Assembly: GCF_000397205.1 (NCBI RefSeq)
Contig: NC_021237.1
Span: 3,535,001 to 3,599,000 of the forward strand
Direction: 5' to 3'
DNA length: 64,000 nt
DNA from: Pseudomonas protegens CHA0
Lineage (GTDB): Bacteria; Pseudomonadota; Gammaproteobacteria; Pseudomonadales; Pseudomonadaceae
The notes beneath the pieces were generated by a model. That model made no database searches, was not told the origin of the DNA, and was given only the letters and a program-made list of their open reading frames with translations. The position numbers and the translations under genes are program-made. Positions 1 to 64,000 of the stretch are shown piece by piece. Position 1 is the stretch's first letter, and the number at the start of each line of letters is the position of its first letter.

Positions 1-1509
1 GGGTCGCCATACGCGGCCATCCCGGGCCAGCAGTTCATCCCCGGCTGCCGGGCCATCCACGCCCGCCGGGTAGCTCTGCAAGCTGGCGTCCTGTTGCCAG
101 GCATCGAGGAAGGGTTGCACCGCGCGCCAGCCGTTCTCGATGTTGTCGGCGCGCTGGAACAGGGTCTGGTCGCCGATCAGGCAGTCGTAGATCAGGGTTT
201 CGTAGCCGGTGGAGGGCTGCATCTCGAAAAAGTCGCGGTAGGCAAAACCCAGTTCGATGTTGGCCATGTCCAGGCTCGGCCCGGGCTTTTTCGCCAGCAG
301 GTCGAACCACATGCCTTCGTTGGGCTGGATCTGGATCCGCAGGTAGGTCGGCAACAGGCGCTCGACCTCGGTATCGCGGAACTGTGCATAGGGCGCCGGC
401 TTGAAGCAGATGACGATCTCGGTGTCGCGCACACTCATGCGCTTGCCGGTGCGCAGGTAGAACGGCACCCCGACCCAGCGCCAGTTGTCGATCATCACCT
501 TCAGCGCAACGTAGGTTTCGGTGCTGCTGTCCGGCGCCACGTTGGCTTCCTCGCGGTAGCCCGCCAGGGCCTTGCCGGCCACTTCACCGGCGCTGTACTG
601 GCCGCGCACCGAGTTGGCCCGGGCCTCTTCCACGGACCAGGGGCGGATAGCCCCCACCACCTTGGCCTTTTCGCCACGTACCGCATCGGCGCCAAAGGCA
701 GCGGGCGGCTCCATGGCCACCATCGCCAGCAACTGGAACAGGTGGTTGGGCACCATGTCCCGCAGGGCACCGGTGTGTTCATAAAAGCTGCCACGGGTTT
801 CCACGCCGACGGTTTCCGCCGCGGTGATCTGCACGTGGTCGATGTAATGGTTGTTCCAGAATGCCTCGAACAGGCTGTTGGAAAAACGGCTGACCAGGAT
901 GTTCTGGACCGTTTCCTTGCCCAGGTAATGGTCGATGCGATAGATCTGCTTCTCGCTCATGACCTTGAGCAGGCAGCCGTTGAGGGCTTCGGCGGTCTGC
1001 AGGTCGGAGCCGAAGGGTTTTTCGATCACCACCCGGCGAAAAGCCTGCGGCCCCTCCTCCAGCAACCCGGCGCTGCCCAGGCGGCGCACCACTTCACTGA
1101 AGAAGCGCGGTGCGGTGGCCAGGTAGAACACCGCGTTGCCGGTGCCGCTGGCGGCAATCCGCGCCGCCAGTTCGGCATAGGTGGAGTCGTCGAGAAAATC
1201 GCCCTGGACATAGCTGATGCCCCGGGTCAGGCGGGCCCAGACGGCGGCATCCACCGCCGCCCCCTGGTCTTGCTTGTTGAGCACTTCATCGCGAAGGAAG
1301 TCTTCCAGCAGCGTGGCGAACTCGGCGTCGCTCACCGCGTTGTGGTCGACGCCGACAATCCGCAGCCCCTCATCCAGCAAACCGTCGCGGCTGAGGTTGT
1401 ACAGCGCCGGCATCAGCAGGCGCTTGACCAGATCACCGCGGGCGCCGAACAGGAACAGCGTGGTCGGCGGCGCCGGCAACGCCTTGGACTTCTTTCGCGT
1501 GGTGGTCAT
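1..1509 (-). CDS. zwf: Glucose-6-phosphate dehydrogenase, C-terminus cut by window edge
   Basis: Oxidises glucose 6-phosphate to 6-phosphogluconolactone in the cytoplasm, the first step of the oxidative pentose phosphate and Entner-Doudoroff routes. The frame is open from the ATG at 1509 to the first base (503 residues seen); the family is about 490-510 residues, so only a few residues are missing. The N-terminal nucleotide-binding loop reads FGARGDL (about residues 21-27), and the catalytic signature RIDHYLGKE is intact near residue 185. The ATG overlaps the stop of gnd by four bases (ATGA), so the two are translationally coupled. Family assignment is secure. Pseudomonads often carry more than one zwf, and the pairing with gnd suggests this is the gnd-linked copy. 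Confidence 0.95.
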
Positions 1510-2486
1510 TTTTTCCCGGTCTCCACATGGCCGCCAAAGCCGAAGCGCATGGCCGACAGCAGCTTGTCACCGTAGGTGCCCTGGCCGCGGGAGCGGTAGC
1601 GGGAGAACAGCGAGTTGGACAGCACCGGCACCGGCACCGATTGCTCCATGGCCGCTTCGATGGTCCAGCGCCCTTCGCCACTGTCGGCCACCGAGCCGGA
1701 GAAGCCGTCGAGCTTCGGATCGCCCGCCAGGGCATCGGCGGTCAGGTCCAGCAGCCAGGAGGACACCACGCTGCCACGGCGCCAGACTTCGGCGATATCG
1801 GCGACATTGAGGTCGAAGCGCTGGTCTTCCGGAAGGCTTTCCGAGGCCTTGGTCTTGAGGATGTCGAAGCCCTCGGCGAAGGCCTGCATCATGCCGTACT
1901 CGATGCCGTTGTGGATCATCTTGACGAAGTGCCCGGAGCCGGCCGGGCCGGCGTGGATGTAGCCGCGTTCGGCGCGGTCGTCATCGGCGACCCGGTCCTT
2001 GGTCCGCGGGATGGTGCCCATGCCGGGCGCCAGGGCGGCGAACAGCGGGTCCAGGCGCAGCACTTCGGCGGCGTCGCCGCCGATCATCATGCAGTAGCCA
2101 CGCTCCAGGCCCCAGACGCCGCCGGAGGTGCCGACGTCGATATACTTCAGGCCCTTTTGCGCCAGGTCGCGGGCGCGGCGGATGTCGTCTTTATAGTAGG
2201 TGTTGCCACCGTCGATGATCACATCGCCCGGCTCCAGCAACTGGCTGAGGGTGTCGATGGTGTCTTCGGTGGGTGCGCCCGCGGGCAGCATGACCCAGAC
2301 CGCCCGGGGCTTTTCCAGGCCCGCCACCAGGGCCGGCAGGTCGGCGACGCCCTTGGCGCCTTCAGCGGCCAGGGCGCTGACGAAGTCGGTGTTGCGGTCA
2401 AAGACTACGGTCTCGTGCCCATTGAGCATCAGGCGCCGTGCAATGTTGCCGCCCATGCGGCCCAGTCCAATAATCCCCAGTTGCAT
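1506..2486 (-). CDS. gnd: 6-phosphogluconate dehydrogenase, decarboxylating, short form
   Basis: Oxidatively decarboxylates 6-phosphogluconate to ribulose 5-phosphate. The 326-residue product begins with a Rossmann motif ([13 protein letters not shown]), followed by [10 protein letters not shown] and the substrate-site signature [14 protein letters not shown] near residue 120. It belongs to the short class (about 300-330 residues) rather than the 470-residue enterobacterial class. The second strand of the Rossmann fold ends in VVFDRN; an acidic residue there usually goes with NAD+ rather than NADP+ preference, which is inference. It is first in an operon with zwf (ATGA overlap). The name gntZ is also used for this type. 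Confidence 0.93.
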
Positions 2487-2894
2487 GTGCTGATGCTCCT
2501 ACTGCAAAAATTCTGATCAAAAAAAGTTATAGCCCAGTGGGCCGGGGCAAAATCCCGAGGGGCGCAACTATACAAGGCAAGAAGCCCCAAGACAGCGCAA
2601 TCTTCAGACAGATTCCGAGTTTTTACCCCCGACGGCGCGAATTACCCATCGACCGGCCCCAGCCAATTCCCCTGACGGGCAGCAGAACAATGAAGATTAG
2701 TCCCGTGCCAGCCCCTGAAGTTTCCCTGGCCATGGGTGGATAACGCTGCAAGTCTGCGCGAAGACACAGCGACCGCGAAAAATAAAAAAGTTCCCTTTGC
2801 CCGAAAAAGAAATAAAATTGCCGCCGATAGTGCTTTGCGCAAGGGATGCGGCCAGCGAAGCATAGTTGAGACACGCCATTTGCGAGGTGAAGCA
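2487..2894. other. Intergenic region between gnd and the small coiled-coil gene
   Basis: About 400 bases separating the divergent gnd and the small ORF at 2895. The part at 2775-2835 is clearly more A/T-rich than its surroundings and probably holds the promoter of the small gene. Longer frames here lack a ribosome-binding site and have no recognisable product. I see no convincing RNA gene, terminator or repeat. Confidence 0.5.
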
Positions 2895-3071
2895 ATGGGC
2901 ACAGTACTACCGGCACGACCAGCACAAACCCTGTACGTCACCATTCGTCGTGACGAATTGCGTCAACTCAAAGACGAACGCGATCAACTGCAACGGGAGC
3001 TCGCACAATTGCGCCTGCAGTTGCAAAGCCAGGGTCAACCGGCGCCGCTACACCTCTCCTCCGCGAGCTGA
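2895..3071 (+). CDS. Small hypothetical coiled-coil protein
   Basis: Encodes 58 residues of unknown function. I chose the ATG at 2895 because GAGGTG sits about seven bases upstream and the protein becomes charged and helical soon after; the same frame extends up to 2736 but without such a site. Residues about 20-45 (RDELRQLKDERDQLQRELAQ) form clear heptads of leucines and charged residues, so a short coiled coil and self-association are likely. There is no signal peptide, membrane segment or cysteine. It lies alone, 245 bases before the phosphoethanolamine transferase. No family name is offered. Confidence 0.6.
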   Translation: MGTVLPARPAQTLYVTIRRDELRQLKDERDQLQRELAQLRLQLQSQGQPAPLHLSSAS

Positions 3072-3315
3072 GCCTCGCCCCTGAACGCAGGCCCGACCTG
3101 CGTTCAGCCCCGCTGTAGGTCCCGGGCCAAGCCGCCTTCCCTCGCCATACCGCCATAGCCCCCCGTTGCAGACCACAAAATAGCGACGTTCAGCTGACAA
3201 AGTTTTCACACTTGCCTGTCGATACTCCCGGCCATTGTGGCCGTCTTGTTACAAGACGGCGCTCATTCGCGACGCCCTTGGCGCGCAATGAATCTGGATC
3301 CCTGGGGAGCGCTCA

Positions 3316-5058
3316 ATGGCATTGTTCAAACGCAGTAGTGCATCTGCGAAAGGTTTTGACTGGATGGGGCTGCTCTGGCTGTTCCTGTTCTTCTGGTATT
3401 TCTCCGGCATCACCCAACTGCTGATCCAGCTGACCGACACCTCCGGCTTCACCGGTTTCCGCCAGGCATTCTTCATGAGCGCCATCTGGCTGGCACCGAT
3501 GCTGCTGTTCCCGGCGCGCACCAAAGTCATGGCCGCCGTGATCGGCGTGGTGCTCTGGGCCTGTTCCATGGCCAGCCTGGGCTACTTCTTCGTCTACCAG
3601 CAGGAGTTCTCGCAAAGCGTCATCTTCATCATGTTCGAGTCCAACCCCTCGGAAGCCGGTGAATACCTGACCCAGTACTTTGCCTGGTGGATGCTCCTGG
3701 CGTTCCTCGCCCATAGCGCATTCGCCTTCTTCCTCTGGACCCGCCTGCGCCCGGTCTACCTGCCTCGGGGCCAGGCCCTGGTGGCGGCGACGGCAATCCT
3801 GGTGGCCATCGTCGGCTACCCGCTGGTCAAGCAGATCTCCCGCGCCGATACCCTGGCCGCCGGCCTGGAGAAATTCGAAACCCGCATCGAGCCCGCCGTG
3901 CCCTGGCAGATGGTGATTGCCTATCGCCGCTACCGCGAGCAACTGGACGGCATGCAGGGCATGCTCGCCAGCGCCAGCAAGATCGCCCCCCTGACCAACC
4001 TCAAGGACAGCATGGCCAACCAGCCGGCGACCCTGGTACTGGTCATTGGCGAATCCACCAACCGCCAGCGCATGAGCCTGTACGGCTACCCGCGCCAGAC
4101 CACCCCGGAGCTGGACAAGCTCAAGGACCAGCTGGCGATCTTCAACAACGTCATCACCCCGCGCCCCTACACCATCGAGGCGCTGCAGCAGGTACTGACC
4201 TTCGCCGACGAAGAAAACCCCGACCTGTACCTCAAGAGCCCGTCCCTGGTCAGCGTGATGAAGCAGGCCGGCTACAAGACCTACTGGATCACCAACCAGC
4301 AGACCATGACCAAGCGCAACACCATGCTCACCACCTTCTCCGAACAGGCGGACGAGCAGGTGTACCTGAACAACAACCGCAACCAGAACGCCCGCCAGTA
4401 CGACGGCGACGTGCTCGAACCGTTCTCCAAGGCCCTGGCCGACAGCGCACCGCGCAAGTTCATCGTGGTCCACCTGCTGGGCACCCACATGAGCTACCAG
4501 TACCGCTACCCGCCCAGCTTCGACAAGTTCAATGATCGCCAGGGCGTACCGGCCGGCGTGCGCGACGACCAGTTGCCCACCTACAACAGCTACGACAACG
4601 CCGTGCTGTACAACGACTTCGTGGTCTCGAACCTGATCAAGAACTACGCCAAGACCGACCCCAACGGTTTCCTGCTGTACCTCTCGGACCACGGCGAGGA
4701 CGTCTTCGACTCCGCCGGCCATGACACCCTGGGCCGCAACGAAGCCCGGCCGACGGCGCCGATGTACACCATTCCGTTCATGGCCTGGGCCTCGCCGAAA
4801 TGGCGGGAAACCCATGACTGGAGCTTTGCCTCGGACCTCAGCCGCCCCTACATGAGTTCCCAGCTGATTCACACCTGGGCGGACCTGGCGGGCCTGAGTT
4901 TCGATGAGCTGGACCACAGCCGCAGCCTGGTGAGCGACAGCTTCAAGCCACGCCCGCTGCTGATCGGCGACCCCTACTCGCGCCAGAGCAAGCCCTTGAT
5001 CGACTTCAGCCTGATGAAACCCAAGGCTCCGGTCGAAGCCACGGTGGTACAGAAGTAA
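3316..5058 (+). CDS. cptA: Phosphoethanolamine transferase, CptA-like
   Basis: Inner-membrane enzyme of 580 residues, the usual length for the EptA/CptA family, which transfers phosphoethanolamine from phosphatidylethanolamine to lipopolysaccharide (CptA: core heptose; EptA: lipid A). About five membrane segments fill residues 15-170. A periplasmic sulfatase-fold domain follows, with the nucleophile Thr248 in GESTNRQRMSLYGY and metal ligands in LYLSDHGEDVF and AGHD. GGGGAG precedes the ATG. It stands alone and ends in a strong terminator. No PmrAB-type regulator is adjacent, so a housekeeping core-modifying role is more likely than inducible polymyxin resistance; CptA versus EptA is a similarity judgement. 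Confidence 0.85.
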   Translation: MALFKRSSASAKGFDWMGLLWLFLFFWYFSGITQLLIQLTDTSGFTGFRQAFFMSAIWLAPMLLFPARTKVMAAVIGVVLWACSMASLGYFFVYQQEFSQSVIFIMFESNPSEAGEYLTQYFAWWMLLAFLAHSAFAFFLWTRLRPVYLPRGQALVAATAILVAIVGYPLVKQISRADTLAAGLEKFETRIEPAVPWQMVIAYRRYREQLDGMQGMLASASKIAPLTNLKDSMANQPATLVLVIGESTNRQRMSLYGYPRQTTPELDKLKDQLAIFNNVITPRPYTIEALQQVLTFADEENPDLYLKSPSLVSVMKQAGYKTYWITNQQTMTKRNTMLTTFSEQADEQVYLNNNRNQNARQYDGDVLEPFSKALADSAPRKFIVVHLLGTHMSYQYRYPPSFDKFNDRQGVPAGVRDDQLPTYNSYDNAVLYNDFVVSNLIKNYAKTDPNGFLLYLSDHGEDVFDSAGHDTLGRNEARPTAPMYTIPFMAWASPKWRETHDWSFASDLSRPYMSSQLIHTWADLAGLSFDELDHSRSLVSDSFKPRPLLIGDPYSRQSKPLIDFSLMKPKAPVEATVVQK

Positions 5059-5098
5059 GCCCCCTGTCACGCCCGCAGGATCCGGCTTGCCGGCAAAC

Positions 5099-5137
5099 AG
5101 CCCCGAGAACCCTGGCCGGTTCCCGGGGCTTTTTTTT
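5099..5137 (+). terminator. Rho-independent terminator after cptA
   Basis: A 13-base stem (AGCCCCGAGAACC pairing with GGTTCCCGGGGCT, one mismatch) closes a short loop and is followed by a run of eight T. It lies 41 bases after the cptA stop. Confidence 0.88.
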
Positions 5138-5350
5138 GCACCAGGCCGCGTCCGCAGGCGGCGCCTTCAAGGCGGTGCCCTTGCCGGCCAGCGCAGCCAA
5201 GCGCCGGCAAAGACACATGATGTCGAAATTGTAATCAGCACTTCAGGCTGACGTTAACCCTCGCTTAATACACTTCGGTGAAACTTTCGCCCATCACTTC
5301 TTGTGCAGGGACGTAACAAGTACCGAACATTCTTAAGCAGGAAAAACAGC

Positions 5351-5575
5351 ATGAAACTTTCAACTTTGGTATTAAGCGGCCTGATTCTGGTAGGTTCCAG
5401 CGCGGCCTTTGCCGAAGGTGGCTCGGAAAATATGCAGCGCTTCTATGACAACTTCCGCGTTAGCCAGCAGCAACTTCATGGCGACAAGACCGAAAACACC
5501 GCAAAAGCCGAAAAGCAGAAATCCGAGCCCAACTATTCCGCCTCGGATGCCAAGCAACAACAGCCTGGTGCCTGA
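5351..5575 (+). CDS. Small secreted hypothetical protein
   Basis: A 74-residue protein whose first 22 residues are a textbook Sec signal peptide (MKLSTL, hydrophobic core, cleavage after AAFA). The mature part is about 52 residues, hydrophilic, rich in Lys, Gln, Glu and Ser, with no cysteine, so a periplasmic, probably disordered protein. AGCAGGAA upstream supports the ATG at 5351. It is monocistronic, with its own terminator, about 320 bases before the two-component system. The function is not recognised. A link to the metal-sensing system next door is possible but unproven. Confidence 0.72.
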   Translation: MKLSTLVLSGLILVGSSAAFAEGGSENMQRFYDNFRVSQQQLHGDKTENTAKAEKQKSEPNYSASDAKQQQPGA

Positions 5576-5635
5576 CCCCCAGTTCCAGCGATACCCCTTC
5601 CCGGCAATCTGCTCCTTTGCCAGAAGTGGATGTTT

Positions 5636-5658
5636 GGCGCCCTTGCGGGCGCCTTTTT
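5636..5658 (+). terminator. Rho-independent terminator after the small secreted protein
   Basis: Perfect 7-base stem GGCGCCC/GGGCGCC with a TTGC loop, followed by five T, about 60 bases after the stop codon. Confidence 0.85.
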
Positions 5659-5819
5659 CATAGGGGCTGCCCTCCTTCTCTTGCACCCGCATGACAGGCA
5701 GATGACAACCCGGTCATCTGCCGCCCGCAGTGCCCCGGCTCAATTAGTATCGCCGCACCATGCCACTCGCCACTGATCGGACAGCCTGGTTAATCAGTTG
5801 AATTAGCTGGGTTATTTCA

Positions 5820-5848
5820 TTGACCCTATAGCTACTACAGACTTTAAC
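5820..5848 (+). promoter_or_regulatory. Candidate sigma-70 promoter for the two-component operon
   Basis: TTGACC (5820-5825) and TTTAAC (5843-5848) are separated by 17 bases and lie 46 bases before the response regulator start. Each box matches the consensus at four or five of six positions. No other strong candidate is present in this interval. Confidence 0.4.
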
Positions 5849-5893
5849 CTGCGCTCGCTCGACAGCCCCGACAGCTTTGAAGAGGATATTGCA

Positions 5894-6568
5894 ATGCGCA
5901 TTCTGGTGATTGAGGACGAACCCAAGACGGCCGACTACCTGCATCAGGGCCTGAGTGAAAGTGGCTATGTGGTGGACCGGGCGAACAATGGCGTGGACGG
6001 CCTGCACCTGATTCAACAACAGCCCTATGAATTGGTAATCCTGGATATCAACCTGCCCGGCAAAGATGGTTGGCAAGTTCTTGAACAACTGCAGGGAAAC
6101 TATCCCGCACGGGTCATGATGTTGACTGCCCGCGGGCGCCTGGAAGACAAGGTCAAGGGCCTGGATATGGGCGCCGATGATTATCTGGTCAAACCGTTTC
6201 AATTTCCCGAGTTGCTGGCCCGGGTTCGTACCCTGATGCGTCGTAGTGAAGTCATTGTCCAACCGGAAGTTCTGCAAGTTGCCGACCTGCAACTTGACCC
6301 GCGCCGTCATCGGGCTTATCGCGGCAGTCGGCGTATCGACCTGACGACCAAGGAGTTCACCCTGCTGCATGTATTGATGCGCCACAGCGGAGAAGTACTG
6401 ACCCGCACCCAGATCATTTCCCTGGTCTGGGACATGAACTTCGACTGCGACACCAATGTGGTGGAAGTCTCCATCAGCCGCTTGCGGGGCAAGATCGACG
6501 ACGCCAGTGACGTCAAGCTGATCCATACCCTGCGCGGTGTCGGTTATGTCCTGGAAGCACGCCCATGA
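5894..6568 (+). CDS. OmpR/PhoB-type response regulator, heavy-metal subgroup
   Basis: A 224-residue DNA-binding response regulator. The receiver domain (1-115) has the acidic pair at 8-9, the phospho-acceptor Asp51 in LVILDINLPG and the conserved Lys of the DDYLVKPF stretch. A winged-helix domain (about 125-220) ends in RGVGYVLE. Overall it resembles the CusR/CopR/CzcR/IrlR group that answers copper, silver, zinc or cadmium. Its stop overlaps the kinase start (ATGA), so the two form one unit. No efflux or copper-binding gene is directly co-transcribed; the nearest transport gene is the convergent chrA. The signal is therefore unknown. Confidence 0.88.
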   Translation: MRILVIEDEPKTADYLHQGLSESGYVVDRANNGVDGLHLIQQQPYELVILDINLPGKDGWQVLEQLQGNYPARVMMLTARGRLEDKVKGLDMGADDYLVKPFQFPELLARVRTLMRRSEVIVQPEVLQVADLQLDPRRHRAYRGSRRIDLTTKEFTLLHVLMRHSGEVLTRTQIISLVWDMNFDCDTNVVEVSISRLRGKIDDASDVKLIHTLRGVGYVLEARP

Positions 6569-7989
6569 CAGCGCGCCCCGCCGCCGCGGCCAGCAGCCTG
6601 TCCATGCGCCTGGGGCTGACCGTCGCCCTGATGGGCGCGGCACTGGTGGTGCTGCTGGCAACCCTGGCCTACCTGGCGTTGAACCATGAGCTGGACAACC
6701 TGGCGCGCAAGGGCCTGGACAGCAAGCTGGAGCAGATCCGGCACAGCCTCACCAGCGACCTCAAGAGCAGTGACCTGGCGGCCCGCCCCCATTCCCTGCT
6801 GGACCTGGTGATGGGCCACGACAACCTGCAATTGAGCATCCTCGGCAGCGATCCGCTGGCCGAACCCCTGCTGATTGTCGGCGGCATGGCCCAGGAGTCC
6901 CTGCCCGAGCCCCTGGGCAATATCGGTGGCGACGGCTATGTCGACTGGCGCGACAGCCGCGGCAACCCCTTGCTCAGCGCCCTGCGGCAGATGAGCCTGC
7001 GCAACGGCGAGCAGGTCCAGGTGGTACTGACCCTGGACCGCAGCAACGATCAGGCGCTGCTCAGCGCCTACCTGCGTTCCACGGTGATCGCCCTGCCCCT
7101 GTTGCTGCTGCTGATCGGTTTCGGCGCCTGGTGGCTGGTGCAACGGGGCCTGCTGCCGCTGCAGCAGTTCAGCCGGGTCGCGGCGCGGGTGACCACCCAG
7201 GACCTGACCCACCGCCTGAAGCTGCAGGGCCTGCCCCGGGAGCTGGCGGAGCTGGGCCAGGGCATCAATGTCATGCTGCAACGCCTGGACGGCGGCGTGC
7301 AGCGCCTGTCGCAGTTCTCCGACGACCTGGCCCACGAGTTGCGCTCGCCCATCAGCAACCTGATGGGCAAGGCCCAAGTGACCCTGTCCCGGGAACGCCC
7401 GCCAGAGGAGTACAAGGCGGTGCTGGAGGCCAGTATCGAAGAGCTGGAGCGGGTCACGCGGATCGTCGCCGACATGCTGTTCCTGGCCCAGGTCAGCCAG
7501 CCGGCGTCCCAGGCCCGGTTCGCCCGAGTCTCGCTGGGGGAAGAAGCGCGCCGGGTCATCGACCTGTTCGCCCTGAGCGCCGAAGAGAAGCAGCTGCAAC
7601 TGCAGCACAGTGGCGATGCCTGGGTGCTGGGGGACCGGCTGATGATCCAGCGGGCCATTTCCAACCTGCTGTCCAACGCCATTCGCCACAGCCCGGCGCG
7701 GGGGCAGATCAGCCTGCGGGTGGAGCAGACCATGGAGGCCGTGAGCCTGAGCGTGGGCAACCCCGGCCCGGGCATCGCTGCCAGCCACCTGCCCCATCTG
7801 TTCGAGCGCTTCTATCGGGTCGACAGCAGCCGCACCCGGGCCGAAGGCGGCACCGGGCTGGGCCTGGCCATCGTCCGTTCGATCATGAACCTGCACCAGG
7901 GGCGCACCGAGGTCAGCAGCATCCCGGAACTCCTGACCGAGTTCCGCCTGGTATTCCCCCGGCTCGACCCGGCGCAGCACGACCTCTAG
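6565..7989 (+). CDS. Membrane sensor histidine kinase, heavy-metal type
   Basis: A 474-residue kinase paired with the preceding regulator. Membrane segments lie near residues 18-38 and 170-195, enclosing a periplasmic sensor of about 130 residues. A HAMP linker follows, then HisKA with phospho-acceptor His257 in DDLAHELRSPI, and an HATPase domain with the N-box NLLSNAIRHSP and G-box GGTGLGLAIV. The layout fits CusS/CopS-like sensors. The stop overlaps the stop of the convergent chrA in a shared CTAG. The periplasmic part has no obvious His or Met cluster, so the metal cannot be named. Confidence 0.88.
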   Translation: MTARPAAAASSLSMRLGLTVALMGAALVVLLATLAYLALNHELDNLARKGLDSKLEQIRHSLTSDLKSSDLAARPHSLLDLVMGHDNLQLSILGSDPLAEPLLIVGGMAQESLPEPLGNIGGDGYVDWRDSRGNPLLSALRQMSLRNGEQVQVVLTLDRSNDQALLSAYLRSTVIALPLLLLLIGFGAWWLVQRGLLPLQQFSRVAARVTTQDLTHRLKLQGLPRELAELGQGINVMLQRLDGGVQRLSQFSDDLAHELRSPISNLMGKAQVTLSRERPPEEYKAVLEASIEELERVTRIVADMLFLAQVSQPASQARFARVSLGEEARRVIDLFALSAEEKQLQLQHSGDAWVLGDRLMIQRAISNLLSNAIRHSPARGQISLRVEQTMEAVSLSVGNPGPGIAASHLPHLFERFYRVDSSRTRAEGGTGLGLAIVRSIMNLHQGRTEVSSIPELLTEFRLVFPRLDPAQHDL

Positions 7990-9173
7990 AGCAGCCAGGC
8001 ACCGGCACCGGCCCCCAGCAGCACCAGGGCCCAGGGCGGCACCCGGCCGCTGCGCAACAGCAGCAGCGCCAGCAACACCGCCACCAGTTCCGGCGCGCCG
8101 GTCACGCTGCTGGTCCACAGGGGTTGGTACAACGCTGCCGCCAGCAGGCCCACCACCGCGGCATTGACCCCGGCCAGGGCCGCCTGGATGCCCTGGCGGT
8201 GGCGCAGCCGCTGCCAGAAGGGCACCACGCCGATCACCAGCAACAGCCCTGGCAGAAAGATCGCCAGCAGGCACACCACCGCCCCACTCCAGCCATCGAT
8301 GGCCGCGCCGAGAAAGGCCGCGACGCTGAACAGCGGGCCGGGCATCGCCTGGGCGCTGGCGTACCCGGCCAGGAACAGCGGGCTGCTGACCCAGCCGGGC
8401 TCCACCACCTGCGCCTGCAACAGCGGCAGCACCACATGGCCGCCGCCGAATACCAGAGCGCCGACCCGGTAGAAACCATCGAACAGGCTCAGCAGGCGCC
8501 CCGGCCAGAGCAGCACCAGCCCCGGCAACAGCACCAGCAGCAATAGCGCCAGCCCCAGGCAACACGCCCCCAGGCGGCGACTCGACCCAGAGGGAGGGCT
8601 CTGGACCTGCACCTGGAACACCGGCCTGATCAGCCAGCGGCCCAGCAGAGCCGCCAGCAGCATCACCAGCAACTGCCCGCCCAGGCCCGGCCAGCGCAGC
8701 ACCAGCGCCGCGGCCAGCACTGCAATGACGATCTGCAAGGCGCCCCGGCACAGGCTGCGGGCCATGCCCCACAAGGCCTGGGCCACCACCGCCACCGCCA
8801 CCAGTTGCAAGCCCTTGAGCGCCCCGGCCGGGACCCCGCCCCCCAACCCCAGGGCCAGCAGTGCCAGGGCCAGGGCCGAAGGCAAGGTAAAGCCGGCCCA
8901 GGCACACAGGGCCCCGGGCAGGCCACGGCGAGACAATCCCAGGGCGATGCCGACCTGACTGCTGGCAGGTCCGGGAAGAAACTGGCACAGCGCGACCAGC
9001 TCGGCATAGGCCGCCTCCCCCAGCCAGCGCCGGCGCTGGACGAATTCCTGGCGAAAGTAGCCCAGGTGCGCCAGCGGCCCGCCAAACGAACTCAGGCCCA
9101 GGCGCAGAAATACCAGGAAGATCCGCCAGGGTGTTTCTACCGGGACCGGCGCGCAGGGGCTGGGGGCGTGCAT
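7986..9173 (-). CDS. chrA: Chromate efflux transporter, CHR family
   Basis: A 395-residue inner-membrane protein with two homologous CHR halves, the size of the bidomain ChrA class that exports chromate by proton antiport. The first half carries FGGPLAHLGYFRQEFV and FLPGPASSQVG, the second FGGGHVVLPLLQ and MPGPLFSVAAFLG; these paired glycine-rich motifs are diagnostic. The start ATG overlaps the acetyltransferase stop by one base (TAATG), so they are co-transcribed. Its tail meets the sensor kinase gene. Family membership is sure; chromate as the physiological substrate is by homology. Confidence 0.88.
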   Translation of the reverse strand: MHAPSPCAPVPVETPWRIFLVFLRLGLSSFGGPLAHLGYFRQEFVQRRRWLGEAAYAELVALCQFLPGPASSQVGIALGLSRRGLPGALCAWAGFTLPSALALALLALGLGGGVPAGALKGLQLVAVAVVAQALWGMARSLCRGALQIVIAVLAAALVLRWPGLGGQLLVMLLAALLGRWLIRPVFQVQVQSPPSGSSRRLGACCLGLALLLLVLLPGLVLLWPGRLLSLFDGFYRVGALVFGGGHVVLPLLQAQVVEPGWVSSPLFLAGYASAQAMPGPLFSVAAFLGAAIDGWSGAVVCLLAIFLPGLLLVIGVVPFWQRLRHRQGIQAALAGVNAAVVGLLAAALYQPLWTSSVTGAPELVAVLLALLLLRSGRVPPWALVLLGAGAGAWLL

Positions 9174-9670
9174 TACAAGGCTTTGCTCCAGAACAGCATG
9201 CGCCCGTGAGCCGGGTCGAGCATGGCATTGGCGAAACCGCAGGCGCGATAGGCGGCCTGGGCCTGGGCATTGCCCTCCAGCACTTCCAGGGTGACCTTGC
9301 AGCAGCCCCGTTGCCGGGCGATGTCCTCGACCTTCTGCAGCAGGCGCTTGCTCAGGCCCTGGCCGCGGTAGCTGTCCAACACCACCACGTCACGGATATT
9401 CACCAGGGGCCGGCAGGCAAAGGTGGAGAAGCCTTCGAAGCAGTTCACCAGGCCCACCGGCTGCCCGCCGGCAAAGGCCAGCACGCTGAACGCCTGGGGC
9501 CGCTTGGCCAGCTCCGCCGGCAACTGCTGGAGCCGGTCTGCGTCCAGGCGCTGGCCGCCGCCCATGGGGTCCTCGGCATAGTGGTTGAGCAACACGCCTA
9601 TGGCTTCGGCATGCACCGGGTTGCTGTAACTGGCTTGCAACACCACGACATCGGCAACGTCCATGTTCAT
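9173..9670 (-). CDS. GNAT-family N-acetyltransferase
   Basis: A 165-residue protein with the GNAT fold. The acetyl-CoA-binding loop RGQGLSKRLL lies near residues 102-111, after the core strand VNIRDVVVLD, and LEVLEGNAQAQAAYRACGF is the classic C-terminal helix and strand. It is the first gene of a two-gene unit with chrA. The acceptor substrate cannot be told from sequence, and why it is coupled to an ion transporter is not clear. Confidence 0.82.
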   Translation of the reverse strand: MNMDVADVVVLQASYSNPVHAEAIGVLLNHYAEDPMGGGQRLDADRLQQLPAELAKRPQAFSVLAFAGGQPVGLVNCFEGFSTFACRPLVNIRDVVVLDSYRGQGLSKRLLQKVEDIARQRGCCKVTLEVLEGNAQAQAAYRACGFANAMLDPAHGRMLFWSKAL

Positions 9671-9822
9671 CCTCGATCAACGTATTGAAAGTGAGCGCTC
9701 AGGGCTCAGGCAGCCTCGATTGTAGGCTGGGGGATTTGACCAAACGAAGATTTTTAACCCGCGCACTACAGAAAAAATCCTAAGCAGCGGCCGGGATCCA
9801 CGGCAGCCGGAAGGGTTTCCCT

Positions 9823-10950
9823 TCAGGCCGCGGGCCCACCGGCAAAACGCTGCAACTGCATTTCCTGCAGGCGGCTGAGGGTGCGGCGGAATGCGAACTC
9901 CAGGTAGCCTTCGGTGTACAGCTGTTCCATGGGCACCCGGGCTTCCAGATACAGCGGCACCTTGCGGTCGTAGCACTCGTCCACCAGGGCGATGAAACGC
10001 CGCACCGCGTCGTCATGTACCGACAGTTGCGGCAACTCACGATCCCCGGCCACCACCCGCTCGGCACCATCCTCGGTGCCCCGGGCAATGCGAGCGGGAC
10101 GCTGGCAAGCGCTGAGGTTGGGCACATCGCTCAGGAGAATGGCCTGGAAGCGGTCGCACAGGGCCATGAAGTCCATGGCGGAAAACGGCTGTTCGCACAG
10201 TTCGACGAAGCTGCACCACACCACCGTCCCGCACGCCTTGACCACCTGCAGTGGGCGATAGCCGAGCAACAGCGGCTCGCTGCTCGCCGGCTGCCCGGCA
10301 CTCAAGCGCTCGAACACCGGCCCCAGGGCGCTCGGCTGGCCCTCGGCGCCAAGCCAGTAGCGTTGCTCGGCGGCGCCCGGGTGCAAGCGGTGATCCTGCT
10401 CGCCGTCCACCGCCACCACCTGCATGTGCTGGCGGATGGCGCTGATCGCCGGAACGAAGCGCTCGCGGTTGAAGCCATCGGCATACAGCTGTTCCGGGGG
10501 CTGGTTGGAGGTGCAGACCAGCACCACGCCCTGGTCGAACATCACCTGGAACAGGCGCCCGAGGATGATCGCGTCACCGATGTCATTGACGAACAGCTCA
10601 TCGAAACACAGCACCCGCACCTCTTCGGCCAGCTCCCGGGCCAGGGCCTGCAAGGGGTCGGCAATACCGGTCAGCTGGAACGAACGCTGGTGCACCCAGC
10701 CCATGAAGTGATGAAAGTGCTGGCGCCGCGCCGGGACCCGCAGGCTCTGGTAGAACTGGTCCATCAGCCAGGTCTTGCCCCGCCCAACCGCCCCCCACAG
10801 ATAGACCCCGGGCACCGCCGTGCGCCCTTGATGCAGGGCTTCATGGCATTGCTGCAAGGCCTGCACCGCCCGCGCCTGCGCTGCGTCGGCGACAAAGCCC
10901 TGCTGCTCCAGGGCGTATTGGTAGGCGCTCATGGGGGAATCGAATGGCAT
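9823..10950 (-). CDS. zapE: AFG1/ZapE-like P-loop ATPase
   Basis: A 375-residue AAA-like ATPase of the AFG1/ZapE family, whose E. coli member acts on the Z-ring late in division. Walker A is GAVGRGKT (about residues 73-80), Walker B is VRVLCFDELFV, and CTSNQPPEQLY is the sensor region. The frame extends to 11091, but I place the start at 10950 because AGGAGG lies ten bases upstream and the added residues do not resemble the family. Pseudomonads commonly hold two members, so this may be a paralogue of the main zapE. An inverted repeat lies just upstream. Confidence 0.75.
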   Translation of the reverse strand: MPFDSPMSAYQYALEQQGFVADAAQARAVQALQQCHEALHQGRTAVPGVYLWGAVGRGKTWLMDQFYQSLRVPARRQHFHHFMGWVHQRSFQLTGIADPLQALARELAEEVRVLCFDELFVNDIGDAIILGRLFQVMFDQGVVLVCTSNQPPEQLYADGFNRERFVPAISAIRQHMQVVAVDGEQDHRLHPGAAEQRYWLGAEGQPSALGPVFERLSAGQPASSEPLLLGYRPLQVVKACGTVVWCSFVELCEQPFSAMDFMALCDRFQAILLSDVPNLSACQRPARIARGTEDGAERVVAGDRELPQLSVHDDAVRRFIALVDECYDRKVPLYLEARVPMEQLYTEGYLEFAFRRTLSRLQEMQLQRFAGGPAA

Positions 10951-11011
10951 GGGGCTCGGGCCTCCTGGCAAAGAGCCGCAGTATGCCAGCATGAGCCGCT
11001 CCAGGCCGACC

Positions 11012-11125
11012 TGTAGCCGCTGCCGAGCCCGCGAAGCTGGGAAAAGGACCGCAGGGCCTTGCCTGGCGGTCTCCAGCAAAACCTTGGGCATGCTCAGGTT
11101 TTTCGCCGCCTGCGCCAGCGGCTAC
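11012..11125. repeat. REPIN-like inverted element, family B, copy 1
   Basis: A 114-base element bounded by TGTAGCCGCTG and its inverse CAGCGGCTACA, with GCAGGGCCTTGCC inside. In the opposite orientation it matches the element at 12337-12450 over both arms, with a different middle. It fills the space between the SnoaL-like gene and the ATPase. Confidence 0.8.
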
Positions 11126-11126
11126 A

Positions 11127-11456
11127 TCAGCGGGAAATATCCAGGCGTTCGATCCGCCCCTGGGCGTCCAGGCGGAAGGTATGGCGCAGGGCCTGGGGGC
11201 TGCCGGGGAAGTCACCGCACACCCGGCTGTCGAGCAGCACTTTGCCGGTGCGCTGCTGGACCCCGAGGATTTCCAGGCGGCACGCGCCTTTGCCCATCCA
11301 GCGGGCGATCTGCTGGGGCCCCACGCAGTGCTCGCGTTCATCGAAGACCTGGGCGCGGTCGGCGAAGATCGACGCCACCACTGCGCTGTCGCCGCTGTTG
11401 ATGGCCGTGACATAAGCGGCGATGGCCGGGGCCAGGGAAGGGTCTATGGCCGACAT
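11127..11456 (-). CDS. SnoaL/NTF2-like small protein
   Basis: A 109-residue protein that looks like a one-domain NTF2/SnoaL fold: an N-terminal helix pair (AIAAYVTAINSGDSAVVASIFADRA), the usual Asp/Glu-rich turn, then a curved sheet. Members are often ketosteroid-isomerase-like enzymes or ligand-binding proteins; no catalytic residue set is clear enough to name a reaction. It lies 52 bases downstream of, and in the same direction as, the WYL regulator, so it may be its partner or target. Confidence 0.7.
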   Translation of the reverse strand: MSAIDPSLAPAIAAYVTAINSGDSAVVASIFADRAQVFDEREHCVGPQQIARWMGKGACRLEILGVQQRTGKVLLDSRVCGDFPGSPQALRHTFRLDAQGRIERLDISR

Positions 11457-11508
11457 GACAAAAGCTCCTTGCTGTTGAATGAGCGGGCCATGCTAAAGCC
11501 CCCGCGTG

Positions 11509-12225
11509 TCATTTCCTGTCAGCAGTGAAACGGCCCTGCTCGTCGCTGTGCATGCGTTTGCGCCAGGCTCGCAGCCAGTCGCTGCGCCGCCCCGGATACC
11601 GCTCGCCCTGCTCCTGGGCCGCAGCAATGCGGTCGGTGCGAAAGGTCCGGTAATCCTCGCGCAATTCACACCAGGCCACGATCACCCGGGCCTCGTTGAG
11701 AAAGCCCAGGGCCAGGGGCCAGACCCGGCGCTGGCTGGGGTTTTGGTTGACGTCGGCATAGTCGATCAGCAGCTTGGCCTGAAGGCGGATCGCCTGGCGA
11801 AACACATTGAGCGACACCGGGTTGTCGGGGAAACCGTAGCCCGCCGGGCCGGGCAACAGGGTCGGATTGCGCAGTGCGTCCTGGGCCGCGGGGGCCAGCA
11901 CCGCGGCGATCTTGGCCATGGCATCGGCGGCGGCCTTGCTCAGTTCCTCGTCGCCGCGCTGGTCGACGTAGCGCAGGCCCAGCACCACGGCCTCGGTCTC
12001 GTCGGCATTGAGCATCAACGGCGGCAGGAACAGCCCGCTGCGCAGCACATACCCTATCCCGGCCTCACCGTAGATCGGCGCGCCCAGGGCGGTCAGCTCG
12101 GCGATATCGCGGTACAGGGTGCGCTCGGAAACTTCCAGCTCCGAGGCCAGGGTCGCGGCGGTCACCGGACGGCTTTTGCCCCGCAGCATCTGCAGCAGGG
12201 TGAGTAAACGACTGGCTCGCGACAC
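11509..12225 (-). CDS. YafY-type HTH/WYL transcriptional regulator
   Basis: A cytoplasmic DNA-binding regulator of about 238 residues. An N-terminal helix-turn-helix (LASELEVSERTLYRDIAEL) is followed by a short linker and a WYL domain (about 130-200), here with LLIDYAD in place of the usual Tyr-containing core motif, and a C-terminal WCX-like part. A GTG at 12225 gives the usual family beginning (SRASRLLTLLQML); an alternative start at 12249 adds eight residues. WYL domains sense small ligands or nucleic acid ends; here the ligand is unknown. The SnoaL-like gene follows on the same strand. Confidence 0.75.
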   Translation of the reverse strand: MSRASRLLTLLQMLRGKSRPVTAATLASELEVSERTLYRDIAELTALGAPIYGEAGIGYVLRSGLFLPPLMLNADETEAVVLGLRYVDQRGDEELSKAAADAMAKIAAVLAPAAQDALRNPTLLPGPAGYGFPDNPVSLNVFRQAIRLQAKLLIDYADVNQNPSQRRVWPLALGFLNEARVIVAWCELREDYRTFRTDRIAAAQEQGERYPGRRSDWLRAWRKRMHSDEQGRFTADRK

Positions 12226-12336
12226 GCAGGTGCACTCCGGAAAAAACACCGGCGCAGATTACCAGAGCCTCCTGACAGTTTCTGTCAGGAGGCTGGGGGT
12301 TGGCGGGACGTTGCCAGTCATGGTTCTGCCTGGGTC

Positions 12337-12450
12337 TTGTAGCCGCTGGCGCAGGCGGCGAAGGCACTGCGTCGCAGGGTTCGGCTGGGGGTGCCAAGCA
12401 AGGCCCTGCGGGCCTTTGCACAGCCTCGCTGGGGCTCGGCAGCGGCTACA
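12337..12450. repeat. REPIN-like inverted element, family B, copy 2
   Basis: Also 114 bases long, opening with TGTAGCCGCTGGCGCAGG and ending with CTCGGCAGCGGCTACA. It is the reverse-complement counterpart of 11012-11125 and lies between the TonB receptor end and the WYL regulator. Confidence 0.8.
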
Positions 12451-12474
12451 GGGGCCGCAAGAGCCCCCGGGGCG

Positions 12475-14952
12475 TCAGTAGGCCATGGTCCAGGTCAGGG
12501 TGTAGGTGCGGCCACGGCCCTGGTAGTCGTAGAGGTAGTCGGGGCCGTAAGTCGGCGAGTAGAACAGCTTGGCGCGCTGGCCCCAGACGGTGCTGTACTG
12601 CTTGTCCAGCAGGTTCTGGATGCCGCCGCTGAAGGTGCCGAACTCGGTGTCGTGGCTGCCCAGCAGGTCGAAGGTGGTGTAGCCGTCGATGGTGTTGGGC
12701 GCATCCACGCTGTGGGTGGCGTCGATCTGCTTGACCGCGTCGTCCTTGAGGGTGAAGGCGTGGTTGCCCTGCAGGCGCACGCTGCTGCTGTCGTCCTTCC
12801 AGCCGACGAAGGCGGTGAGTTTCGACAGCGAGGCATAACGGGCGTCGCGCTTGCTCCAGCCGCCGTTCTTGTTCTCCTCCTCGGAGCGCACGGCATGCAG
12901 GGTGCCGCCCAGCTCCCAGCCGTTCTGGAAGTGCCGGGTCAGGGCGCTCTCAAAGCCGTAATCGCGGCTTTTCTGGTCCTTGACGTCGATGGTCAAGGTG
13001 GCCTGGTCGGTGGTGATCACCTTGTCCGACCAGATGTAGTACAGCGCCGCCTGGGCATCCCAGTCGCTATCGGAGAAGCGCCAGCCGGTCTCCACCTGGC
13101 GGCTCTTGATCCCCGCCAGGGGGTTGTCGTCCACGCTCAGGCCCGGCTTGCCGTAGAACTTGGCCGGGTCCGGCAGATCGAAGCCCTCGCCGTAGTTGAC
13201 CCACAGCTGGTGGCCGTTCTTGAAGTCGTAGATGGTGCCCAGGTTGTAGAGGTTGACCGCATAGTCGTTGCTGCCGCCGGGTACGTTCTTGAACTGGCCC
13301 ACGTCCACGTCCATCTGCTGGCGCCGGTAGCCGCCGGATACCGTCAGGTTGTCGGTGGCGTGCCAGTCCAGCTGGGCATAGCCGGACAGGCCGTCGACCC
13401 GGTAGCTGGGATAGCGCGGCGCCTTGCTCTGGGTCACCAGGTCGAGGCCGCCGCTGCCCGAGGAGATGCCCTGGTCGAAGGTGCTCTGCTGGGCATTGAA
13501 ACGCTCGCGGTCCAGGTCCACGCCGTAGGTCAGCTTGAACGCCTCGAACTCCTTGGCGAACAGCGCCTTGAGGCTGGTGACTTCGAAATTCTGCTGGGAC
13601 GCGGCGAAGTACACACCCTTGGAGCCTGCGGGGCTGCCGCTGTTGTAGTAGGGGAACGGGAAGAAGTTGTCGTCTTCCTTGCGGTACGAGGCCTGCAGGT
13701 AGAAATCCTGGCCCAGCACGTCGCTGTGGTGGTAGTTGGCGTTGAGCAGCAGGCGCTTGGTACGCGGTTCCAGGTCGGTGGAGTAGCCGCCGCGCAGCTC
13801 GGCGTCTTCCAGGTTGGACGGCGCCTTGTACTTGAGGTTGGGGAAGTAGATCCCGGTGCTGCCATGGTTGCCGGAGTCGTAGTACTGGGCCAGCAGGTCC
13901 AGGCTCTGCTCTTCGTTGAACTGCAGGGCCAGGCTGCCCATCAGGTCCAGGGTACGGTTGTACTGCAGGTCGGTCTGGGTGTTGTCGATGAAGATCTGCT
14001 TGCCGGCACCGTCATAGAACGCCTGGTTCTGCTCCCCCGCCACCGCCAGCCGGCCGCTGATGGCTTCGTTGCCGCCGCTCACCGACTGGGCGATGCGGGT
14101 CGTCAGGTCGTCACTGTTGTTGAAGCCGCTGCTGGCCCCCAGCTGGGTCTCGAAGCGCGCCGGGCCCGGTTCGCCTTTCTTGGTGACGATATTGATGATG
14201 CCGCCGGTGGCGCCGCCGCCGTAGATGGCGCTGGCCCCGGACAGCACTTCGACCCGCTCGACGTTGAACGGCGAGATGCTGTCGAACTGCCGGGACAGGC
14301 CCCGGGAGCTGTTCTGGCTGACCCCGTCGATCATCACCAGCACGTTGCGCCCGCGCATGTTCTGGCCGTAGTTGGTGCGCCCTTCCGGGGCCAGGTCGAG
14401 GCCCGGTACCAGCTTGCCGATGGCTTCCTTGAGGCTGACCCCGGTGCTCAACTGCTCGCGCAGCTGGCTCTGCTCCACCACCCACACGGTGCCGGGAATC
14501 TCGCTGATGGCGGCGCTGGTGCGTGACGCCACGGTGACCTGGGTCGGCTTGAGGTTGAGGCTGGCAGCCGGCACGCCAGCCCGACGCAGGATCACCGTGT
14601 GCCCGTCGCTGAACGACCAGCTCATGCCACTGCCGGCCAGCAGGCTTTGCAGGGCCTGGGCCACCGTGACCTCGCCGTTGAGGGCGGTGGATTGCAGGCC
14701 CTCGACATCGCTGGTGGTGTACAGCAGGCGCAGGTCGGCCTGATCGGCGAAGCGGGTCAGCGCCTGGTCCAGGGGCTGGGCCGGCAGGTTCAACGAGACC
14801 CGGCGCTCCTGGGCGCTGCCGGCCTGGCTGACCGTGGCGGCCTCCTGGGCCTGGGCCAGGACCGGGCTCAAGGCCCCGGCGAACAGGGCCTGGGCCAGTA
14901 ATGTGCGGCGCATGATGTGGTGACCGCGCCCCAGTGTCGACAGCTTGAACAT
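12475..14952 (-). CDS. TonB-dependent ferric-hydroxamate receptor, IutA/ChtA-like, with signalling domain
   Basis: An outer-membrane receptor of 825 residues. A signal peptide (to about 35) is followed by an STN signalling domain (about 50-120), a plug and a 22-strand barrel ending in aromatic Tyr. Strong similarity to IutA/ChtA is visible in GLDLAPEGRTNYGQNMRGR, DGVSQNSSRG, GGGATGGIINIVTKKGEPG and the tail VWGQRAKLFYSPTYGPDYLY, so aerobactin, schizokinen or rhizobactin-type citrate-hydroxamates are the likely ligands. The start at 14952 has AAGGAA upstream; the longer frame reads through the intergenic Fur box. It sits downstream of fecI-fecR, and the STN domain fits surface signalling through them. 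Confidence 0.88.
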   Translation of the reverse strand: MFKLSTLGRGHHIMRRTLLAQALFAGALSPVLAQAQEAATVSQAGSAQERRVSLNLPAQPLDQALTRFADQADLRLLYTTSDVEGLQSTALNGEVTVAQALQSLLAGSGMSWSFSDGHTVILRRAGVPAASLNLKPTQVTVASRTSAAISEIPGTVWVVEQSQLREQLSTGVSLKEAIGKLVPGLDLAPEGRTNYGQNMRGRNVLVMIDGVSQNSSRGLSRQFDSISPFNVERVEVLSGASAIYGGGATGGIINIVTKKGEPGPARFETQLGASSGFNNSDDLTTRIAQSVSGGNEAISGRLAVAGEQNQAFYDGAGKQIFIDNTQTDLQYNRTLDLMGSLALQFNEEQSLDLLAQYYDSGNHGSTGIYFPNLKYKAPSNLEDAELRGGYSTDLEPRTKRLLLNANYHHSDVLGQDFYLQASYRKEDDNFFPFPYYNSGSPAGSKGVYFAASQQNFEVTSLKALFAKEFEAFKLTYGVDLDRERFNAQQSTFDQGISSGSGGLDLVTQSKAPRYPSYRVDGLSGYAQLDWHATDNLTVSGGYRRQQMDVDVGQFKNVPGGSNDYAVNLYNLGTIYDFKNGHQLWVNYGEGFDLPDPAKFYGKPGLSVDDNPLAGIKSRQVETGWRFSDSDWDAQAALYYIWSDKVITTDQATLTIDVKDQKSRDYGFESALTRHFQNGWELGGTLHAVRSEEENKNGGWSKRDARYASLSKLTAFVGWKDDSSSVRLQGNHAFTLKDDAVKQIDATHSVDAPNTIDGYTTFDLLGSHDTEFGTFSGGIQNLLDKQYSTVWGQRAKLFYSPTYGPDYLYDYQGRGRTYTLTWTMAY

Positions 14953-14994
14953 TGCTTTCACGTGTTCCTTCCCAGCCGGTTGAAATGACGTCAA

Positions 14995-15009
14995 TGAGAA
15001 TGATTGTCT
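14995..15009. promoter_or_regulatory. Candidate Fur box before the receptor gene
   Basis: TGAGAATGATTGTCT matches the 7-1-7 Fur consensus TGATAATnATTATCA at 11 of 14 scored positions. It lies 43 bases before the receptor start, in the gap after fecR, so the receptor may have its own iron-repressed promoter. Confidence 0.6.
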
Positions 15010-15074
15010 TCTCAGTCTCACTACGACGATTTCCCCCAGGGGAACTTGCAGTGCCCAGGCAAAAAAAATTCGAC

Positions 15075-16034
15075 TCAGTGCAGGACCGCCAGCCATGGCA
15101 GGTAGGTGACGTGCAGCGGGTAGCGCTGCTGCAGGGCCTTGAGCGAGCCTTGCGGATCATGCAGGTCGAACACACCGCTGATGGCCAGGGCCGCCAACTG
15201 ACCGTCGGAAATCAGGATGCGCCCGTGCTGGTAGCGCTCCAGTTCACCTATCACCTCACCCAGCGGGCGGCCGTTGAAGATCAGCTTGCCGCGCTGCCAG
15301 GCGGTCAGGCTGGCGGCGTCCACGGTCTGCTGGGCCAGCAGCGGCTGGCCGGGCTGGTATTGCAGGCGCTGGTCGGCCTGGAGCAGCACTGGTGCGTGGT
15401 CACCGCTGAACTGCACCTGCCCTTCGCGCACCACCACCGTCAGTTGGTGGCCGTCGCGGCGCACGCTGAAGGCACTGGCAGCGCTTTGCAGTTGCTGGGC
15501 CTGGGCCTGGACCACGAAGGGCCGCTGCGGGTCGGCCAGCGGTTCGAACAGCGCTTCGCCGCTGCGCAGGATCACCCGGCGCTCATCCGCCGAGTAGGCC
15601 ACCGACAGCGCACTGGCGCTGTTGAGGGTGACCCGCGAGCCGTCCGCCAGGGTGATGCTCTGTTGCTGGCCGACCCCGGTGTGGTAGTCCGAGGTCAAGG
15701 CCGGCCACTGCTGCCAGCCCAGGCCAGCCCCCAGCGCCAGCAGCAGCGAAGCGGCCAGCGCCGGCCAGAAGCGCCGTGGCCGGCGCACCATGACGGGCGG
15801 CGCCTGGTGCTGCCGCGCGGTCTCGGTCTGCCCCAGGTCACCCCACAGTTGCTGGGCCTCGGCGGCCGCTGCGGCATGGGCCGGGCTGCGCTGGCGCCAT
15901 TGCTGGAAGGCCATGCGCTGGGCCGGCGTGGCGTTGCCGGAGTGCAGCAGCACCAGCCAGTCGATGGCGGCGTCTTCGAGGCTTTCGGGGTGGTCGGTCA
16001 TGGCATCGGCGGCAGGCAAGAAGGAATCATTCAT
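15075..16034 (-). CDS. fecR: FecR-type anti-sigma regulator
   Basis: A 319-residue inner-membrane regulator that relays receptor occupancy to the ECF sigma factor. The cytoplasmic N-terminal domain (about 15-85) has the conserved AIDWLVLLHSG and FQQWRQRSPAHAAA motifs. One membrane helix (about 88-106) and a periplasmic FecR domain (TGVGQQQSITLADGSRVTLN) follow, then the C-terminal domain that contacts the STN domain. The gene overlaps the end of fecI by eight bases. It precedes the receptor by about 120 bases. Confidence 0.9.
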   Translation of the reverse strand: MNDSFLPAADAMTDHPESLEDAAIDWLVLLHSGNATPAQRMAFQQWRQRSPAHAAAAAEAQQLWGDLGQTETARQHQAPPVMVRRPRRFWPALAASLLLALGAGLGWQQWPALTSDYHTGVGQQQSITLADGSRVTLNSASALSVAYSADERRVILRSGEALFEPLADPQRPFVVQAQAQQLQSAASAFSVRRDGHQLTVVVREGQVQFSGDHAPVLLQADQRLQYQPGQPLLAQQTVDAASLTAWQRGKLIFNGRPLGEVIGELERYQHGRILISDGQLAALAISGVFDLHDPQGSLKALQQRYPLHVTYLPWLAVLH

Positions 16035-16539
16035 GGTGGACTTTCAGCCAGTCGCGGCAATGGCGCAGGGCCTGGCCGATGTATTTTGCCACCATGCTTT
16101 CGGAAACGCCCAGGCGCAATGCGATCTGTGCCTGGGTCAGGCCTTCCAGGCGATTGAGCAGCAAGGCCTGGCGGGCGTTGTCCGAGAGTTGCGCCAGGGC
16201 CTCGTCGAGCACCGCCAGGCGCTCCTTGGCCAGCAGCACGGCTTCCGGGGCCGGGGCCGGGTCCACCGCTTCGGTGTGCTCCTGGCCGTCGCTGAGGTTG
16301 GCCGCCAGGCGCTGCTCGCGGCGCAGGGTGTCGATGGCCAGGTTGCCGGCCACACGGAAAATGAAACCGCGATCGTTGTGCACCTCCACCGTCTGCGGAT
16401 CGACCTTGAGCAACTTGAGGTAGGTCTCCTGGGCCACGTCCGCCGCCCGTTGGCGATCGCTCATGCGCCGGGTGAGAAACTTCAGCAGGTCGTCGTAATG
16501 CTCTTGAAAGCTGCGCAGCAGGCTGGGGGTCGGCAGCAT
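16027..16539 (-). CDS. fecI: ECF sigma factor, FecI-like
   Basis: A 170-residue iron-starvation sigma factor. Region 2 (about 10-75: HYDDLLKFLTRRMSDRQRAADVAQETYLK) and region 4 (about 110-160: LTQAQIALRLGVSESMVAKYI) are both complete. The frame reaches 16734, but the upstream part is low-complexity and unlike the family; the Met at 16539 starts exactly where FecI proteins begin. It should direct polymerase to the receptor promoter when FecR signals. A Fur box 50 bases upstream fits repression by iron. Confidence 0.88.
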   Translation of the reverse strand: MLPTPSLLRSFQEHYDDLLKFLTRRMSDRQRAADVAQETYLKLLKVDPQTVEVHNDRGFIFRVAGNLAIDTLRREQRLAANLSDGQEHTEAVDPAPAPEAVLLAKERLAVLDEALAQLSDNARQALLLNRLEGLTQAQIALRLGVSESMVAKYIGQALRHCRDWLKVHHE

Positions 16540-16588
16540 CGGGGGGCGGTCCGCAGATCGGGGAGGCGGATTATTCCATAAAGGCAAA

Positions 16589-16603
16589 TGAGAAACAGTA
16601 TCT
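16589..16603. promoter_or_regulatory. Candidate Fur box upstream of fecI
   Basis: Read on the minus strand, AGATACTGTTTCTCA matches the 7-1-7 Fur consensus at 10 of 14 scored positions, in an A/T-rich patch 50 bases before the fecI start. Confidence 0.55.
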
Positions 16604-16797
16604 TTCGTATCCTTTCCAACTTGGCTTTTTCCGCCTGTTTGCCCTTCTGGCTGCGGCGCCTTTCTGGCATCCTGCGCCTCCTTTTTTCTGACCGGGTGCG
16701 CACGTCTTGTCCATGACATGGCGTTGCGGCCCAAGTCCCGTCCACTTTCCGACGTGTGCCCCCGTAGTTTTCACACGTCACTGGCAGGCCTTTTCCC

Positions 16798-18237
16798 ATG
16801 ACCGCACCCGACCGCTCCCCTCCCCGCTACAAGTCAGACCTGATCTACGGCCTCAACGACCGTCCGCATTTCAGCGCGGCGATCTTCGCCGCCCTGCAGC
16901 ATGTGCTGGCCAGTTTCGTCGGCATCATCAGCCCGACCCTGATCTTCGGCGGGGTCCTGGGGCTGGAAAGCGAGCTGCCGTACCTGATCAGCATGGCGCT
17001 GTTCGTCTCCGGCCTGGGCACCTTCGTCCAGGCCCGGCGCCTGGGGCCCATCGGTTCCGGCCTGCTGTGCGTGCAAGGCACCAGCTTTTCCTTTATCAGC
17101 GTGCTGCTCAGTGCCGGCTTCATGGTCAAGGGCCGGGGCGGCGACACCAACGAAATCCTCTCCACCATCTTCGGCATCTGCTTTGTCGCAGCCTTTATCG
17201 AGATGTTCCTCAGCCAGTTCATCGGCAAGTTGCGCAAGCTGATCACCCCGGTGGTGACCGGCACCATCATCACCCTGATGGGCCTGTCGCTGATCAAGGT
17301 GGCGGTCACCGACATGGCCGGCGGCTACGGTGCCAGTGACCTGGGCGCGGCGAGCAACCTGGGGCTGGCGGCGCTGGTGCTGCTGACCATCGTGGTGCTC
17401 AACCGCTTCAACCACCCGATGCTGCGCCTGGGCTCGATCGTCATCGGCCTGACCCTGGGCTTCGTGGTGGCCTGGATGCTCGGCCGGGTGGACATGGCGG
17501 CCATGCCCGAGGTGCCCCTGGTGAGCGTGCCGGTGCCGTTCAAGTACGGCTTCTCCTTCGACCTGATCGCCTTCATCCCCCTGGCGGTGATCTTCCTGAT
17601 TTCCCCCCTGGAAGCAGCCGGCGACCTGACCGCCAACTCGATGATTTCCCAGCAGCCGGTCAAGGGCCCGCTGTACATCAAGCGCATCAAGTCCGGGCTG
17701 CTGGCGGACGGTTTCAACTCGGCGGTGGCTGCGGTGTTCAACAGCCTGCCGATGGTCACCTTTGCCCAGAACAACGGGGTCATCCAACTGACCGGCGTGG
17801 CCAGCCGCTACGTGGCCTACTTCATTGCCGGGCTGCTGGTGCTGCTGGGCCTGTTCCCGGTGATCGGCGCGGTGCTGCAACTGATGCCCAAGCCGGTGCT
17901 GGGCGGCGCCACCCTGATCATGTTCGGTACCGTGGCCGTGGCCGGGATCAAGATCCTCGCCGAAGCCGGGCTGCACCGGCGCAACGTGCTGATCGTGGCC
18001 ATTTCCCTGGGCATGGGCCTGGGCGTGGCGGCGGTGCCGGAAGTGCTGCGCGAGCTGCCCAAGGCGCTGCACAACATCTTCGAGTCGCCGATTACCGTGG
18101 GCGCCTTCTGCGCGATCTTCCTGAACATCTTCCTGCCGGAGGAATTCCTTGAGCTGGAAGAAGACGAGTTCGATCCGGAAGCGGCGACCCTCAAGGTCAT
18201 GCAAGACCCGGACATGAGCGGCAAAGCGAACTCCTGA
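16798..18237 (+). CDS. NCS2-family purine permease (xanthine/urate type)
   Basis: A 479-residue inner-membrane proton symporter with about 14 membrane segments. The NCS2 family markers are present: the N-terminal QHVLASFVG, GTSFSFI, the acidic residue of SPLEAAGDLTANS, and FAQNNGVIQLTGVASR, which is the form found in the XanQ/UacT purine branch rather than in uracil carriers. The C-terminal 40 residues are acidic and cytoplasmic. It is divergent from fecI and followed by the lipoprotein gene about 170 bases later. Xanthine or urate is the likely substrate, and no purine catabolic gene lies next to it to decide. Confidence 0.82.
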   Translation: MTAPDRSPPRYKSDLIYGLNDRPHFSAAIFAALQHVLASFVGIISPTLIFGGVLGLESELPYLISMALFVSGLGTFVQARRLGPIGSGLLCVQGTSFSFISVLLSAGFMVKGRGGDTNEILSTIFGICFVAAFIEMFLSQFIGKLRKLITPVVTGTIITLMGLSLIKVAVTDMAGGYGASDLGAASNLGLAALVLLTIVVLNRFNHPMLRLGSIVIGLTLGFVVAWMLGRVDMAAMPEVPLVSVPVPFKYGFSFDLIAFIPLAVIFLISPLEAAGDLTANSMISQQPVKGPLYIKRIKSGLLADGFNSAVAAVFNSLPMVTFAQNNGVIQLTGVASRYVAYFIAGLLVLLGLFPVIGAVLQLMPKPVLGGATLIMFGTVAVAGIKILAEAGLHRRNVLIVAISLGMGLGVAAVPEVLRELPKALHNIFESPITVGAFCAIFLNIFLPEEFLELEEDEFDPEAATLKVMQDPDMSGKANS

Positions 18238-18309
18238 GGCTCGCAGGCGTCTATGCTGCGAGCGCTGGTGATGGGCCCTCGGCCGTGGAAGGCTGGCCGG
18301 GGGTTTGCC

Positions 18310-18362
18310 AGGCAAGGCCCTGCGGGCCTTGTCGTAGCCTCGCAGGCTCGGCAGCGGCTACA
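18310..18362. repeat. Half element of repeat family B
   Basis: The segment starting GGCAAGGCCCTGCGGGCC and ending GCTCGGCAGCGGCTACA copies the right arm of the 11012 and 12337 elements. The left arm is not evident. Confidence 0.7.
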
Positions 18363-18405
18363 AGGTGCTGGCCAGCCATTCATTTCCATTGCCGACAGGT
18401 ATTCC

Positions 18406-18867
18406 ATGCGTAGATTGATCGCCTTGACCCTGGTACTGCTCAGCCTGAGCGCTTGTGCGCTGTTGCCCAATCGCGATCCACTGGCGATCAATGTGGTGGG
18501 CATCGAGCCACTGCCGAGCCAGGATCTGGAAATGCGTTTCGCGGTGAAACTGCGTCTGCAGAACCCCAACGAAAGCCCCATCGACTACAACGGCGTGGCC
18601 CTGGACCTGGAAGTCAACGGCCGCCCCCTGGCCTCCGGGGTCAGCGACCAGCAGGGGCATATCGGCCGCTACTCGGAAGACATCCTGGTGATCCCGGTCA
18701 GCGTCTCGGCCTTCTCGGTGCTGCGCCAGACCCTGGGCCTGAGCCAGACCCAAAGCCTGGACAACCTGCCCTACGTGCTGCGCGGCAAGCTTGCCGGCGG
18801 GCTGTTCGGCACCCAGCGCTTCATCGATCGCGGGCAGCTCAGCCTGAGCAACCCCGGCGCCTGGTAA
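18406..18867 (+). CDS. LEA type 2 (WHy-domain) lipoprotein
   Basis: A 153-residue lipoprotein. The signal peptide ends in the lipobox LSAC with the lipidated Cys17; Ala at +2 points to outer-membrane sorting. The rest is one LEA_2/WHy domain with the typical VKLRLQNPNESPIDYNGVALDLEVNGRPLASG strand pattern (the contiguous motif runs from about residue 49). Such proteins are periplasmic and tied to stress or desiccation; the exact job is unknown. I use the ATG at 18406 because the signal peptide begins there. It ends a few bases before the convergent glutaminase gene. Confidence 0.8.
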   Translation: MRRLIALTLVLLSLSACALLPNRDPLAINVVGIEPLPSQDLEMRFAVKLRLQNPNESPIDYNGVALDLEVNGRPLASGVSDQQGHIGRYSEDILVIPVSVSAFSVLRQTLGLSQTQSLDNLPYVLRGKLAGGLFGTQRFIDRGQLSLSNPGAW

Positions 18868-19776
18868 CTAGAACACCGACCAGCCGATACGCTGGCTGAG
18901 CAGTTCCAGGGCCGCCATGCCCACCAGCGAGTTGCCGGCGCTGTTGAGCTCCGGCGACCAGACGCAGACCGTGAACTGCCCCGGCACCACCGCCACAATT
19001 CCCCCGCCCACCCCACTCTTGCCCGGCAGGCCGACCCGATAGGCGAAGTTGCCGGCCTCGTCGTACAGGCCGCTGGTGGCCATGATCGAGTTGACCTGCT
19101 GGGTCTGGCGCCGGGTGAGAATCTGCTCCCCGCTGTGCTTGCAGAAGCCGTCGTTGGCCAGGAAACAGAAGGCCCGGGCCAGATCCACGCAGCTCATGCG
19201 CAAGGCGCAGTGGCTGAAGTAACTGCGCAGCACCGCCTCCACATCATTGTGAAAGTTGCCGAAGGACTGCATCAGGTAGGCCATGGCCGCGTTGCGGGCG
19301 CGGTGCTGGTACTCCGACTCGGCCACCCGACCGTCCACCATCACCTGCAGGTTGCCCGACAGGCGCCGGACAAAGTCGCGCATGGACAAGGCCGGCGCGG
19401 CAAAGCGCGACTGGTTGATGTCGCAGATCACCAGGGCCCCGGCATTGATGAAGGGGTTGCGCGGCCGGCCACGCTCGAATTCCAGTTGCACCAGGGAATT
19501 GAACGGCTGCCCCGAGGGCTCGTGGCCCAGGCGCTCCCAGATCGCCTCGCCGGAATGACCGATGGCCTGCACCAGGCTGAAGACCTTGGAAATGCTCTGC
19601 ACCGAGAACGGCGTATCGGCGTCACCGGCGCTGAACACCTGGCCGTCGTTGCCATACACGGCAATGCCCAACTGATTGGCCGGCACATCCGCCAGGGCCG
19701 GAATGTAATTGGCCACCTGGCCTTGGCCGATCAGGGGGCGGACTTCATCGAGAATCTGGTTCAACAGGTCTTGCAT
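18868..19776 (-). CDS. glsA: Glutaminase
   Basis: Hydrolyses L-glutamine to glutamate and ammonia. The product from the Met at 19776 is 302 residues, the standard length for this beta-lactamase-fold family. Catalytic Ser and Lys lie in [10 protein letters not shown] (about 60-70); [29 protein letters not shown] and [18 protein letters not shown] are all conserved. Another in-frame ATG four codons upstream (19788) is also possible. It stands alone and is convergent with the lipoprotein gene; the ABC ATPase gene ends about 140 bases upstream. Confidence 0.9.
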
Positions 19777-19870
19777 GTTCTGGCTCATTACCGATACGAC
19801 TGCGGGGCTATGGCAGCTAGACGCACGCCAGGGCCGGCGCAGCACAGTCCACCGGCAAATGCCCCCCCCC

Positions 19871-19898
19871 TGTAGGAGCTGGCTTGCCAGCGAAGGCG
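19871..19898. repeat. Single REP half element, family A, next to a C9 tract
   Basis: TGTAGGAGCTGGCTTGCCAG and the following CGAAGGCG are one arm of the family A repeat found many times in this window. A run of nine C (19862-19870) adjoins it. No second arm is seen before the ABC gene stop. Confidence 0.75.
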
Positions 19899-19919
19899 GT
19901 GCAAGGGTTTCTGAAGATG

Positions 19920-21707
19920 TCACCCAAGCCGTGGCGAATTCTCCAGCAGGGTCCGGGTGTAGATGTGCTCGGGCCGGTCCAGCACGGCGTCCACTGCGCC
20001 CTGCTCCACCACCCGTCCCTGCTTGAGCACCAGCACCCGGTCGGCAATGGCCCGTACCACGCCCAGGTCATGGGTGACGAACAGCAGGGTCATGCCTTCG
20101 TCTTGCAACTGGCGCAGGAGCGCGAGGATCGAGGCCTGTACCGAGACGTCCAGGGCCGAGGTGACTTCATCGCAGATCAGCAGCTTGGGTTCGCACACCA
20201 GGGCCCGGGCAATCGCCACCCGCTGTCGTTCGCCCCCGGACAGGCTGTGGGGATAGTGGTCCGCCAGGGCCGGCGACAGCGACACCCGTTGCAGCACCGC
20301 ATGGACCCGAGCCCTGGCCTCGGCCCCCTGGATGCCGAAAAAGTGCTCCAGGGGTGCGCTCAGGGTCTGGTACAGGGTGTGCCGCGGGTTCAGCGCCCGA
20401 TAGGGGTTCTGGAAAATGTACTGGATCTGGTGCCGCAGCCCTTTGCTCCGCTGCCGGGCCGACAGGCTCAGAGGCTGGCCGGCATACCGCACCCGGCCTT
20501 CGGCGTGCTCGCCAAGCCCGGCCAGGGCCCGGGCCAGGCTGGTCTTGCCGGAGCCGGACTCACCCACCAGCGCCAGGCACTCCCCCGCCACCACTTGCAG
20601 GCTGACGTCGAACAGCACCTGGCGGTCATAGGCCAGGTTCAGGCCCTGCACCTCCAGCAGCGGCCGTCGTTCGCTGCCGGACACAGCCGCTTGCACCGCC
20701 ACCACGGGCGGCATGGGCAACGCCTGCCGATAAGGGTCGATACAGGCCACCTGGACATCAGCTGCAAGCCCTTGCAGCAACGGCTCGCCCGCTGTGCATT
20801 GGGCACCCTGGCGCGGGCACCGGGGCGCGAAAGCACACCCCGCCGGCCGCTGCCCCGGCGCCGGGGCCTGCCCAGGTATCGCCAGCAGGGGCCGGCGCTG
20901 GCCGACATCGGGAATCGCCGCCAGCAGGCCCCGGGTATAGGGGTGGGCCGGCTGGCGAAACAGCGCCTCGCGGGAGGCGCTTTCGACGATCCGCCCGGCG
21001 TACATCACCAGCACCCGGTCCACCAGGTCCTTGATCACGGCCAGGTCGTGGGACACATAGATCGCCGCCACACCCAGGCTTTTGCACAGGTGGCGCAAGG
21101 TGCCGAGGATGTGCGCCTGGGTGGTCACATCCAGGGCCGTGGTGGGCTCATCGAGCACGATCAGCCGGGGCCGCAGGACAAAGGCCAGGGCCAGCATCAC
21201 CCGCTGCTGCTGGCCGCCGGACAGCTGATGGGGAAAGCGCCGCAGGAACTCGCGATCCGCCGGCAAGCCCACATCCTTGAGGGTGTCGCGTATCCGCTGC
21301 TGCCGCCCGTGGCGGTCCAGGTGCGATGGATGCACCGCCAGGGTTTCCTCCAGCAGGTCGGCAATGCGCAGCGCCGGGTTCAGGGCGGTGGCCGGGTCCT
21401 GGGCCACATAGCCGATCAGGCCGCCCCGGGCCCGGCGCAGGTTCTGCGCCGAGAGGTCCAGCAACGACTGCCCGGCCACCTCGACCCGCCCTTCGACAAT
21501 CCGCGCGCCCCGCCGGGCATGGGCCAGCAGGGCCGTGGCCAGGGTGGTCTTGCCCGAGCCCGACTCCCCCACCAGGCCAAGAATTTCCCCCGCGGCCAGG
21601 CTGAAGCCGACTCCGGACAACACCTCCACGCCACCCGCCAGCTCCACCCGCAATCCCTCAACCTGCAGCACCCGGGCCTCTCGGGTCACTTCCACCACGG
21701 CGTTCAT
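19920..21707 (-). CDS. Fused dipeptide-type ABC ATPase (DppD-DppF fusion)
   Basis: A 595-residue cytoplasmic protein with two ATPase domains in one chain, energising the two permeases encoded upstream. Domain 1 (about 12-260) has Walker [10 protein letters not shown] and signature LSGGQQQR; domain 2 (about 310-560) has GESGSGKTS and LSGGERQR. Both carry canonical Walker B with Glu and the switch His ([16 protein letters not shown]). After domain 1 an oligopeptide-transporter C-terminal segment with GCAFAPRCP is retained. The start at 21707 has GGAGAAAGG upstream and overlaps the permease stop (ATGA). It is the last gene of the long operon that begins at 28417. Confidence 0.87.
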
Positions 21708-22549
21708 GGGCCTTTCTCCCCGATCCGCGCCTGACTGCGGCCGATGCCCTCGGCGAGGATGTTGGTGCCGTAGGCGAACACCCCGATCAGCAGCGCCGGG
21801 GCCAGCACCGCCCAGGGCTGGACCAGCAGCCCGGCCTGGTTCTCGTTGATCATCAGCCCCCAGTCGGCGGCCGGCGGCGCCACCCCATAGCCGAGGAAGC
21901 TCAGCCCCGACAGCATGCCCACGCCCCAGGTCAGCATGTTGCCGAAGTGCACCAGCAGCGGCGTGAGGATGTTCGGCAGGATTTCCCCAGAGAGGATCCG
22001 CCAGCGCGAATAGCCCATCATCTGCGCGGCCTCGACGAACTCCTGCCCCGCCACCGCCACCGCGCTGCCCCGGGCCAGGCGCACCACCCCGGGGGTGAAG
22101 GCGATGGCCACGGTGAGCACGATCAACCAGGGCGCGCGCCCCAGCATCGAAACGATCAGCAGCACCAGGATCAGGTCGGGAAAGGCCAGGGAAACATCCG
22201 CCAGCCAACTGATCAACGTGTCCAGCCGGCGCCGCGAAAGGCCGGCCAGCAACCCCAGGGCGCTGCCCACCAGCAGGGCGATGGAGGCCGCCGCGAGGGA
22301 CATCCACAACACCGACAGGCCCCCGCTGAGCAACCGCGAAAGCACGTCGTGGCCAAGAAAGTCATGGCCGAGCCAGGCGCCGGCAGCGGGCGTGCCGTAC
22401 ACCGGGCCCAGCATGTCGGTGCTGCCATGGGGCGCCAGCCAGGGCCCGAACAGCGCCAGCAGGACCACCAGCAAGGTGATGAATGCGCCCTTGCGGGTTT
22501 GCGGTTCGCCCAGCCACAGGCGCCAGCGGGAAATGCGTATGTCGTTCAT
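21704..22549 (-). CDS. Dipeptide-type ABC permease, DppC-like
   Basis: A 281-residue inner-membrane permease with about six helices. The N-terminal cytoplasmic stretch and first helix (GAFITLLVVLLALFGPWLAP) match the OppC N-terminal domain, and EAAQMMGYSRWRILSGEILPN is the EAA loop that docks with the ATPase. The Met at 22549 begins a normal family N-terminus; the frame upstream of it is not conserved in character. It partners the DppB-like permease and the fused ATPase. Such importers carry peptides, nickel, glutathione or other small organics; the setting suggests an organosulfur compound. Confidence 0.87.
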   Translation of the reverse strand: MNDIRISRWRLWLGEPQTRKGAFITLLVVLLALFGPWLAPHGSTDMLGPVYGTPAAGAWLGHDFLGHDVLSRLLSGGLSVLWMSLAAASIALLVGSALGLLAGLSRRRLDTLISWLADVSLAFPDLILVLLIVSMLGRAPWLIVLTVAIAFTPGVVRLARGSAVAVAGQEFVEAAQMMGYSRWRILSGEILPNILTPLLVHFGNMLTWGVGMLSGLSFLGYGVAPPAADWGLMINENQAGLLVQPWAVLAPALLIGVFAYGTNILAEGIGRSQARIGEKGP

Positions 22550-22572
22550 GGATAGGTTCTCATGCCGCAGGT

Positions 22573-23634
22573 TCAGGGAGCCTTGGGCGCCGAGCGGCGC
22601 CACCAGGGCTGGAGGCCTCGTCGGTTGCGGCGGATCAGGCCGGCCCGCCGCGCCGTACGCAACTTGGGGGTCAGCAGCACCGTGGCCAGGTCTGCCAACA
22701 GGTTGATCAGCACCACCCCCAGGGTGATCACCAGCACGATGGCCTGGATCATCGGCAGATCGCGCATCTGGATCGCCGAGTTGAGGGCGGTGCCGATCCC
22801 CGGATAGCTGAACACCACTTCCGCCAGCAAGGCCCCGCCGATCAGGGTGCGCAGGGTCAGGGCCAGCCCCTGCACCGCCGGCACCAGGGCATTGGCCAGG
22901 GTGTGGCGCCAGACGATGCGCCACTCAGGGATGCCCCGCAGCCTCGCGGCGATCACATAGTCCGATTCCAGGGCCTCGATCATTGCCGCGCGCACCATGC
23001 GCGTCAGGTAGGGCAAGGCCGATAGGCTCAAGGCCAGCACCGGCAGTACCAGGAATTGCAGCTGGCGCCACAGTGCCAGCTGGGGGTCGAGGATCGACAC
23101 CGCCGGCAGCAGGTCCATGTGGGGCATGGAAAACAGCAGCACCAGGCCAATGGCCAGGAGAAAGCCCGGGGTAGCCTTGAGGAAGATCAGCAACGACAGG
23201 CTCCAGCGGTCCAGGCGGCTGTCACGACGCAGGGCCAGGGTCACCCCCAGCAGCAGCGCCGCGGGCACCACCAGCGCGATGACCCCGGCCAGCAACGCCA
23301 GGGTGTAGCCCAGGCGCGCGAAGAGGACGTCGGCCACAGGCGCGCTGGAATCCAGGGACTGCCCCAGATCGCCTTCCAGGGTCTGGCCCAGCCAGTGCAG
23401 GTACTGCTCCAGCAGTGGCCGGTCCAGCCCCAGTTGCCGTTGCAGGGTGAGGATGCTTTCCAGGGGCGCGTCGGGGCCAAGGATCACCCGCGCCGGGTCC
23501 GAGGGCAGCGCCTGGGTGGCGATGAACACCACCAGGCTGATGACCCAGGCCGTGAGCAGGCCGTAGCCCAGGCGGCCGACGAACCAGGACAGCCAGGCCG
23601 GGGTACGGGGCGTGTTGCGGCAGGTGTCAGGCAT
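22573..23634 (-). CDS. Dipeptide-type ABC permease, DppB-like
   Basis: A 353-residue inner-membrane permease. It has the family start (GRLGYGLLTAWVISLVVFIATQALPSDP, membrane helix 1), the YPGIGTALNSAI motif and an EAA loop at about IAARLRGIPEWRIVWRHTLAN. Its start overlaps the end of the binding-protein gene by eight bases, so transporter subunits are coupled. The C-terminal 25 residues are unusually basic (RTARRAGLIRRNRRG). Confidence 0.87.
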   Translation of the reverse strand: MPDTCRNTPRTPAWLSWFVGRLGYGLLTAWVISLVVFIATQALPSDPARVILGPDAPLESILTLQRQLGLDRPLLEQYLHWLGQTLEGDLGQSLDSSAPVADVLFARLGYTLALLAGVIALVVPAALLLGVTLALRRDSRLDRWSLSLLIFLKATPGFLLAIGLVLLFSMPHMDLLPAVSILDPQLALWRQLQFLVLPVLALSLSALPYLTRMVRAAMIEALESDYVIAARLRGIPEWRIVWRHTLANALVPAVQGLALTLRTLIGGALLAEVVFSYPGIGTALNSAIQMRDLPMIQAIVLVITLGVVLINLLADLATVLLTPKLRTARRAGLIRRNRRGLQPWWRRSAPKAP

Positions 23635-25198
23635 GGTTCAACCACATTTCGTCAAAGCGCCAGGAGGCGAAGGTCGTCTGTTCCGGCACCAGCCCGCCAA
23701 CCCGCACCGAGGCCGCGTCCAGCACATCGTTGAAGCCCCAGATCAGCAGCCCGCCGCGCTGGTGCTGGATGGCCTGGGCTTCGTGCACCCATTGCCGGCG
23801 CAGTTGCAGATCGGGCTGGGCCAGGGCCTGCTGGTACAGCTGGGTGAATCGCGGGTCGTGAAAGTTGCTGCGGTTGTAGATGGCCTGGGGGGCGTCGTTG
23901 TGCAGCGCCGAGGCAAGAAAGCCCCGGGCCGGCGTGGCCCCGGGCGACAGCAGCCACTGTTCGCGCTGGGGGCCGTTGAACACCGAAGCGTCAACCTGGG
24001 TCACCTTGACCTCGACCCCGGCCCTCTTCGCCTGCTGGGCGAACACCAGCGCCGCGTTCACCCCCGGGCCTGGGGTGGTGGTCAGCTCCACCCGCAGGTC
24101 GCTGTGCCCGGCCTGACGCAACAGCGAACGGGCCTGTTCCAGGTCATGGGGCCGCTGGGCAATGCCGTGGTTGTAGGTGGGGTCGTGGGGCGAATACAGG
24201 TCATTGGCGACTCGGCCGAAACCATTGAGCCCACGGTCCACCAGCTCCTGGCGGTCGGCCAGCAGGCGGAACGCCTGGCGCACCCGCACATCCTGGAACG
24301 GCGCCTTGGCCAGATTGAGGTTGAAGCCGGTGAAAGAAGTACTCGGCGAGGCGTAGAAGCGCAGCCGCGGATCGGCCTTGAGCAGCGCGCTGTGCTCGGC
24401 CTGTACGCCGCTGGCCACGTCGATCTGCCCGGCCCGCAGCGCCGCCGCCCGCGACACCTGGTCCTTGAACTCGATGATTTCCAGTTCGTCGGCGTAGGGC
24501 TGGCCGGGCTTGTAGTAGTTCTCGAAACGGCTGTACAGCGAGCGCTGGCCGGGAATGAAGCGCTTGAGCCGGTAGGGGCCGGCGCCCACCGGGTTGGTCT
24601 GCGGGTGGTAGTCGGTGGGCACTATGGCACCGAAGCTGATCAGGGTTTCGTCCAGGGGAAAGAAGCTCTGGCCCTGTTTGAAGCGGATTTCGATGGTGCG
24701 CTGATCGAGCTTGCGCAGAGCCTGGCGATCGATGGCCCCCACCAGCCCGGCAAAGGGCGAAGCCAGTTGCGGGTCGGTCAGGCGCAGGATGGAAAACAGC
24801 ATGTCGTCGGCGCCGATGCTCTTGCCGTGGTGGAACTCCAGCCCCGGCTTGATGCGGATGGTCCAGACGCTGGCGTCGGCATTGGGCTCGGCGAACTCCG
24901 CCAGGGCCAGCCGGGTGCTGACGTCCGGGTTCCATTCCCAGAACTTGCTGTACAGCGCCCAGCCGCGAATGATCCCGCCGCCCACCGGTTTGTGGGCGTC
25001 GAGATTGCCGGACTGGTCGCCATCGATGATCCCCACCCGCAGGCGCCCGCCGCGCACCGGGGTGCCGGGCAGCAGCGGCGCGGCACCGGGCGCCGCACCG
25101 TTGTCACAGCCGCTGAGCAGGCTGCTGCCCAGCAACAGGCCGCCACCGGCGGCCAGGGAATGGCCGAGGAATACCCGGCGGGAAAATGCCTCGCTCAT
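23627..25198 (-). CDS. Periplasmic solute-binding protein, family 5 (dipeptide type), Tat lipoprotein
   Basis: A 523-residue binding protein for the importer encoded just downstream. The N-terminus holds a twin-arginine-like signal (SRRVFLG, then GGGLLLGSSLLSGC) with a lipobox Cys at about residue 31, so it may be a membrane-anchored folded lipoprotein. The mature part matches SBP_bac_5: VWTIRIKPGLEFHHGKSIGADD, DVRVRQAFRLLADRQELV and a late LRRQWVHEAQAI. It follows the SsuD-like gene by ten bases. The ligand is not known; the operon suggests a sulfur-containing organic. Confidence 0.87.
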   Translation of the reverse strand: MSEAFSRRVFLGHSLAAGGGLLLGSSLLSGCDNGAAPGAAPLLPGTPVRGGRLRVGIIDGDQSGNLDAHKPVGGGIIRGWALYSKFWEWNPDVSTRLALAEFAEPNADASVWTIRIKPGLEFHHGKSIGADDMLFSILRLTDPQLASPFAGLVGAIDRQALRKLDQRTIEIRFKQGQSFFPLDETLISFGAIVPTDYHPQTNPVGAGPYRLKRFIPGQRSLYSRFENYYKPGQPYADELEIIEFKDQVSRAAALRAGQIDVASGVQAEHSALLKADPRLRFYASPSTSFTGFNLNLAKAPFQDVRVRQAFRLLADRQELVDRGLNGFGRVANDLYSPHDPTYNHGIAQRPHDLEQARSLLRQAGHSDLRVELTTTPGPGVNAALVFAQQAKRAGVEVKVTQVDASVFNGPQREQWLLSPGATPARGFLASALHNDAPQAIYNRSNFHDPRFTQLYQQALAQPDLQLRRQWVHEAQAIQHQRGGLLIWGFNDVLDAASVRVGGLVPEQTTFASWRFDEMWLNHA

Positions 25199-25208
25199 GG
25201 CTCGCTCC

Positions 25209-26408
25209 TCAGGCCTGCTCGGTGGCCTTGGCCGGTTGCCTGGCCGCCAGCGTGGCGCCCAGGCGCGGCACCTCGAAACCGTGATCCAGCTCCAGCAGCG
25301 GGAACAGCAGGTCGGCCACCCGGTGGGCTTCGTCGATCAGCGGAAAGCCCGAAAGGATGAAGGCCGAGGTGCCCTGCTCTTCGTATTCACGAATGCGCTC
25401 GGCCACTTGCCGCGCGCTGCCCACCAGGTAGGTGCCGGCGGCGGGCCCGAGAATGTTGAAGCCGAACAGGCTCGGGCCGAGCCAGACATTGGGGTAGATC
25501 TCCAGGTCCCGGGCCTTGGGCAGGCGGCCGGCGCGGATCGCCTCGACATTGCGCTGGATCTGCGGGTCGTCGCTGTGGAAGCTGTCCAGGGTTTCCCCCG
25601 GCGGCAACTGGCGTTCGATGGAAGCCCGGGCGGTCTGCAGCGAGGTGCGCTGCAGCAGTTTCTCGGCGTGGGCCCAGGCCTCCTCCTCGGTTTCCCGGAC
25701 GATGATCTGCAGGCGCGTACCGAAGCTCAGCTCACGGCCGATCTTCGCCGCCTCGGCGGCCACCTTGCGGAATTTCTCGCCGAGTTTCGGCGGCGTGTCG
25801 GCAAAGCTCAGGTACACATCCAGCAACTGCACCGAATGGGCCACTCCCGGGCCGGAGGTGCCGGCGCCCCACAGCGGGATGCCGGGGCGTTGCCTCGGCG
25901 CGTGCCAGCCGCCCAGGGGATGGCCGGCCGCGGCCGGCGAGCGCGGCGCCAGCTTGACGTAGCGGCCGTCGTAGCCGTCGGTGTCCCCGGCATAGAAGCC
26001 CTGGAACGCCCGCCAGTACTCCAGGCTGAAGTCATAGCGCTCATCGTGGGGATAGTGCACCCCCAGGGTGGCCAGCCCGGCGTCACTGCCGTTGACCACG
26101 TTGAACAGCAGGCGGCCGTTGGAGAACTGATCGAAGGTCAGCGCCCATTTGGCCAGCACCGCCGGCGACAACTCCCCCGGGTGCTGTGCCACCAGAAAGC
26201 GCAAGCGCTGGGTGGCATCGATCAGCGCCGCCGAGACCGCCAGGCTTTCATTGGGGCTCGAACCCAGCAGCGAACCGTAGTAGCCCAGGCGATCGCTGGC
26301 CACCGCCAGTTGCTTGAGGTGCTGGAAATCGGTGTTCCAGCGCCCTTCCGGCTCCCAGGGATAGGGGCCGTCGGGGGTGGTGAGGTACCAGAGAATCTTG
26401 ACTGCCAT
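25209..26408 (-). CDS. SsuD-like FMNH2-dependent monooxygenase (LLM class), copy 1
   Basis: A 399-residue cytoplasmic flavin-dependent monooxygenase of the luciferase-like family, closest in pattern to the alkanesulfonate monooxygenase SsuD: GYYGSLLGSSPNESLAVSAALI, FNVVNGSD, HDERYDFSLEYW and YPNVWLGPSL. SsuD-type enzymes cleave C-S bonds of sulfonates to sulfite and an aldehyde, using FMNH2 from a reductase. The stretch equivalent to the SsuD Arg-x-His pair reads FGTRLQIIVRET, so His is Gln here and the substrate is probably not a simple alkanesulfonate. No flavin reductase gene is in the window. Start at 26408 chosen by family alignment. Confidence 0.83.
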   Translation of the reverse strand: MAVKILWYLTTPDGPYPWEPEGRWNTDFQHLKQLAVASDRLGYYGSLLGSSPNESLAVSAALIDATQRLRFLVAQHPGELSPAVLAKWALTFDQFSNGRLLFNVVNGSDAGLATLGVHYPHDERYDFSLEYWRAFQGFYAGDTDGYDGRYVKLAPRSPAAAGHPLGGWHAPRQRPGIPLWGAGTSGPGVAHSVQLLDVYLSFADTPPKLGEKFRKVAAEAAKIGRELSFGTRLQIIVRETEEEAWAHAEKLLQRTSLQTARASIERQLPPGETLDSFHSDDPQIQRNVEAIRAGRLPKARDLEIYPNVWLGPSLFGFNILGPAAGTYLVGSARQVAERIREYEEQGTSAFILSGFPLIDEAHRVADLLFPLLELDHGFEVPRLGATLAARQPAKATEQA

Positions 26409-26477
26409 GTAGCTGTTCCTTGAATGATTGAAGCCTGTACAGCCATCGCTGCCCCGCCCACCGCCCACCCCCACCGC

Positions 26478-26559
26478 GTAGGAGCCGGCTTGCCGGCGAA
26501 GAGGCCCTCAAGCCTTGTATCGCCCTTGCGGGCGCTTTCGCTGGCAAGCCAGCTCCTAC
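26478..26559. repeat. REPIN, family A
   Basis: Two inverted REP arms (GTAGGAGCCGGCTTGCCGGC and GCTGGCAAGCCAGCTCCTAC) enclose a short variable core, 82 bases in all, between the aldolase and monooxygenase genes within the same operon. Confidence 0.85.
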
Positions 26560-26617
26560 AGCAGGCAGGCATACCCCGCAGCTCCTGCAGGGGGGCGAGC
26601 CACGCCATTGCGCGGGG

Positions 26618-27346
26618 TCATCGGCGGTCGATGGCGGGCACCAGGCCCAGTTCCGTGGCGCGCTCGTACAGGCCGCTCATCTTCCATTGCTGGGTCAGTA
26701 CGCCTGGGCCATAAGGGCGGGAGCCACCCAGGGCGTCGGCCAGCAGTTGCAGTTGCGCGCCCTCTTCCAGCAACAGGATGAATTCCGCCGTGGCCCGCAG
26801 GCCCTGCTTGCCCCATACCGTGGAGCCGCCGTTGGCTTCGAGAATCGCCAGGTTGAAGGGGTTCTGGGCAATGCTGTCGAGGATGAAGTCCACCTCGGGC
26901 TGGCGCCGGTCGATGTACACCGGCAGCTCCCGGGCCAGCTGGTAGCGCTGCACCGGCACATAGTGGAACGGCAGCGTGCGGTGGGTCTGGGCCCAGGCTC
27001 CCAGGTACGGCGAATGCACGTGGGACACGGTGGTGATGTCGGAGTGTTGCTGGAACAGCTTGGTGTAGCGACCGAGGCCGCCCTTGCCCTGGCCCAGGAT
27101 CACCTTGCCGGCAAAGTCGGTGACCGTGGCCTGCAACGGTTTGCGGTAGTTCCACGGGCCGCCGTAGTTCACCGAGACCAGCAGTTCCTGGCCCGGTACC
27201 CGCTCGATGAAGCCCACGGTGCCGTTGGCGGTGATGGTCTGGGTTTCGCGGAACACGGTGAACGCCTGTTCGGCCTCCAGCTGCACCTGATCGATGAAGG
27301 CCTGCAGTTCCTGGGTAATGGGTTGTTCGTTGATCAATACGGTCAT
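26618..27346 (-). CDS. Class II aldolase/adducin-family protein
   Basis: A 242-residue cytoplasmic protein of the class II aldolase/adducin fold (fuculose-phosphate aldolase family). The paired metal-site histidines are visible in VSHVHSPYLGAWAQ (about 109-122), and the third metal-ligand region lies near residue 170 (NLAILEANGG), where the usual His is replaced by Glu-Ala, so zinc-dependent aldolase chemistry is uncertain. ILGQGKGGLGRYTK is an unusual insertion. It lies between the DszB-like and SsuD-like genes. It may process the carbon skeleton left after desulfonation, which is inference. Confidence 0.75.
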   Translation of the reverse strand: MTVLINEQPITQELQAFIDQVQLEAEQAFTVFRETQTITANGTVGFIERVPGQELLVSVNYGGPWNYRKPLQATVTDFAGKVILGQGKGGLGRYTKLFQQHSDITTVSHVHSPYLGAWAQTHRTLPFHYVPVQRYQLARELPVYIDRRQPEVDFILDSIAQNPFNLAILEANGGSTVWGKQGLRATAEFILLLEEGAQLQLLADALGGSRPYGPGVLTQQWKMSGLYERATELGLVPAIDRR

Positions 27347-27361
27347 GGCAATTCTCCGGGT

Positions 27362-28417
27362 TCAGGCGCGGCGCTGGGCCAGCAGTTCATGGGCGGCGTG
27401 CAAGGGACGTCGGTCGACCCAGTCGGCAATGGCGAAATCCCGTTCGAGGAAGCCATGGCGATAGAGGAAGTTTTTCTGGATATCGAGGAACTCCAGGCGC
27501 TGGGGCGACAGGTCGGGAGCCAGGGTGGTGTGGAAGTCGCCGCGGTAGGCCTCATTCACACCGGCACTGCCGGCCCGGGTTTCCTCTTCCAGGATGGCGT
27601 TCAGGGCCGGCCGGTTGTGGGCCGCCCAGTCGGCGGCGCGCAGGGTCTGGGCGAGAAAGCGCACCACCAGGTCGAAGTGATTGTCCAAGAGGCTCTGGTG
27701 CACGGTGATCGGCCGTGGCGTGCCGTTGTTGATGCGGTAGCGCGGCTCGGCGACCAGGTCCAGGTCGATGCCCACCACCAGCCCCAGGCGCCGCGCGGCA
27801 TCGGCGGCGGCAGCCCCCTTGACGTAGACCGCGTCCACCTCGCCGCGCACCAGGTAGTCCAGGCCGGACCACAGGCGCTGCAAACCTTCCTGGGGCGTCG
27901 CCGCACGCTCCTGGTCCTGCAGCGCCACTTCCACCAGCTCGACATCGTCGAAACCCAGGCCCGCCAGGCTCAGGGCGCCTTTGTAGCCGTGCAGGCTCAT
28001 GGCCCGGGCGATGCTGCCCGGGCGGTTTTCGCCCCAGGCCGGCAGCGCCAGGCGCTTGCCCTTGAGGTGCTCGGGGCGGCTGATGCCGGAATCCGGGCGC
28101 ACCAGCAAGGTTTGCCATTCCTCGATCCAGGTCAGGCCGATCAGCCGGCTGGGGGAACCGGCGGCGCGGGCAGCCAGGGCCGGCACGTTGCCGCCCTCGC
28201 GAAACAGCCCGGGCAACTGATGATCGTAATGGTGATGGCCCAGTTGCCGGGCTTCCTGCAGGGTCGCGACCGGCAGGCCGTCGGCGGCAAACTCCTCGCT
28301 GAGCCAGCCCAGCTTGTAGGCGATCCCGGAAGCCGTGGGCACCGGGCAGCGGGTGAACCAGATCTGCTCCAGTTCAGGCTGGGCAGCGGACGTGGGCAAT
28401 GTGGCGGCAAGCGTCAT
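27362..28417 (-). CDS. DszB-like sulfinate desulfinase, paralogue 1
   Basis: A 351-residue protein in the periplasmic-binding-protein-II fold. It is likely cytoplasmic, because there is no signal peptide. It resembles DszB (2'-hydroxybiphenyl-2-sulfinate desulfinase): WFTRCPVPTAS contains the counterpart of the nucleophile Cys27 (Cys24 here), and HYDHQLPGLFREGGNVPAL holds His63 and Arg73, ten residues apart exactly as His60 and Arg70 in DszB. Automated annotation would probably say ABC substrate-binding protein. I start at ATG 28417 (AGGAAC upstream) rather than the TTG at 28435. First gene of the seven-gene minus-strand operon, behind a sigma-54 promoter. Confidence 0.72.
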   Translation of the reverse strand: MTLAATLPTSAAQPELEQIWFTRCPVPTASGIAYKLGWLSEEFAADGLPVATLQEARQLGHHHYDHQLPGLFREGGNVPALAARAAGSPSRLIGLTWIEEWQTLLVRPDSGISRPEHLKGKRLALPAWGENRPGSIARAMSLHGYKGALSLAGLGFDDVELVEVALQDQERAATPQEGLQRLWSGLDYLVRGEVDAVYVKGAAAADAARRLGLVVGIDLDLVAEPRYRINNGTPRPITVHQSLLDNHFDLVVRFLAQTLRAADWAAHNRPALNAILEEETRAGSAGVNEAYRGDFHTTLAPDLSPQRLEFLDIQKNFLYRHGFLERDFAIADWVDRRPLHAAHELLAQRRA

Positions 28418-28455
28418 GAACGAGTTCCTGTGCAATGGCTGTTGCCAGGGCTATT

Positions 28456-28470
28456 GCAGCGCCCGTGCCA
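28456..28470 (-). promoter_or_regulatory. Sigma-54 promoter for the DszB1-aldolase-SsuD-importer operon
   Basis: On the minus strand the sequence is TGGCACGGGCGCTGC. The -24 box TGGCACG is perfect, and the -12 box CTGC has the invariant GC at correct spacing (10 bases from GG to GC). The expected start site is about 12 bases further, some 27 bases before the gene start. Confidence 0.8.
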
Positions 28471-28533
28471 ACCGGGCAAAGCCCCGGATTACGGGGCCTG
28501 GGCCGCTGCCCGCGAAACCGGCACCTCGCCGAC

Positions 28534-28612
28534 TGCTGCCCGACCAGCAGCATTGCGCAGCGACTGCTGCTGTCGGAGCAACGGGCCGACGAGCATTGCT
28601 GCTGGAGCAGCA
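28534..28612. promoter_or_regulatory. Array of three activator-type dyads between divergent sigma-54 promoters
   Basis: Three 16-base sites share a 7-2-7 layout: TGCTGCC-CG-ACCAGCA (28534), TGCTGCT-GT-CGGAGCA (28565) and TGCTGCT-GG-AGCAGCA (28597). They start 31 and 32 bases apart, about three helical turns, so they lie on one DNA face. They sit 64-140 bases from the minus promoter and 90-165 from the plus promoter, the normal place for a sigma-54 activator. Confidence 0.7.
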
Positions 28613-28699
28613 GCAGGCGTTTTAGCACCCATTGCGCACCCGCCCGCCAGCCGTGTCGCACAAGGCCTGCAACGGATTTTCAGCACACTGAAAAGGCCC

Positions 28700-28714
28700 T
28701 GGCGCAGAACTTGC
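28700..28714 (+). promoter_or_regulatory. Sigma-54 promoter for the DszC-like gene
   Basis: TGGCGCAGAACTTGC has GG and GC at the invariant ten-base spacing and a perfect TTGC -12 box. It lies 276 bases before the coding start, so the mRNA leader would contain two REPIN copies. Confidence 0.78.
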
Positions 28715-28743
28715 TCAAGCCTCCTCAAACCCAGCCCTTTTTC

Positions 28744-28957
28744 GTAGGAGCTGGCTTGCCGGCGAAGGCGTCGCCAAGACCGGCGCCAGGCTCAAGGGCC
28801 CCTTCGCCGGCAAGCCGGCTCCTACGGATCAGGCCGATACACACGCCCCTGTAGAAGCTGGCTTGCCAGCGAAGGCATTGCCAAGACCGGCGCCAGGCTC
28901 AAGGGCCCTTTCGCCGGCAAGCCGGCTCCTACGGATCAGGTCGATACACACGCCCCT
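28744..28957. repeat. Two REPINs in a 107-base tandem duplication
   Basis: REPINs at 28744-28825 and 28851-28932 share not only their arms but also the flank GGATCAGG(C/T)CGATACACAC, so the 107-base unit is directly duplicated. Both lie in the predicted 5' leader of the DszC-like gene. Confidence 0.88.
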
Positions 28958-28989
28958 GGGGGCAGATTTCTTCAGATAGAGGTACCAGC

Positions 28990-30237
28990 ATGAGTAGCGT
29001 TCAAGCCCTTCCTGTCACTCCGGTCCGTGTCCTGGGCAGCGAGGCCGAAGCCATCGCCGTGGCCCGGGAAATCGCCACGGAAATCGCCGCCATCGCCGCC
29101 GACAGCCAGGCCAACGGCCAGTTGCCGCGGCGCCAGGCGCAGTTGCTGTCCGACAGCGGCCTGACCGCCATCGGTGTGCCCAAGGCCTTCGGTGGCCTGG
29201 GGGCCTCGGTGGCCACCATCGTCGAGACGGTGCGCCTGATCTCGGTGGCCGATGGCGGTGTGGGCCAGTTGCTGCAGATCCACAACGTGATGCTGCGGGG
29301 CATCTTCAACGGTTACCCGGATGCCGTGCGCGACCGCGTGGTCAGCGACGTGCTGGCCGGCAAGCGCCTGGGCAATGCCCTGGCGGAGATCGGCGGCAAG
29401 AACAAGTTCGCCCTCAAGACCCGTATCGAGCGCCGCGCCGACGGCAAGCTGATCCTTAACGGCAGCAAGTTCTACTCCACCGGTTCCTACCTGGCCGAAT
29501 GGATTTCCCTGACCGCCGCCAGCGAAGAAGGCGGCGCCGGGGTGCTGCTCAACCGCAACGCTCCGGGCCTGACCCTGGTGGACGACTGGCATGCCTTCGG
29601 CCAGCAGAATTCGGTCAGCGGCACGGTGCTGTTCGACAACATCGAACTGGACGAAGACTTTGTCTCGCCGCGCAAGGGCCCGATGAAACGCACCGGCCTG
29701 ACCTTCCCGCAGATCCTCCATGCGGCCATCGACACCGGGATCGCCGCCGGAGCCCTGGGGGCCGCGGTGGACTACCTCAAGCAGCACGCCCGGCCCTGGG
29801 TGGAAAGCGGCGTCGACCACGCCAGCGAAGAGCCGCACATCATCAAGCAGATCGGTGAATACGCCGTGGCCCTGCGTGCTGCCGAATCCTTGCTGCGCGA
29901 TGCCGCGCGGGTGTTCGACGAACACGAGCAGGACCCGGACAACAAGGAACTGCAGGATCAGTTGATCCTGTCCGTGGCCACCGCCCGGGCCCATTCCGAC
30001 AGCGCCTCGCTGAAGATCTCCAGCGACATCTTCTCGCTGTTGGGGGCCAGTTCCTCCCTGAGCAAATGGAACCTCGACCGCTTCTGGCGCAATGCCCGGG
30101 TGCACACCACCCACGACCCGATCCGCTGGCGCCTGCACCACGTGGGCAACTACTACCTCAACTGCGTCGACCCGGGCGAATACACCGCGATCCTCAACGC
30201 CAAGGAGCAACAGGGCGCGACCCGCCCCGCGCCATAA
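28990..30237 (+). CDS. DszC/SfnB-like FMNH2-dependent monooxygenase (acyl-CoA dehydrogenase fold)
   Basis: A 415-residue cytoplasmic flavoprotein with the three acyl-CoA dehydrogenase domains (helical about 20-130, beta 140-240, helical 255-400). The C-terminal HDPIRWRLHHVGNYYL replaces the dehydrogenase base region and is typical of the DszC/SfnB sulfur-acquisition group, which use FMNH2 and O2 to oxidise sulfur compounds rather than acyl-CoA. The active-site openings FGGLGASVATIVE and LNGSKFYSTGSYLAEW fit. It is first in a unit with the ABC exporter. In a 4S-like route it would oxidise a thioether or sulfone-type substrate; the actual substrate is unknown. Confidence 0.83.
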   Translation: MSSVQALPVTPVRVLGSEAEAIAVAREIATEIAAIAADSQANGQLPRRQAQLLSDSGLTAIGVPKAFGGLGASVATIVETVRLISVADGGVGQLLQIHNVMLRGIFNGYPDAVRDRVVSDVLAGKRLGNALAEIGGKNKFALKTRIERRADGKLILNGSKFYSTGSYLAEWISLTAASEEGGAGVLLNRNAPGLTLVDDWHAFGQQNSVSGTVLFDNIELDEDFVSPRKGPMKRTGLTFPQILHAAIDTGIAAGALGAAVDYLKQHARPWVESGVDHASEEPHIIKQIGEYAVALRAAESLLRDAARVFDEHEQDPDNKELQDQLILSVATARAHSDSASLKISSDIFSLLGASSSLSKWNLDRFWRNARVHTTHDPIRWRLHHVGNYYLNCVDPGEYTAILNAKEQQGATRPAP

Positions 30238-30258
30238 CCCCAACCACCGCCATCCCTC

Positions 30259-30447
30259 GTAGGAGCTGGCTTGCCAGCGAAAGCGTCCTCAAGACCGACA
30301 CAAGGCTCGGGGGCCTCTTCGCCGGCAAGCCGGCTCCTACCAATAACCATGGCATCACGCACACCGTAGGAGCTGGCTCGCCAGCGAAGGCGTCCTCAAG
30401 ACCGACACAAGGCTCGAGGGCCTCTTCGCCGGCAAGCCGGCTCCTAC
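30259..30447. repeat. Two REPINs between the DszC-like and ABC exporter genes
   Basis: Elements at 30259-30340 and 30366-30447 are near-identical (107-base period), each with GTAGGAGCTGGC... and ...GCCGGCTCCTAC arms and the core CGTCCTCAAGACCGACACAA. They fill the 240-base gap before the exporter gene and could stabilise the upstream mRNA. Confidence 0.87.
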
Positions 30448-30479
30448 GGGGGGTGGCCGATTTTTTGAACGAGCCCTGC

Positions 30480-32261
30480 ATGATCGAAAAACACCCTCTT
30501 TTGCGCGCGCTGGCGATCTACCGGGAAGTGCCCTGGCGCTTCACCCTGGTGGCGCTGCTCTATGTCGCCGTCAACCTCGGGCTGGTCTGGCAGCAGTGGC
30601 TGATCGGCCATGCGGTCAACGATGTCAGCAGCGGGCAGGCGGTAAAGCACCTGGCCGACGGCAGCCTGGATGCCAGCCTGGGCTGGTACTGGCTGTGGCT
30701 GCTGCTGGCGGTGGCCCTGGGCCGCGGCCTGTTGCAGTACGCCGCCACGGTGTTGTCCCTGGTGCTCAGCCAGGAACTGCTGACCCGCCTGCGCGAGCGC
30801 ATCCTGCAGCAGGTCCAGGGCCTGCACCTGGGCTACCACTGGCAGCACGGCATGGGTGAAATGATCACCCGCACCACCCGTGATGCAGACAAGGTCCGCG
30901 ATGCCCTGATCAGCTTCTGGCGCCAGGTGGTGGAAACGCCCCTGGTGGTGCTGGCCACGGTCGGCCTGCTGGCCTGGTACAGCCCCTGGCTGGCGGTGGT
31001 GCCGCTGCTGCTCACCGCCTGCGGACTGTGGATCTTCGTGCGCCAGACCGAGCACCTGGTGAGCCTCGACCGCGCAGTGGGCGCTGCCTACGACCGGGTC
31101 AACCAGGACCTCAGCGAGGGCATCGGCGGGGTGCGGGTGATCAAGTCCTTCGCCCTGGAGCACAGCCGCATCCAGGGTTTTGCCGCCCAGGTCGGGCTGT
31201 TCGCCGAGCACGCGCGACGGGCCCTGGCCTATTCCAGTTCGCGTATCCCCCTGCCCCAGGCCGTGGTCGCCCTCAGCCACGTGTGGATCCTGGTCTACGG
31301 CGCTCATCAGGTGGCGGCCAGGCAGCTGGGGATCGGCGAGCTGGTCAGCGCCCTGCTGATCGTGACCACCCTGGTGTTTCGCATCGAAGGCATCGGCCGG
31401 GTGATGCAGACCTTTGCCGATGCCCGCTCCAGTGCCGAGCGTATCTGGCAGTTGCTGGACGAGCCGCTGCACATCCGCAGTGGCAACGCCCGGCTGCCCC
31501 AGGCGCCCCTGGGGTTGCGCCTGGAGGGGGTCAGCGTCAGCGCCCCCGGCGGTGGCCGGAAGATTCTCGATGACTGCTCCCTGAGCCTTGAGCCCGGCGA
31601 GGTGGTGGCCCTGGTGGGCGCCACCGGCACCGGCAAGAGCCTGTTGGCCAGCCTCCTGCCGCGCCTCACCGAGGCCGGTGCCGGCCGGGTGCTGCTGGGC
31701 TCGGAACTCAGCGGCTGGCAGGACGTGCGCGACCTGGACCTGCAACAGCTGCGGCGCCGGGTGCATGTGGTGCCCCAGGAAAGCTTCCTGTTTTCCGACA
31801 CCCTGGCGGCCAACCTGCGCCTCACGGCCCCCGACGCCAGCCACCGGCAGCTGCGCCAGGGCCTGGCCCTGGCAGCCGCCGAAGACGTACTGGAACGCTT
31901 GCCCCAAGGGCTGGACAGCCGCCTCGGCGATCGCGGGGTCACCCTCTCCGGTGGCCAGCGCCAGCGCCTGAGCCTGGCCCGGGCGCTGCTGGGGGAGCCG
32001 GACATTCTCTGCCTCGACGACGCCACCAGCGCCCTGGACGCCATCAGCGAACGCCAGGTGCTGGACAACATCCGCCAGTTGCGCCGAGACCAGGGCCGGG
32101 CCACCACCTTGCTGGTGATCTCCAGCAAGCTCTCGACCATTCTCCTGGCGGACCGGGTGTTGCTGCTGCAGGACGGGCGAATCCGCGCCAGCGGCCGCCA
32201 CGCCGAGCTGCTCAAGACCAACGCCCACTACCGCGACCTGCTGGGAGTCGACCATGGCTAA
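30480..32261 (+). CDS. ABC exporter half-transporter, degenerate ATPase (subunit 1)
   Basis: A 593-residue inner-membrane type IV exporter subunit: six helices (about 15-310) then an ATPase domain. Walker A is GATGTGKSL (380-388, ending Leu instead of Thr/Ser). The signature LSGGQRQR is canonical, but Walker B is ILCLDDATSALD, with Asp514 in place of the catalytic Glu, and the switch His is replaced by Ser549 (VISSKLST). It overlaps subunit 2 by eight bases. These changes are just those of the non-hydrolytic partner in heterodimeric exporters. The ATG at 30480 was chosen because the family N-terminus begins there; upstream frame is REPIN sequence. Confidence 0.86.
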   Translation: MIEKHPLLRALAIYREVPWRFTLVALLYVAVNLGLVWQQWLIGHAVNDVSSGQAVKHLADGSLDASLGWYWLWLLLAVALGRGLLQYAATVLSLVLSQELLTRLRERILQQVQGLHLGYHWQHGMGEMITRTTRDADKVRDALISFWRQVVETPLVVLATVGLLAWYSPWLAVVPLLLTACGLWIFVRQTEHLVSLDRAVGAAYDRVNQDLSEGIGGVRVIKSFALEHSRIQGFAAQVGLFAEHARRALAYSSSRIPLPQAVVALSHVWILVYGAHQVAARQLGIGELVSALLIVTTLVFRIEGIGRVMQTFADARSSAERIWQLLDEPLHIRSGNARLPQAPLGLRLEGVSVSAPGGGRKILDDCSLSLEPGEVVALVGATGTGKSLLASLLPRLTEAGAGRVLLGSELSGWQDVRDLDLQQLRRRVHVVPQESFLFSDTLAANLRLTAPDASHRQLRQGLALAAAEDVLERLPQGLDSRLGDRGVTLSGGQRQRLSLARALLGEPDILCLDDATSALDAISERQVLDNIRQLRRDQGRATTLLVISSKLSTILLADRVLLLQDGRIRASGRHAELLKTNAHYRDLLGVDHG

Positions 32262-34161
32262 TCCAATCGCCGGCAAGGCCCTGAGCGATATCGAAATCGA
32301 GGAAATGCTTGCCCGCCAGGCCCTGGACCGCAGCATGCTGTCGCGCCTGCTGCCCCTGCTGCGGCCGATCCGCGGCCCGATCCTGACGGTGATCGGGATC
32401 GAGTTGCTGCTGGTGTTCACGGTGTTCCTGCGGCCCTGGTTCGTGCGCGAACTGCTGGACCGCGGGCTGGTCCCGGACCAGGGTCACTGGCTGCTGGACG
32501 AGTCCCTGGTGCTGTGGCTGGGCCTGGGGCTGGCGGCCAGCTGGCTGGGGCGCTTCGTCCTGGCCGGGCTGTCGCAGTTCGTCGCCGGCAGCGCGGCGAT
32601 CCGGGTGCTCAACGACCTGCGGGTCAAGGTCTTTGCCCATATCCAGGCCCTGAGCGTCAGCTACTTCGACCAGACCCGCGCCGGGCGCATCATTTCCCGC
32701 GCCGACCGCGACGTCGACAGCCTGGAACCGCTGCTGATCCAGGGTCCGCCGGAGCTGCTGGGGGCCCTGCTGCGCTGCGGCCTGGCGGCGCTGATGCTGT
32801 GGCGCATCGACCCGCGCTTCTTCCTCAGCCTGGCGGCCACGGTGCCGCTGCTGGCGCTGGCGACCTGGGGCTTCAAGCGCATCTCCCAGCGCAACTGGGC
32901 CAGAGTCGCGGAGAACCGCAGCCGCTTCACCGCGCACCTGGTGGAAAGCGTCAGCGGCGCGCGCATGCTCCAGCAATGCGGGCAGCAGGAACCCAACCTG
33001 CAGCGCTATCGCGGCCTGCTGGATGACTTCAACCAGGCGCTGATCCGCGGCAGCCTGCGCTCCAGCTGGTTCGCCCCATTCACCGCGCTGCTCAGCACCG
33101 CCGGCATGGCCGCGCTGCTGCTGGTGGGCGGCTATGGGCTGGCCGATAACCAGATCAGCGTTGGCCAGATGGCGGAAAGCCTGTTCTACGTGTTTCTGTT
33201 TCTGGGCCCGTTGCAGGAACTCTCTGACCTGTTCGAACGCTACGCCACCGGCTCGGCCTCGGCGCAGCGGATCTTTCTGCTGCTGGACACCCGGCCCCAG
33301 GTCCTCGACCCGGCCCAGCCCCAGCGCATGCAGCGGGCCCGGGGCGAGGTCGGTTTCGAACAGGTGCGGTTCGCCTACGACCCCAGGAGCAAAAGCGCGG
33401 TGATCCAGAACCTGGATCTGCAGATCAAGGCCGGCGAAGTGCTGGCGATTGTCGGCCCCTCGGGCCATGGCAAAAGCACCCTGGTGCAGTTGCTGACCCG
33501 TTTCTACGACGTTCAGGGCGGCGCCGTGACGCTCGACGGCGTGGACATCCGGCACCTGGCCCAGCACGACCTGCGCCGGGCCGTGGGCGTGGTGCTGCAG
33601 GACAATGTGCTGTTCAGCGGCACTATCCTCGACAACCTGCGCCTGGCAGCCCCCGGCGCCGATGATGCAACGCTGATTGCCGCGGCCCGGGAGCTGGGGG
33701 CCGACGAGGTGCTGGAACGCCTGCCCCACCAGTACCACAGCGAGGTCGGCCCCCTGGGTGGACACCTGAGCCATGGCCAGCGGCAACTGGTGTGCCTGGT
33801 ACGGGCCTACCTGGCCAACCCGGCGGTGCTGGTACTGGACGAAGCCACCTCGGCGGTGGACATCCACACCGAGCGGCGCATCCAGCGTGCCCTGCGCCGG
33901 CTGTGCCAGGGGCGTACGGCGATCATCATCGCCCACCGCCTGGCGACCATCCGCGACGCCGACCGGATCGCGGTGATCCGCCACGGCCAACTGGTGGAAC
34001 AGGGACCGCATCAGCAGTTGATCCGGCAGAACGGCGCCTATGCGGCGTTGTACCAGGCCTATCTGCGTAGCGCCGACCAACCCGGCGGCGCAAGCCCCGC
34101 GGCCCCTTTCGCCGGCAAGCCGGCTCCTACACAAGCACCGCCGGTATCGCGCCAGCTGTAG
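32254..34161 (+). CDS. ABC exporter half-transporter, active ATPase (subunit 2)
   Basis: A 635-residue partner of the preceding subunit, with six membrane helices (about 45-330) and an ATPase domain. Walker A GPSGHGKST (401-409), Walker B VLVLDEATSAVD and switch region IIAHRLAT are canonical, but the signature is LSHGQRQ (505-511) instead of LSGGQ. The heterodimer would therefore have one good site (this Walker A/B plus the partner's LSGGQ) and one dead site. The last 20 or so residues (FAGKPAPT and following) are read from a REP element, so the C-terminus is probably extended by repeat insertion. Substrate unknown; perhaps a pathway by-product. Confidence 0.86.
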   Translation: MANPIAGKALSDIEIEEMLARQALDRSMLSRLLPLLRPIRGPILTVIGIELLLVFTVFLRPWFVRELLDRGLVPDQGHWLLDESLVLWLGLGLAASWLGRFVLAGLSQFVAGSAAIRVLNDLRVKVFAHIQALSVSYFDQTRAGRIISRADRDVDSLEPLLIQGPPELLGALLRCGLAALMLWRIDPRFFLSLAATVPLLALATWGFKRISQRNWARVAENRSRFTAHLVESVSGARMLQQCGQQEPNLQRYRGLLDDFNQALIRGSLRSSWFAPFTALLSTAGMAALLLVGGYGLADNQISVGQMAESLFYVFLFLGPLQELSDLFERYATGSASAQRIFLLLDTRPQVLDPAQPQRMQRARGEVGFEQVRFAYDPRSKSAVIQNLDLQIKAGEVLAIVGPSGHGKSTLVQLLTRFYDVQGGAVTLDGVDIRHLAQHDLRRAVGVVLQDNVLFSGTILDNLRLAAPGADDATLIAAARELGADEVLERLPHQYHSEVGPLGGHLSHGQRQLVCLVRAYLANPAVLVLDEATSAVDIHTERRIQRALRRLCQGRTAIIIAHRLATIRDADRIAVIRHGQLVEQGPHQQLIRQNGAYAALYQAYLRSADQPGGASPAAPFAGKPAPTQAPPVSRQL

Positions 34162-34230
34162 GCGCTGGCTTGCCAGCGAAGGCGCCCGCAAGGACAGCAC
34201 AAGGCTCAAGGGCCTGTTCGCCGGCAAGGA
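34103..34230. repeat. REP elements at the exporter gene end
   Basis: A REP arm at 34103-34130 lies inside the exporter reading frame. A second, slightly altered REPIN begins at 34158 (GTAGGCGCTGGCTTGCCAGC) and ends near 34230 with a broken arm (GCCGGCAAGGAGGCGC). Confidence 0.8.
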
Positions 34231-34240
34231 GGCGCTGGGT

Positions 34241-34288
34241 TGTTGCGCGCTCAGCAGCGGTTGCTGCCGGGGTGCTGCTACAGCAGCA
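34241..34288. promoter_or_regulatory. Pair of activator-type dyads upstream of the SsuD2 operon
   Basis: TGCTGCT-AC-AGCAGCA at 34273 is a perfect 7-2-7 dyad (9-base arms when extended by GG/CC). A weaker copy, TGTTGCG-CG-CTCAGCA, starts exactly 32 bases upstream at 34241. The pair ends 65 bases before the sigma-54 promoter. Confidence 0.68.
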
Positions 34289-34352
34289 CCAGGGCCCTGC
34301 GCTAGGCCGGCTGAAGCCCCCGAACCCCCGCCATGGCGGGCTGCGACGGCCA

Positions 34353-34367
34353 TGGCATGGCCGTTGC
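34353..34367 (+). promoter_or_regulatory. Sigma-54 promoter for the SsuD2-DszB2-DszB3 operon
   Basis: TGGCATGGCCGTTGC matches the -24/-12 consensus at all but one scored position, with exact GG-N10-GC spacing, 66 bases before the gene start. Confidence 0.8.
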
Positions 34368-34432
34368 AATTACCCCCTGACAGGCGTCTTCGCACCCGCG
34401 CGGCGCAACGGGTTACTGAATCAGGAGCACCC

Positions 34433-35590
34433 ATGAGCACTGAATTTTTCTGGCGCCTGCCGCTGGGCACCGACGGCCCGCAGTTGAGCACCGACAAGCA
34501 CAATCGCGGCAACCCCCACCCCCGTGCCGGGCATATCGCCCCCGGGCGCCTGGCCAACGGCGAGCCCGACGGTTTCACCTACATCGACTACATCGCCCAG
34601 GTGGCCAAGGCCGCCGAGCTGGCGGGCTTCGAAGGCGCCCTGCTGCCTACCGGCCCCGAGCCCTGGGTGGTGGCCGCGGCCCTGGCCCGGGAAACCCGGC
34701 GCATCCGCTTTCTGATCGCCTTCCAGGCCACCTGGACCCTGCCGGCCTACGCCGCCCAACAGGCGGCGATCCTGCAGAACCTCAGCCACGGCCGCCTGGA
34801 CTGGAACATCATCACCGGCGGCAACCCGGTCAGCCAGCGAGCCAATGGCGATTACCTGGACCACGACCGGCGCTACCAGCGCACCGGCGAGTTCCTCGAC
34901 ATCATCCAGGGCCTGTGGCAGAACGAACGCTTCTCCTATGACGGCGATATCTACCAACTGGAGAACGGCGCCCTGCCCCCGGGCCTGCAGCAGGAGCGCA
35001 AGCCGGGGGTGTATTTTTCCGGTTTCTCCGATGCGGCCCTGGACGTGGCGGCGCGGCACGCCGACGTCTACCTCAACTGGGCCGAGCCCATCGACCAGCT
35101 CAAGCCCCACATCGAGCGAGTTCGCGAGCTGGCGGACAAACAGGGGCGCACGGTGCGCTTCGGCCTGCGGGTCGATCTGTTCGCCCGGGAAACCGAAGAG
35201 CAGGCCTGGGCCGACCTGCGCCGCCAGTTCGACAAGCTCGAAGGCAAGGGCAGCCTGATCGCCAAGAACTTCACCAGCGGCTCGGATTCGGTGGGCGCTG
35301 CGCGGCAGACCGCCTACCACCAGAACGTCGACCGCTTCGACGACCTGATCCTCGGCCCCAACCTCTGGGCCGGCTTCGCCAAGGCCAAGCCGGGGCCCAC
35401 CGTGGGCCTGGTGGGCAGCCACCAGAACGTTGCCGAGCGCCTGGCGGAGTACCGCGATGCTGGCTTCTCCACCTTCATCCTGGCGGGCAACCCGCACCTG
35501 GAAGAAGCCCTGCGCATCGGCCAGGAAGTCCTGCCCCTGGTGCACCAACGCCCCGTCGCCCAGGCGACGCCGCTACAGGCCCGCGCCTGA
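34433..35590 (+). CDS. SsuD-like FMNH2-dependent monooxygenase (LLM class), copy 2
   Basis: A 385-residue cytoplasmic enzyme, more like SsuD than copy 1 at many points: AGFEGALLPTGPEPWVVAAA, GRLDWNIITGG, DYLDHDRRYQRTGEF, ILGPNLWAG and NPHLEEALRIG. Where SsuD has Cys54, this protein has GPEPW without Cys; where SsuD has Arg-x-His it reads FGLRVDLFARET, so His is Asp. The usual Arg of the LVRGGAG loop is Lys (AKAKPG). Fold and cofactor are sure, but substrate must differ from that of SsuD. AGGAGC precedes the ATG. First gene of a unit with two DszB-like proteins, so it may produce the sulfinate they use. Confidence 0.83.
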   Translation: MSTEFFWRLPLGTDGPQLSTDKHNRGNPHPRAGHIAPGRLANGEPDGFTYIDYIAQVAKAAELAGFEGALLPTGPEPWVVAAALARETRRIRFLIAFQATWTLPAYAAQQAAILQNLSHGRLDWNIITGGNPVSQRANGDYLDHDRRYQRTGEFLDIIQGLWQNERFSYDGDIYQLENGALPPGLQQERKPGVYFSGFSDAALDVAARHADVYLNWAEPIDQLKPHIERVRELADKQGRTVRFGLRVDLFARETEEQAWADLRRQFDKLEGKGSLIAKNFTSGSDSVGAARQTAYHQNVDRFDDLILGPNLWAGFAKAKPGPTVGLVGSHQNVAERLAEYRDAGFSTFILAGNPHLEEALRIGQEVLPLVHQRPVAQATPLQARA

Positions 35591-35609
35591 GCCTATAAGG
35601 AGCCCGTTC

Positions 35610-36662
35610 ATGTCCCATCCTCTGGATACTCTCTGGTACACCCGCTGCCCGGTCCCCACGGGCCTGGGCATTGCCGTGCAGAAAGGCTGGCTGCAAGACA
35701 GCCTCGGCGCCCTCGGCACCCAGGTGCAGTCGCTGCGCGAGTCCAGCGACCAGGCCGTGCGCGAGTCGCACTTCGATCACAGCCTGCGCAACTCGGTGCG
35801 CCACGGCGGCAGCATCCCGGCCCTCTGGGCCCGGGCCCAGGGCCGGGAAACCCGGCTGATCGGCCTGTCCTGGGCCGATGAGGTGCAACTGATCCTGACC
35901 CGTGCCGACAGCGGCATCCACCGCATCAAGGAGCTCAAGGGCCGACGCTTCGGCCTGCCGGACTGGGCCGGCGCACAGATCGACTTCACCCGCGCCCAGG
36001 CCCTGCGCGGCCTGGAAAACGCCCTGGGCCTGGACGGCCTGCAAGTGGGCGACCTGCAACTGGTGAACTACCGCTACGGCGGCACCTTCAGCGACCCCCA
36101 GGTGCAGACCCTGGCCGACACCCCGGTCAGCGCCCAGCCCAGCAGCGGACGCAACCTGGAACTGCAGGGCCTGCTGCGAGGCGAAGTCGACGCGATCTTC
36201 CTCAAGGGCGCCAGTGCCGCCCGCCATGCCCATGAGTTCGGCCTGCGTACCCTGATCGACACCGGCGCCCACCCCGACCCGCTGATCCGCTGCAACAACG
36301 GCACACCGCGCACCCTGACGGTGGACAGTCATCTGCTGGAGCAGCACTTGGACGTCGCCACCGGGATTCTCGGCGCGGTGCTGCGGGCCGAAGACTGGGC
36401 CCGCCACCACCCGGAAGACACACGCCGCTACCTGGCCCGGGAAACCAACAGCAGCGAGTACTGGATCAGCGCCGCCTATGGCGAGGATGCCCACCTGCGC
36501 CTGGGCACCGGCCTGGAAGAACAGGCCATCGACGCCTTGCAGGATTTCAGCGCCTTCCTGCGGCGCTGGCGCTTCATCCCGCAGCAGGTGGATGTGCGCC
36601 AATGGATCGACCGCCGGCCGCTGGATGCGCTGCTGGCTACCCCTACCGCTCTGGCCGGCTGA
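35610..36662 (+). CDS. DszB-like sulfinate desulfinase, paralogue 2
   Basis: A 350-residue cytoplasmic protein. YTRCPVPTGLG contains Cys13, aligned with the DszB nucleophile; HFDHSLRNSVRHGGSIPALW carries His54 and Arg64, matching His60 and Arg70 in spacing and context (Arg-x-Gly-Gly). The full catalytic trio is kept. There is no signal peptide, so a transporter role is unlikely despite the binding-protein fold. It follows the SsuD-like gene by 19 bases with AAGGAG as ribosome site. It probably releases sulfite from an organic sulfinate; the acceptor is unknown. Confidence 0.73.
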   Translation: MSHPLDTLWYTRCPVPTGLGIAVQKGWLQDSLGALGTQVQSLRESSDQAVRESHFDHSLRNSVRHGGSIPALWARAQGRETRLIGLSWADEVQLILTRADSGIHRIKELKGRRFGLPDWAGAQIDFTRAQALRGLENALGLDGLQVGDLQLVNYRYGGTFSDPQVQTLADTPVSAQPSSGRNLELQGLLRGEVDAIFLKGASAARHAHEFGLRTLIDTGAHPDPLIRCNNGTPRTLTVDSHLLEQHLDVATGILGAVLRAEDWARHHPEDTRRYLARETNSSEYWISAAYGEDAHLRLGTGLEEQAIDALQDFSAFLRRWRFIPQQVDVRQWIDRRPLDALLATPTALAG

Positions 36663-36699
36663 CCGCGCCAGGTTTCATGGATTCGAACTGAAGACCCTT

Positions 36700-37758
36700 A
36701 TGAGCAAATCACTCGATACCCTCTGGTACACCCACAGCCCGGTGCCCACCGGGCTCGGCATCGCGGTACAGTCCGGACGCCTGGCAGAGGCCTTCCTGCC
36801 GTTCGGCACCAATATCCAGTCCCTGCGCGAATCCAGCGAACGCGAAGTGCGCGAGGCCCACTACGACCACCACCTGCAGAACTCGGTGCGCCACGGCGGC
36901 AACATCCCGGCCATCTGGGCCTACTCCAGCGGCGTGCAGACCCGGGTCCTGGGCTTGTCCTGGAGCGACGAGGTGCAGTTGATCCTGACCACCGCGGAAA
37001 GCGGCGTGAAGAGCATCCGCGACCTGAAGAACCGGCGCTTCGGCCTGCCCAAGTGGGCCAACGTGCAGATCGACTTCACCCGGGCCCAGGCCCTGCGCGG
37101 CCTGGAGAACGCCCTCAGGTTAGAAGGCCTGGAAGTGGCCGACGTGGAACTGGTGGACTACCCCTACGGCGGCACCTACAGCGACGAGCAGAAGCAGCAC
37201 CTGTACGGTTCCGAAGTCAGCCTTGGGGTGACCCGCTTCAGCCGGCGCAACAACGAACTGATCGGCCTGCTGCGGGGCGACATCGATGCGATCTTCCTCA
37301 AGGGCGCCCACGCCGTGCACCTGGCCAACGAGTTCGGCCTGCAGGTGGTGGTGGACACCGGCTCCCACCCCGACCCGCTGATCCGCTCCAACAACGGCAC
37401 CCCGCGTACCCTGACCGTGGACACCCACCTGCTGCGCGAGCACTTCGACGCCAGCGTGAAGATCGTCGACACCGTATTGCGCACCGAACAATGGGCCTGG
37501 GCCAACCCCGAGGAAACCCGGCGCTTCCTGGCCCGGGAACTGAACACCAGCGAGTACTGGGTGGCGGCCGCCTATGGCGAGGATGCCCACCGACGCCTGC
37601 GCACCACCCTGGATGCGCGATCCATCGAGGCCTTGCAGGACTTCACCGATTTCCTGCATCGCTGGCAGTTCATTCCCCGGCGTTTCGACGTGCGCGAGTG
37701 GATCGACTTCAGTGTGCTGGAGACGGTCATCGGCTCCACCTCCCGCGTGGCGGTATAA
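36700..37758 (+). CDS. DszB-like protein with Cys-to-Ser change, paralogue 3
   Basis: A 352-residue tandem duplicate of the preceding protein, alike along the whole length (LDTLWYT at the start, DPLIRSNNGTPRTLTVD, the EYWVAAAYGEDAH stretch). His54 and Arg64 are kept (HYDHHLQNSVRHGG), but the nucleophile position is Ser13 (THSPVPTG). The same Cys-to-Ser change made in DszB abolishes activity and allows substrate to stay bound, so this copy may bind without turnover, or use other chemistry. It lies 37 bases after paralogue 2 and ends the operon. Confidence 0.7.
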   Translation: MSKSLDTLWYTHSPVPTGLGIAVQSGRLAEAFLPFGTNIQSLRESSEREVREAHYDHHLQNSVRHGGNIPAIWAYSSGVQTRVLGLSWSDEVQLILTTAESGVKSIRDLKNRRFGLPKWANVQIDFTRAQALRGLENALRLEGLEVADVELVDYPYGGTYSDEQKQHLYGSEVSLGVTRFSRRNNELIGLLRGDIDAIFLKGAHAVHLANEFGLQVVVDTGSHPDPLIRSNNGTPRTLTVDTHLLREHFDASVKIVDTVLRTEQWAWANPEETRRFLARELNTSEYWVAAAYGEDAHRRLRTTLDARSIEALQDFTDFLHRWQFIPRRFDVREWIDFSVLETVIGSTSRVAV

Positions 37759-37782
37759 CCCCACGAACTGACGGTGGAACCC

Positions 37783-37864
37783 GTAGGAGCTGGCTTGCCA
37801 GCGAAGGCGCCAGCCCAGGCGATGCATGCCTCACGGGCCTCTTCGCCGGCAAGCCGGCTCCTAC
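37783..37864. repeat. REPIN, family A
   Basis: Inverted arms GTAGGAGCTGGCTTGCCAGC and GCCGGCAAGCCGGCTCCTAC around a variable core, 25 bases after the DszB-like paralogue 3 stop. Confidence 0.85.
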
Positions 37865-37879
37865 GGGCTGGGGGGCCGG

Positions 37880-37928
37880 TGCTGGCGCAGCAACAGTCCA
37901 GCGGGCAATCGGTGCTGCTCCAGCAGCA
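37880..37928. promoter_or_regulatory. Pair of activator-type dyads upstream of the TonB receptor pair
   Basis: A perfect dyad TGCTGCT-CC-AGCAGCA at 37913 (9-base arms with flanking GG/CC) is preceded 33 bases upstream by TGCTGGC-GC-AGCAACA at 37880. The sites lie about 170-220 bases before the sigma-54 promoter. Confidence 0.68.
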
Positions 37929-38050
37929 CCAGCCAAGCAACTTCTGCTGAATCCTGCGCAGGATGTTTTAAACCTCTGGCCCGCAACTTTTCACGCCTGC
38001 CAAACCCCTCTCTAAAACACTCAAACGAATTTAAATTAAGCCTTGTTTTT

Positions 38051-38063
38051 CAATGACTTGATC
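38051..38063. promoter_or_regulatory. Candidate IHF site
   Basis: CAATGACTTGATC fits the IHF consensus (read from the minus strand, WATCAANNNNTTR) at all scored positions but one, in an A/T-rich stretch lying between the dyads and the sigma-54 promoter, where a bend would be expected. Confidence 0.45.
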
Positions 38064-38099
38064 AAACTAACGCTTACCCATAAAACCCACTAAGCCTCT

Positions 38100-38114
38100 T
38101 GGCACGTTCTCTGC
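38100..38114 (+). promoter_or_regulatory. Sigma-54 promoter for the TonB receptor genes
   Basis: TGGCACGTTCTCTGC: perfect -24 box TGGCACG, GC at the -12 position with exact spacing, 41 bases before the receptor start. Confidence 0.83.
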
Positions 38115-38154
38115 TCTAGCCCTCTTAGCGAAACTTTAAATGGGGGAGTTCAAC

Positions 38155-40425
38155 ATGCATAAGCTTAATCCGATCACCAAGAGTCTATGGCTGGCACTGG
38201 CGCTCACCGGGGGCACATTCAGCCAGGGCCTGCTGGCCGCCGAAACCACAGACACCGACACCACCGGGAACAGCAGCGAACCCGCCCTGAAGACCGTCAC
38301 CGTCACCGCCCAGCACCGGGAGGAAACCCTGCAAGAGGTTCCGGTGGCGGTGTCCGCCGTACAGGGCACCAGCCTGGTGACCGACGGGGTGCGCAACATG
38401 GGCGACATCACCACCTTCATCCCCAACGCCTCGGCCAAGAACCCCGACGGCGACGGCCGCCCACGCTGGTACATCCGCGGCCTGGGCACGGGCGACACCG
38501 GGGCGGCCACGGTGTTCCCGGTGGGCATCTACGCCGATGATGTCTACCTCAACGCGCCCATCGCCGGCGGCGGGCCGCTGTTCGACCTGGAGCGCATCGA
38601 GATCCTGCGCGGGCCCCAGGGCACCCTGTACGGCAAGAACACCACTGCCGGTGCGGTCAATGTGATTTCCAAGAAGCCGACCTTCGACACCGACGGCTAC
38701 GGCACCCTGGGCATCGGCAGCAAGAGCGAGCGCATCCTCAATGGCGCCATCGGCGGTGCCCTGGTGGATGACAGGCTGGCGGCGCGGCTGTCGCTGTATT
38801 CGGAAGAACGCGACGGCTTCCAGAAGAACCTCACCGACGACCATACCTACGGCGACGTCGACAAGAAGGCCGTGCGCCTGCAGTTCCTGGCCAGGCTCAA
38901 CCCGGACCTGGACGCCCTGCTGAAGATCCACGCCCGGGAATACAAGGGCGACGGCAGCAACGGCTCGCTGCCGGTGGGCCGCTACTACAACGTCGGCTAC
39001 CAGCGGCCCGACGGACGCAACATCGCCCTCAACGTCAACGAGGATGCCAAGCTCGATCACGACGGTACGTCCCTGACCCTGAACTGGCACCTGGGGGACT
39101 ACACCCTGACCTCCATCAGCGCCTACGACTACATTCGCGGGCAGTCCACCAGCGACGCCGACTACACCCCCTACGAGGTCAACGGCGCGGCCATCAGCGA
39201 CAACCGCTACAACCAGTACTCCCAGGAACTGCGCCTGGCCTCGCCGCAGCAGGAAACCCTGCGCTGGCTGGCAGGGGTGCACTACTTCCATGAGGACCTG
39301 GACAGCTCGGCCAAGCGCCTCATCACCCCGGGCCCCACGCCCAACGGCACCGGCTCCAACCAGACCGGCGGCGCCACCGACTTTCGCGACCTCAACTACC
39401 AGCACACCACCGACAGCTACGCGCTGTTCGGCAACCTGACCTACGACTTCACCGACAACTTCACCGTGACCGGCGGCCTGCGCTGGACCCAGGAAAAGAA
39501 AGACATCGACCTGGACCTGACCCAGCTCACCCGGGCCACGGCCAACGGCCCGCTGATCCCCCTGGGCGCCGCCGGCAGCAACGGCAGCCGCGACGAGAGC
39601 AAGACCTGGGAAGCCTGGACCTACGATCTGACCCCGGAATACCGGATCAACGACAACGTCCGGGTGTTCTTGCGCTACGCCCACGGTTTCCGTTCCGGGG
39701 GCTTCAATACCGGGCTGTCCACCAGCCTGGCGCAATTGACCACGGTGGACCCGGAGAAACTCGACGCCTACGAGATCGGCCTCAAGTCGGAATGGTTCAA
39801 CCATCGCCTGACCGCCAACGCCAACGTCTTCTACTACGACTACTCGGACATCCAGGTGAACCTGCTGACGGTCAACAACGGCGTGCTCACCACGGCCCTG
39901 ACCAATGGCGCCAAGGGCAAGGTCAAGGGCGCGGAACTGGAGCTCGAAGGCCAGCCCACCGACTATCTGCACCTGCGGGCGGCGATCTCGTTCCTGGATA
40001 CCGAGTACACCGACTTCAAGAACACCAACCCCAACACCGGCGCGGTCACCGGCGACTACAGCGGCAACAGTTTCGTGCGCTCGCCGCGCAACGTGGTGTC
40101 CCTGGGGGCCGACTACACCATTCCCCTGGAGATCGGCGGCAAGCTGGTGGCCGGCGGCGACGTGAGTTTCCGCGACAAGGAATACTTCCTCGCCGACCGC
40201 CAAAGCAGCGCCGACAAGACCCTGAGCCAGCCCCACTACACCCTGGCCAACACCCGCCTGACCTGGTTCAGCCCGGATGAAAAGCTCAGCGTCACCGGCT
40301 TCGTCAACAACCTCACCGACCGCCGCTACCAGGTCCATGGCCGGCCCAACGGCACCCTGGGGCAATACGTCATCACCTACGGCGACCCGCGCACCGTGGG
40401 CCTGAGCGTCACCAGCCGCTTCTGA
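38155..40425 (+). CDS. TonB-dependent outer-membrane receptor, sulfur-island copy 1
   Basis: A 756-residue outer-membrane receptor: signal peptide (about 1-28, ending GLLAAE), TonB box region (KTVTVTAQHR), plug (about 45-160, with YIRGLGTGDTG and EILRGPQGTLYGKNTTAGAVN), then a beta barrel ending in the terminal Phe of VTSRF. There is no STN domain, so no FecR-type signalling. The ATG at 38155 has GGGGGAG upstream; a second ATG lies at 38140. Sigma-54 control and position inside the sulfur island suggest an organosulfur or sulfate-ester ligand instead of a siderophore. Confidence 0.85.
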   Translation: MHKLNPITKSLWLALALTGGTFSQGLLAAETTDTDTTGNSSEPALKTVTVTAQHREETLQEVPVAVSAVQGTSLVTDGVRNMGDITTFIPNASAKNPDGDGRPRWYIRGLGTGDTGAATVFPVGIYADDVYLNAPIAGGGPLFDLERIEILRGPQGTLYGKNTTAGAVNVISKKPTFDTDGYGTLGIGSKSERILNGAIGGALVDDRLAARLSLYSEERDGFQKNLTDDHTYGDVDKKAVRLQFLARLNPDLDALLKIHAREYKGDGSNGSLPVGRYYNVGYQRPDGRNIALNVNEDAKLDHDGTSLTLNWHLGDYTLTSISAYDYIRGQSTSDADYTPYEVNGAAISDNRYNQYSQELRLASPQQETLRWLAGVHYFHEDLDSSAKRLITPGPTPNGTGSNQTGGATDFRDLNYQHTTDSYALFGNLTYDFTDNFTVTGGLRWTQEKKDIDLDLTQLTRATANGPLIPLGAAGSNGSRDESKTWEAWTYDLTPEYRINDNVRVFLRYAHGFRSGGFNTGLSTSLAQLTTVDPEKLDAYEIGLKSEWFNHRLTANANVFYYDYSDIQVNLLTVNNGVLTTALTNGAKGKVKGAELELEGQPTDYLHLRAAISFLDTEYTDFKNTNPNTGAVTGDYSGNSFVRSPRNVVSLGADYTIPLEIGGKLVAGGDVSFRDKEYFLADRQSSADKTLSQPHYTLANTRLTWFSPDEKLSVTGFVNNLTDRRYQVHGRPNGTLGQYVITYGDPRTVGLSVTSRF

Positions 40426-40493
40426 CGCCCGCGGCAGGCCACCCGAACCCTGATTTCCGGGCCGCCGGTATCGCCCACCACCGCACCCACCCT

Positions 40494-40575
40494 GTAGGAG
40501 CCGGCTTGCCGGCGAAGAGGCCCGCAAGCCTTGCACCGTCCATGACGACGCCTTCGCTGGCAAGCCAGCGCCTAC
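40494..40575. repeat. REPIN, family A
   Basis: Arms GTAGGAGCCGGCTTGCCGGC and GCTGGCAAGCCAGCGCCTAC, between the two TonB-dependent receptor genes. Confidence 0.85.
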
Positions 40576-40615
40576 AGGGGCGGTTGGGGTCATTCATTTC
40601 AGAAGGAATCCAAAG

Positions 40616-43087
40616 ATGTTCCATCGCAATCCGTTGGCCGGCGCCGTGGCGCTGGTCGTCGGCAGCCTTGCCGTGCCCGCGTTCGCTGCCCAGACCTCAA
40701 GCAATGCCCCCGGCGCCAGCGCCGATCACCTGGACACGGTGGTGGTGCTGGGCACCCGGCGCAGTGATGTAACGGCCCTGGAAAGCGCCGCACCGGTGGA
40801 CGTGCTGTCCGCCCAGCAGTTGCAGCAGACCGGGGCCAGCGACCTGTCCGGCGCCCTCACCGCCCTCTCGCCTTCGTTCAGCTACCCGCAGTCGCCCCAG
40901 GGCGCCTTCGCCGGCTCCATCGCCCAGGGTGCTTCCCTGCGCGGCCTGGCGTCGGACCAGGTGCTGGTGCTGGTCAATGGCAAGCGCCGCCACACCAGCG
41001 CCAACGTCACCCGCCAGAGCCTGGTCAACGGCCGGGGCGCCGCCGCGGTGGACCTGAGCCTGATCCCCCTGAGCGCCATCGAGCGAGTGGAGATCCTGCG
41101 CGACGGCGCCGCCGCCCAGTACGGCTCCGACGCCATCGCCGGGGTGATCAATATCGTGCTCAAGGAAAAGGACGACGGCGGCAACGTCGGCTATCGCTTC
41201 GGCGGCTACGACAAGGGCGATGGCCTGCAACGCAAGCTCAGCGGCTGGAAGGGCTTGAGCCTGCCCAACGACGGCTTCCTCACCTTGAGTTTCGATGCCG
41301 GCAGCCAGGACCCGGCCAGTGACACCAACCCCGACAACCGGATCTTCTACCCCGGCTCCACCAGCACCCAGACGCCGCGGGAGCAGAACAACCGCTACCG
41401 CACCTGGCGCTGGGGCTCGGGCAACGTCTCGGACCAGTACAACTTTGCCGCCAACAGCGAGTTCGGCCTGGGCGAGGGGCTGACCGCCTACGGTTTTGCC
41501 ACCTACTCCCACAAGAACACCGACGCCGAAGGCTTCTTCGACCCGCCCACCACCTTGCGCAACAACTACGGCAGCGACGCCCTGCAACGCTACCCCGACG
41601 GCCGCCTGCCGATCACCCGCTACTCGCTGGAGGACTATGCCCTGACCGGTGGCCTGCGCTACGAGGACGAGCGCCTGGGCAAGTTCGACCTGGCGCTGAA
41701 CCATGGCGACAACAGCCTGAAATCCGCCGACCGCAACGCCATCAACCCCAGCTGGGGCGAGGCCAGCCCGGCGAAGATCTACACCGGCAAGCGCGAGGCC
41801 GACCAGACCAACCTGACCCTGGACTGGGTTCGGGACTTCCCCACCGACCTTCTGTTCAAGCCCCTGACCCTGTCGGCGGGCCTGGCCTGGCGCCAGGAGA
41901 ACTACGAACTGAGCGCCGGCGAAGCGGCGGGCTGGCAGAACGGGCCGCTGTTCAATACCGTGGACCCGGTCACCGGGCGGCGCATTCCCGGCTACTACTC
42001 AGGAATCACCCAGGTCGACGCCGCCACTCTGGAGCGCAAGGTCTGGGGCGCCTACATCGACGTCGAAGGCCAGGTCACCGAGAAATTCCAGGCCGGGGTG
42101 GCGGTGCGCACCGAGCACTACTCGGATTTTGGCGACACCACCAACGGCAAGCTGTCGCTGCGTTACGACTTCACCCCGCAGCTCGCCGCCCGGGCCACCG
42201 CCAGCACCGGCTACCGGGCGCCGTCCCTGGTGCAGAGCGGGCTGTCCTCGTTCAGCGTGCAGGTGGTGGAGCAACCGCCGGGCAGCGGCAACTACGTCGA
42301 GGTGCAGCAACGCACCCTGCGCGCCGACAGCCCGGAAGCCAAGCTGCTGGGGGGCAAGGCGCTGAAGCCCGAGGAGTCCACCAACTACTCCCTGGGCCTG
42401 GTCTGGCGGCCGCTGGCCAACGCCTCGGTGACCCTGGATGCGTACCGGATCAACATCGACAACCGCATCACCCTGTCCGACCAGTTGCCGGCCTCGGTGG
42501 TCACGCCGATCTTTGCCGGCACCCCTTACGCCAACATCCAGAGCGCGGCGTTCTACACCAACGTCGCCGACACCCGCACCGATGGCGTCGAGCTGACCGG
42601 CAACTACCAGCTGGACCTGCAGCAATGGGGGCGCCTGAACCTGTCCAGCGGCTACAGCCAGAACAACACCCGGATCACCGCCCTGCGGGACGTGGGCAAC
42701 ATCGCCGGCTCGCAGATCGTCGGCCGCACCACCCAGGGCCTGATCGAGGACGGCACCCCGAAGAACAAGCTGACCCTGAGCGCCAACTGGCTGTACGACA
42801 GCTGGGGCCTGACCCTGGCCCAGCGCCGGTACGGGCAATGGAAGAGCCTCAACGCCAGCAACCCGACCCTGGACCAGACCTTCAGCGCGCAATGGGTCAC
42901 TGACCTGGACATCAGCTACCACTTCGACAAGGCGCTGAAGCTGTCGGTGGGGGCTATCAACCTGTTCGATACCCACCCGGACAAGGCATCCGGGGCGCAG
43001 TTGTATGGCGTGCCGAAATACTCCATCACCAGCCCCGAGGGCGCCCAGGGCGCGTTCTACTACACCAGCGTCAGTTACGACTTCTGA
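40616..43087 (+). CDS. TonB-dependent outer-membrane receptor, sulfur-island copy 2
   Basis: An 823-residue outer-membrane receptor with signal peptide (to about 25, AVPAFAA), a TonB-box-like LDTVVVLGTRR, a plug with VLVLVNGKRRHTSANV, IERVEILRDGAAAQYGSDAIAGVIN, and a barrel ending in SYDF. It has no STN domain. It belongs to a different subgroup from its neighbour and is not a recent duplicate. AGAAGGAA precedes the ATG. No separate promoter is evident; it may be transcribed with copy 1 through the REPIN. Ligand unknown. Confidence 0.85.
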   Translation: MFHRNPLAGAVALVVGSLAVPAFAAQTSSNAPGASADHLDTVVVLGTRRSDVTALESAAPVDVLSAQQLQQTGASDLSGALTALSPSFSYPQSPQGAFAGSIAQGASLRGLASDQVLVLVNGKRRHTSANVTRQSLVNGRGAAAVDLSLIPLSAIERVEILRDGAAAQYGSDAIAGVINIVLKEKDDGGNVGYRFGGYDKGDGLQRKLSGWKGLSLPNDGFLTLSFDAGSQDPASDTNPDNRIFYPGSTSTQTPREQNNRYRTWRWGSGNVSDQYNFAANSEFGLGEGLTAYGFATYSHKNTDAEGFFDPPTTLRNNYGSDALQRYPDGRLPITRYSLEDYALTGGLRYEDERLGKFDLALNHGDNSLKSADRNAINPSWGEASPAKIYTGKREADQTNLTLDWVRDFPTDLLFKPLTLSAGLAWRQENYELSAGEAAGWQNGPLFNTVDPVTGRRIPGYYSGITQVDAATLERKVWGAYIDVEGQVTEKFQAGVAVRTEHYSDFGDTTNGKLSLRYDFTPQLAARATASTGYRAPSLVQSGLSSFSVQVVEQPPGSGNYVEVQQRTLRADSPEAKLLGGKALKPEESTNYSLGLVWRPLANASVTLDAYRINIDNRITLSDQLPASVVTPIFAGTPYANIQSAAFYTNVADTRTDGVELTGNYQLDLQQWGRLNLSSGYSQNNTRITALRDVGNIAGSQIVGRTTQGLIEDGTPKNKLTLSANWLYDSWGLTLAQRRYGQWKSLNASNPTLDQTFSAQWVTDLDISYHFDKALKLSVGAINLFDTHPDKASGAQLYGVPKYSITSPEGAQGAFYYTSVSYDF

Positions 43088-43106
43088 GGCCGGATTGCTG
43101 CCGGGG

Positions 43107-43143
43107 TGTTGCCCTGGCAGCAGTGGCTGCTGCCCAGGCATCA
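43107..43143. promoter_or_regulatory. Pair of activator-type dyads far upstream of the SsuC-type operon
   Basis: TGTTGCC-CT-GGCAGCA (43107) and TGCTGCC-CA-GGCATCA (43128) each keep six of seven arm pairs and the 7-2-7 layout, and are 21 bases (two turns) apart. They lie about 380 bases before the sigma-54 promoter, on the far side of three REPINs. The overlap GGCAGCAGTGGCTGCTGCC can also fold as a hairpin after the receptor gene, so a terminator role is an alternative. Confidence 0.5.
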
Positions 43144-43193
43144 GTTTCGCTGGCACGCCAGCGCCCACAACCCACCCACACGCCGCTCCTCCC

Positions 43194-43508
43194 GTAGGAG
43201 CCGGCTTGCCGGCGAACAGGCCCGCAAGCCCTGCATCGCCCCGACCGACGCCTTCGCTGGCAAGCCAGCTCCTACAGCCGCCAGATGCATCCCGCAGGCC
43301 CGCCCGCCCCTTAGGAGCCGGGCTGCCGGCGAACAGGCCCGTAAGCCTTGCACCGCCCCGGCCGACGCTTTCGCTGGCAAGCCAGCTCCTACAGCCGCCA
43401 GATACATCCCGCAGGCCCGCCCGCCCCGTAGGAGCCGGCTTGCCGGCGAACAGGCCGCAAGCCTTGCATCGCCCTTGCGGACGCCTTCGCTGGCAAGCCA
43501 GCTCCTAC
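43194..43508. repeat. Three tandem REPINs with 117-base period
   Basis: Copies start at 43194, 43311 and 43428, exactly 117 bases apart. Each has arms of about 20 bases (GTAGGAGCCGGCTTGCCGGC / GCTGGCAAGCCAGCTCCTAC; the middle copy starts TTAGGAG) and shares the spacer AGCCGCCAGATxCATCCCGC. This is a BIME-like array formed by tandem duplication. Confidence 0.9.
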
Positions 43509-43518
43509 GAGCGCGCGA

Positions 43519-43533
43519 TGGCACAGGTCTTGC
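43519..43533 (+). promoter_or_regulatory. Sigma-54 promoter for the SsuC-SsuC-SsuB operon
   Basis: TGGCACAGGTCTTGC: -24 TGGCAC and -12 TTGC at perfect spacing, 38 bases before the first permease start and 11 bases after the last REPIN. Confidence 0.82.
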
Positions 43534-43570
43534 GATAGGCATCGGGTACTTCGCCAATATAAGAACCGCC

Positions 43571-44338
43571 ATGGCTCATTCCTTGCGCTGCACGCTCACC
43601 ACCCTGACCTGGCTGGTCTCGCCCCTGGCCCTGTTGCTGCTCTGGACCCTGGTGGCCCAGGCCGGGATCTTCCCGCGCAACCTGCTGGTACCGCCGGCCC
43701 AGGTGCTGCACACCTTCGAAACCCTGCTGGCCAGCGGCGAGTTGCTGGAGCATTTGCACAACAGCCTGTCGCGCCTGGGCCTGGGCTTTGCCCTGGGGGC
43801 CCTTGGCGGCCTGGTGTTCGGGGTGCTGATGGCCCTGTCCAAGACCGTCGAGGCGTACTGCGCGCCGCTGTTCCATACCCTGCGGCAGATCCCCAGCATC
43901 GCCCTGATCCCGATGTTCGTGCTGCTGTTGGGCATCGATGAAACCTTCAAGATCGTCATCGTCGCCAAGACTGCGTTCTTCCCCGTGGCCCTGGCCGCCA
44001 GCGAGGGGGTCAAGGCCATTCCCCGCAGTTACTTCGAGGTGGCCGACGTCTACCGCCTGCGCTGGCCGACCCTGGTGCGCCAGATCGCCCTGCCCGCCGC
44101 GGCACCACCGATCATCACCGGCCTGCGCATCGGCCTGACCCGCTGCTGGGTGGTGCTGGTGGCCACCGAGCTGCTGGCCGCCGACAGCGGCCTGGGGCAG
44201 ATGATCGAGATGGCCCGGCAGATGCTGCGCATCGATGTGGTGATGGTGGGGATAGTGGTCACCGGCGTGATCGGCTTTGCCCTGGACTTCTCCTTCCGCC
44301 GCCTGGAACAGCGCGTGCTGCGCTGGCAAACCCGCTAG
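43571..44338 (+). CDS. SsuC/TauC-type ABC permease, subunit A
   Basis: A 255-residue inner-membrane permease with about six helices. The EAA-type loop that docks with the ATPase is FEVADVYRLRWPTLVRQIALPAAAP (about 157-181). QIPSIALIPMFVLLLGIDE is the characteristic SsuC/TauC/NitT signature. A weak ribosome site precedes the ATG at 43571, 38 bases after the sigma-54 promoter. It is followed by a second, different permease, so the channel is likely a heterodimer, unlike the usual SsuC homodimer. Confidence 0.85.
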   Translation: MAHSLRCTLTTLTWLVSPLALLLLWTLVAQAGIFPRNLLVPPAQVLHTFETLLASGELLEHLHNSLSRLGLGFALGALGGLVFGVLMALSKTVEAYCAPLFHTLRQIPSIALIPMFVLLLGIDETFKIVIVAKTAFFPVALAASEGVKAIPRSYFEVADVYRLRWPTLVRQIALPAAAPPIITGLRIGLTRCWVVLVATELLAADSGLGQMIEMARQMLRIDVVMVGIVVTGVIGFALDFSFRRLEQRVLRWQTR

Positions 44339-44348
44339 GAGCCCTTGC

Positions 44349-45110
44349 ATGACGACTCTACTGGCCAAGTTTCGCGGCCTGCTGCTGCCCCTGCTGCTGA
44401 TCGGCGGCTGGGAATACCTGTCCCGCCAGGACGCCGCCGGGGCCTACGCCTTCGTGCCGCTCTCCACCATCGCCAGCGCCTTGCTGGAGCTGCTGGGCAA
44501 CGGCGAGTTGCCGGTCAACCTGCTGGCCAGCCTGGGCCGAGCCAGCGGCGGCCTGCTGCTGGGCACCCTGGCCGGGGTCATGCTGGGAGCCCTGATGGCC
44601 CTCTCGACCCTGGCCAACCGCCTGATCGGCCCGCTGTTCCATTCGATCCGCCAGGTGCCGATGCTCGGCTGGATTCCGCTGATTGCCATGTGGTTCGGCA
44701 ACGGTGAGTTTTCCAAGATGCTGATCGTCAGCCTCGCGGCCTTCTACCCCATGGTGCTCAACACCTACCAGGGCTTTTGCCAGGTGGAACGGCGCTACCG
44801 CGAGGTCGGCCAGGTGCTGGTGCTAAACCCGGCGCAGCGGCTGCGGCACATCCTGCTGCCGGCGGCCCTGCCGAGCATTGCCACCGGCCTGTTGCAGGCC
44901 CTGGCCTTTGCCTGGGTGACAGCGGTGGGCAGCGAGCTGTTCCTGTCCTCCGGGGCCGGCCTGGGCAACCTGATGATGAACGCCGAAGCCGGCTCACGCA
45001 TGGAAGTGATAGTGCTCTGCGTGCTGTGCATCGGCCTGTGCGGCTACCTGATGACATTGCTGCTGACCCTTCTGAGCCGCCGCCTGCTGCGCTGGCGCCC
45101 TACCCGTTAA
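44349..45110 (+). CDS. SsuC/TauC-type ABC permease, subunit B
   Basis: A 253-residue permease of the same family with VPMLGWIPLIAMWFGNGEFSK and a docking loop at about YREVGQVLVLNPAQRLRHILLPAALP. It lies ten bases after subunit A and ten before the ATPase gene, so a tight operon. Divergence from subunit A is high, which means an old duplication and probably an obligate heterodimer. Confidence 0.85.
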   Translation: MTTLLAKFRGLLLPLLLIGGWEYLSRQDAAGAYAFVPLSTIASALLELLGNGELPVNLLASLGRASGGLLLGTLAGVMLGALMALSTLANRLIGPLFHSIRQVPMLGWIPLIAMWFGNGEFSKMLIVSLAAFYPMVLNTYQGFCQVERRYREVGQVLVLNPAQRLRHILLPAALPSIATGLLQALAFAWVTAVGSELFLSSGAGLGNLMMNAEAGSRMEVIVLCVLCIGLCGYLMTLLLTLLSRRLLRWRPTR

Positions 45111-45119
45111 GGCCTCCCC

Positions 45120-45917
45120 ATGAATGCGATCGCCCAACACGCCCCGCTCCCCACTCATCTCCACGCCCGGACCGGGGCGTTACAGATCCGCGGCCTGAAC
45201 AAGAGCTACCGGATCCAGGGCCAGGCCCTGCCGGTGCTGCAAGGCATCGACCTGGACGTCCAGCCCGGAGAGTTCGTCAGCATTGTCGGTGCCAGCGGCT
45301 GCGGCAAATCCACCCTGCTGCGGCTGATCGTCGGCCTGGAGGGTGACTATCAGGGGCAGATGCTGCTGGACGGCAAGCCAGTGACCGGCACCAGCCTGGA
45401 ACGGGGCATCGTGTTCCAGGACCATCGGCTGTTTCCCTGGATGACCCTGGCCCAGAACATCGCCCTGGCACTGAAGAACCACCCCTTGTCCGAAGCCGAG
45501 AAACAGCGCCGGGTGGCCGAGCACATCGCCCTGGTCAACCTGCAAGGCTTCGAGCAGGCCTACCCCCATCAGCTCTCCGGCGGCATGGCCCAGCGCGGCG
45601 CCATTGCCCGGGCGCTGATCAACCAGCCCAAGGTGCTGTTGCTGGACGAACCCCTGGGGGCGCTGGATGCCCTGACCCGGGTGCGCCTGCAGCACGAACT
45701 GCAACGTATCTGGGTACAGCAGCGCTGCACGGTGATCATGGTCACCCATGACATTGAAGAAGCCCTGTACCTGGGGGACCGGGTAATCGTCATGGACGCG
45801 CATCCGGGGCGGATCAAGCATGAGATCCGCGTCGACCTGCCCCATCCCCGGGACCGCTCTTCACCCGTGTTGCAAGGCTACAAAGAGCAGTTGCTGGAGG
45901 AACTGGTGGGGCATTGA
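45120..45917 (+). CDS. SsuB/TauB-type ABC ATPase
   Basis: A 265-residue cytoplasmic ATPase with all motifs: Walker A GASGCGKST (about 58-66), Q-loop VFQDHRLFPWM, signature LSGGMAQRGAIAR, Walker B VLLLDEPLGALD and switch MVTHDIEEA. It powers the two preceding permeases. No periplasmic binding protein gene lies in this operon, so the ligand must be delivered by a protein encoded elsewhere; the SsuA-like gene at 46847 is the nearest candidate. Confidence 0.88.
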   Translation: MNAIAQHAPLPTHLHARTGALQIRGLNKSYRIQGQALPVLQGIDLDVQPGEFVSIVGASGCGKSTLLRLIVGLEGDYQGQMLLDGKPVTGTSLERGIVFQDHRLFPWMTLAQNIALALKNHPLSEAEKQRRVAEHIALVNLQGFEQAYPHQLSGGMAQRGAIARALINQPKVLLLDEPLGALDALTRVRLQHELQRIWVQQRCTVIMVTHDIEEALYLGDRVIVMDAHPGRIKHEIRVDLPHPRDRSSPVLQGYKEQLLEELVGH

Positions 45918-45980
45918 TCGTCCCGGCACCCCGGCGCTGCGCCGGCTCCTACGCAGGTAGCGCGGCGATTACGCCGGGCC

Positions 45981-46062
45981 GTAGGAGCTGGCTTGCCAGC
46001 GAAGGCGCCCGCAGGGGCGGTGCAAGGCTTGAGGGCCTATTCGCCGGCAAGCCGGCTCCTAC
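45981..46062. repeat. REPIN, family A
   Basis: Arms GTAGGAGCTGGCTTGCCAGC and GCCGGCAAGCCGGCTCCTAC between two convergent transporter operons. Confidence 0.85.
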
Positions 46063-46082
46063 GGGGGTTCCACCGACGGGCC

Positions 46083-46850
46083 TCAGGCGTGGGACCAGCG
46101 GCGATGCAGGCCACGGGCCAGGGCGTCGAGGGCAAAACCCAACACGCCGATCAGCAGCACCATGGCCATCAGTTCCGAATAGGCCAGGCGGTCCCGGGTG
46201 TCGAGGATGAAGTAGCCCAGGCCGGCGCTGACCCCAAGCATTTCGCAGGGCACCAGGACGATCCACAAGATGCCGATGGACAGCCGTACCCCGGTCAGCA
46301 CATGCCCCAGCACCCCGGGCAGGATCACCTTGCGTAGGGTCTCCCAGCGGGTGGCGCTGAGGCTGCGGCTCAGTTGCAGCCAGCGCGGGTCCAGCTGGCG
46401 CACGCCGGCCGCGGTGTTGAGCAGGATCGGCCACAGCGCGGCGAACGCCAGGAGGAAGTAGATCGGCTGGTCCCCTACCCCCATCAGCATCACCACCACC
46501 GGCATCCAGGACAGCGGCGAGATCATCCGCAGAAACTGGAACGCCGGGGTGGTGGCTGCCTCCAGGTGCCGGTAGCTGCCCACCAGCAGGCCCAGGGGCA
46601 CGCCGATCAGCAAGGCCAGGAGCAAACCCACCAGGATCCGCTTGAGGCTCACCAGCACATGCTCGTACAGCTCGCCACGCCCCAGCAGTTCCAGCAGGCT
46701 GGCGAAGGTCGCCTCGGGGGAGAAACGCGCAGCCAGGCCGTTGCCATCGCCCAGCAGGTGCACCCCCAGCCACCAGCCCAGCAGCAGGCTCGACAGCCCG
46801 GCAAGCCCCAGGAGCCAATGGCTCAGGGAAGAAGGTTGCTTGCCCATCAA
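46083..46850 (-). CDS. SsuC-type ABC permease of the second importer
   Basis: A 255-residue inner-membrane permease with six helices. Signature RMISPLSWMPVVVMLMGVGDQ and docking loop LSRSLSATRWETLRKVILPGVL fit the nitrate/sulfonate/taurine family, with NrtB-like features (LGYFILDTRDRLAYSELMA). Its start overlaps the binding-protein gene by four bases. Last gene of the operon controlled from 50.5 kb. Confidence 0.86.
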   Translation of the reverse strand: MMGKQPSSLSHWLLGLAGLSSLLLGWWLGVHLLGDGNGLAARFSPEATFASLLELLGRGELYEHVLVSLKRILVGLLLALLIGVPLGLLVGSYRHLEAATTPAFQFLRMISPLSWMPVVVMLMGVGDQPIYFLLAFAALWPILLNTAAGVRQLDPRWLQLSRSLSATRWETLRKVILPGVLGHVLTGVRLSIGILWIVLVPCEMLGVSAGLGYFILDTRDRLAYSELMAMVLLIGVLGFALDALARGLHRRWSHA

Positions 46851-48046
46851 AGACCGAACTCCTCGCTGCGCTCGAAGCTGTCCGCCAGGCCGAAGGCCTT
46901 CAGCCCGCCCACCGAGGCGATGGCGTTGCGCACGAAGCGATCGTCCACCAGGTCCTTGGCGGTGTGTGCCGGGTCAAGGCCGGCCAGAAAGCCCTTGTCG
47001 CCCTCGATCAGGGTGTCCTTGAGACGCTTGACCAACTCTTCGGTGTAGCTGGGGAACGGATACGGCTGGAAGTCGATGCGCTGCTCGTCCCAGTGGCTGT
47101 GCTGGATCGCACCGCTGGCCAGGTAGGCCTCGCGGTCGGCCGCCGCCGGCGCCAGCACCCGGTTGAGCACCTGGGGCGCATGGGGCGTGTAGCGGTTGGC
47201 GCCATCCTTGGACAGCAGTTGCGCGGCCTCGGCGCGGTGGTCGCGGGTCCACAGCTGGGCCTTGACGATGGCGTTGACCACCTTCTGCGACCATTCGGGA
47301 CGGTTGTCCAGGTCATGCTCGTGCATGAACACCACGCAGCAGGCGTGGTTGCGCCACACATCCCCGGTAAAGCGCTGCACCCGGCCCACCTTGAGTTCCT
47401 CGGCCAGGGCATTGAACGGCTCGGCGACGATGTAGCCGGCAATCCGCTTGCTGGCCAGGGCTGGCGGCATGTCCGAAGGCGGCAGCACCACCAGGTTGAC
47501 CTCGTTGGCCCCCAGGGCACTGCCGGCGGCCTTGCTCACCGGCACCAGGCCGTTGTCGCGAAACAGTTGCTGCACCACCACGTTATGGATCGAATACCAG
47601 AACGGGATCGCCACCGACTGCCCCGCCAGTTGCTTGACCTCGGTAATGCCCGGGGCCACGGTCAGGCCGGAACCGCCGACGTGGTTCCAGGCCACCACCT
47701 TGGCCGGCACCCGGCTGCCGTAGCGGGCCCAGACGGTCATCGGCGACAGCAGGTGAATCACGTTGACCTGCCCGGAAATGAACGCCTCGATCACCTGGGC
47801 CCAACTGCGCAGCAGCACCGGGCGCTCGGCCTTGATGCCCTCGGCCTCGAACAGGCCGTTGTTGTGGGCCACCAGCAAGGGCGTGGCGTCGGTGATCGGC
47901 AGGTAGCCGATGCGCACCGGCGCGTCCGGTTCCTGGGCGGCGCGGGCCTGCAGGCTGTTGAGCAGCGGCAAGGCGCCGCCGGCAGTCAGCAGCGCGCTGA
48001 GCTTGAGAAAGTCACGACGGGTATGAGTGAAGTCGTCCAGGCACAT
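46847..48046 (-). CDS. Periplasmic sulfonate/nitrate-type binding protein with Tat signal
   Basis: A 399-residue NMT1/SsuA-like binding protein. The N-terminus reads THTRRDFLKLSALLTAGGALPLL, a clear twin-arginine signal with cleavage near QARAAQ, so it is exported folded. IGYLPITDATPLLVAHNNGLFEAEGI is the family start and VAEPFNALAEELKVG the domain 2 hinge. I use ATG 48046 because CGGAGA is well spaced to it; the alternative TTG at 48052 is too close. The Tat route hints at a bound cofactor or early folding. Ligand unknown. Confidence 0.86.
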   Translation of the reverse strand: MCLDDFTHTRRDFLKLSALLTAGGALPLLNSLQARAAQEPDAPVRIGYLPITDATPLLVAHNNGLFEAEGIKAERPVLLRSWAQVIEAFISGQVNVIHLLSPMTVWARYGSRVPAKVVAWNHVGGSGLTVAPGITEVKQLAGQSVAIPFWYSIHNVVVQQLFRDNGLVPVSKAAGSALGANEVNLVVLPPSDMPPALASKRIAGYIVAEPFNALAEELKVGRVQRFTGDVWRNHACCVVFMHEHDLDNRPEWSQKVVNAIVKAQLWTRDHRAEAAQLLSKDGANRYTPHAPQVLNRVLAPAAADREAYLASGAIQHSHWDEQRIDFQPYPFPSYTEELVKRLKDTLIEGDKGFLAGLDPAHTAKDLVDDRFVRNAIASVGGLKAFGLADSFERSEEFGL

Positions 48047-48851
48047 GGTCAATCTCCGACGGTGCAGGCAAAGGGGAAGTGTGGGGGTTGCGGCTCGCCC
48101 GCCGAAGGGTCTTGAGAATCTCGATGCGCAGCGCGCCCAGTTCCTCGATCCGCTCGGCGCGCGGCGCCGGCAGCTCGATGTGCCACTGGCCGAGGGTGCG
48201 CGCCGGGCTGTTACCCAGTAGCAGTACCCGATCGGACAGCAGCAGGGCTTCGTCGATGTCGTGGGTGATCAGCAGCGCCGCGGTGCGGTGCTGGCCGATC
48301 ACCTTGAGCAGCAGTTGCTGCATGTCGGCGCGGGTCACCTCGTCCAACGCGCCGAAGGGTTCATCCAGCAGCAGCACCTGGGGCTGGCGCGCCAGGCAGC
48401 GGGCCAGTGCGGTGCGCTGGGCCATGCCGCCGGACAGTTGGGCCGGATAGCGCTGGCGGGCGTGTTCCAGGCCCACTGCGGCAATCGCCTGGTCGATGCG
48501 CTCCTTGCGCTGGCGCGGGCTCAGGTGCGGCTGGCGGGCAAAATCCAGGCCGAAGGCGACGTTGTGCTCCAGGTTCAGCCAGGGCAGCAGGCTGGGGTCC
48601 TGGAATGCCACCGCGACCCGCGGATGAGGGCCGTCGAGGGGCTCGCCCAACAGGCTGACCTGCCCGGCGTGGGGCTTCTGCAGGCCGGCCAGGACCCGCA
48701 GCAGGCTGGATTTGCCGACCCCGCTGGGGCCGAGAATGGACACCACCTCGCCGGCCTGCAGGTGCAGGTCGAAATCCTCCAGCACCGTGTGCCAGCCTTG
48801 CGCCGCGGGGTAGCCGAGGCTGATCGCCTGTGCGTTCAACAGGCCGCTCAT
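48012..48851 (-). CDS. SsuB-type ABC ATPase of the second importer
   Basis: A 279-residue ATPase with Walker A GPSGVGKSS, signature LSGGMAQRTALAR, Walker B VLLLDEPFGALD and switch LITHDIDEA. Its ATG overlaps the dehydrogenase-like gene stop (ATGA), and its own end overlaps the start of the binding-protein gene by 35 bases, so this operon is unusually compact. The C-terminal 30 residues are not conserved in type and may be an extension from that overlap. Confidence 0.87.
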   Translation of the reverse strand: MSGLLNAQAISLGYPAAQGWHTVLEDFDLHLQAGEVVSILGPSGVGKSSLLRVLAGLQKPHAGQVSLLGEPLDGPHPRVAVAFQDPSLLPWLNLEHNVAFGLDFARQPHLSPRQRKERIDQAIAAVGLEHARQRYPAQLSGGMAQRTALARCLARQPQVLLLDEPFGALDEVTRADMQQLLLKVIGQHRTAALLITHDIDEALLLSDRVLLLGNSPARTLGQWHIELPAPRAERIEELGALRIEILKTLRRASRNPHTSPLPAPSEIDHVPGRLHSYPS

Positions 48852-49918
48852 GCTGCCGCATTCCGCGCCTGGCGTTGCAGTTCGGCGCGCAGTTGCACCA
48901 GGCTCGGAGTGACGATGGGCACGAAGGCCGACTCCCGCCAGCGCCGGGCAAAGCCGCTGCCGAACTCGCTGAGGTAGGCCTTGCCGCCGCTGGCCTGCAG
49001 CTCCAGTTGCACGGCGTTGGCGGTGGCTTCCGCCAGAGCGATGCGCACCCGGAACAGCGCCCCGGGCTGGCTCAGGAAGCGCCCGTCGAGCAGGCCGCTC
49101 TTGAGTTCGCCGACGGTCTGTTCCAGGTGCTGGCGTTGTTCCAGCAAGGGTTCGTGGAGGATCGAACGGGCGCCCTCGACGTGCTTTTCCACCTCGCTCA
49201 GGGCCCGGCGCGCCAGGCCGATGGCCAGGGCGCATTGCAGGCCGAGAAAGGCCGGGCGCACCGCCGGCAGGAACACTCGGGCATCCTCGTGCAGCAGCCA
49301 GTCACGGGCCACCGCCACCTGGTTCAGTTCCAGGGCAGCGGTGTTGCTCGATTGCAGGGCCATCAGTTGCAGGTCATCGGAGCGCTGCAACCCGGGCAAG
49401 GCATCCGGGATCGCCAGGATGAACGGCGCGCCGCCCTCCTCGCGCTCGATGGCCGCCGCCACCACGAACCCGCTCTTGCGCAGGTTGGTGACCCAGTGCA
49501 AACGACCGTTGAGGCTCCAGCCCTGCTCCTGTTCCCGGGCCCGGACCTGCAAGGCCTCGATCCCCGAGAGAAACTTCATGGCATTGGACAGCCCGGTGGC
49601 ACCGGCCAGCTCGCCGCTGAGCAACGAGGGCAGCAGGCGCTGGCGCAAACCGGCATTGGGGCTGTGCAGCAGGTATTCGATAAAGGCTCGCTGGCCCCAG
49701 CAGACAAAGGCCGCCGCCAGGGAATGGCTGGCCACGCTGGCCATGACTTCCAGAGCATCGGTCAGGTCGCCGCCGCTGCCGCCCTGAGCCGGGTCGATAC
49801 CGACCCGCAGTACCTCGGCGCCCGCCAGCCGGGCGAGGACCTGCTGCGGGTCGCACTGGCCCTGGTCGAGTGCCTGGGCCTGGGCATCCAGCCATTCACT
49901 CAATTGCGCATCGAGCAT
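48848..49918 (-). CDS. Acyl-CoA-dehydrogenase-like flavoprotein
   Basis: A 356-residue flavoprotein of the acyl-CoA dehydrogenase superfamily, shorter than the usual 380-400. The middle domain is present (LAGATGLSNAMKFLSG, VTNLRKSGFVVAAAI), and the helical end carries QLELQASGGKAYL. The catalytic Glu region of true dehydrogenases is not evident, so a DszC/SfnB-like monooxygenase or other non-CoA oxidation is more likely. AGGAG supports the Met at 49918. It lies between the AhpD-like gene and an SsuABC-type importer, so it may act on the imported compound. Confidence 0.73.
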   Translation of the reverse strand: MLDAQLSEWLDAQAQALDQGQCDPQQVLARLAGAEVLRVGIDPAQGGSGGDLTDALEVMASVASHSLAAAFVCWGQRAFIEYLLHSPNAGLRQRLLPSLLSGELAGATGLSNAMKFLSGIEALQVRAREQEQGWSLNGRLHWVTNLRKSGFVVAAAIEREEGGAPFILAIPDALPGLQRSDDLQLMALQSSNTAALELNQVAVARDWLLHEDARVFLPAVRPAFLGLQCALAIGLARRALSEVEKHVEGARSILHEPLLEQRQHLEQTVGELKSGLLDGRFLSQPGALFRVRIALAEATANAVQLELQASGGKAYLSEFGSGFARRWRESAFVPIVTPSLVQLRAELQRQARNAAA

Positions 49919-49967
49919 GTGGTTTTCTCCTTGAAAGGGGGCGCCGCGCAACCGCCGGCGCCCTGGC

Positions 49968-50528
49968 TCATTGACCTTGCACTGACCAGCGATACTTGGC
50001 CAGCTCGGGGTTCAGTTCAGTGCCGGCGAACACGTTGGCGAAGTTGCACAGGGTGGCCAGGCTGATGCCCAGGATCACTTCCAGGGCATTGCCTTCGCTG
50101 TATCCTGCCGCCTTGAACTGGGCATAGCCGGCGTCGCTGACCTTGCCCCGGGTGGCGATCACTTCCCGGGCAAATGCCGCCAGGGCTTCCAGCCGGGCTT
50201 CGGGCAAGGTGCTCTGCTCGCGCAGGGCGCTGACCACCGGGTCCGCAAGTTTGGCCTTGTTCAGGGCCACCGAGGTATGACCTGCGACACAGAAATCGCA
50301 GCCATGGGTGGTGGCGGCCACCAATTGCACCACTTCACGCTCCGCCAGGCTCAACTCGGCCTTGCCGTTGAGGGCGGACACCGTGACGTAGGTTTCCAGG
50401 GCCGCCGGGGCATTGGCCAGGATGCCCAGCAGATTGGGGATAAAGCCCGAGTTCTTCAGCGCGTTCTCAAGAAAGGGCCGAGCGGCTTCTGGAGCCGTGT
50501 GCAAGGTGTGTAGAGTGACGCGGGACAT
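49968..50528 (-). CDS. AhpD/carboxymuconolactone decarboxylase-family protein
   Basis: A 186-residue cytoplasmic all-helical protein of the AhpD-like family. The motif HGCDFCVAGH holds Cys77, Cys80 and His84, the CxxCxxxH set that gives thiol-disulfide or peroxide-reducing activity, rather than the lactone-decarboxylase chemistry of the family name. The Met at 50528 begins the conserved region; a longer frame reaches 50561. It is the first gene of the operon and is divergent from the AraC regulator. It may protect against peroxide leaked by the neighbouring flavoprotein, which is inference. Confidence 0.83.
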   Translation of the reverse strand: MSRVTLHTLHTAPEAARPFLENALKNSGFIPNLLGILANAPAALETYVTVSALNGKAELSLAEREVVQLVAATTHGCDFCVAGHTSVALNKAKLADPVVSALREQSTLPEARLEALAAFAREVIATRGKVSDAGYAQFKAAGYSEGNALEVILGISLATLCNFANVFAGTELNPELAKYRWSVQGQ

Positions 50529-50573
50529 GGAGTGGACTCCTGCTGTGTAGGTGTGCGTCAAGTCTGTTGGTTA

Positions 50574-50597
50574 TAAGAATTCCGATCCATATTCTAA
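50574..50597. promoter_or_regulatory. Candidate operator between the AhpD-like and AraC genes
   Basis: AGAAT and ATTCT form an inverted repeat ten bases apart inside an A/T-rich 100-base divergent region, where the AraC-family regulator would be expected to bind. No promoter boxes are clear. Confidence 0.3.
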
Positions 50598-50632
50598 AGT
50601 AGCGATTACTTGCTTCTGAGTGTTTCCCTTAG

Positions 50633-51544
50633 ATGATTTCGTCAAGCCCACTGGTTGATTGGTTATTAGAAGGCCTGGAACTCGATGCCAGCCTGTTTCA
50701 CGTCGGACGCTACTGCGGAGGCTGGCACGCCAGCACCCAGGGCCTGGCCCGGGCCAGCTTCCACCTGATCGTCCAGGGCCATTGCTGGCTGCATATCGAC
50801 GGCGCGCCCCAGGCCCTGCGCCTGGATGCCGGGGACGCGGTATTCCTGCTGCAGGACCTGGGCTACCGGCTGTCCAGTGCCCAGCAGGCTGAAGCGGCGC
50901 AGCAACTGCCGCGCACGCCCATGGCGCCCCTGGAGCCGGGAACCCAGGACGGTGTGGGGCTGGTCTGCGGCTTTTTCCATTTCAAGCCCGGGCTGTCCTC
51001 GCTGATCATCGACAGCCTGCCGGGCTGGCTCATCCTGAGGGCCGGCGACCCGTCCCTGAGTGCCGCCCGGGCGCTGTTCCAGCTGATTCTCGAAGAATGC
51101 CAGCGCACCCCGGCGCCCTCCTCGGCGCTGCTGGAACGCCTGAGCCATCTGCTGTTTTTGTATGTGCTGCGCCAACAGGTCAACGCCAACCAGGACCTCG
51201 GCGGCCTGGTGGCCCTGGCCCGCCACCCGGGGTTTGCACCGCTGCTGGAGCAGTTGATCCAGCGCCCCGGAGAAGCCTGGCCCCTGGAAAGCATGGCGGC
51301 CCTGACCGGGCTTTCGCGCTCGGCGTTCTTCAAGCGGTTCAATGAACTGGCCGGGCAATCCCCAGGGCAGGTACTGCTGGCCCTGCGCATGCGCCACGCC
51401 TGCCAGTTGCTCAAGGCCAACCAGACAGTGGAGCAAGTGGGCGCCGCCGTGGGCTATCAGTCGATCGCCGCCTTCACCCGGGCCTTCACCAAGGCCGTGG
51501 GCCTGCAGCCCGGGGCCTATCGCAAGCAGCACGAAGGGCGCTGA
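50633..51544 (+). CDS. AraC-family transcriptional regulator with N-terminal cupin
   Basis: A 303-residue regulator. The N-terminal cupin_6-like domain (about 1-180) has LIVQGHCWLHIDG and LDAGDAVFLLQDLGY; the C-terminal AraC domain (about 200-300) shows both helix-turn-helices (MAALTGLSRSAFFKRF and VGAAVGYQSIAAFTRAFTK). Cupin_6-type regulators are often divergent from AhpD-like genes, as here. It probably controls the five-gene operon running from 50528 to 46083. The inducer is unknown. Confidence 0.85.
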   Translation: MISSSPLVDWLLEGLELDASLFHVGRYCGGWHASTQGLARASFHLIVQGHCWLHIDGAPQALRLDAGDAVFLLQDLGYRLSSAQQAEAAQQLPRTPMAPLEPGTQDGVGLVCGFFHFKPGLSSLIIDSLPGWLILRAGDPSLSAARALFQLILEECQRTPAPSSALLERLSHLLFLYVLRQQVNANQDLGGLVALARHPGFAPLLEQLIQRPGEAWPLESMAALTGLSRSAFFKRFNELAGQSPGQVLLALRMRHACQLLKANQTVEQVGAAVGYQSIAAFTRAFTKAVGLQPGAYRKQHEGR

Positions 51545-51562
51545 AACGCGCCCCGAATGTAC

Positions 51563-52234
51563 TCAGCGGCGATGGGCCAGGGCCCGCACCAGGCGGTCGC
51601 CGCAGCTCTGTACCCCCTGTACCAGCAGCACCAGGACCAGCACCGTGGCCACCATGATCTGGTTGTTGAACCGCTGATAGCCGTAGCGGATCGCCAGGTC
51701 CCCCAGGCCGCCACCGCCGATGACGCCGGCCATGGAGGAAAAACCGATCAGCATCACCAGGGTCAGGGTCAGCCCTGCCAGCAGGGCCGGCAAGGCTTCC
51801 GGCAGCAGCGCCTTGAAGATCACATGGCCGATGTGCCCGCCCATGGCCAGGATCGCCTCGACCCGACCGCGGTCCACTTCATCCAGGGCGTTCTCGACGA
51901 TTCGCGCAAAAAACGGAAAGGCGCCGATGGTGATGGGCACCACCGCCGCAGTGCTGCCCAGGGTGGTGCCCACCACCAGCCGGGTCAGGGGGATCAGCGC
52001 AATCAGCAGCACCACGAAGGGCAGCGAGCGCCCCAGATTGACCAGCCCGCCCAACAGCCGGTTGAGCCTTGGCATGGGGTACAGGCCGCCCTTGCGGCTG
52101 ATGAACAGCAGCACCCCCAGGGGCAGGCCGATCAACAGGGTGAACAGCGAGGCCAGCAGCACCATGTACAGGGTTTCACCCGTGGCAGTCAGCAGCAGCT
52201 GCGCCAGTTCCTGCCAATCGAGGCTGCGGTTCAC
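51563..52234 (-). CDS. metI: Methionine ABC permease
   Basis: A 223-residue inner-membrane permease with five or six helices, in the size range of Met[35 protein letters not shown] holds the ATPase-docking loop (about residues 120-153). The start overlaps metN by four bases. It forms the channel of the D/L-methionine importer with MetN and MetQ, and converges on the AraC gene with an 18-base gap. Confidence 0.88.
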
Positions 52235-53208
52235 AGGCGTTCACTCCGAATTCCTCGCTGGGCCAGGGCCGTCAGCAGTTGTTGGAATTTGCCGGCGTCG
52301 GCGGGGGCGGCGGCGATGCGCAGGCGCCCTACCCGCCGGCCGCCTACCGCTTCGACACCACCGGCCAGGACCTTGAGCTCCAGCGCCTGCTGGCGGCTCA
52401 GTTGCTCCAGCAGCGGCGCCGCGCGCTGGTTGTCGAAAAAGGTCAGTTCGGCCTGGGGCTGGCTGCCGTTGAACGGCAGGTTGTAGCCCGGCAACAGCGC
52501 CCGGCCCAGGGCCGACTGCGGGTTGCCCAGCAGTTCGGCCACCGCCCCGCTCTCCATCAGCCGGCCGCCCGCCAGGGACGCGGCGTGGCTGCAAATGGCC
52601 TTGACCACTTCCAGCTCGTGGGTGATCAGCACAATGGTCAGCCCCAGCTCGCGGTTGATCTGCGCCAGCAATTGCAGGATCGACGCCGTGGTTTCCGGGT
52701 CCAGGGCGCTGGTGGCCTCATCCGACAGCAGGTAACGCGGCCCGGCGGCCAGGGCCCGGGCGATGCCCACCCGCTGCTTCTGGCCACCGGACAGTTGCGA
52801 AGGATAGGCCTGGGCCTTGTCGCCAAGACCCACCAGTTCCAGCAGTTCCAGAACCCGCGCGCGGCGCTGGCTTTTGCCCAGGCCGGCAATTTCCAGAGGC
52901 ACCGCGACGTTGTCCTGAACCGTGCGCGAATGCAGCAGGTTGAAGCCCTGGAAGATCATGCCGATGCCCTGGCGCTGCCGGCGCAGCTCGCTCGCGGACA
53001 AGGCGCCAAGGTCCTGGCCGTCCATCAGGATGCGCCCGCTGCTGGGCCGCTCCAGCAGGTTCAGGCAGCGCAACAGGGTCGACTTGCCGGCGCCGCTGCG
53101 CCCGAGAATGCCGTACACCGCCCTGTCGGGAACCGTCAGCGAAACCCGATCCAGTGCCGCGGGCTGGCCTTCGCCGTAGACCTTGCAAAGCTGCTGGACC
53201 TCGATCAT
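52231..53208 (-). CDS. metN: Methionine ABC ATPase
   Basis: A 325-residue ATPase with Walker [10 protein letters not shown] (about 38-46), signature [13 protein letters not shown], Walker B in the form [15 protein letters not shown] (Ser-Asp-Glu rather than Leu-Asp-Glu), and switch LITHELEVV. The C-terminal 80 residues correspond to the NIL regulatory domain that binds methionine in MetN and shuts transport down. It lies between metQ and metI with ATGA-type overlaps on both sides. A methionine riboswitch or MetJ box was not found. Confidence 0.88.
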
Positions 53209-54014
53209 GGCTGGCGGTCCGTGACGGGAATCACCGAGCCCGAGTAGGTGCGGGTAATGAACGCCGCTACTTCCGGCGAGTTGAGGTCCTTGGCCAACTG
53301 ACGGATGCGCGGGTCATCCTGCAGCTTGGGGGTGGTCACCAGGATGTTGGCGTAGGGATTGTGCTCGGCCTTTTCCAGGCCCAGGGCATCCTTGGCCGGC
53401 ACCAGCCCGGCCTCCAGGGCGTAGTTGCCATTGATCACCGCCAGGTCCACGTCGTCCAGGGCCCGGGGGATCTGCGGCGATTCGATCTCCAGGATCTTCA
53501 GCCGTTTCGGGTTGTCGGCGATGTCCCTGGGGGTCGCCTGATCCCGGGCCGGGTCGGTGAAACCGGGCTTGAGGCGGATCAACTGGTAGCTCTGCAACAG
53601 GTACAGCGCGCGGCTGAGGTTGGTGACATTGTTGGGCACCGCGACGCTGGCGCCCTGGGGCAACTGCTCGAAGCGCTGGTGACGCTTGGAATAGATCCCC
53701 AGGGGCTCGATGTGCACGCTGGCAGCCACGGCGAAGGGCTGGCCCAGGGCCTGTTCCTGAGACTTGAGGTACGGCAGGTGCTGGAAGTAGTTGGCGTCCA
53801 CATCGCCGTGGGCCAGCAGTTCGTTGGAGTTCACGCCATTGGGAATCTCGATGATCTTGAGCTGCAATTGCGGGTCGAGTTTTTGTACGTAGGCGAGGAT
53901 CTCGGCATGGGGCACCGGGTCGGCGGCTACCCGCAACGGCTGCGCCGCAGTGGTCGGCAGGGCCGCCCCCAGGCTGGCCAGCAACGCCAGGGTCAAGACG
54001 GTGTTCTTCAGCAT
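53205..54014 (-). CDS. metQ: Methionine-binding protein (NlpA family)
   Basis: A 269-residue periplasmic binding protein. The signal peptide ([24 protein letters not shown]) has no lipobox Cys, unlike E. coli MetQ, so it is probably soluble. Family markers: [35 protein letters not shown] and [12 protein letters not shown]. The Met at 54014 starts the signal peptide; the longer frame overlaps the dioxygenase gene. Its position after an oxygenase gene suggests a ligand other than, or besides, methionine, perhaps a sulfoxide or thioether. Confidence 0.87.
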
Positions 54015-54042
54015 GGCAGTGTCCTTGAGCAGCGGATGAAGG

Positions 54043-55080
54043 TCAGGCACTCAGTGCCTGGGGCACCAGGGCATCGGGGTAGAAACGCCGGGCCACGTCC
54101 GGATGCGAACGCAGGCGGCCCTTGAGGTAGTTCCAGCCCACTTCGCGAAACAGCGGGTTGTCGGGGTCGCTGGCCGGGCCCCGGGCTTCACGCAACAAGG
54201 CTTCGGGCAAGGGATACAGCGGCACCCGGGCATCGAGTTGGGCACCGAGGAAAAACGCGATGGACAGCCGCTGGCGATCCGCGGGCGGCGACTGCACCCG
54301 GTGCACGGTGGCGCGCAGATAGCCGTGGGTGGCCAGTTCCAGCAGCTCACCGATGTTCACCACCAGGGTGTTGTCCCGGGGCGGCGCGTCGATCCAGCGG
54401 CCCTCCTCTACTTCCACCTGCAGGCCGGCCTGCTGGTCCTGCAGCAGAAAGCTGAGGAACCCGGAATCCTTGTGGGCTCCCACGCCCTGGTTGCTCTGCC
54501 CCGGCGCGCGGCCAGGGTAGCGGATCAGCTTGATGTGCTCGTTGGGCCGTTCGCCGTACAGCCCATCGAAGGCCTGTTCCGGCAGTGACAATGCCTGGGC
54601 AAAGCCGCGCAACAGGCGCAGGGACATGCCGGTCATTGCCTGCTGCCACTCCAGCAGCACGGGCTTGAACGCCGGCAGTTGCGCCGGCCATTGGTTGGGG
54701 CCCTGCAATCGGGTCCAGGGCGGGCTGTGGGGATCCAGGGGCAAGGCCTGGCGCTCGGCCCCCAGGTCGAACTGTTCCCGCAGGTCCGGCTGGCCCCGGG
54801 TGATCTCCGAAGCCGCCTGGTTATAGCCGCGAAAGTGCGGCGAATGGATCATGCCCACGGCCGCCTTGTCGGCCTCGGGCAAGGCAAAGAACGCCCGCGC
54901 CTGGTCCTGCACCCGGCGCAGCAGGCCACTGTCGACTCCGTGCCCGGTCAGGTAGAAGAAACCCACGTCCCGCGCCGCCTGGCGCAAGCCGTCGAGAAAG
55001 ATCCGACGCTGCTCCGGGTGGCCCTGCAATTGGCTCAGGTCCAGGACCGGCAGCGCGGTGATATCCAGCGAGTGCGGCAT
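54043..55080 (-). CDS. Isopenicillin-N-synthase-like 2-oxoglutarate/Fe(II) oxygenase
   Basis: A 345-residue cytoplasmic non-haem iron oxygenase. An N-terminal DIOX_N domain (LPVLDLSQL, ARDVGFFYLTGHGVD) is followed by the catalytic double-stranded helix. The Fe ligands are in GAHKDSGFLSFLLQD (His and Asp) and ATVHRVQSPP (second His), and the 2-oxoglutarate-binding Arg is in RQRLSIAFF. Such enzymes hydroxylate, ring-open or desaturate; the substrate is unknown. It is 28 bases upstream of metQ, so it probably acts on the imported compound or generates one. Confidence 0.84.
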   Translation of the reverse strand: MPHSLDITALPVLDLSQLQGHPEQRRIFLDGLRQAARDVGFFYLTGHGVDSGLLRRVQDQARAFFALPEADKAAVGMIHSPHFRGYNQAASEITRGQPDLREQFDLGAERQALPLDPHSPPWTRLQGPNQWPAQLPAFKPVLLEWQQAMTGMSLRLLRGFAQALSLPEQAFDGLYGERPNEHIKLIRYPGRAPGQSNQGVGAHKDSGFLSFLLQDQQAGLQVEVEEGRWIDAPPRDNTLVVNIGELLELATHGYLRATVHRVQSPPADRQRLSIAFFLGAQLDARVPLYPLPEALLREARGPASDPDNPLFREVGWNYLKGRLRSHPDVARRFYPDALVPQALSA

Positions 55081-55121
55081 GCTTCACTCCCCTGTGAATG
55101 GACGATGTCCGCAGGTGCGGC

Positions 55122-55337
55122 TCAGAGCTTGGCGATGGAGACTTCGGTGGACTTGACGAAAGCGATCACTTCGCTGCCGACCTTGAGTTCCAGGTCGCGC
55201 ACCGAGCGGGTGGTGATCACCGAAGTGACAATGCCCGAGGCGGTCTGCACGTCGATTTCCGAAACCACCTGGCCTTCGTGGATCTCCTTGATCACGCCCT
55301 TGAACTGGTTGCGTACGTTGATCGCTTGAATGGTCAT
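55122..55337 (-). CDS. Molybdopterin/TOBE-domain (Mop) small protein
   Basis: A 71-residue single Mop/TOBE domain (RNQFKGVIKEIHEGQVVSEIDVQ in two segments, then VIAFVKSTEVSIAKL at the end). Mop proteins assemble as hexamers and store molybdate or tungstate in the cytoplasm. GGACTTTTC-type sequence with AGGAC precedes the Met at 55337; the longer frame is not conserved. It is first in the run leading to the dioxygenase and metQNI, 41 bases before the former. No molybdate transport gene is nearby. Confidence 0.85.
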   Translation of the reverse strand: MTIQAINVRNQFKGVIKEIHEGQVVSEIDVQTASGIVTSVITTRSVRDLELKVGSEVIAFVKSTEVSIAKL

Positions 55338-55559
55338 GCTGAAAAGTCCTTTGCTGGCACCGGGCTCAGGAGTTGAGCGGCTGGGGCTAAACATGCGCCT
55401 TTGGCAAAAGCCTTAAAAGGAATAAATAATTAGATGGTTATTTCTTTTGGGAATATAAAAGATCCAGCCTCCCGCCCTCGCGCAGCCTTGACCCTGCCCG
55501 CCGGCTTTGCTTCCCTGTGCCCTGCACTGATCACTCTCGATAGATACCAGGAGGTAAGC
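55338..55559. other. Divergent promoter region with A/T-rich dyad
   Basis: Contains the inverted repeat AAATAA (55424) / TTATTT (55438) in a strikingly A/T-rich patch between the divergent Mop and aldo/keto reductase genes. It is a plausible site for a sulfur or starvation regulator, but no consensus could be assigned and no sigma-54 promoter was seen. Confidence 0.35.
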
Positions 55560-56381
55560 ATGCGCACGTTGATGCTGGCAGACACGCAGGTTTCGGTGAT
55601 TGGCCAGGGCACTTGGCGGATGGGCGAGGACCGCCACCTGCGGAATCAGGAAGTCGCGGCCCTGCGCACCGGCATCGACCTGGGCCTGACCCTGATCGAC
55701 ACCGCGGAGATGTACGGCGAAGGCGGCGCCGAGGAAGTGGTCGGCCAGGCCATTGCCGGGCGCCGCGACCAGGTGTTCCTGGTGAGCAAGGTCTACCCCC
55801 ACAACGCCAGTCGCAAAGGCCTGCCCCTGGCCTGCGAGCGCAGCCTGAAACGCCTGGGCAGCGACTTCATCGACCTGTACCTGCTGCACTGGCGCGGCCA
55901 GTATCCCTTGGCGGAAACCGTCGACGCCCTGGAGCGCCTGCGCGAAGCCGGCAAGATCCGCCGCTGGGGAGTCTCCAACTTCGATGTGGCCGACCTGGAC
56001 GAACTCGACTCCCCGGCCTGCGCTACCAACCAGGTGCTGTACAACCTGGAGTCCCGGGGTATCGAGTTCGACCTGCTGCCCGCCTGCCAGCAACGGCGGA
56101 TGCCGCTCATGGCCTATTGCCCGATCGGCCAGGGTGGCGCTTTGCTGGCCGAACCGGTGCTGCTGCAGGTCGCCCAGCGCCATGGGGTCACCGCGGCCCA
56201 GGTGGCACTGGCCTGGCTGCTGCGCCAGGACGGCGTGCTGGTGATTCCCAAGGCGGTGCGCCCGGCACACATCCGTCAGAATGCCCAGGCCGGCCAATTG
56301 CAATTGCCCGACGAGGACCTGCAGGCCCTGGATCAGGTGTTTGCTCCGCCACGGCGCAAGCAGCGCCTGGAAATGGTCTAG
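55560..56381 (+). CDS. Aldo/keto reductase
   Basis: A 273-residue NADPH-dependent cytoplasmic oxidoreductase with a TIM barrel. The catalytic Asp-Tyr-Lys-His set is visible: DTAEMYGEG (Asp and Tyr), VSKVYP (Lys) and LYLLHWRG (His). VIPKAVRPAHIRQNAQAG is the cofactor-binding end. Resembles E. coli YeaE and other small AKR members that reduce methylglyoxal and aldehydes. AGGAGGT is seven bases before the ATG. Single gene, divergent from the Mop-dioxygenase-metQNI run. Substrate not determined. Confidence 0.87.
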   Translation: MRTLMLADTQVSVIGQGTWRMGEDRHLRNQEVAALRTGIDLGLTLIDTAEMYGEGGAEEVVGQAIAGRRDQVFLVSKVYPHNASRKGLPLACERSLKRLGSDFIDLYLLHWRGQYPLAETVDALERLREAGKIRRWGVSNFDVADLDELDSPACATNQVLYNLESRGIEFDLLPACQQRRMPLMAYCPIGQGGALLAEPVLLQVAQRHGVTAAQVALAWLLRQDGVLVIPKAVRPAHIRQNAQAGQLQLPDEDLQALDQVFAPPRRKQRLEMV

Positions 56382-56583
56382 GCACAACACCGACGCAACG
56401 AGCATTTTTCAAACCGCGAAGGCTGCACGATAGTCATTGAAAAAATGAACAGGCGAGGAAAGTTGCGAGGCTCGACGGATAAGGAAGTGCCTGAACACTG
56501 TAAGTGCCACAAACCTACTTTGTACCCGGCGATTTAAGAATTGTCTGATCCCTGCTTGGCATGCCCCCAATTACAGTTGGCGC

Positions 56584-59421
56584 ATGAGATTAAAAAGCTA
56601 CCTGCATCAGATCAATCCCCTATTTTCCAGTCCTGAAGCAGCCCGCCGGCTGCTTCGTGTCGTGGCGCTGATTTTTCTGGTCGGCCTGTTCGGCGCGGTC
56701 TACAACTTTCTTCGCTCCAGCCTGCACAACGAACTCTCACAACGGCAAAGCTACATGAGCAGCGCCATTGCCGAGGCCCAGGCATTCTTCACCAGCCGCT
56801 CGGCCCTGTTGGAAAGCCTGAGCCTGGCGGCGGTCTACGACCCTGGGGAACATATCAGCCCCCCAGGCGCCAGCGGTGCCTCCCAAGAAGAGACGTACCT
56901 GCAACTGGGTGGACCGCAGGGCAACCAGTGGGGGATCTGGCTGACCCTGCGCATGCGCAACTACCTGCAAAACAAGCAACTGAACCTGCTCTACATTCCC
57001 GGCACCCGCGATCTGCAGGTGCAACGCCTGTTCAGCACCCGGCCACAGACCAGCGATCTGCCCGGCGGGTTGCTGGACAAGCTGATCGCTCTGCAGCCCG
57101 AGCAGATCCCTGTCGGCGAAGAACTTTGGCTGATGGACAACTCCGCGGCGGGCGCCCATCTATACATCTTCACTCGCCTTGACGAACGCTTCGCTCACTC
57201 AGGCTGGCTTGGACTGGAGATGGACGGCAAGAGCGTCTCCGCCGCCCTCAGCGACCAGAGCGCCGGGGATTTCATGATGTTCAATTCCCAGGGCGGGCTG
57301 ATTTTCAGCAGTGCGCCCAGTGCCCGACTGAGCGCCGACGTACGCCACGTCCAGGGCGGCAGTTTCTTCGGCTTTCTCGGCGGCCGCTGGTGGCCCGACC
57401 ATCTGGTGATCCGCAAGCAGCTGGGGGCTACCGACTGGCAGCTGGTGTACTCCTTCGACCTGCAGAACCTGCTCAAGAGCCTCTGGCCGCAGTTGCTGGC
57501 GGCGCTGCTCATCAGCCTGACCGGCATGGCTCTGATCGGCCTGCTGACCCACTGGGTCGAAGTGCGCCTGATCGCCCCCGCCCTGCACCGGATCCAGGCC
57601 CTGGTCGAAAGCGAGGCCTTCAGCCGCGACGTGATCCAGATCGCCCCGGTGGCACTCTGTGTATTGCGCCGCAGCGATGGCCGGGTGGTGCTGGAAAACA
57701 CCCTGTCCCAGCAATGGCTGGGCAACGGCAGCGAACGCGACCAGCTGTGTTCCGGGTGGATCGAGCAGGCCTTCGACCCGGCCCGCCCCAACAGCTCGGA
57801 CTACTTTGAAACCGCCGACGGGCGCCATCTATACCTCAGCTCCGCCCCCACTCGCTACAACGGTGAGGACGTGCTGTTCTGCGCCTTCAGCGATATCAGC
57901 GCTCGCAAGCAGATCGAGGCGGCGCTGGAAGAAGCCAAGCGCCTGGCCGATACCGCCAATGAAGCCAAGACCCTGTTCCTGGCCACCATGAGCCACGAGA
58001 TCCGCACGCCACTGTATGGCGTGCTCGGCACCCTGGAGCTGCTGTCGCGGACCCAGCTGGACAACCAGCAGAAGGATTACCTGCAAGCCATAGAAGGCTC
58101 TTCCGGTACGCTGCTGCAGTTAATCTGCGACGTGCTCGACGTGTCCAAGATCGAAGCCGGGCAACTGGCCCTGGAGCTCAGCGAATTCTCCTCCCTGGAT
58201 CTGGTGCACGAGATCATCCAGGGCTACGCGGCGGCCGCCCAGGCCAAGGGCCTGCAGTTCTATGCCTGTGTCGACCCGCAGTTGCCGGAGATCCTGCTCG
58301 GCGATGTCACCCGGATCCGCCAGATCCTCAGCAACCTGCTGAACAACGCGGTCAAGTTCACCGATACCGGGCGCATTGTCCTGCGGGTCCGCACCGAAAG
58401 CCGCGATGGCGAGCGCAGCAACATCCTCTGGCAGGTTTCCGACACCGGCCGGGGCATTGCCCAGGACGACCAGACACTGATCTTCGAGCCCTTCTACCAG
58501 ACCGAAGGCAACACCAACGTGATCGCCGGCACCGGCCTGGGCTTGCCGATCTGCCAGCGCCTGACCCAATTGATGAACGGCAATATCCGCATGGTCAGCG
58601 AGCTCGGCCTGGGCAGCAGCTTCACCCTGACTCTGCCGCTGGAGGCCTCGGCCGTGCAGGGCGACACCCCGCTGATCAGCCCATTGCTGCCGGAGATGGT
58701 CTATGTGGTGTCCCCGGTGCGTGAACTGGCCGAATCGGTGGCGGGCTGGCTGCGCCGCTGGGGTGCCCGGGCCCAGTTCAGCCTGCCGAGCCCATCCGAC
58801 CGGGCCCGGGGCAACGTACTGATCGAACTACACCCCGGCAGCGTGGAGCAGCGCCTGGAACCCGACTGGCAGGGCCCCCTGGTGCTCGCCAGCGGCGATG
58901 GCCATAACGAACCGCGGATCGACGGCGGCAGTTGGCAGATCAACACCAACAACCTGCGGGCGATCCATCAGGCCGTCAGCCAGGCCCAGGGGGTCTGGGT
59001 GGCCCAGAGCGAGGATCACTCCGATCACCGCGAGCTGAAAAAGCTCAGCCTGCATGTCCTGGTGGCCGAAGACAACGTGATCAACCAGTTGATCCTCAAG
59101 GACCAACTGGAAGAACTGGGGTGCAGCGTGGAGCTGGCCTCGAACGGTGAAGAGGCCCTCTGCATCTGGAAGGCCGGTCGTTTCAACGTTGTGCTGACCG
59201 ATGTGAACATGCCGAAACTCAACGGTTATGAACTGGCCCAGGAGCTTCGGCGTCAAGGCTGTTCGATCCCCATCATCGGGGCAACGGCCAATGCAATGCG
59301 CGGAGAAGAAGAGCTCTGTCTTGCAGCCGGGATGAACCACTGCCTGGTGAAGCCCTTTGCATTAAGAGCGTTGTTCAACTATCTGGCGCCCTATGAAAGA
59401 GCCCCCCATGAAGTCCTGTAG
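56584..59421 (+). CDS. Hybrid sensor histidine kinase, PvrS/RcsC-like, kinase 1
   Basis: A 945-residue inner-membrane kinase. Helix 1 (about 22-42) and helix 2 (about 300-322) enclose a periplasmic sensor of about 255 residues. A PAS-like region (345-440) and coiled linker precede HisKA with His471 in ATMSHEIRTPLYG, an HATPase domain (NLLNNAVKFTD, GTGLGLPIC) and a receiver with Asp873 (VVLTDVNMPKLNG). There is no HPt domain, so phosphate must pass to a separate HPt, possibly that of kinase 2. Its stop overlaps the EAL regulator start by 14 bases. The order matches pvrS-pvrR-rcsC-rcsB of P. aeruginosa. Confidence 0.86.
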   Translation: MRLKSYLHQINPLFSSPEAARRLLRVVALIFLVGLFGAVYNFLRSSLHNELSQRQSYMSSAIAEAQAFFTSRSALLESLSLAAVYDPGEHISPPGASGASQEETYLQLGGPQGNQWGIWLTLRMRNYLQNKQLNLLYIPGTRDLQVQRLFSTRPQTSDLPGGLLDKLIALQPEQIPVGEELWLMDNSAAGAHLYIFTRLDERFAHSGWLGLEMDGKSVSAALSDQSAGDFMMFNSQGGLIFSSAPSARLSADVRHVQGGSFFGFLGGRWWPDHLVIRKQLGATDWQLVYSFDLQNLLKSLWPQLLAALLISLTGMALIGLLTHWVEVRLIAPALHRIQALVESEAFSRDVIQIAPVALCVLRRSDGRVVLENTLSQQWLGNGSERDQLCSGWIEQAFDPARPNSSDYFETADGRHLYLSSAPTRYNGEDVLFCAFSDISARKQIEAALEEAKRLADTANEAKTLFLATMSHEIRTPLYGVLGTLELLSRTQLDNQQKDYLQAIEGSSGTLLQLICDVLDVSKIEAGQLALELSEFSSLDLVHEIIQGYAAAAQAKGLQFYACVDPQLPEILLGDVTRIRQILSNLLNNAVKFTDTGRIVLRVRTESRDGERSNILWQVSDTGRGIAQDDQTLIFEPFYQTEGNTNVIAGTGLGLPICQRLTQLMNGNIRMVSELGLGSSFTLTLPLEASAVQGDTPLISPLLPEMVYVVSPVRELAESVAGWLRRWGARAQFSLPSPSDRARGNVLIELHPGSVEQRLEPDWQGPLVLASGDGHNEPRIDGGSWQINTNNLRAIHQAVSQAQGVWVAQSEDHSDHRELKKLSLHVLVAEDNVINQLILKDQLEELGCSVELASNGEEALCIWKAGRFNVVLTDVNMPKLNGYELAQELRRQGCSIPIIGATANAMRGEEELCLAAGMNHCLVKPFALRALFNYLAPYERAPHEVL

Positions 59422-60598
59422 CATTTTGATCGTCGAAGATCAGCCGTTTCAGTACATGTACCTGCAACACTTGTTCAACGAGCTGGGGCCCTACCAGCTG
59501 GAGGTGGCAAGCAGCGGCAAAGAAGCGCTGGAACGCCTCAAGCAGCGGCACTTCGACCTGGTACTGACAGACCTGCTGATGCCCGGCATGGATGGCGTGC
59601 AGTTCATCCAGAGCCTGGCCACCCATCGCGTGCGCCCGGCCCTGGCCATCATGAGTGCGTCATCCCGGCGCATGCTGATGGGCGCCAGCCTGGTGGCCCG
59701 CAACCTGGGGCTGAAGGTCATCGGGTTGATTTCCAAACCCGTGAACCTGGCTGCACTGCGTGCACTCACCGCTCAGTTGCCAGGGCTCGCCAATGACAGC
59801 AGCCCCCCACAGATCGGGGTCGAATGCAGCCCAGAGACCCTGCGTGAAGCCCTGCGCAACGGGCAGATCCAGGCCTGGTTCCAACCCAAGAAAGCCTTGA
59901 ACAACGGTCGCATCGTCGCCGCCGAAGCCCTGGTGCGCTGGATCCACCCACAACACGGCATGCTCCTGCCTTGCGACTTCCTGCCGGCACTCACCGTGGC
60001 CCGCCTCGAAGAAGAACTACTGTGGCTGATCCTGGAGCAGGCCCTTGAGGCCCAGGTGCACTGGCGCGAAGACGGCTATGACATCCCGGTGTCCATCAAC
60101 CTGCCGACCCACCTGCTCAACAGCGCCGACCTGGCCGACCGCCTGTACGACTTCGTGATCCAGCACAACGGTGTGCCGGCCAGGATCTGCTTCGAACTCA
60201 TGGAGTGTTCGACCCCGGAGCACATCAGCAACTTCTACGCCGGAGCCTGCCGCCTGCGTATCAAGGGCTTCGGCCTGTCCCAGGACGACTTCGGCAAGGG
60301 CTACAGCTCCTACATGAACCTGGTATCGACACCCTTCACCGAATTGAAGATCGACCGGGGGCTGGTCCAGGGCTGTCACAACAATGAAGAAATAGCCCAG
60401 GCCCTGACCTGCATCATCGCCCTGGGCCGGCAACTGGGCCTGACGGTCGTCGCCGAAGGCGTGGAAAGCGCCCACGAACTGGCTCTGTTGCGCAAGATCG
60501 ACTGCACCCAGGTGCAGGGCTTCCTGATTTCCCATGCGGTCTCCTCGCAACAGTTTCAGCAACTGCTGGCCCAAGACGGGCCGGCCACGGTGTATTAA
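59408..60598 (+). CDS. REC-EAL response regulator, cyclic-di-GMP phosphodiesterase, PvrR/RocR-like
   Basis: A 396-residue regulator. The receiver (about 1-125) has Asp55 in LVLTDLLMPGMDG. The EAL domain (about 140-390) retains all sites for catalysis: AAEALVRW, NLPTH, FELMECS, QDDFGKGYSS, LKIDRGL, VAEGVES and QVQGF, so it should hydrolyse cyclic-di-GMP when phosphorylated or released. I chose the Met at 59408 (AAAGAG upstream) instead of 59393. It is translationally coupled to kinase 1. PvrR and RocR of P. aeruginosa have this architecture and affect fimbriae and biofilm. Confidence 0.88.
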   Translation: MKSCSILIVEDQPFQYMYLQHLFNELGPYQLEVASSGKEALERLKQRHFDLVLTDLLMPGMDGVQFIQSLATHRVRPALAIMSASSRRMLMGASLVARNLGLKVIGLISKPVNLAALRALTAQLPGLANDSSPPQIGVECSPETLREALRNGQIQAWFQPKKALNNGRIVAAEALVRWIHPQHGMLLPCDFLPALTVARLEEELLWLILEQALEAQVHWREDGYDIPVSINLPTHLLNSADLADRLYDFVIQHNGVPARICFELMECSTPEHISNFYAGACRLRIKGFGLSQDDFGKGYSSYMNLVSTPFTELKIDRGLVQGCHNNEEIAQALTCIIALGRQLGLTVVAEGVESAHELALLRKIDCTQVQGFLISHAVSSQQFQQLLAQDGPATVY

Positions 60599-60644
60599 CC
60601 GATGAACCCATTGCCTGCCCGCGCAACAGTCACTCATCGCTGAC

Positions 60645-60679
60645 GGTCCTGCCCCAGAGATAGGAATCTCGGCAGGGCC
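60645..60679 (+). other. Hairpin between the EAL regulator and kinase 2
   Basis: GGTCCTGCC pairs with GGCAGGGCC (one G-U pair), and inside it GAGAT pairs with ATCTC, forming a long stem-loop. There is no T-run, so it may be an attenuator or processing site in the operon rather than a full terminator. Confidence 0.4.
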
Positions 60680-60704
60680 CTTATATGTGTTTGGGAAATC
60701 AGTG

Positions 60705-63700
60705 ATGAAAGAAAGCAGCACCTTGCTGCAGAACCTGGCTCGCAGCTTGCCCCGATTGAACATGGGCATACTGCTGGGCCTGGCGCTGCTGCTGTTCGCC
60801 ACCCTGTACTGGACCCTCGAGCGTCTGTTCGATGAACAGAACAGCAACGTGCGCTTACATTTCGCCCAACTGATGGAGAACATCCAGGAGCAGGAGCTGT
60901 TTCTCAAACGCCTGGCCGCGCGCCATTCGATCGACGCTCTGAGCCTCGACGCCCCTCATCACCTGAACCTGCAAGCCTTCCCGCCCACCGCAGGCCAGCA
61001 ATCCCCCTTCGCAACGCCCTTCAGCCTGAGCTTGTACCCCCAACAGCCGGCGGCCGGCGAGCTGCCCAGGGTGTTCGCCCTGGAGCTACAACTGTCGAGC
61101 TTCTACAGCGCCTTCTGGTCAGGCTCGCAGCATGTCGCTCCGCGAACCTTTGTGTTCAACACCTTCGGCCATTTCGACATCAGCCACCCCGGGGAAAACA
61201 CCACGCCCGACACCAAGGTGGCAGACCAGGTGCTGCACCAGCAGCTCGTGAAGAGCGACGGCATTGCCGACCACCAGATCCATTGGCAACAGTACAGGCC
61301 GCCCGCGTCGGAAGCTCTACCGACCAGGTTCCTCGCGTACACCAACCTGCATGAGCCGGCTCCACTGCTGGATGTCCAGGGAGGCAACGACTGGAGCGTG
61401 GTCGCGTCACTGCTGAGCCTGGATGACCTCGATTACCTCGAGCACACCAGACACTGGTCGATCTACGACGACTTCACCCTCATCGAGCCTTCCGGCACCG
61501 CCCTCACCGGCGACCCGGCGCCTGCCGACGTGCTGGGTGAAGGCCTCAACTTCGGCCTACAGGGGATGATCGTCAAGGTGACCAGCCAGACTCCGCAGTT
61601 GTGGACCGGGCTCTATGCCATCAGCTACAGGAACTACCTCGACTACGCGCTGTGGGCCATGCTGAGCCTGCTGGCCCTCGGGGTAGGCAGCATCGCCTGC
61701 GGCTGGGCCGCCAGCCGCTGGTACCGCAACAAGGTGGTGGTCCCGGCACAACGGGCGCAGCAATGCCTCAATGAAAGCGAAGACTTCAACCGTGTGGTCA
61801 TCGACACCGTTCCCTCGGGGCTATGCGTGGTGAGCCGCGACAACCTCCAGGTTATCCTGCAGAACCGTCAGGCCGAGCAATGGCAAGGCACGGCGCAACT
61901 GCTGTCTCGGCTGGCCCAGGACCGCAGCCTGATCGACGGCGGCGAAACCAGCCTCGACATCGACGGGCGCTATCTGCAGGTAGAGTTCGTCTCGACCCGC
62001 TACCAACGCCAGGATGTGCTGGTGTGTGCCTTCAACGATGTCACCCGGCATGTGGAAGATGCCAAGGCGCTGGACCGGGCCAGGCGCTCGGCGGACGCCG
62101 CCAATACCGCCAAGACCCTGTTCCTGGCCACCATGAGCCATGAAATCCGCACCCCGTTGTACGGCGTGCTCGGCACCCTGGAACTGCTAGGCCTGACCCA
62201 CCTGGACAGCCGCCAGAGCGACTACCTGCAGACCATCCAGCGCTCGTCCAGCACCCTGTTCCAATTGATCAGCGACGTGCTCGACGTCTCCAGGATCGAG
62301 GCCGGGCAAATGAGCATCGATCCGCTGGAGTTCTGTCCGCTGGACATGCTGGAGGATGTCTTGCACACCCACGCTGGCTCTGCCCAGCGGCGCGGCCTGT
62401 TGCTCTATGCCTGCATCGACCCCAACCTGCCGGACCTGTTGCTGGGGGACGCCGCGCGAATCAGCCAGATTCTCAACAACCTGCTGAGCAATGCGATCAA
62501 GTTCACCGACAGCGGCCGGGTGGTGTTGCGGGTCCGGGTGCTGGAGTTGCGCGACCAGCAAGCCCGTATCGAATGGCAGGTCACCGATACCGGGATCGGC
62601 ATTTCAGCCCAGCAGCAACCCCAGCTGTTCGTCCCCTTCTTCCAGGTACGCGACGCCTCCAACGAAGCCGGGGCCGGCCTCGGGCTGGCGATCTGCGAGC
62701 GCCTGTGCCAGATGATGGGTGGGCAGATGCAGGTGACCAGCGAGCCGGGGCTGGGCAGTAGTTTCTCTTTGCGCCTGACGCTGCGCTGCCTGCCAGGAGG
62801 GCTGCCGCCATTGCTGCCATGGCCCGAAGGTGCGCCAGTGTATGTCCGGGCTCCGGTGCCGGAGTTGCTGAAAAACACCTGTGACTGGCTCGGCCGCCTG
62901 GGAGTGCCGGCCTATCCGGCCCCCCTCGGCTGGAACGACGAGCCGCAGACTGGCGTGCTCATCGACATGCTGCCCCGGGATGGCCTGGCCTCCTGGCCTG
63001 GCCCATGCGTCAGTGCCGTCTCCGGGGGCCGTAGTGGCCGCCTGCCGCAGGCCACCTCCTGGCAAGTCGACGCCCACGATATTCGCGCCATCGCCCAGGC
63101 CGCGGTGCTGGCCCACCAGGGCCTGCCCCTGTGTCAGACACAGCAGAGAGCCGGCCGCATGGGCCAACTGAACCTGCGCATCCTGGTGGCCAAACATAGC
63201 CCGATCAACCAGGCAATCATCAAGGAACAACTGCAGGCCCTGGGCTGCCAGGTGACTCTGTCGGCCAATGGCAAGCAGGCCCTGGAACACTGGCAGCCAC
63301 AGCGCTTCGACATCGTGATCACCGACGTCAATATGCCACTCATGAACGGCTACGAGTTGGCGCGGGAGCTGCGTCGCCGCGACTCGCAACTGCCGATCAT
63401 CGGTGTCACCGCCAACGCATTGCGCGAGGAAGGCATCCGCTGCCTCGCCGCCGGCATGAACACCTGGATAGTCAAACCCATGAACCTGCAGACCCTGCGG
63501 GGGCATCTGTCGAAGTTGTGCCCCACCAGCACCGCGACCGCAGCGCCCAGCATTCCGCCGGCCGCACCGTCCCGGCCTCCCCCCGACACAGCGCAAGGCG
63601 ACCGGATTCAAGTCACCGAGAAAATGCGCCCGCTGTTTCTCAGTACCATGCACGAGGATCTGCGGCGGCTGGCCGAGGCGCTGGACAGCGGCGCCGGCAA

Positions 63701-63884
63701 GATCGCCGCCGCACGACTGCACAGCATCGCCGGCGCCATGGGGGCGGTGCAGGCAGCCCCACTGGCCAAGGCGTGCGCCGAACTGGAGTGCCGATTGCTG
63801 GAAGGTGCTCTGACTGCGGATTTGCAAGCCCAGGCCAGGCAACTGATGCAACGCTTGTCCAGACTCCTGTTGCCCCTTGAATAA
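60705..63884 (+). CDS. Hybrid sensor histidine kinase with HPt domain, RcsC-like, kinase 2
   Basis: A 1059-residue inner-membrane kinase. Two membrane helices (about 20-40 and 308-332) enclose a periplasmic sensor of about 265 residues. HisKA has His479 (ATMSHEIRTPLYG), then HATPase (NLLSNAIKFTD, GAGLGLAIC), a receiver with Asp874 (VVITDVNMP, read as IVITDVNMP), and a C-terminal HPt with His1006 in RLHSIAGAMG. It is similar to kinase 1 in the core but has an unrelated-looking sensor. It could relay to the response regulator starting at 63959 and accept phosphate from kinase 1. A GTG 18 bases upstream (60687) is another possible start. Confidence 0.86.
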   Translation: MKESSTLLQNLARSLPRLNMGILLGLALLLFATLYWTLERLFDEQNSNVRLHFAQLMENIQEQELFLKRLAARHSIDALSLDAPHHLNLQAFPPTAGQQSPFATPFSLSLYPQQPAAGELPRVFALELQLSSFYSAFWSGSQHVAPRTFVFNTFGHFDISHPGENTTPDTKVADQVLHQQLVKSDGIADHQIHWQQYRPPASEALPTRFLAYTNLHEPAPLLDVQGGNDWSVVASLLSLDDLDYLEHTRHWSIYDDFTLIEPSGTALTGDPAPADVLGEGLNFGLQGMIVKVTSQTPQLWTGLYAISYRNYLDYALWAMLSLLALGVGSIACGWAASRWYRNKVVVPAQRAQQCLNESEDFNRVVIDTVPSGLCVVSRDNLQVILQNRQAEQWQGTAQLLSRLAQDRSLIDGGETSLDIDGRYLQVEFVSTRYQRQDVLVCAFNDVTRHVEDAKALDRARRSADAANTAKTLFLATMSHEIRTPLYGVLGTLELLGLTHLDSRQSDYLQTIQRSSSTLFQLISDVLDVSRIEAGQMSIDPLEFCPLDMLEDVLHTHAGSAQRRGLLLYACIDPNLPDLLLGDAARISQILNNLLSNAIKFTDSGRVVLRVRVLELRDQQARIEWQVTDTGIGISAQQQPQLFVPFFQVRDASNEAGAGLGLAICERLCQMMGGQMQVTSEPGLGSSFSLRLTLRCLPGGLPPLLPWPEGAPVYVRAPVPELLKNTCDWLGRLGVPAYPAPLGWNDEPQTGVLIDMLPRDGLASWPGPCVSAVSGGRSGRLPQATSWQVDAHDIRAIAQAAVLAHQGLPLCQTQQRAGRMGQLNLRILVAKHSPINQAIIKEQLQALGCQVTLSANGKQALEHWQPQRFDIVITDVNMPLMNGYELARELRRRDSQLPIIGVTANALREEGIRCLAAGMNTWIVKPMNLQTLRGHLSKLCPTSTATAAPSIPPAAPSRPPPDTAQGDRIQVTEKMRPLFLSTMHEDLRRLAEALDSGAGKIAAARLHSIAGAMGAVQAAPLAKACAELECRLLEGALTADLQAQARQLMQRLSRLLLPLE

Positions 63885-63958
63885 TGGCCTGCTGGGTTTA
63901 ATGTACCGACGGTCCCTAGCTCCTTTACTAAATTGCGTATTGCAAGGGTGTGTTTGCC

Positions 63959-64000
63959 ATGGAAAAACTGAAAGTAGTCATCGCTGACGATCACCCTATC
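63959..64000 (+). CDS. LuxR/NarL-type response regulator, N-terminus only
   Basis: The last 42 bases code MEKLKVVIADDHPI, the start of a receiver domain with the acidic pair Asp-Asp at positions 10-11, in the style of NarL/FixJ regulators (RcsB, RocA1). The window ends here, so the DNA-binding domain cannot be checked. It follows kinase 2 by 74 bases. By position it corresponds to rcsB in the pvrSR-rcsCB locus. Confidence 0.75.
   Translation, partial: MEKLKVVIADDHPI

Follow-up and report, generated by a model that had tools for sequence, protein, structure and literature searches.

RNA polymerase carrying sigma-54 (RpoN) requires an enhancer-binding protein bound upstream. In Pseudomonas, SfnR and the sfn-msu regulon serve the use of dimethyl sulfone and methanesulfonate, and the expression of SfnR under sulfate limitation is reportedly dependent on CysB, as the title of a cited paper has it. 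The canonical SfnR targets sfnG and msuE carry the box TGTTGC-N4-GCAACA, which was derived in the present analysis and not taken from the SfnR papers. The locus described here, a putative sulfur-scavenging island in a 64,000-nucleotide stretch of the genome of the soil bacterium Pseudomonas protegens CHA0 (the window), carries the palindrome TGCTGC-N4-GCAGCA, which differs by one base per half-site. An earlier note on this DNA knew of no described binding site with this motif; we likewise found no description of it in the literature searched, a scope outside which the primary SfnR papers lie, but as a variant of the box at SfnR targets it does have a relative.

Results

At the five positions where the earlier note had placed sigma-54 promoters, all five sites have the GG-N10-GC core of -24/-12 promoters with conserved flanks, as scored over 12 positions (Table 1). 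Their number does not speak for them: the window holds 17 sites scoring at least 10, which is not above chance (30 first-order Markov sequences have 15.8 on average). Sites scoring at least 11 number 3, against 1.4 in the Markov sequences (largest 6). They are credible because they are conserved upstream of orthologs. The promoter of the SsuD-like monooxygenase gene LucB recurs in 20/20 fetched islands, the two diverging promoters between SBPa and AcylDH in 13/13 AcylDH-bearing loci, that of TonB-dependent receptor 1 (TBDR1) at 14/14 close orthologs having an upstream gap, and that of the SsuC-like permease in 12/12 loci in which a TonB receptor gene precedes the permease gene, with a gap between them.

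Table 1. Genes, sigma-54 promoters and dyads of the island, in window coordinates
Feature	Position	Strand	Remarks
SBP5-type substrate-binding protein (oligopeptide/nickel type)	23627..25198	-	below family cut-offs
LucA, SsuD-like FMN monooxygenase	25209..26405	-	264 bits, cut-off 518; start codon provisional
Class II aldolase-like protein	26618..27346	-	weak matches: ribulose-5-phosphate 4-epimerases
SBPa, DszB/SsuA-like	27362..28417	-	2de2 E 6e-12; SsuA_fam 54.6 bits, cut-off 163.5; start codon provisional
Sigma-54 -24/-12 promoter TGGCACGGGCGCTGCA	28455..28470	-	leftward gene row; 11/12
Dyad TGCTGCCCGACCAGCA	28534..28549	.	1 mismatch to 7-2-7
Dyad TGCTGCTGTCGGAGCA	28565..28580	.	2 mismatches to 7-2-7; 31 bp after 28534 dyad
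Perfect dyad TGCTGCTGGAGCAGCA	28597..28612	.	32 bp after 28565 dyad
Sigma-54 promoter TGGCGCAGAACTTGCT	28700..28715	+	SfnB/DszC-like gene; 10/12
SfnB/DszC-like flavin oxidoreductase (AcylDH)	28990..30237	+	TIGR04022 396 bits, cut-off 431; DszC 3x0x E 9e-50
MsbA-like ABC exporter subunit 1	30480..32261	+	below family cut-offs
ABC exporter subunit 2	32254..34161	+	
Relaxed dyad TGTTGCGCGCTCAGCA	34241..34256	.	10/12; read directly from sequence
Perfect dyad TGCTGCTACAGCAGCA	34273..34288	.	32 bases after 34241 dyad
Sigma-54 promoter TGGCATGGCCGTTGCA	34353..34368	+	upstream of LucB; 12/12
LucB, SsuD-like FMN monooxygenase	34433..35590	+	305 bits, cut-off 518
SBPb, DszB/SsuA-like with Cys	35607..36662	+	
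SBPc, DszB/SsuA-like	36697..37758	+	Ser at DszB catalytic-Cys position
Relaxed dyad TGCTGGCGCAGCAACA	37880..37895	.	2 mismatches
Perfect dyad TGCTGCTCCAGCAGCA	37913..37928	.	33 bases after 37880 dyad
Sigma-54 promoter TGGCACGTTCTCTGCT	38100..38115	+	upstream of TBDR1; 11/12
TonB-dependent receptor 1 (TBDR1)	38155..40425	+	
TonB-dependent receptor 2	40616..43087	+	
Dyad TGTTGCCCTGGCAGCA	43107..43122	.	1 mismatch
Dyad TGCTGCCCAGGCATCA	43128..43143	.	1 mismatch; 21 bp after 43107 dyad
Sigma-54 promoter TGGCACAGGTCTTGCG	43519..43534	+	upstream of SsuC-like permease; 10/12
SsuC/TauC-like permease 1	43571..44338	+	
ABC permease 2	44277..45110	+	
ABC ATPase	45120..45917	+	

The four upstream regions in which dyads had been noted contain nine 6-4-6 palindromes, three of them perfect, and the helical spacing described earlier was reproduced (31 and 32, 32, 33, and 21 bases). 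The array at 28534-28612 sits between two diverging sigma-54 promoters. REP repeats crowd the intergenic regions of the island. The stricter 7-2-7 form of the motif (TGCTGCY-N2-RGCAGCA) matches the window with at most three mismatches at 63 places, where 30 are expected and 0/100 shuffles reach 63; only 13 of these matches fall in the four upstream regions. In the genome of 6.87 Mb, which was surveyed through pattern searches and short fetched stretches, perfect 7-2-7 matches occur at six places (none for the reversed control), three in the island, one adjoining the activator gene described below and two within unrelated genes, and matches with one mismatch at 54 places (14 for the control). 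The one-mismatch census covers 46 of these 54 places, the remainder being four in the window and four others. The automatic coding/intergenic flag is crude, calling the stretches L002 and L004 coding through long spurious frames, and gene position and distance to a sigma-54 site were therefore used instead. The genome scan for dyads near promoters, which the earlier note had proposed, finds a sigma-54 site of at least 11 within 450 bases at 4 of the 46 examined sites, and these are the four perfect sites outside genes.

Conservation speaks for the dyads as well. The exact palindrome is found in 76 of 137 upstream regions and no other 6-4-6 palindrome in more than 5, and in all five promoter classes the true half-site comes top among 90 permuted ones. 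Regions shorter than 100 bases, or whose stretch contains no gene further upstream, were dropped before counting; one of the 57 retained upstream regions belongs to a 48% TBDR1 paralog (L169). Among counted dyad pairs, 72/180 are spaced by 31-33 bases. At LucB, 4 of 20 islands have no dyad of at least 10, and 6 of 20 none of at least 11. The island is broken up in one genome (G032). Dyads and promoters are kept together in relatives, and the conservation check proposed earlier did not turn up promoters that are conserved while their dyads are not.

It is hardly conceivable that chance, codon-driven CTG/CAG palindromes or the intergenic REP repeats of this genome account for the dyads. Two of the six perfect matches do lie inside genes, genomes that lack the activator still have 1.6 perfect matches on average, and REP repeats are frequent in the very regions concerned, but the half-site permutation and conservation tests contradict this explanation. 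The spacing of 31-33 bases and the position of the motif, which by eye lies outside the REP repeat unit, also speak against it.

The single SfnR-type activator that the earlier note had expected outside the window now has a strong candidate gene, ebp2, at G000:C1:3293109-3294182, 275 kb from the island. Its product EBP2 (358 aa) is an SfnR paralog with 63% identity and has the architecture of SfnR-type proteins, with a AAA+ domain (Pfam Sigma54_activat 22-187, AAA lid 193-263), no N-terminal regulatory domain (nothing before residue 22) and a C-terminal Fis-type helix-turn-helix, which is sub-threshold in Pfam and was aligned with that of 24 SfnR proteins. EBP2 is not the ortholog of the SfnR of the msu cluster, which is encoded by a separate gene (L032:8577-9683) adjoining MsuE (TIGR03566 over cut-off) and an MsuD-like gene. 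Upstream of ebp2-type genes, a dyad of at least 11/12 is present at 66 of 80 named loci (12/12 at 49) and missing at 14; the 80 are the best of 218 and represent 76 strains by title, four strains being counted twice, so that not all loci are one-to-one orthologs. A facing sigma-54 site of at least 10 at ebp2 itself occurs at 1/80 loci within 120 bases and at 4/80 within 450, and therefore no self-activation is indicated. In the 25 kb around ebp2 (L007, L034), a dyad is accompanied by a promoter of at least 11 at one place only. One shared activator for the whole island, as proposed in the earlier note, is thus supported, but the regulon extends beyond the window, as it seemingly includes the genes divergent from ebp2.

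The distribution across genomes ties the activator to the island. Orthologs of EBP2 (E <=1e-170) and LucB (E <=1e-150) are found in exactly the same 33 genomes among the 199 Pseudomonas genomes sampled, on the basis of 9-10 scored candidates per genome and with genomes counted singly, phylogeny being ignored. Within the 33, going by the places listed, ebp2 and LucB are less than 25 kb apart in 18, about 31 kb in one, 275 and 614 kb in two, and on different contigs in 12, which in a draft does not prove distance: in G140 one half of the island, with SBPa and AcylDH, lies on the ebp2 contig. At least five perfect dyads are present in 13/33 genomes with EBP2 and in 0/166 without it. The fetched stretches around the perfect dyads G140:C41 and G090:C14 contain no sigma-54 site of at least 11; by eye, the former dyad lies among phage-like genes and the latter inside a long frame.

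These observations also bear on the notion that the dyads are bound by a different regulator, perhaps one of the LysR type like CysB, and that the -24/-12 sites are coincidental. The unremarkable count of score-10 sites would suit it. However, the promoters recur at orthologs of LucB, of SBPa/AcylDH in both directions and of TBDR1, the dyad resembles the SfnR-target box, and the distribution across genomes indicates an enhancer-binding protein; we consider this explanation very improbable.

The boxes at EBP2-linked regions and at SfnR targets differ in their prevailing base pair. Sites at SfnR targets have T..A in 27/27 cases (10/17 sfnG regions, 9/10 msuE regions; the 17 sfnG loci include L221, which starts inside the gene and so has no real upstream region), whereas the 169 matches in EBP2-linked regions comprise 108 C..G sites, 49 C/T hybrids and 11 T..A sites, so that the SfnR-type box is not the rule there; both totals include overlapping matches. 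In the recognition helix, 81 EBP2-type proteins differ from 24 SfnR proteins at three positions (V339/T, A341/T, E344/I; L267, which is EBP2 itself, was left out). The separation is not absolute, given the hybrid half-sites and the T..A boxes upstream of some EBP2-type genes whose helix is unchanged.

That SfnR is encoded in the same genome, that its box differs by a single base per half and that hybrid half-sites exist could mean that the canonical SfnR of the msu cluster activates the island, tolerating the C/T difference, with EBP2 minor or redundant. We regard this as unlikely. Among the first 40 genomes, 22 hold SfnR (23 matches minus that of G027, which is EBP2), and 18 of these 22 have neither EBP2 nor LucB. 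Conversely, two of the six genomes with EBP2 and LucB in this set (G013, G027) have no SfnR match, yet keep paired dyads at LucB (10 and 10, 11 and 10 of 12), 32 bp apart, with a score-10 promoter. EBP2, by comparison, matches LucB in all 33 genomes.

SBPa, SBPb and SBPc find their best NCBIfam match in the SsuA family (55-80 bits, under the cut-off of 163.5) and therefore could be binding proteins. We compared them at what we take to be the active-site Cys, His and Arg-Gly positions of DszB. Over 20 islands, the catalytic-Cys position is occupied by Cys in SBPa (13/13 found), including that of the window, and in SBPb (17/17), and by Ser in SBPc (19/19). The presumed His and the R-x-GG motif are kept in this sequence comparison.

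Discussion

Together, our data make it very probable that TGCTGC-YNNR-GCAGCA is the enhancer of EBP2, through which the protein drives the promoters of the island along with the genes divergent from ebp2. We suggest a model in which EBP2 dimers bind the dyads, often two or three of them, separated by two or three turns of the helix so as to share one face of the DNA, and mostly ~70-250 bases upstream of the -24/-12 promoters (~400 at 43107-43519). EBP2 would then spend ATP to open the RpoN-RNA polymerase complex and so turn on the five island promoters as well as the genes divergent from its own, the array at 28534-28612 serving both diverging promoters. Lacking a sensor domain, EBP2 is probably regulated through its abundance, which, by analogy with SfnR, may rise under CysB-type control when sulfate or cysteine is low. 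The TonB receptors and ABC importers are predicted to take up an organosulfur compound, from which the DszC-, SsuD- and DszB-related proteins would release sulfite.

A more far-reaching reading is tentative, and we lean slightly against it. It would have two sensorless paralogs in one cell respond to sulfur starvation by way of palindromes with a single base difference in each half, with three helix residues separating the regulons. EBP2 might command a complete 4S-like route for a bulky organosulfur compound, consisting of TonB uptake and DszC-, SsuD- and DszB-like steps, and the Cys-to-Ser DszB paralog might be a binding or sensing protein.

With EBP2, a large sulfur-scavenging island of Pseudomonas gains a candidate activator together with its proposed DNA site and targets. 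EBP2 and SfnR, with their C..G and T..A boxes, are a natural pair for learning what governs site choice by the Fis-type helices of sigma-54 activators, and the island suggests that TonB-dependent uptake extends to an organosulfur substrate yet to be explored.

As for the dszABC enzymes, SBPa, SBPb and SBPc have no full-length sequence relatives in the PDB (E <=0.01) other than DszB, and the SfnB-like enzyme of the island is nearest to DszC. However, the DszB relationship is distant (E 7e-8 to 6e-12), the monooxygenases are SsuD-like and not DszA-like, one of the three DszB-like proteins has Ser in place of Cys, and sigma-54 control is predicted. As a whole, the system is best seen as a variant of the SfnR kind. 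Like SfnR, EBP2 is a sigma-54 activator lacking an N-terminal sensor domain, with a palindromic 6-4-6 box upstream of -24/-12 promoters and sulfur-scavenging monooxygenases as predicted targets. P. aeruginosa, according to papers that mention the work, also has two SfnR-type activators in one genome, SfnR1 and SfnR2 (Lundgren 2019), a parallel drawn from these mentions and not from sequence. EBP2 is set apart from SfnR as a paralog with a mostly C..G box and three distinct helix residues, and its predicted target set is larger, adding TonB receptors, DszB-like proteins and ABC exporters.

Promoters and dyads in the chromosome

The five sigma-54 promoters of the organic-sulfur island and its strict and relaxed dyads, as described in the earlier note, are all present in the window sequence with the spacings given there. 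The number of promoters alone shows no excess over chance, the window holding 17 sites with at least 10 of 12 matches (15.8 expected) and 3 with at least 11 (1.4 expected). The dyads, on the other hand, are commoner than chance: a pattern search of the single chromosome (G000:C1, 6,867,980 bases), which contains the window at 3535001-3599000, found the perfect 7-2-7 dyad (core TGCTGC-N4-GCAGCA) at six places and its reversed control at none. Two of the six are intragenic. Each of the four non-genic perfect dyads has a sigma-54 site scoring at least 11 within 450 bases, and the 42 other dyad places examined have none.

The 16 letters of the two intragenic palindromes are also found in other genomes, and one such match, in G090, lies upstream of the gene for LucB, an SsuD-like FMN monooxygenase encoded from window position 34433. 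The intergenic regions that hold the putative enhancers are also filled with REP-type repeats (GTAGGAGCTGGCTTGCC and its partner).

Coordinates of features in the window, the chromosome and fetched loci
Feature	Coordinates	Strand	Remark
Perfect dyad in SufS/CsdA-type cysteine desulfurase gene	L001:1501		469.6 bits, just below cut-off of 475.1
Perfect dyad in family-5 solute-binding-protein gene	L006:1501		
REP-type repeats	window 28740-28960, 34150-34230, 37780-37870, 43190-43510		
Region with REP-type repeats between dyads and promoter	window 43107-43519		repeats put about 400 bases between them
ABC exporter gene pair	window 30480-34161		
SBPc gene	window 36697-37758	+	
ebp2	G000:C1:3293109-3294182		358-residue product
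Third short sensorless sigma-54 activator	L033:9266-10198		52% to EBP2 across 272 residues

Conservation in relatives

Dyads and promoters both recur upstream of orthologs in related strains, where the earlier note had asked whether the dyads persist. Twenty islands were fetched from the 33 genomes with LucB and the candidate activator EBP2. Promoters scoring at least 10 were found for LucB in 20/20 islands, on both diverging sides between SBPa (a DszB/SsuA-like protein) and the SfnB/DszC-like AcylDH in 13/13 (seven stretches are without AcylDH), for 14 of 14 close orthologs of the TonB-dependent receptor TBDR1, and for the SsuC-like permease in all 12 loci where it follows a TonB receptor gene. 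The TBDR1 count leaves out a 43% paralog that is not judgeable and stretches with none or, in G032, a fragment only; two 47-48% paralogs have no promoter scoring at least 10. Of the three permease loci that are rearranged, one has its only site at -474 and the other two lack a site.

Dyads matching at least 11 of 12 half-site positions stand upstream of AcylDH (12/13), LucB (13/16), TBDR1 (15/15), the permease (11/13) and ebp2 (66/80); over all 20 islands, the LucB dyad reaches 11 in 14 and 10 in 16. The commonest of all exact 6-4-6 palindromes in these 137 upstream regions is TGCTGC, which occurs in 76 of them; TGTTGC comes second with 5. Spacings between dyads, over 180 counted pairs, were 31-33 bases in 72, 21-23 in 19 and 63-64 in 9; the 22 pairs 29 bases apart we take for an overlap artefact from the CTG repeat within the motif.

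A candidate activator outside the window

A candidate for the activator expected outside the window was found via the fourth non-genic perfect dyad, which lies upstream of ebp2. Its product has a sigma-54 interaction domain starting at residue 22 and no domain N-terminal of it. EBP2 has 24 matches in the genome, itself included; the closest other one is an SfnR-type gene (63%). The nearest named relatives of EBP2 include a P. protegens strain (97%). The genes transcribed divergently from ebp2, probably one operon, are faced by a leftward sigma-54 promoter that lies 126 bases away from the dyad; they encode, among others, an SsuD-like monooxygenase, a protein of SBP5 type and a TonB plug protein. 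Across 80 loci with ebp2-type genes, a leftward site scoring at least 10 lies within 450 bases upstream in 59, a dyad of at least 11 together with a leftward site 60-300 bases away in 53, and a site facing ebp2 within 120 bases of its start in one. The third short activator lies, by eye, near amino-acid-type ABC transporter genes.

In 199 Pseudomonas genomes, sampled from a larger group, LucB and EBP2 orthologs each occur in 33, and these are the identical 33 (Fisher value 2e-38, a statistic that disregards phylogeny and linkage). Judged by the listed positions, the two genes lie within 25 kb in 18 of the 33, about 31 kb apart in one, and on different contigs in 12, which in drafts is no proof of distance, as the ebp2 contig of G140 also carries the SBPa/AcylDH half of the island. 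The pairing is thus due in part to physical linkage. Such linkage is in its own right a point in favour of EBP2 being the cognate regulator; the odds for our reading stay unaltered. In CHA0 the genes are 275 kb apart and in G032 614 kb, so in some lineages the regulon has become divided.

Gene content of the island

The island encodes an SfnB/DszC-like enzyme (DszC E 9e-50; TIGR04022 396 bits, under the cut-off of 431), two SsuD-like monooxygenases, and three DszB/SsuA-like proteins, together with a pair of ABC exporter subunits, an importer of the SsuC type and two TonB receptors. This content fits uptake and stepwise desulfurization of an organic sulfur compound. The only full-length PDB relatives of the three DszB/SsuA-like proteins are DszB (one search also gave weak partial ClpC matches), and no signal sequence was seen by eye. 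A binding role is nevertheless conceivable for them, because their best NCBIfam score, though below its cut-off, is to the SsuA binding-protein family.

SBPc, the best conserved of the three, has Ser at the DszB catalytic Cys position (YTHSPVP) in all 19 orthologs found in the 20 islands (L154-L173); its neighbours retain Cys (17/17 and 13/13). SBPc appears to be a natural Cys-to-Ser variant that has become fixed, perhaps a binding protein. The ABC exporter pair lies within the island in 15 of 20 fetched stretches and may perhaps export a desulfurized product.

Comparison with SfnR

The SfnR-type gene stands in one row with MsuE (TIGR03566, above cut-off) and an alkanesulfonate monooxygenase nearest PDB 7jv3; the names MsuD, MsuC and SfnR in this row are our reading. 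In the literature, sfnG, msu genes and SfnR1 are up in sulfur-starved P. aeruginosa (PMC12581299). In P. donghuensis, root exudates of tomato and maize bring down a gene named sfnR in the paper, which may be of EBP2 or SfnR type, alongside tau, ssu and cys genes (PMC10256816).

G013 and G027, two genomes that have the island but gave no SfnR match, retain LucB dyad pairs 32 bases apart (10+10 and 11+10 of 12) and a score-10 LucB promoter. The SfnR targets examined, 17 sfnG loci and 10 msuE loci, differ from the island in the box of their upstream regions, TGTTGC-N4-GCAACA: all 27 matches of at least 11, from 10 sfnG and 9 msuE regions, have T..A at the third positions (7 sfnG regions and 1 msuE region gave no such match), whereas the 169 matches in island and ebp2 regions comprise 108 C..G, 49 hybrid, 11 T..A and 1 other. 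The C..G box would be new if the published SfnR site differs from it. The recognition helices differ consistently, SRNIVRARLEKIG in EBP2 versus SRNVTRTRLIKIG in SfnR (24 sequences aligned, out of 40 genomes): V339 against T (81/81 versus 22/24), A341 against T (81/81 versus 20/24) and E344 against I (81/81 versus 24/24), which suggests that residues 339, 341 and 344 may determine the base preference of the box.
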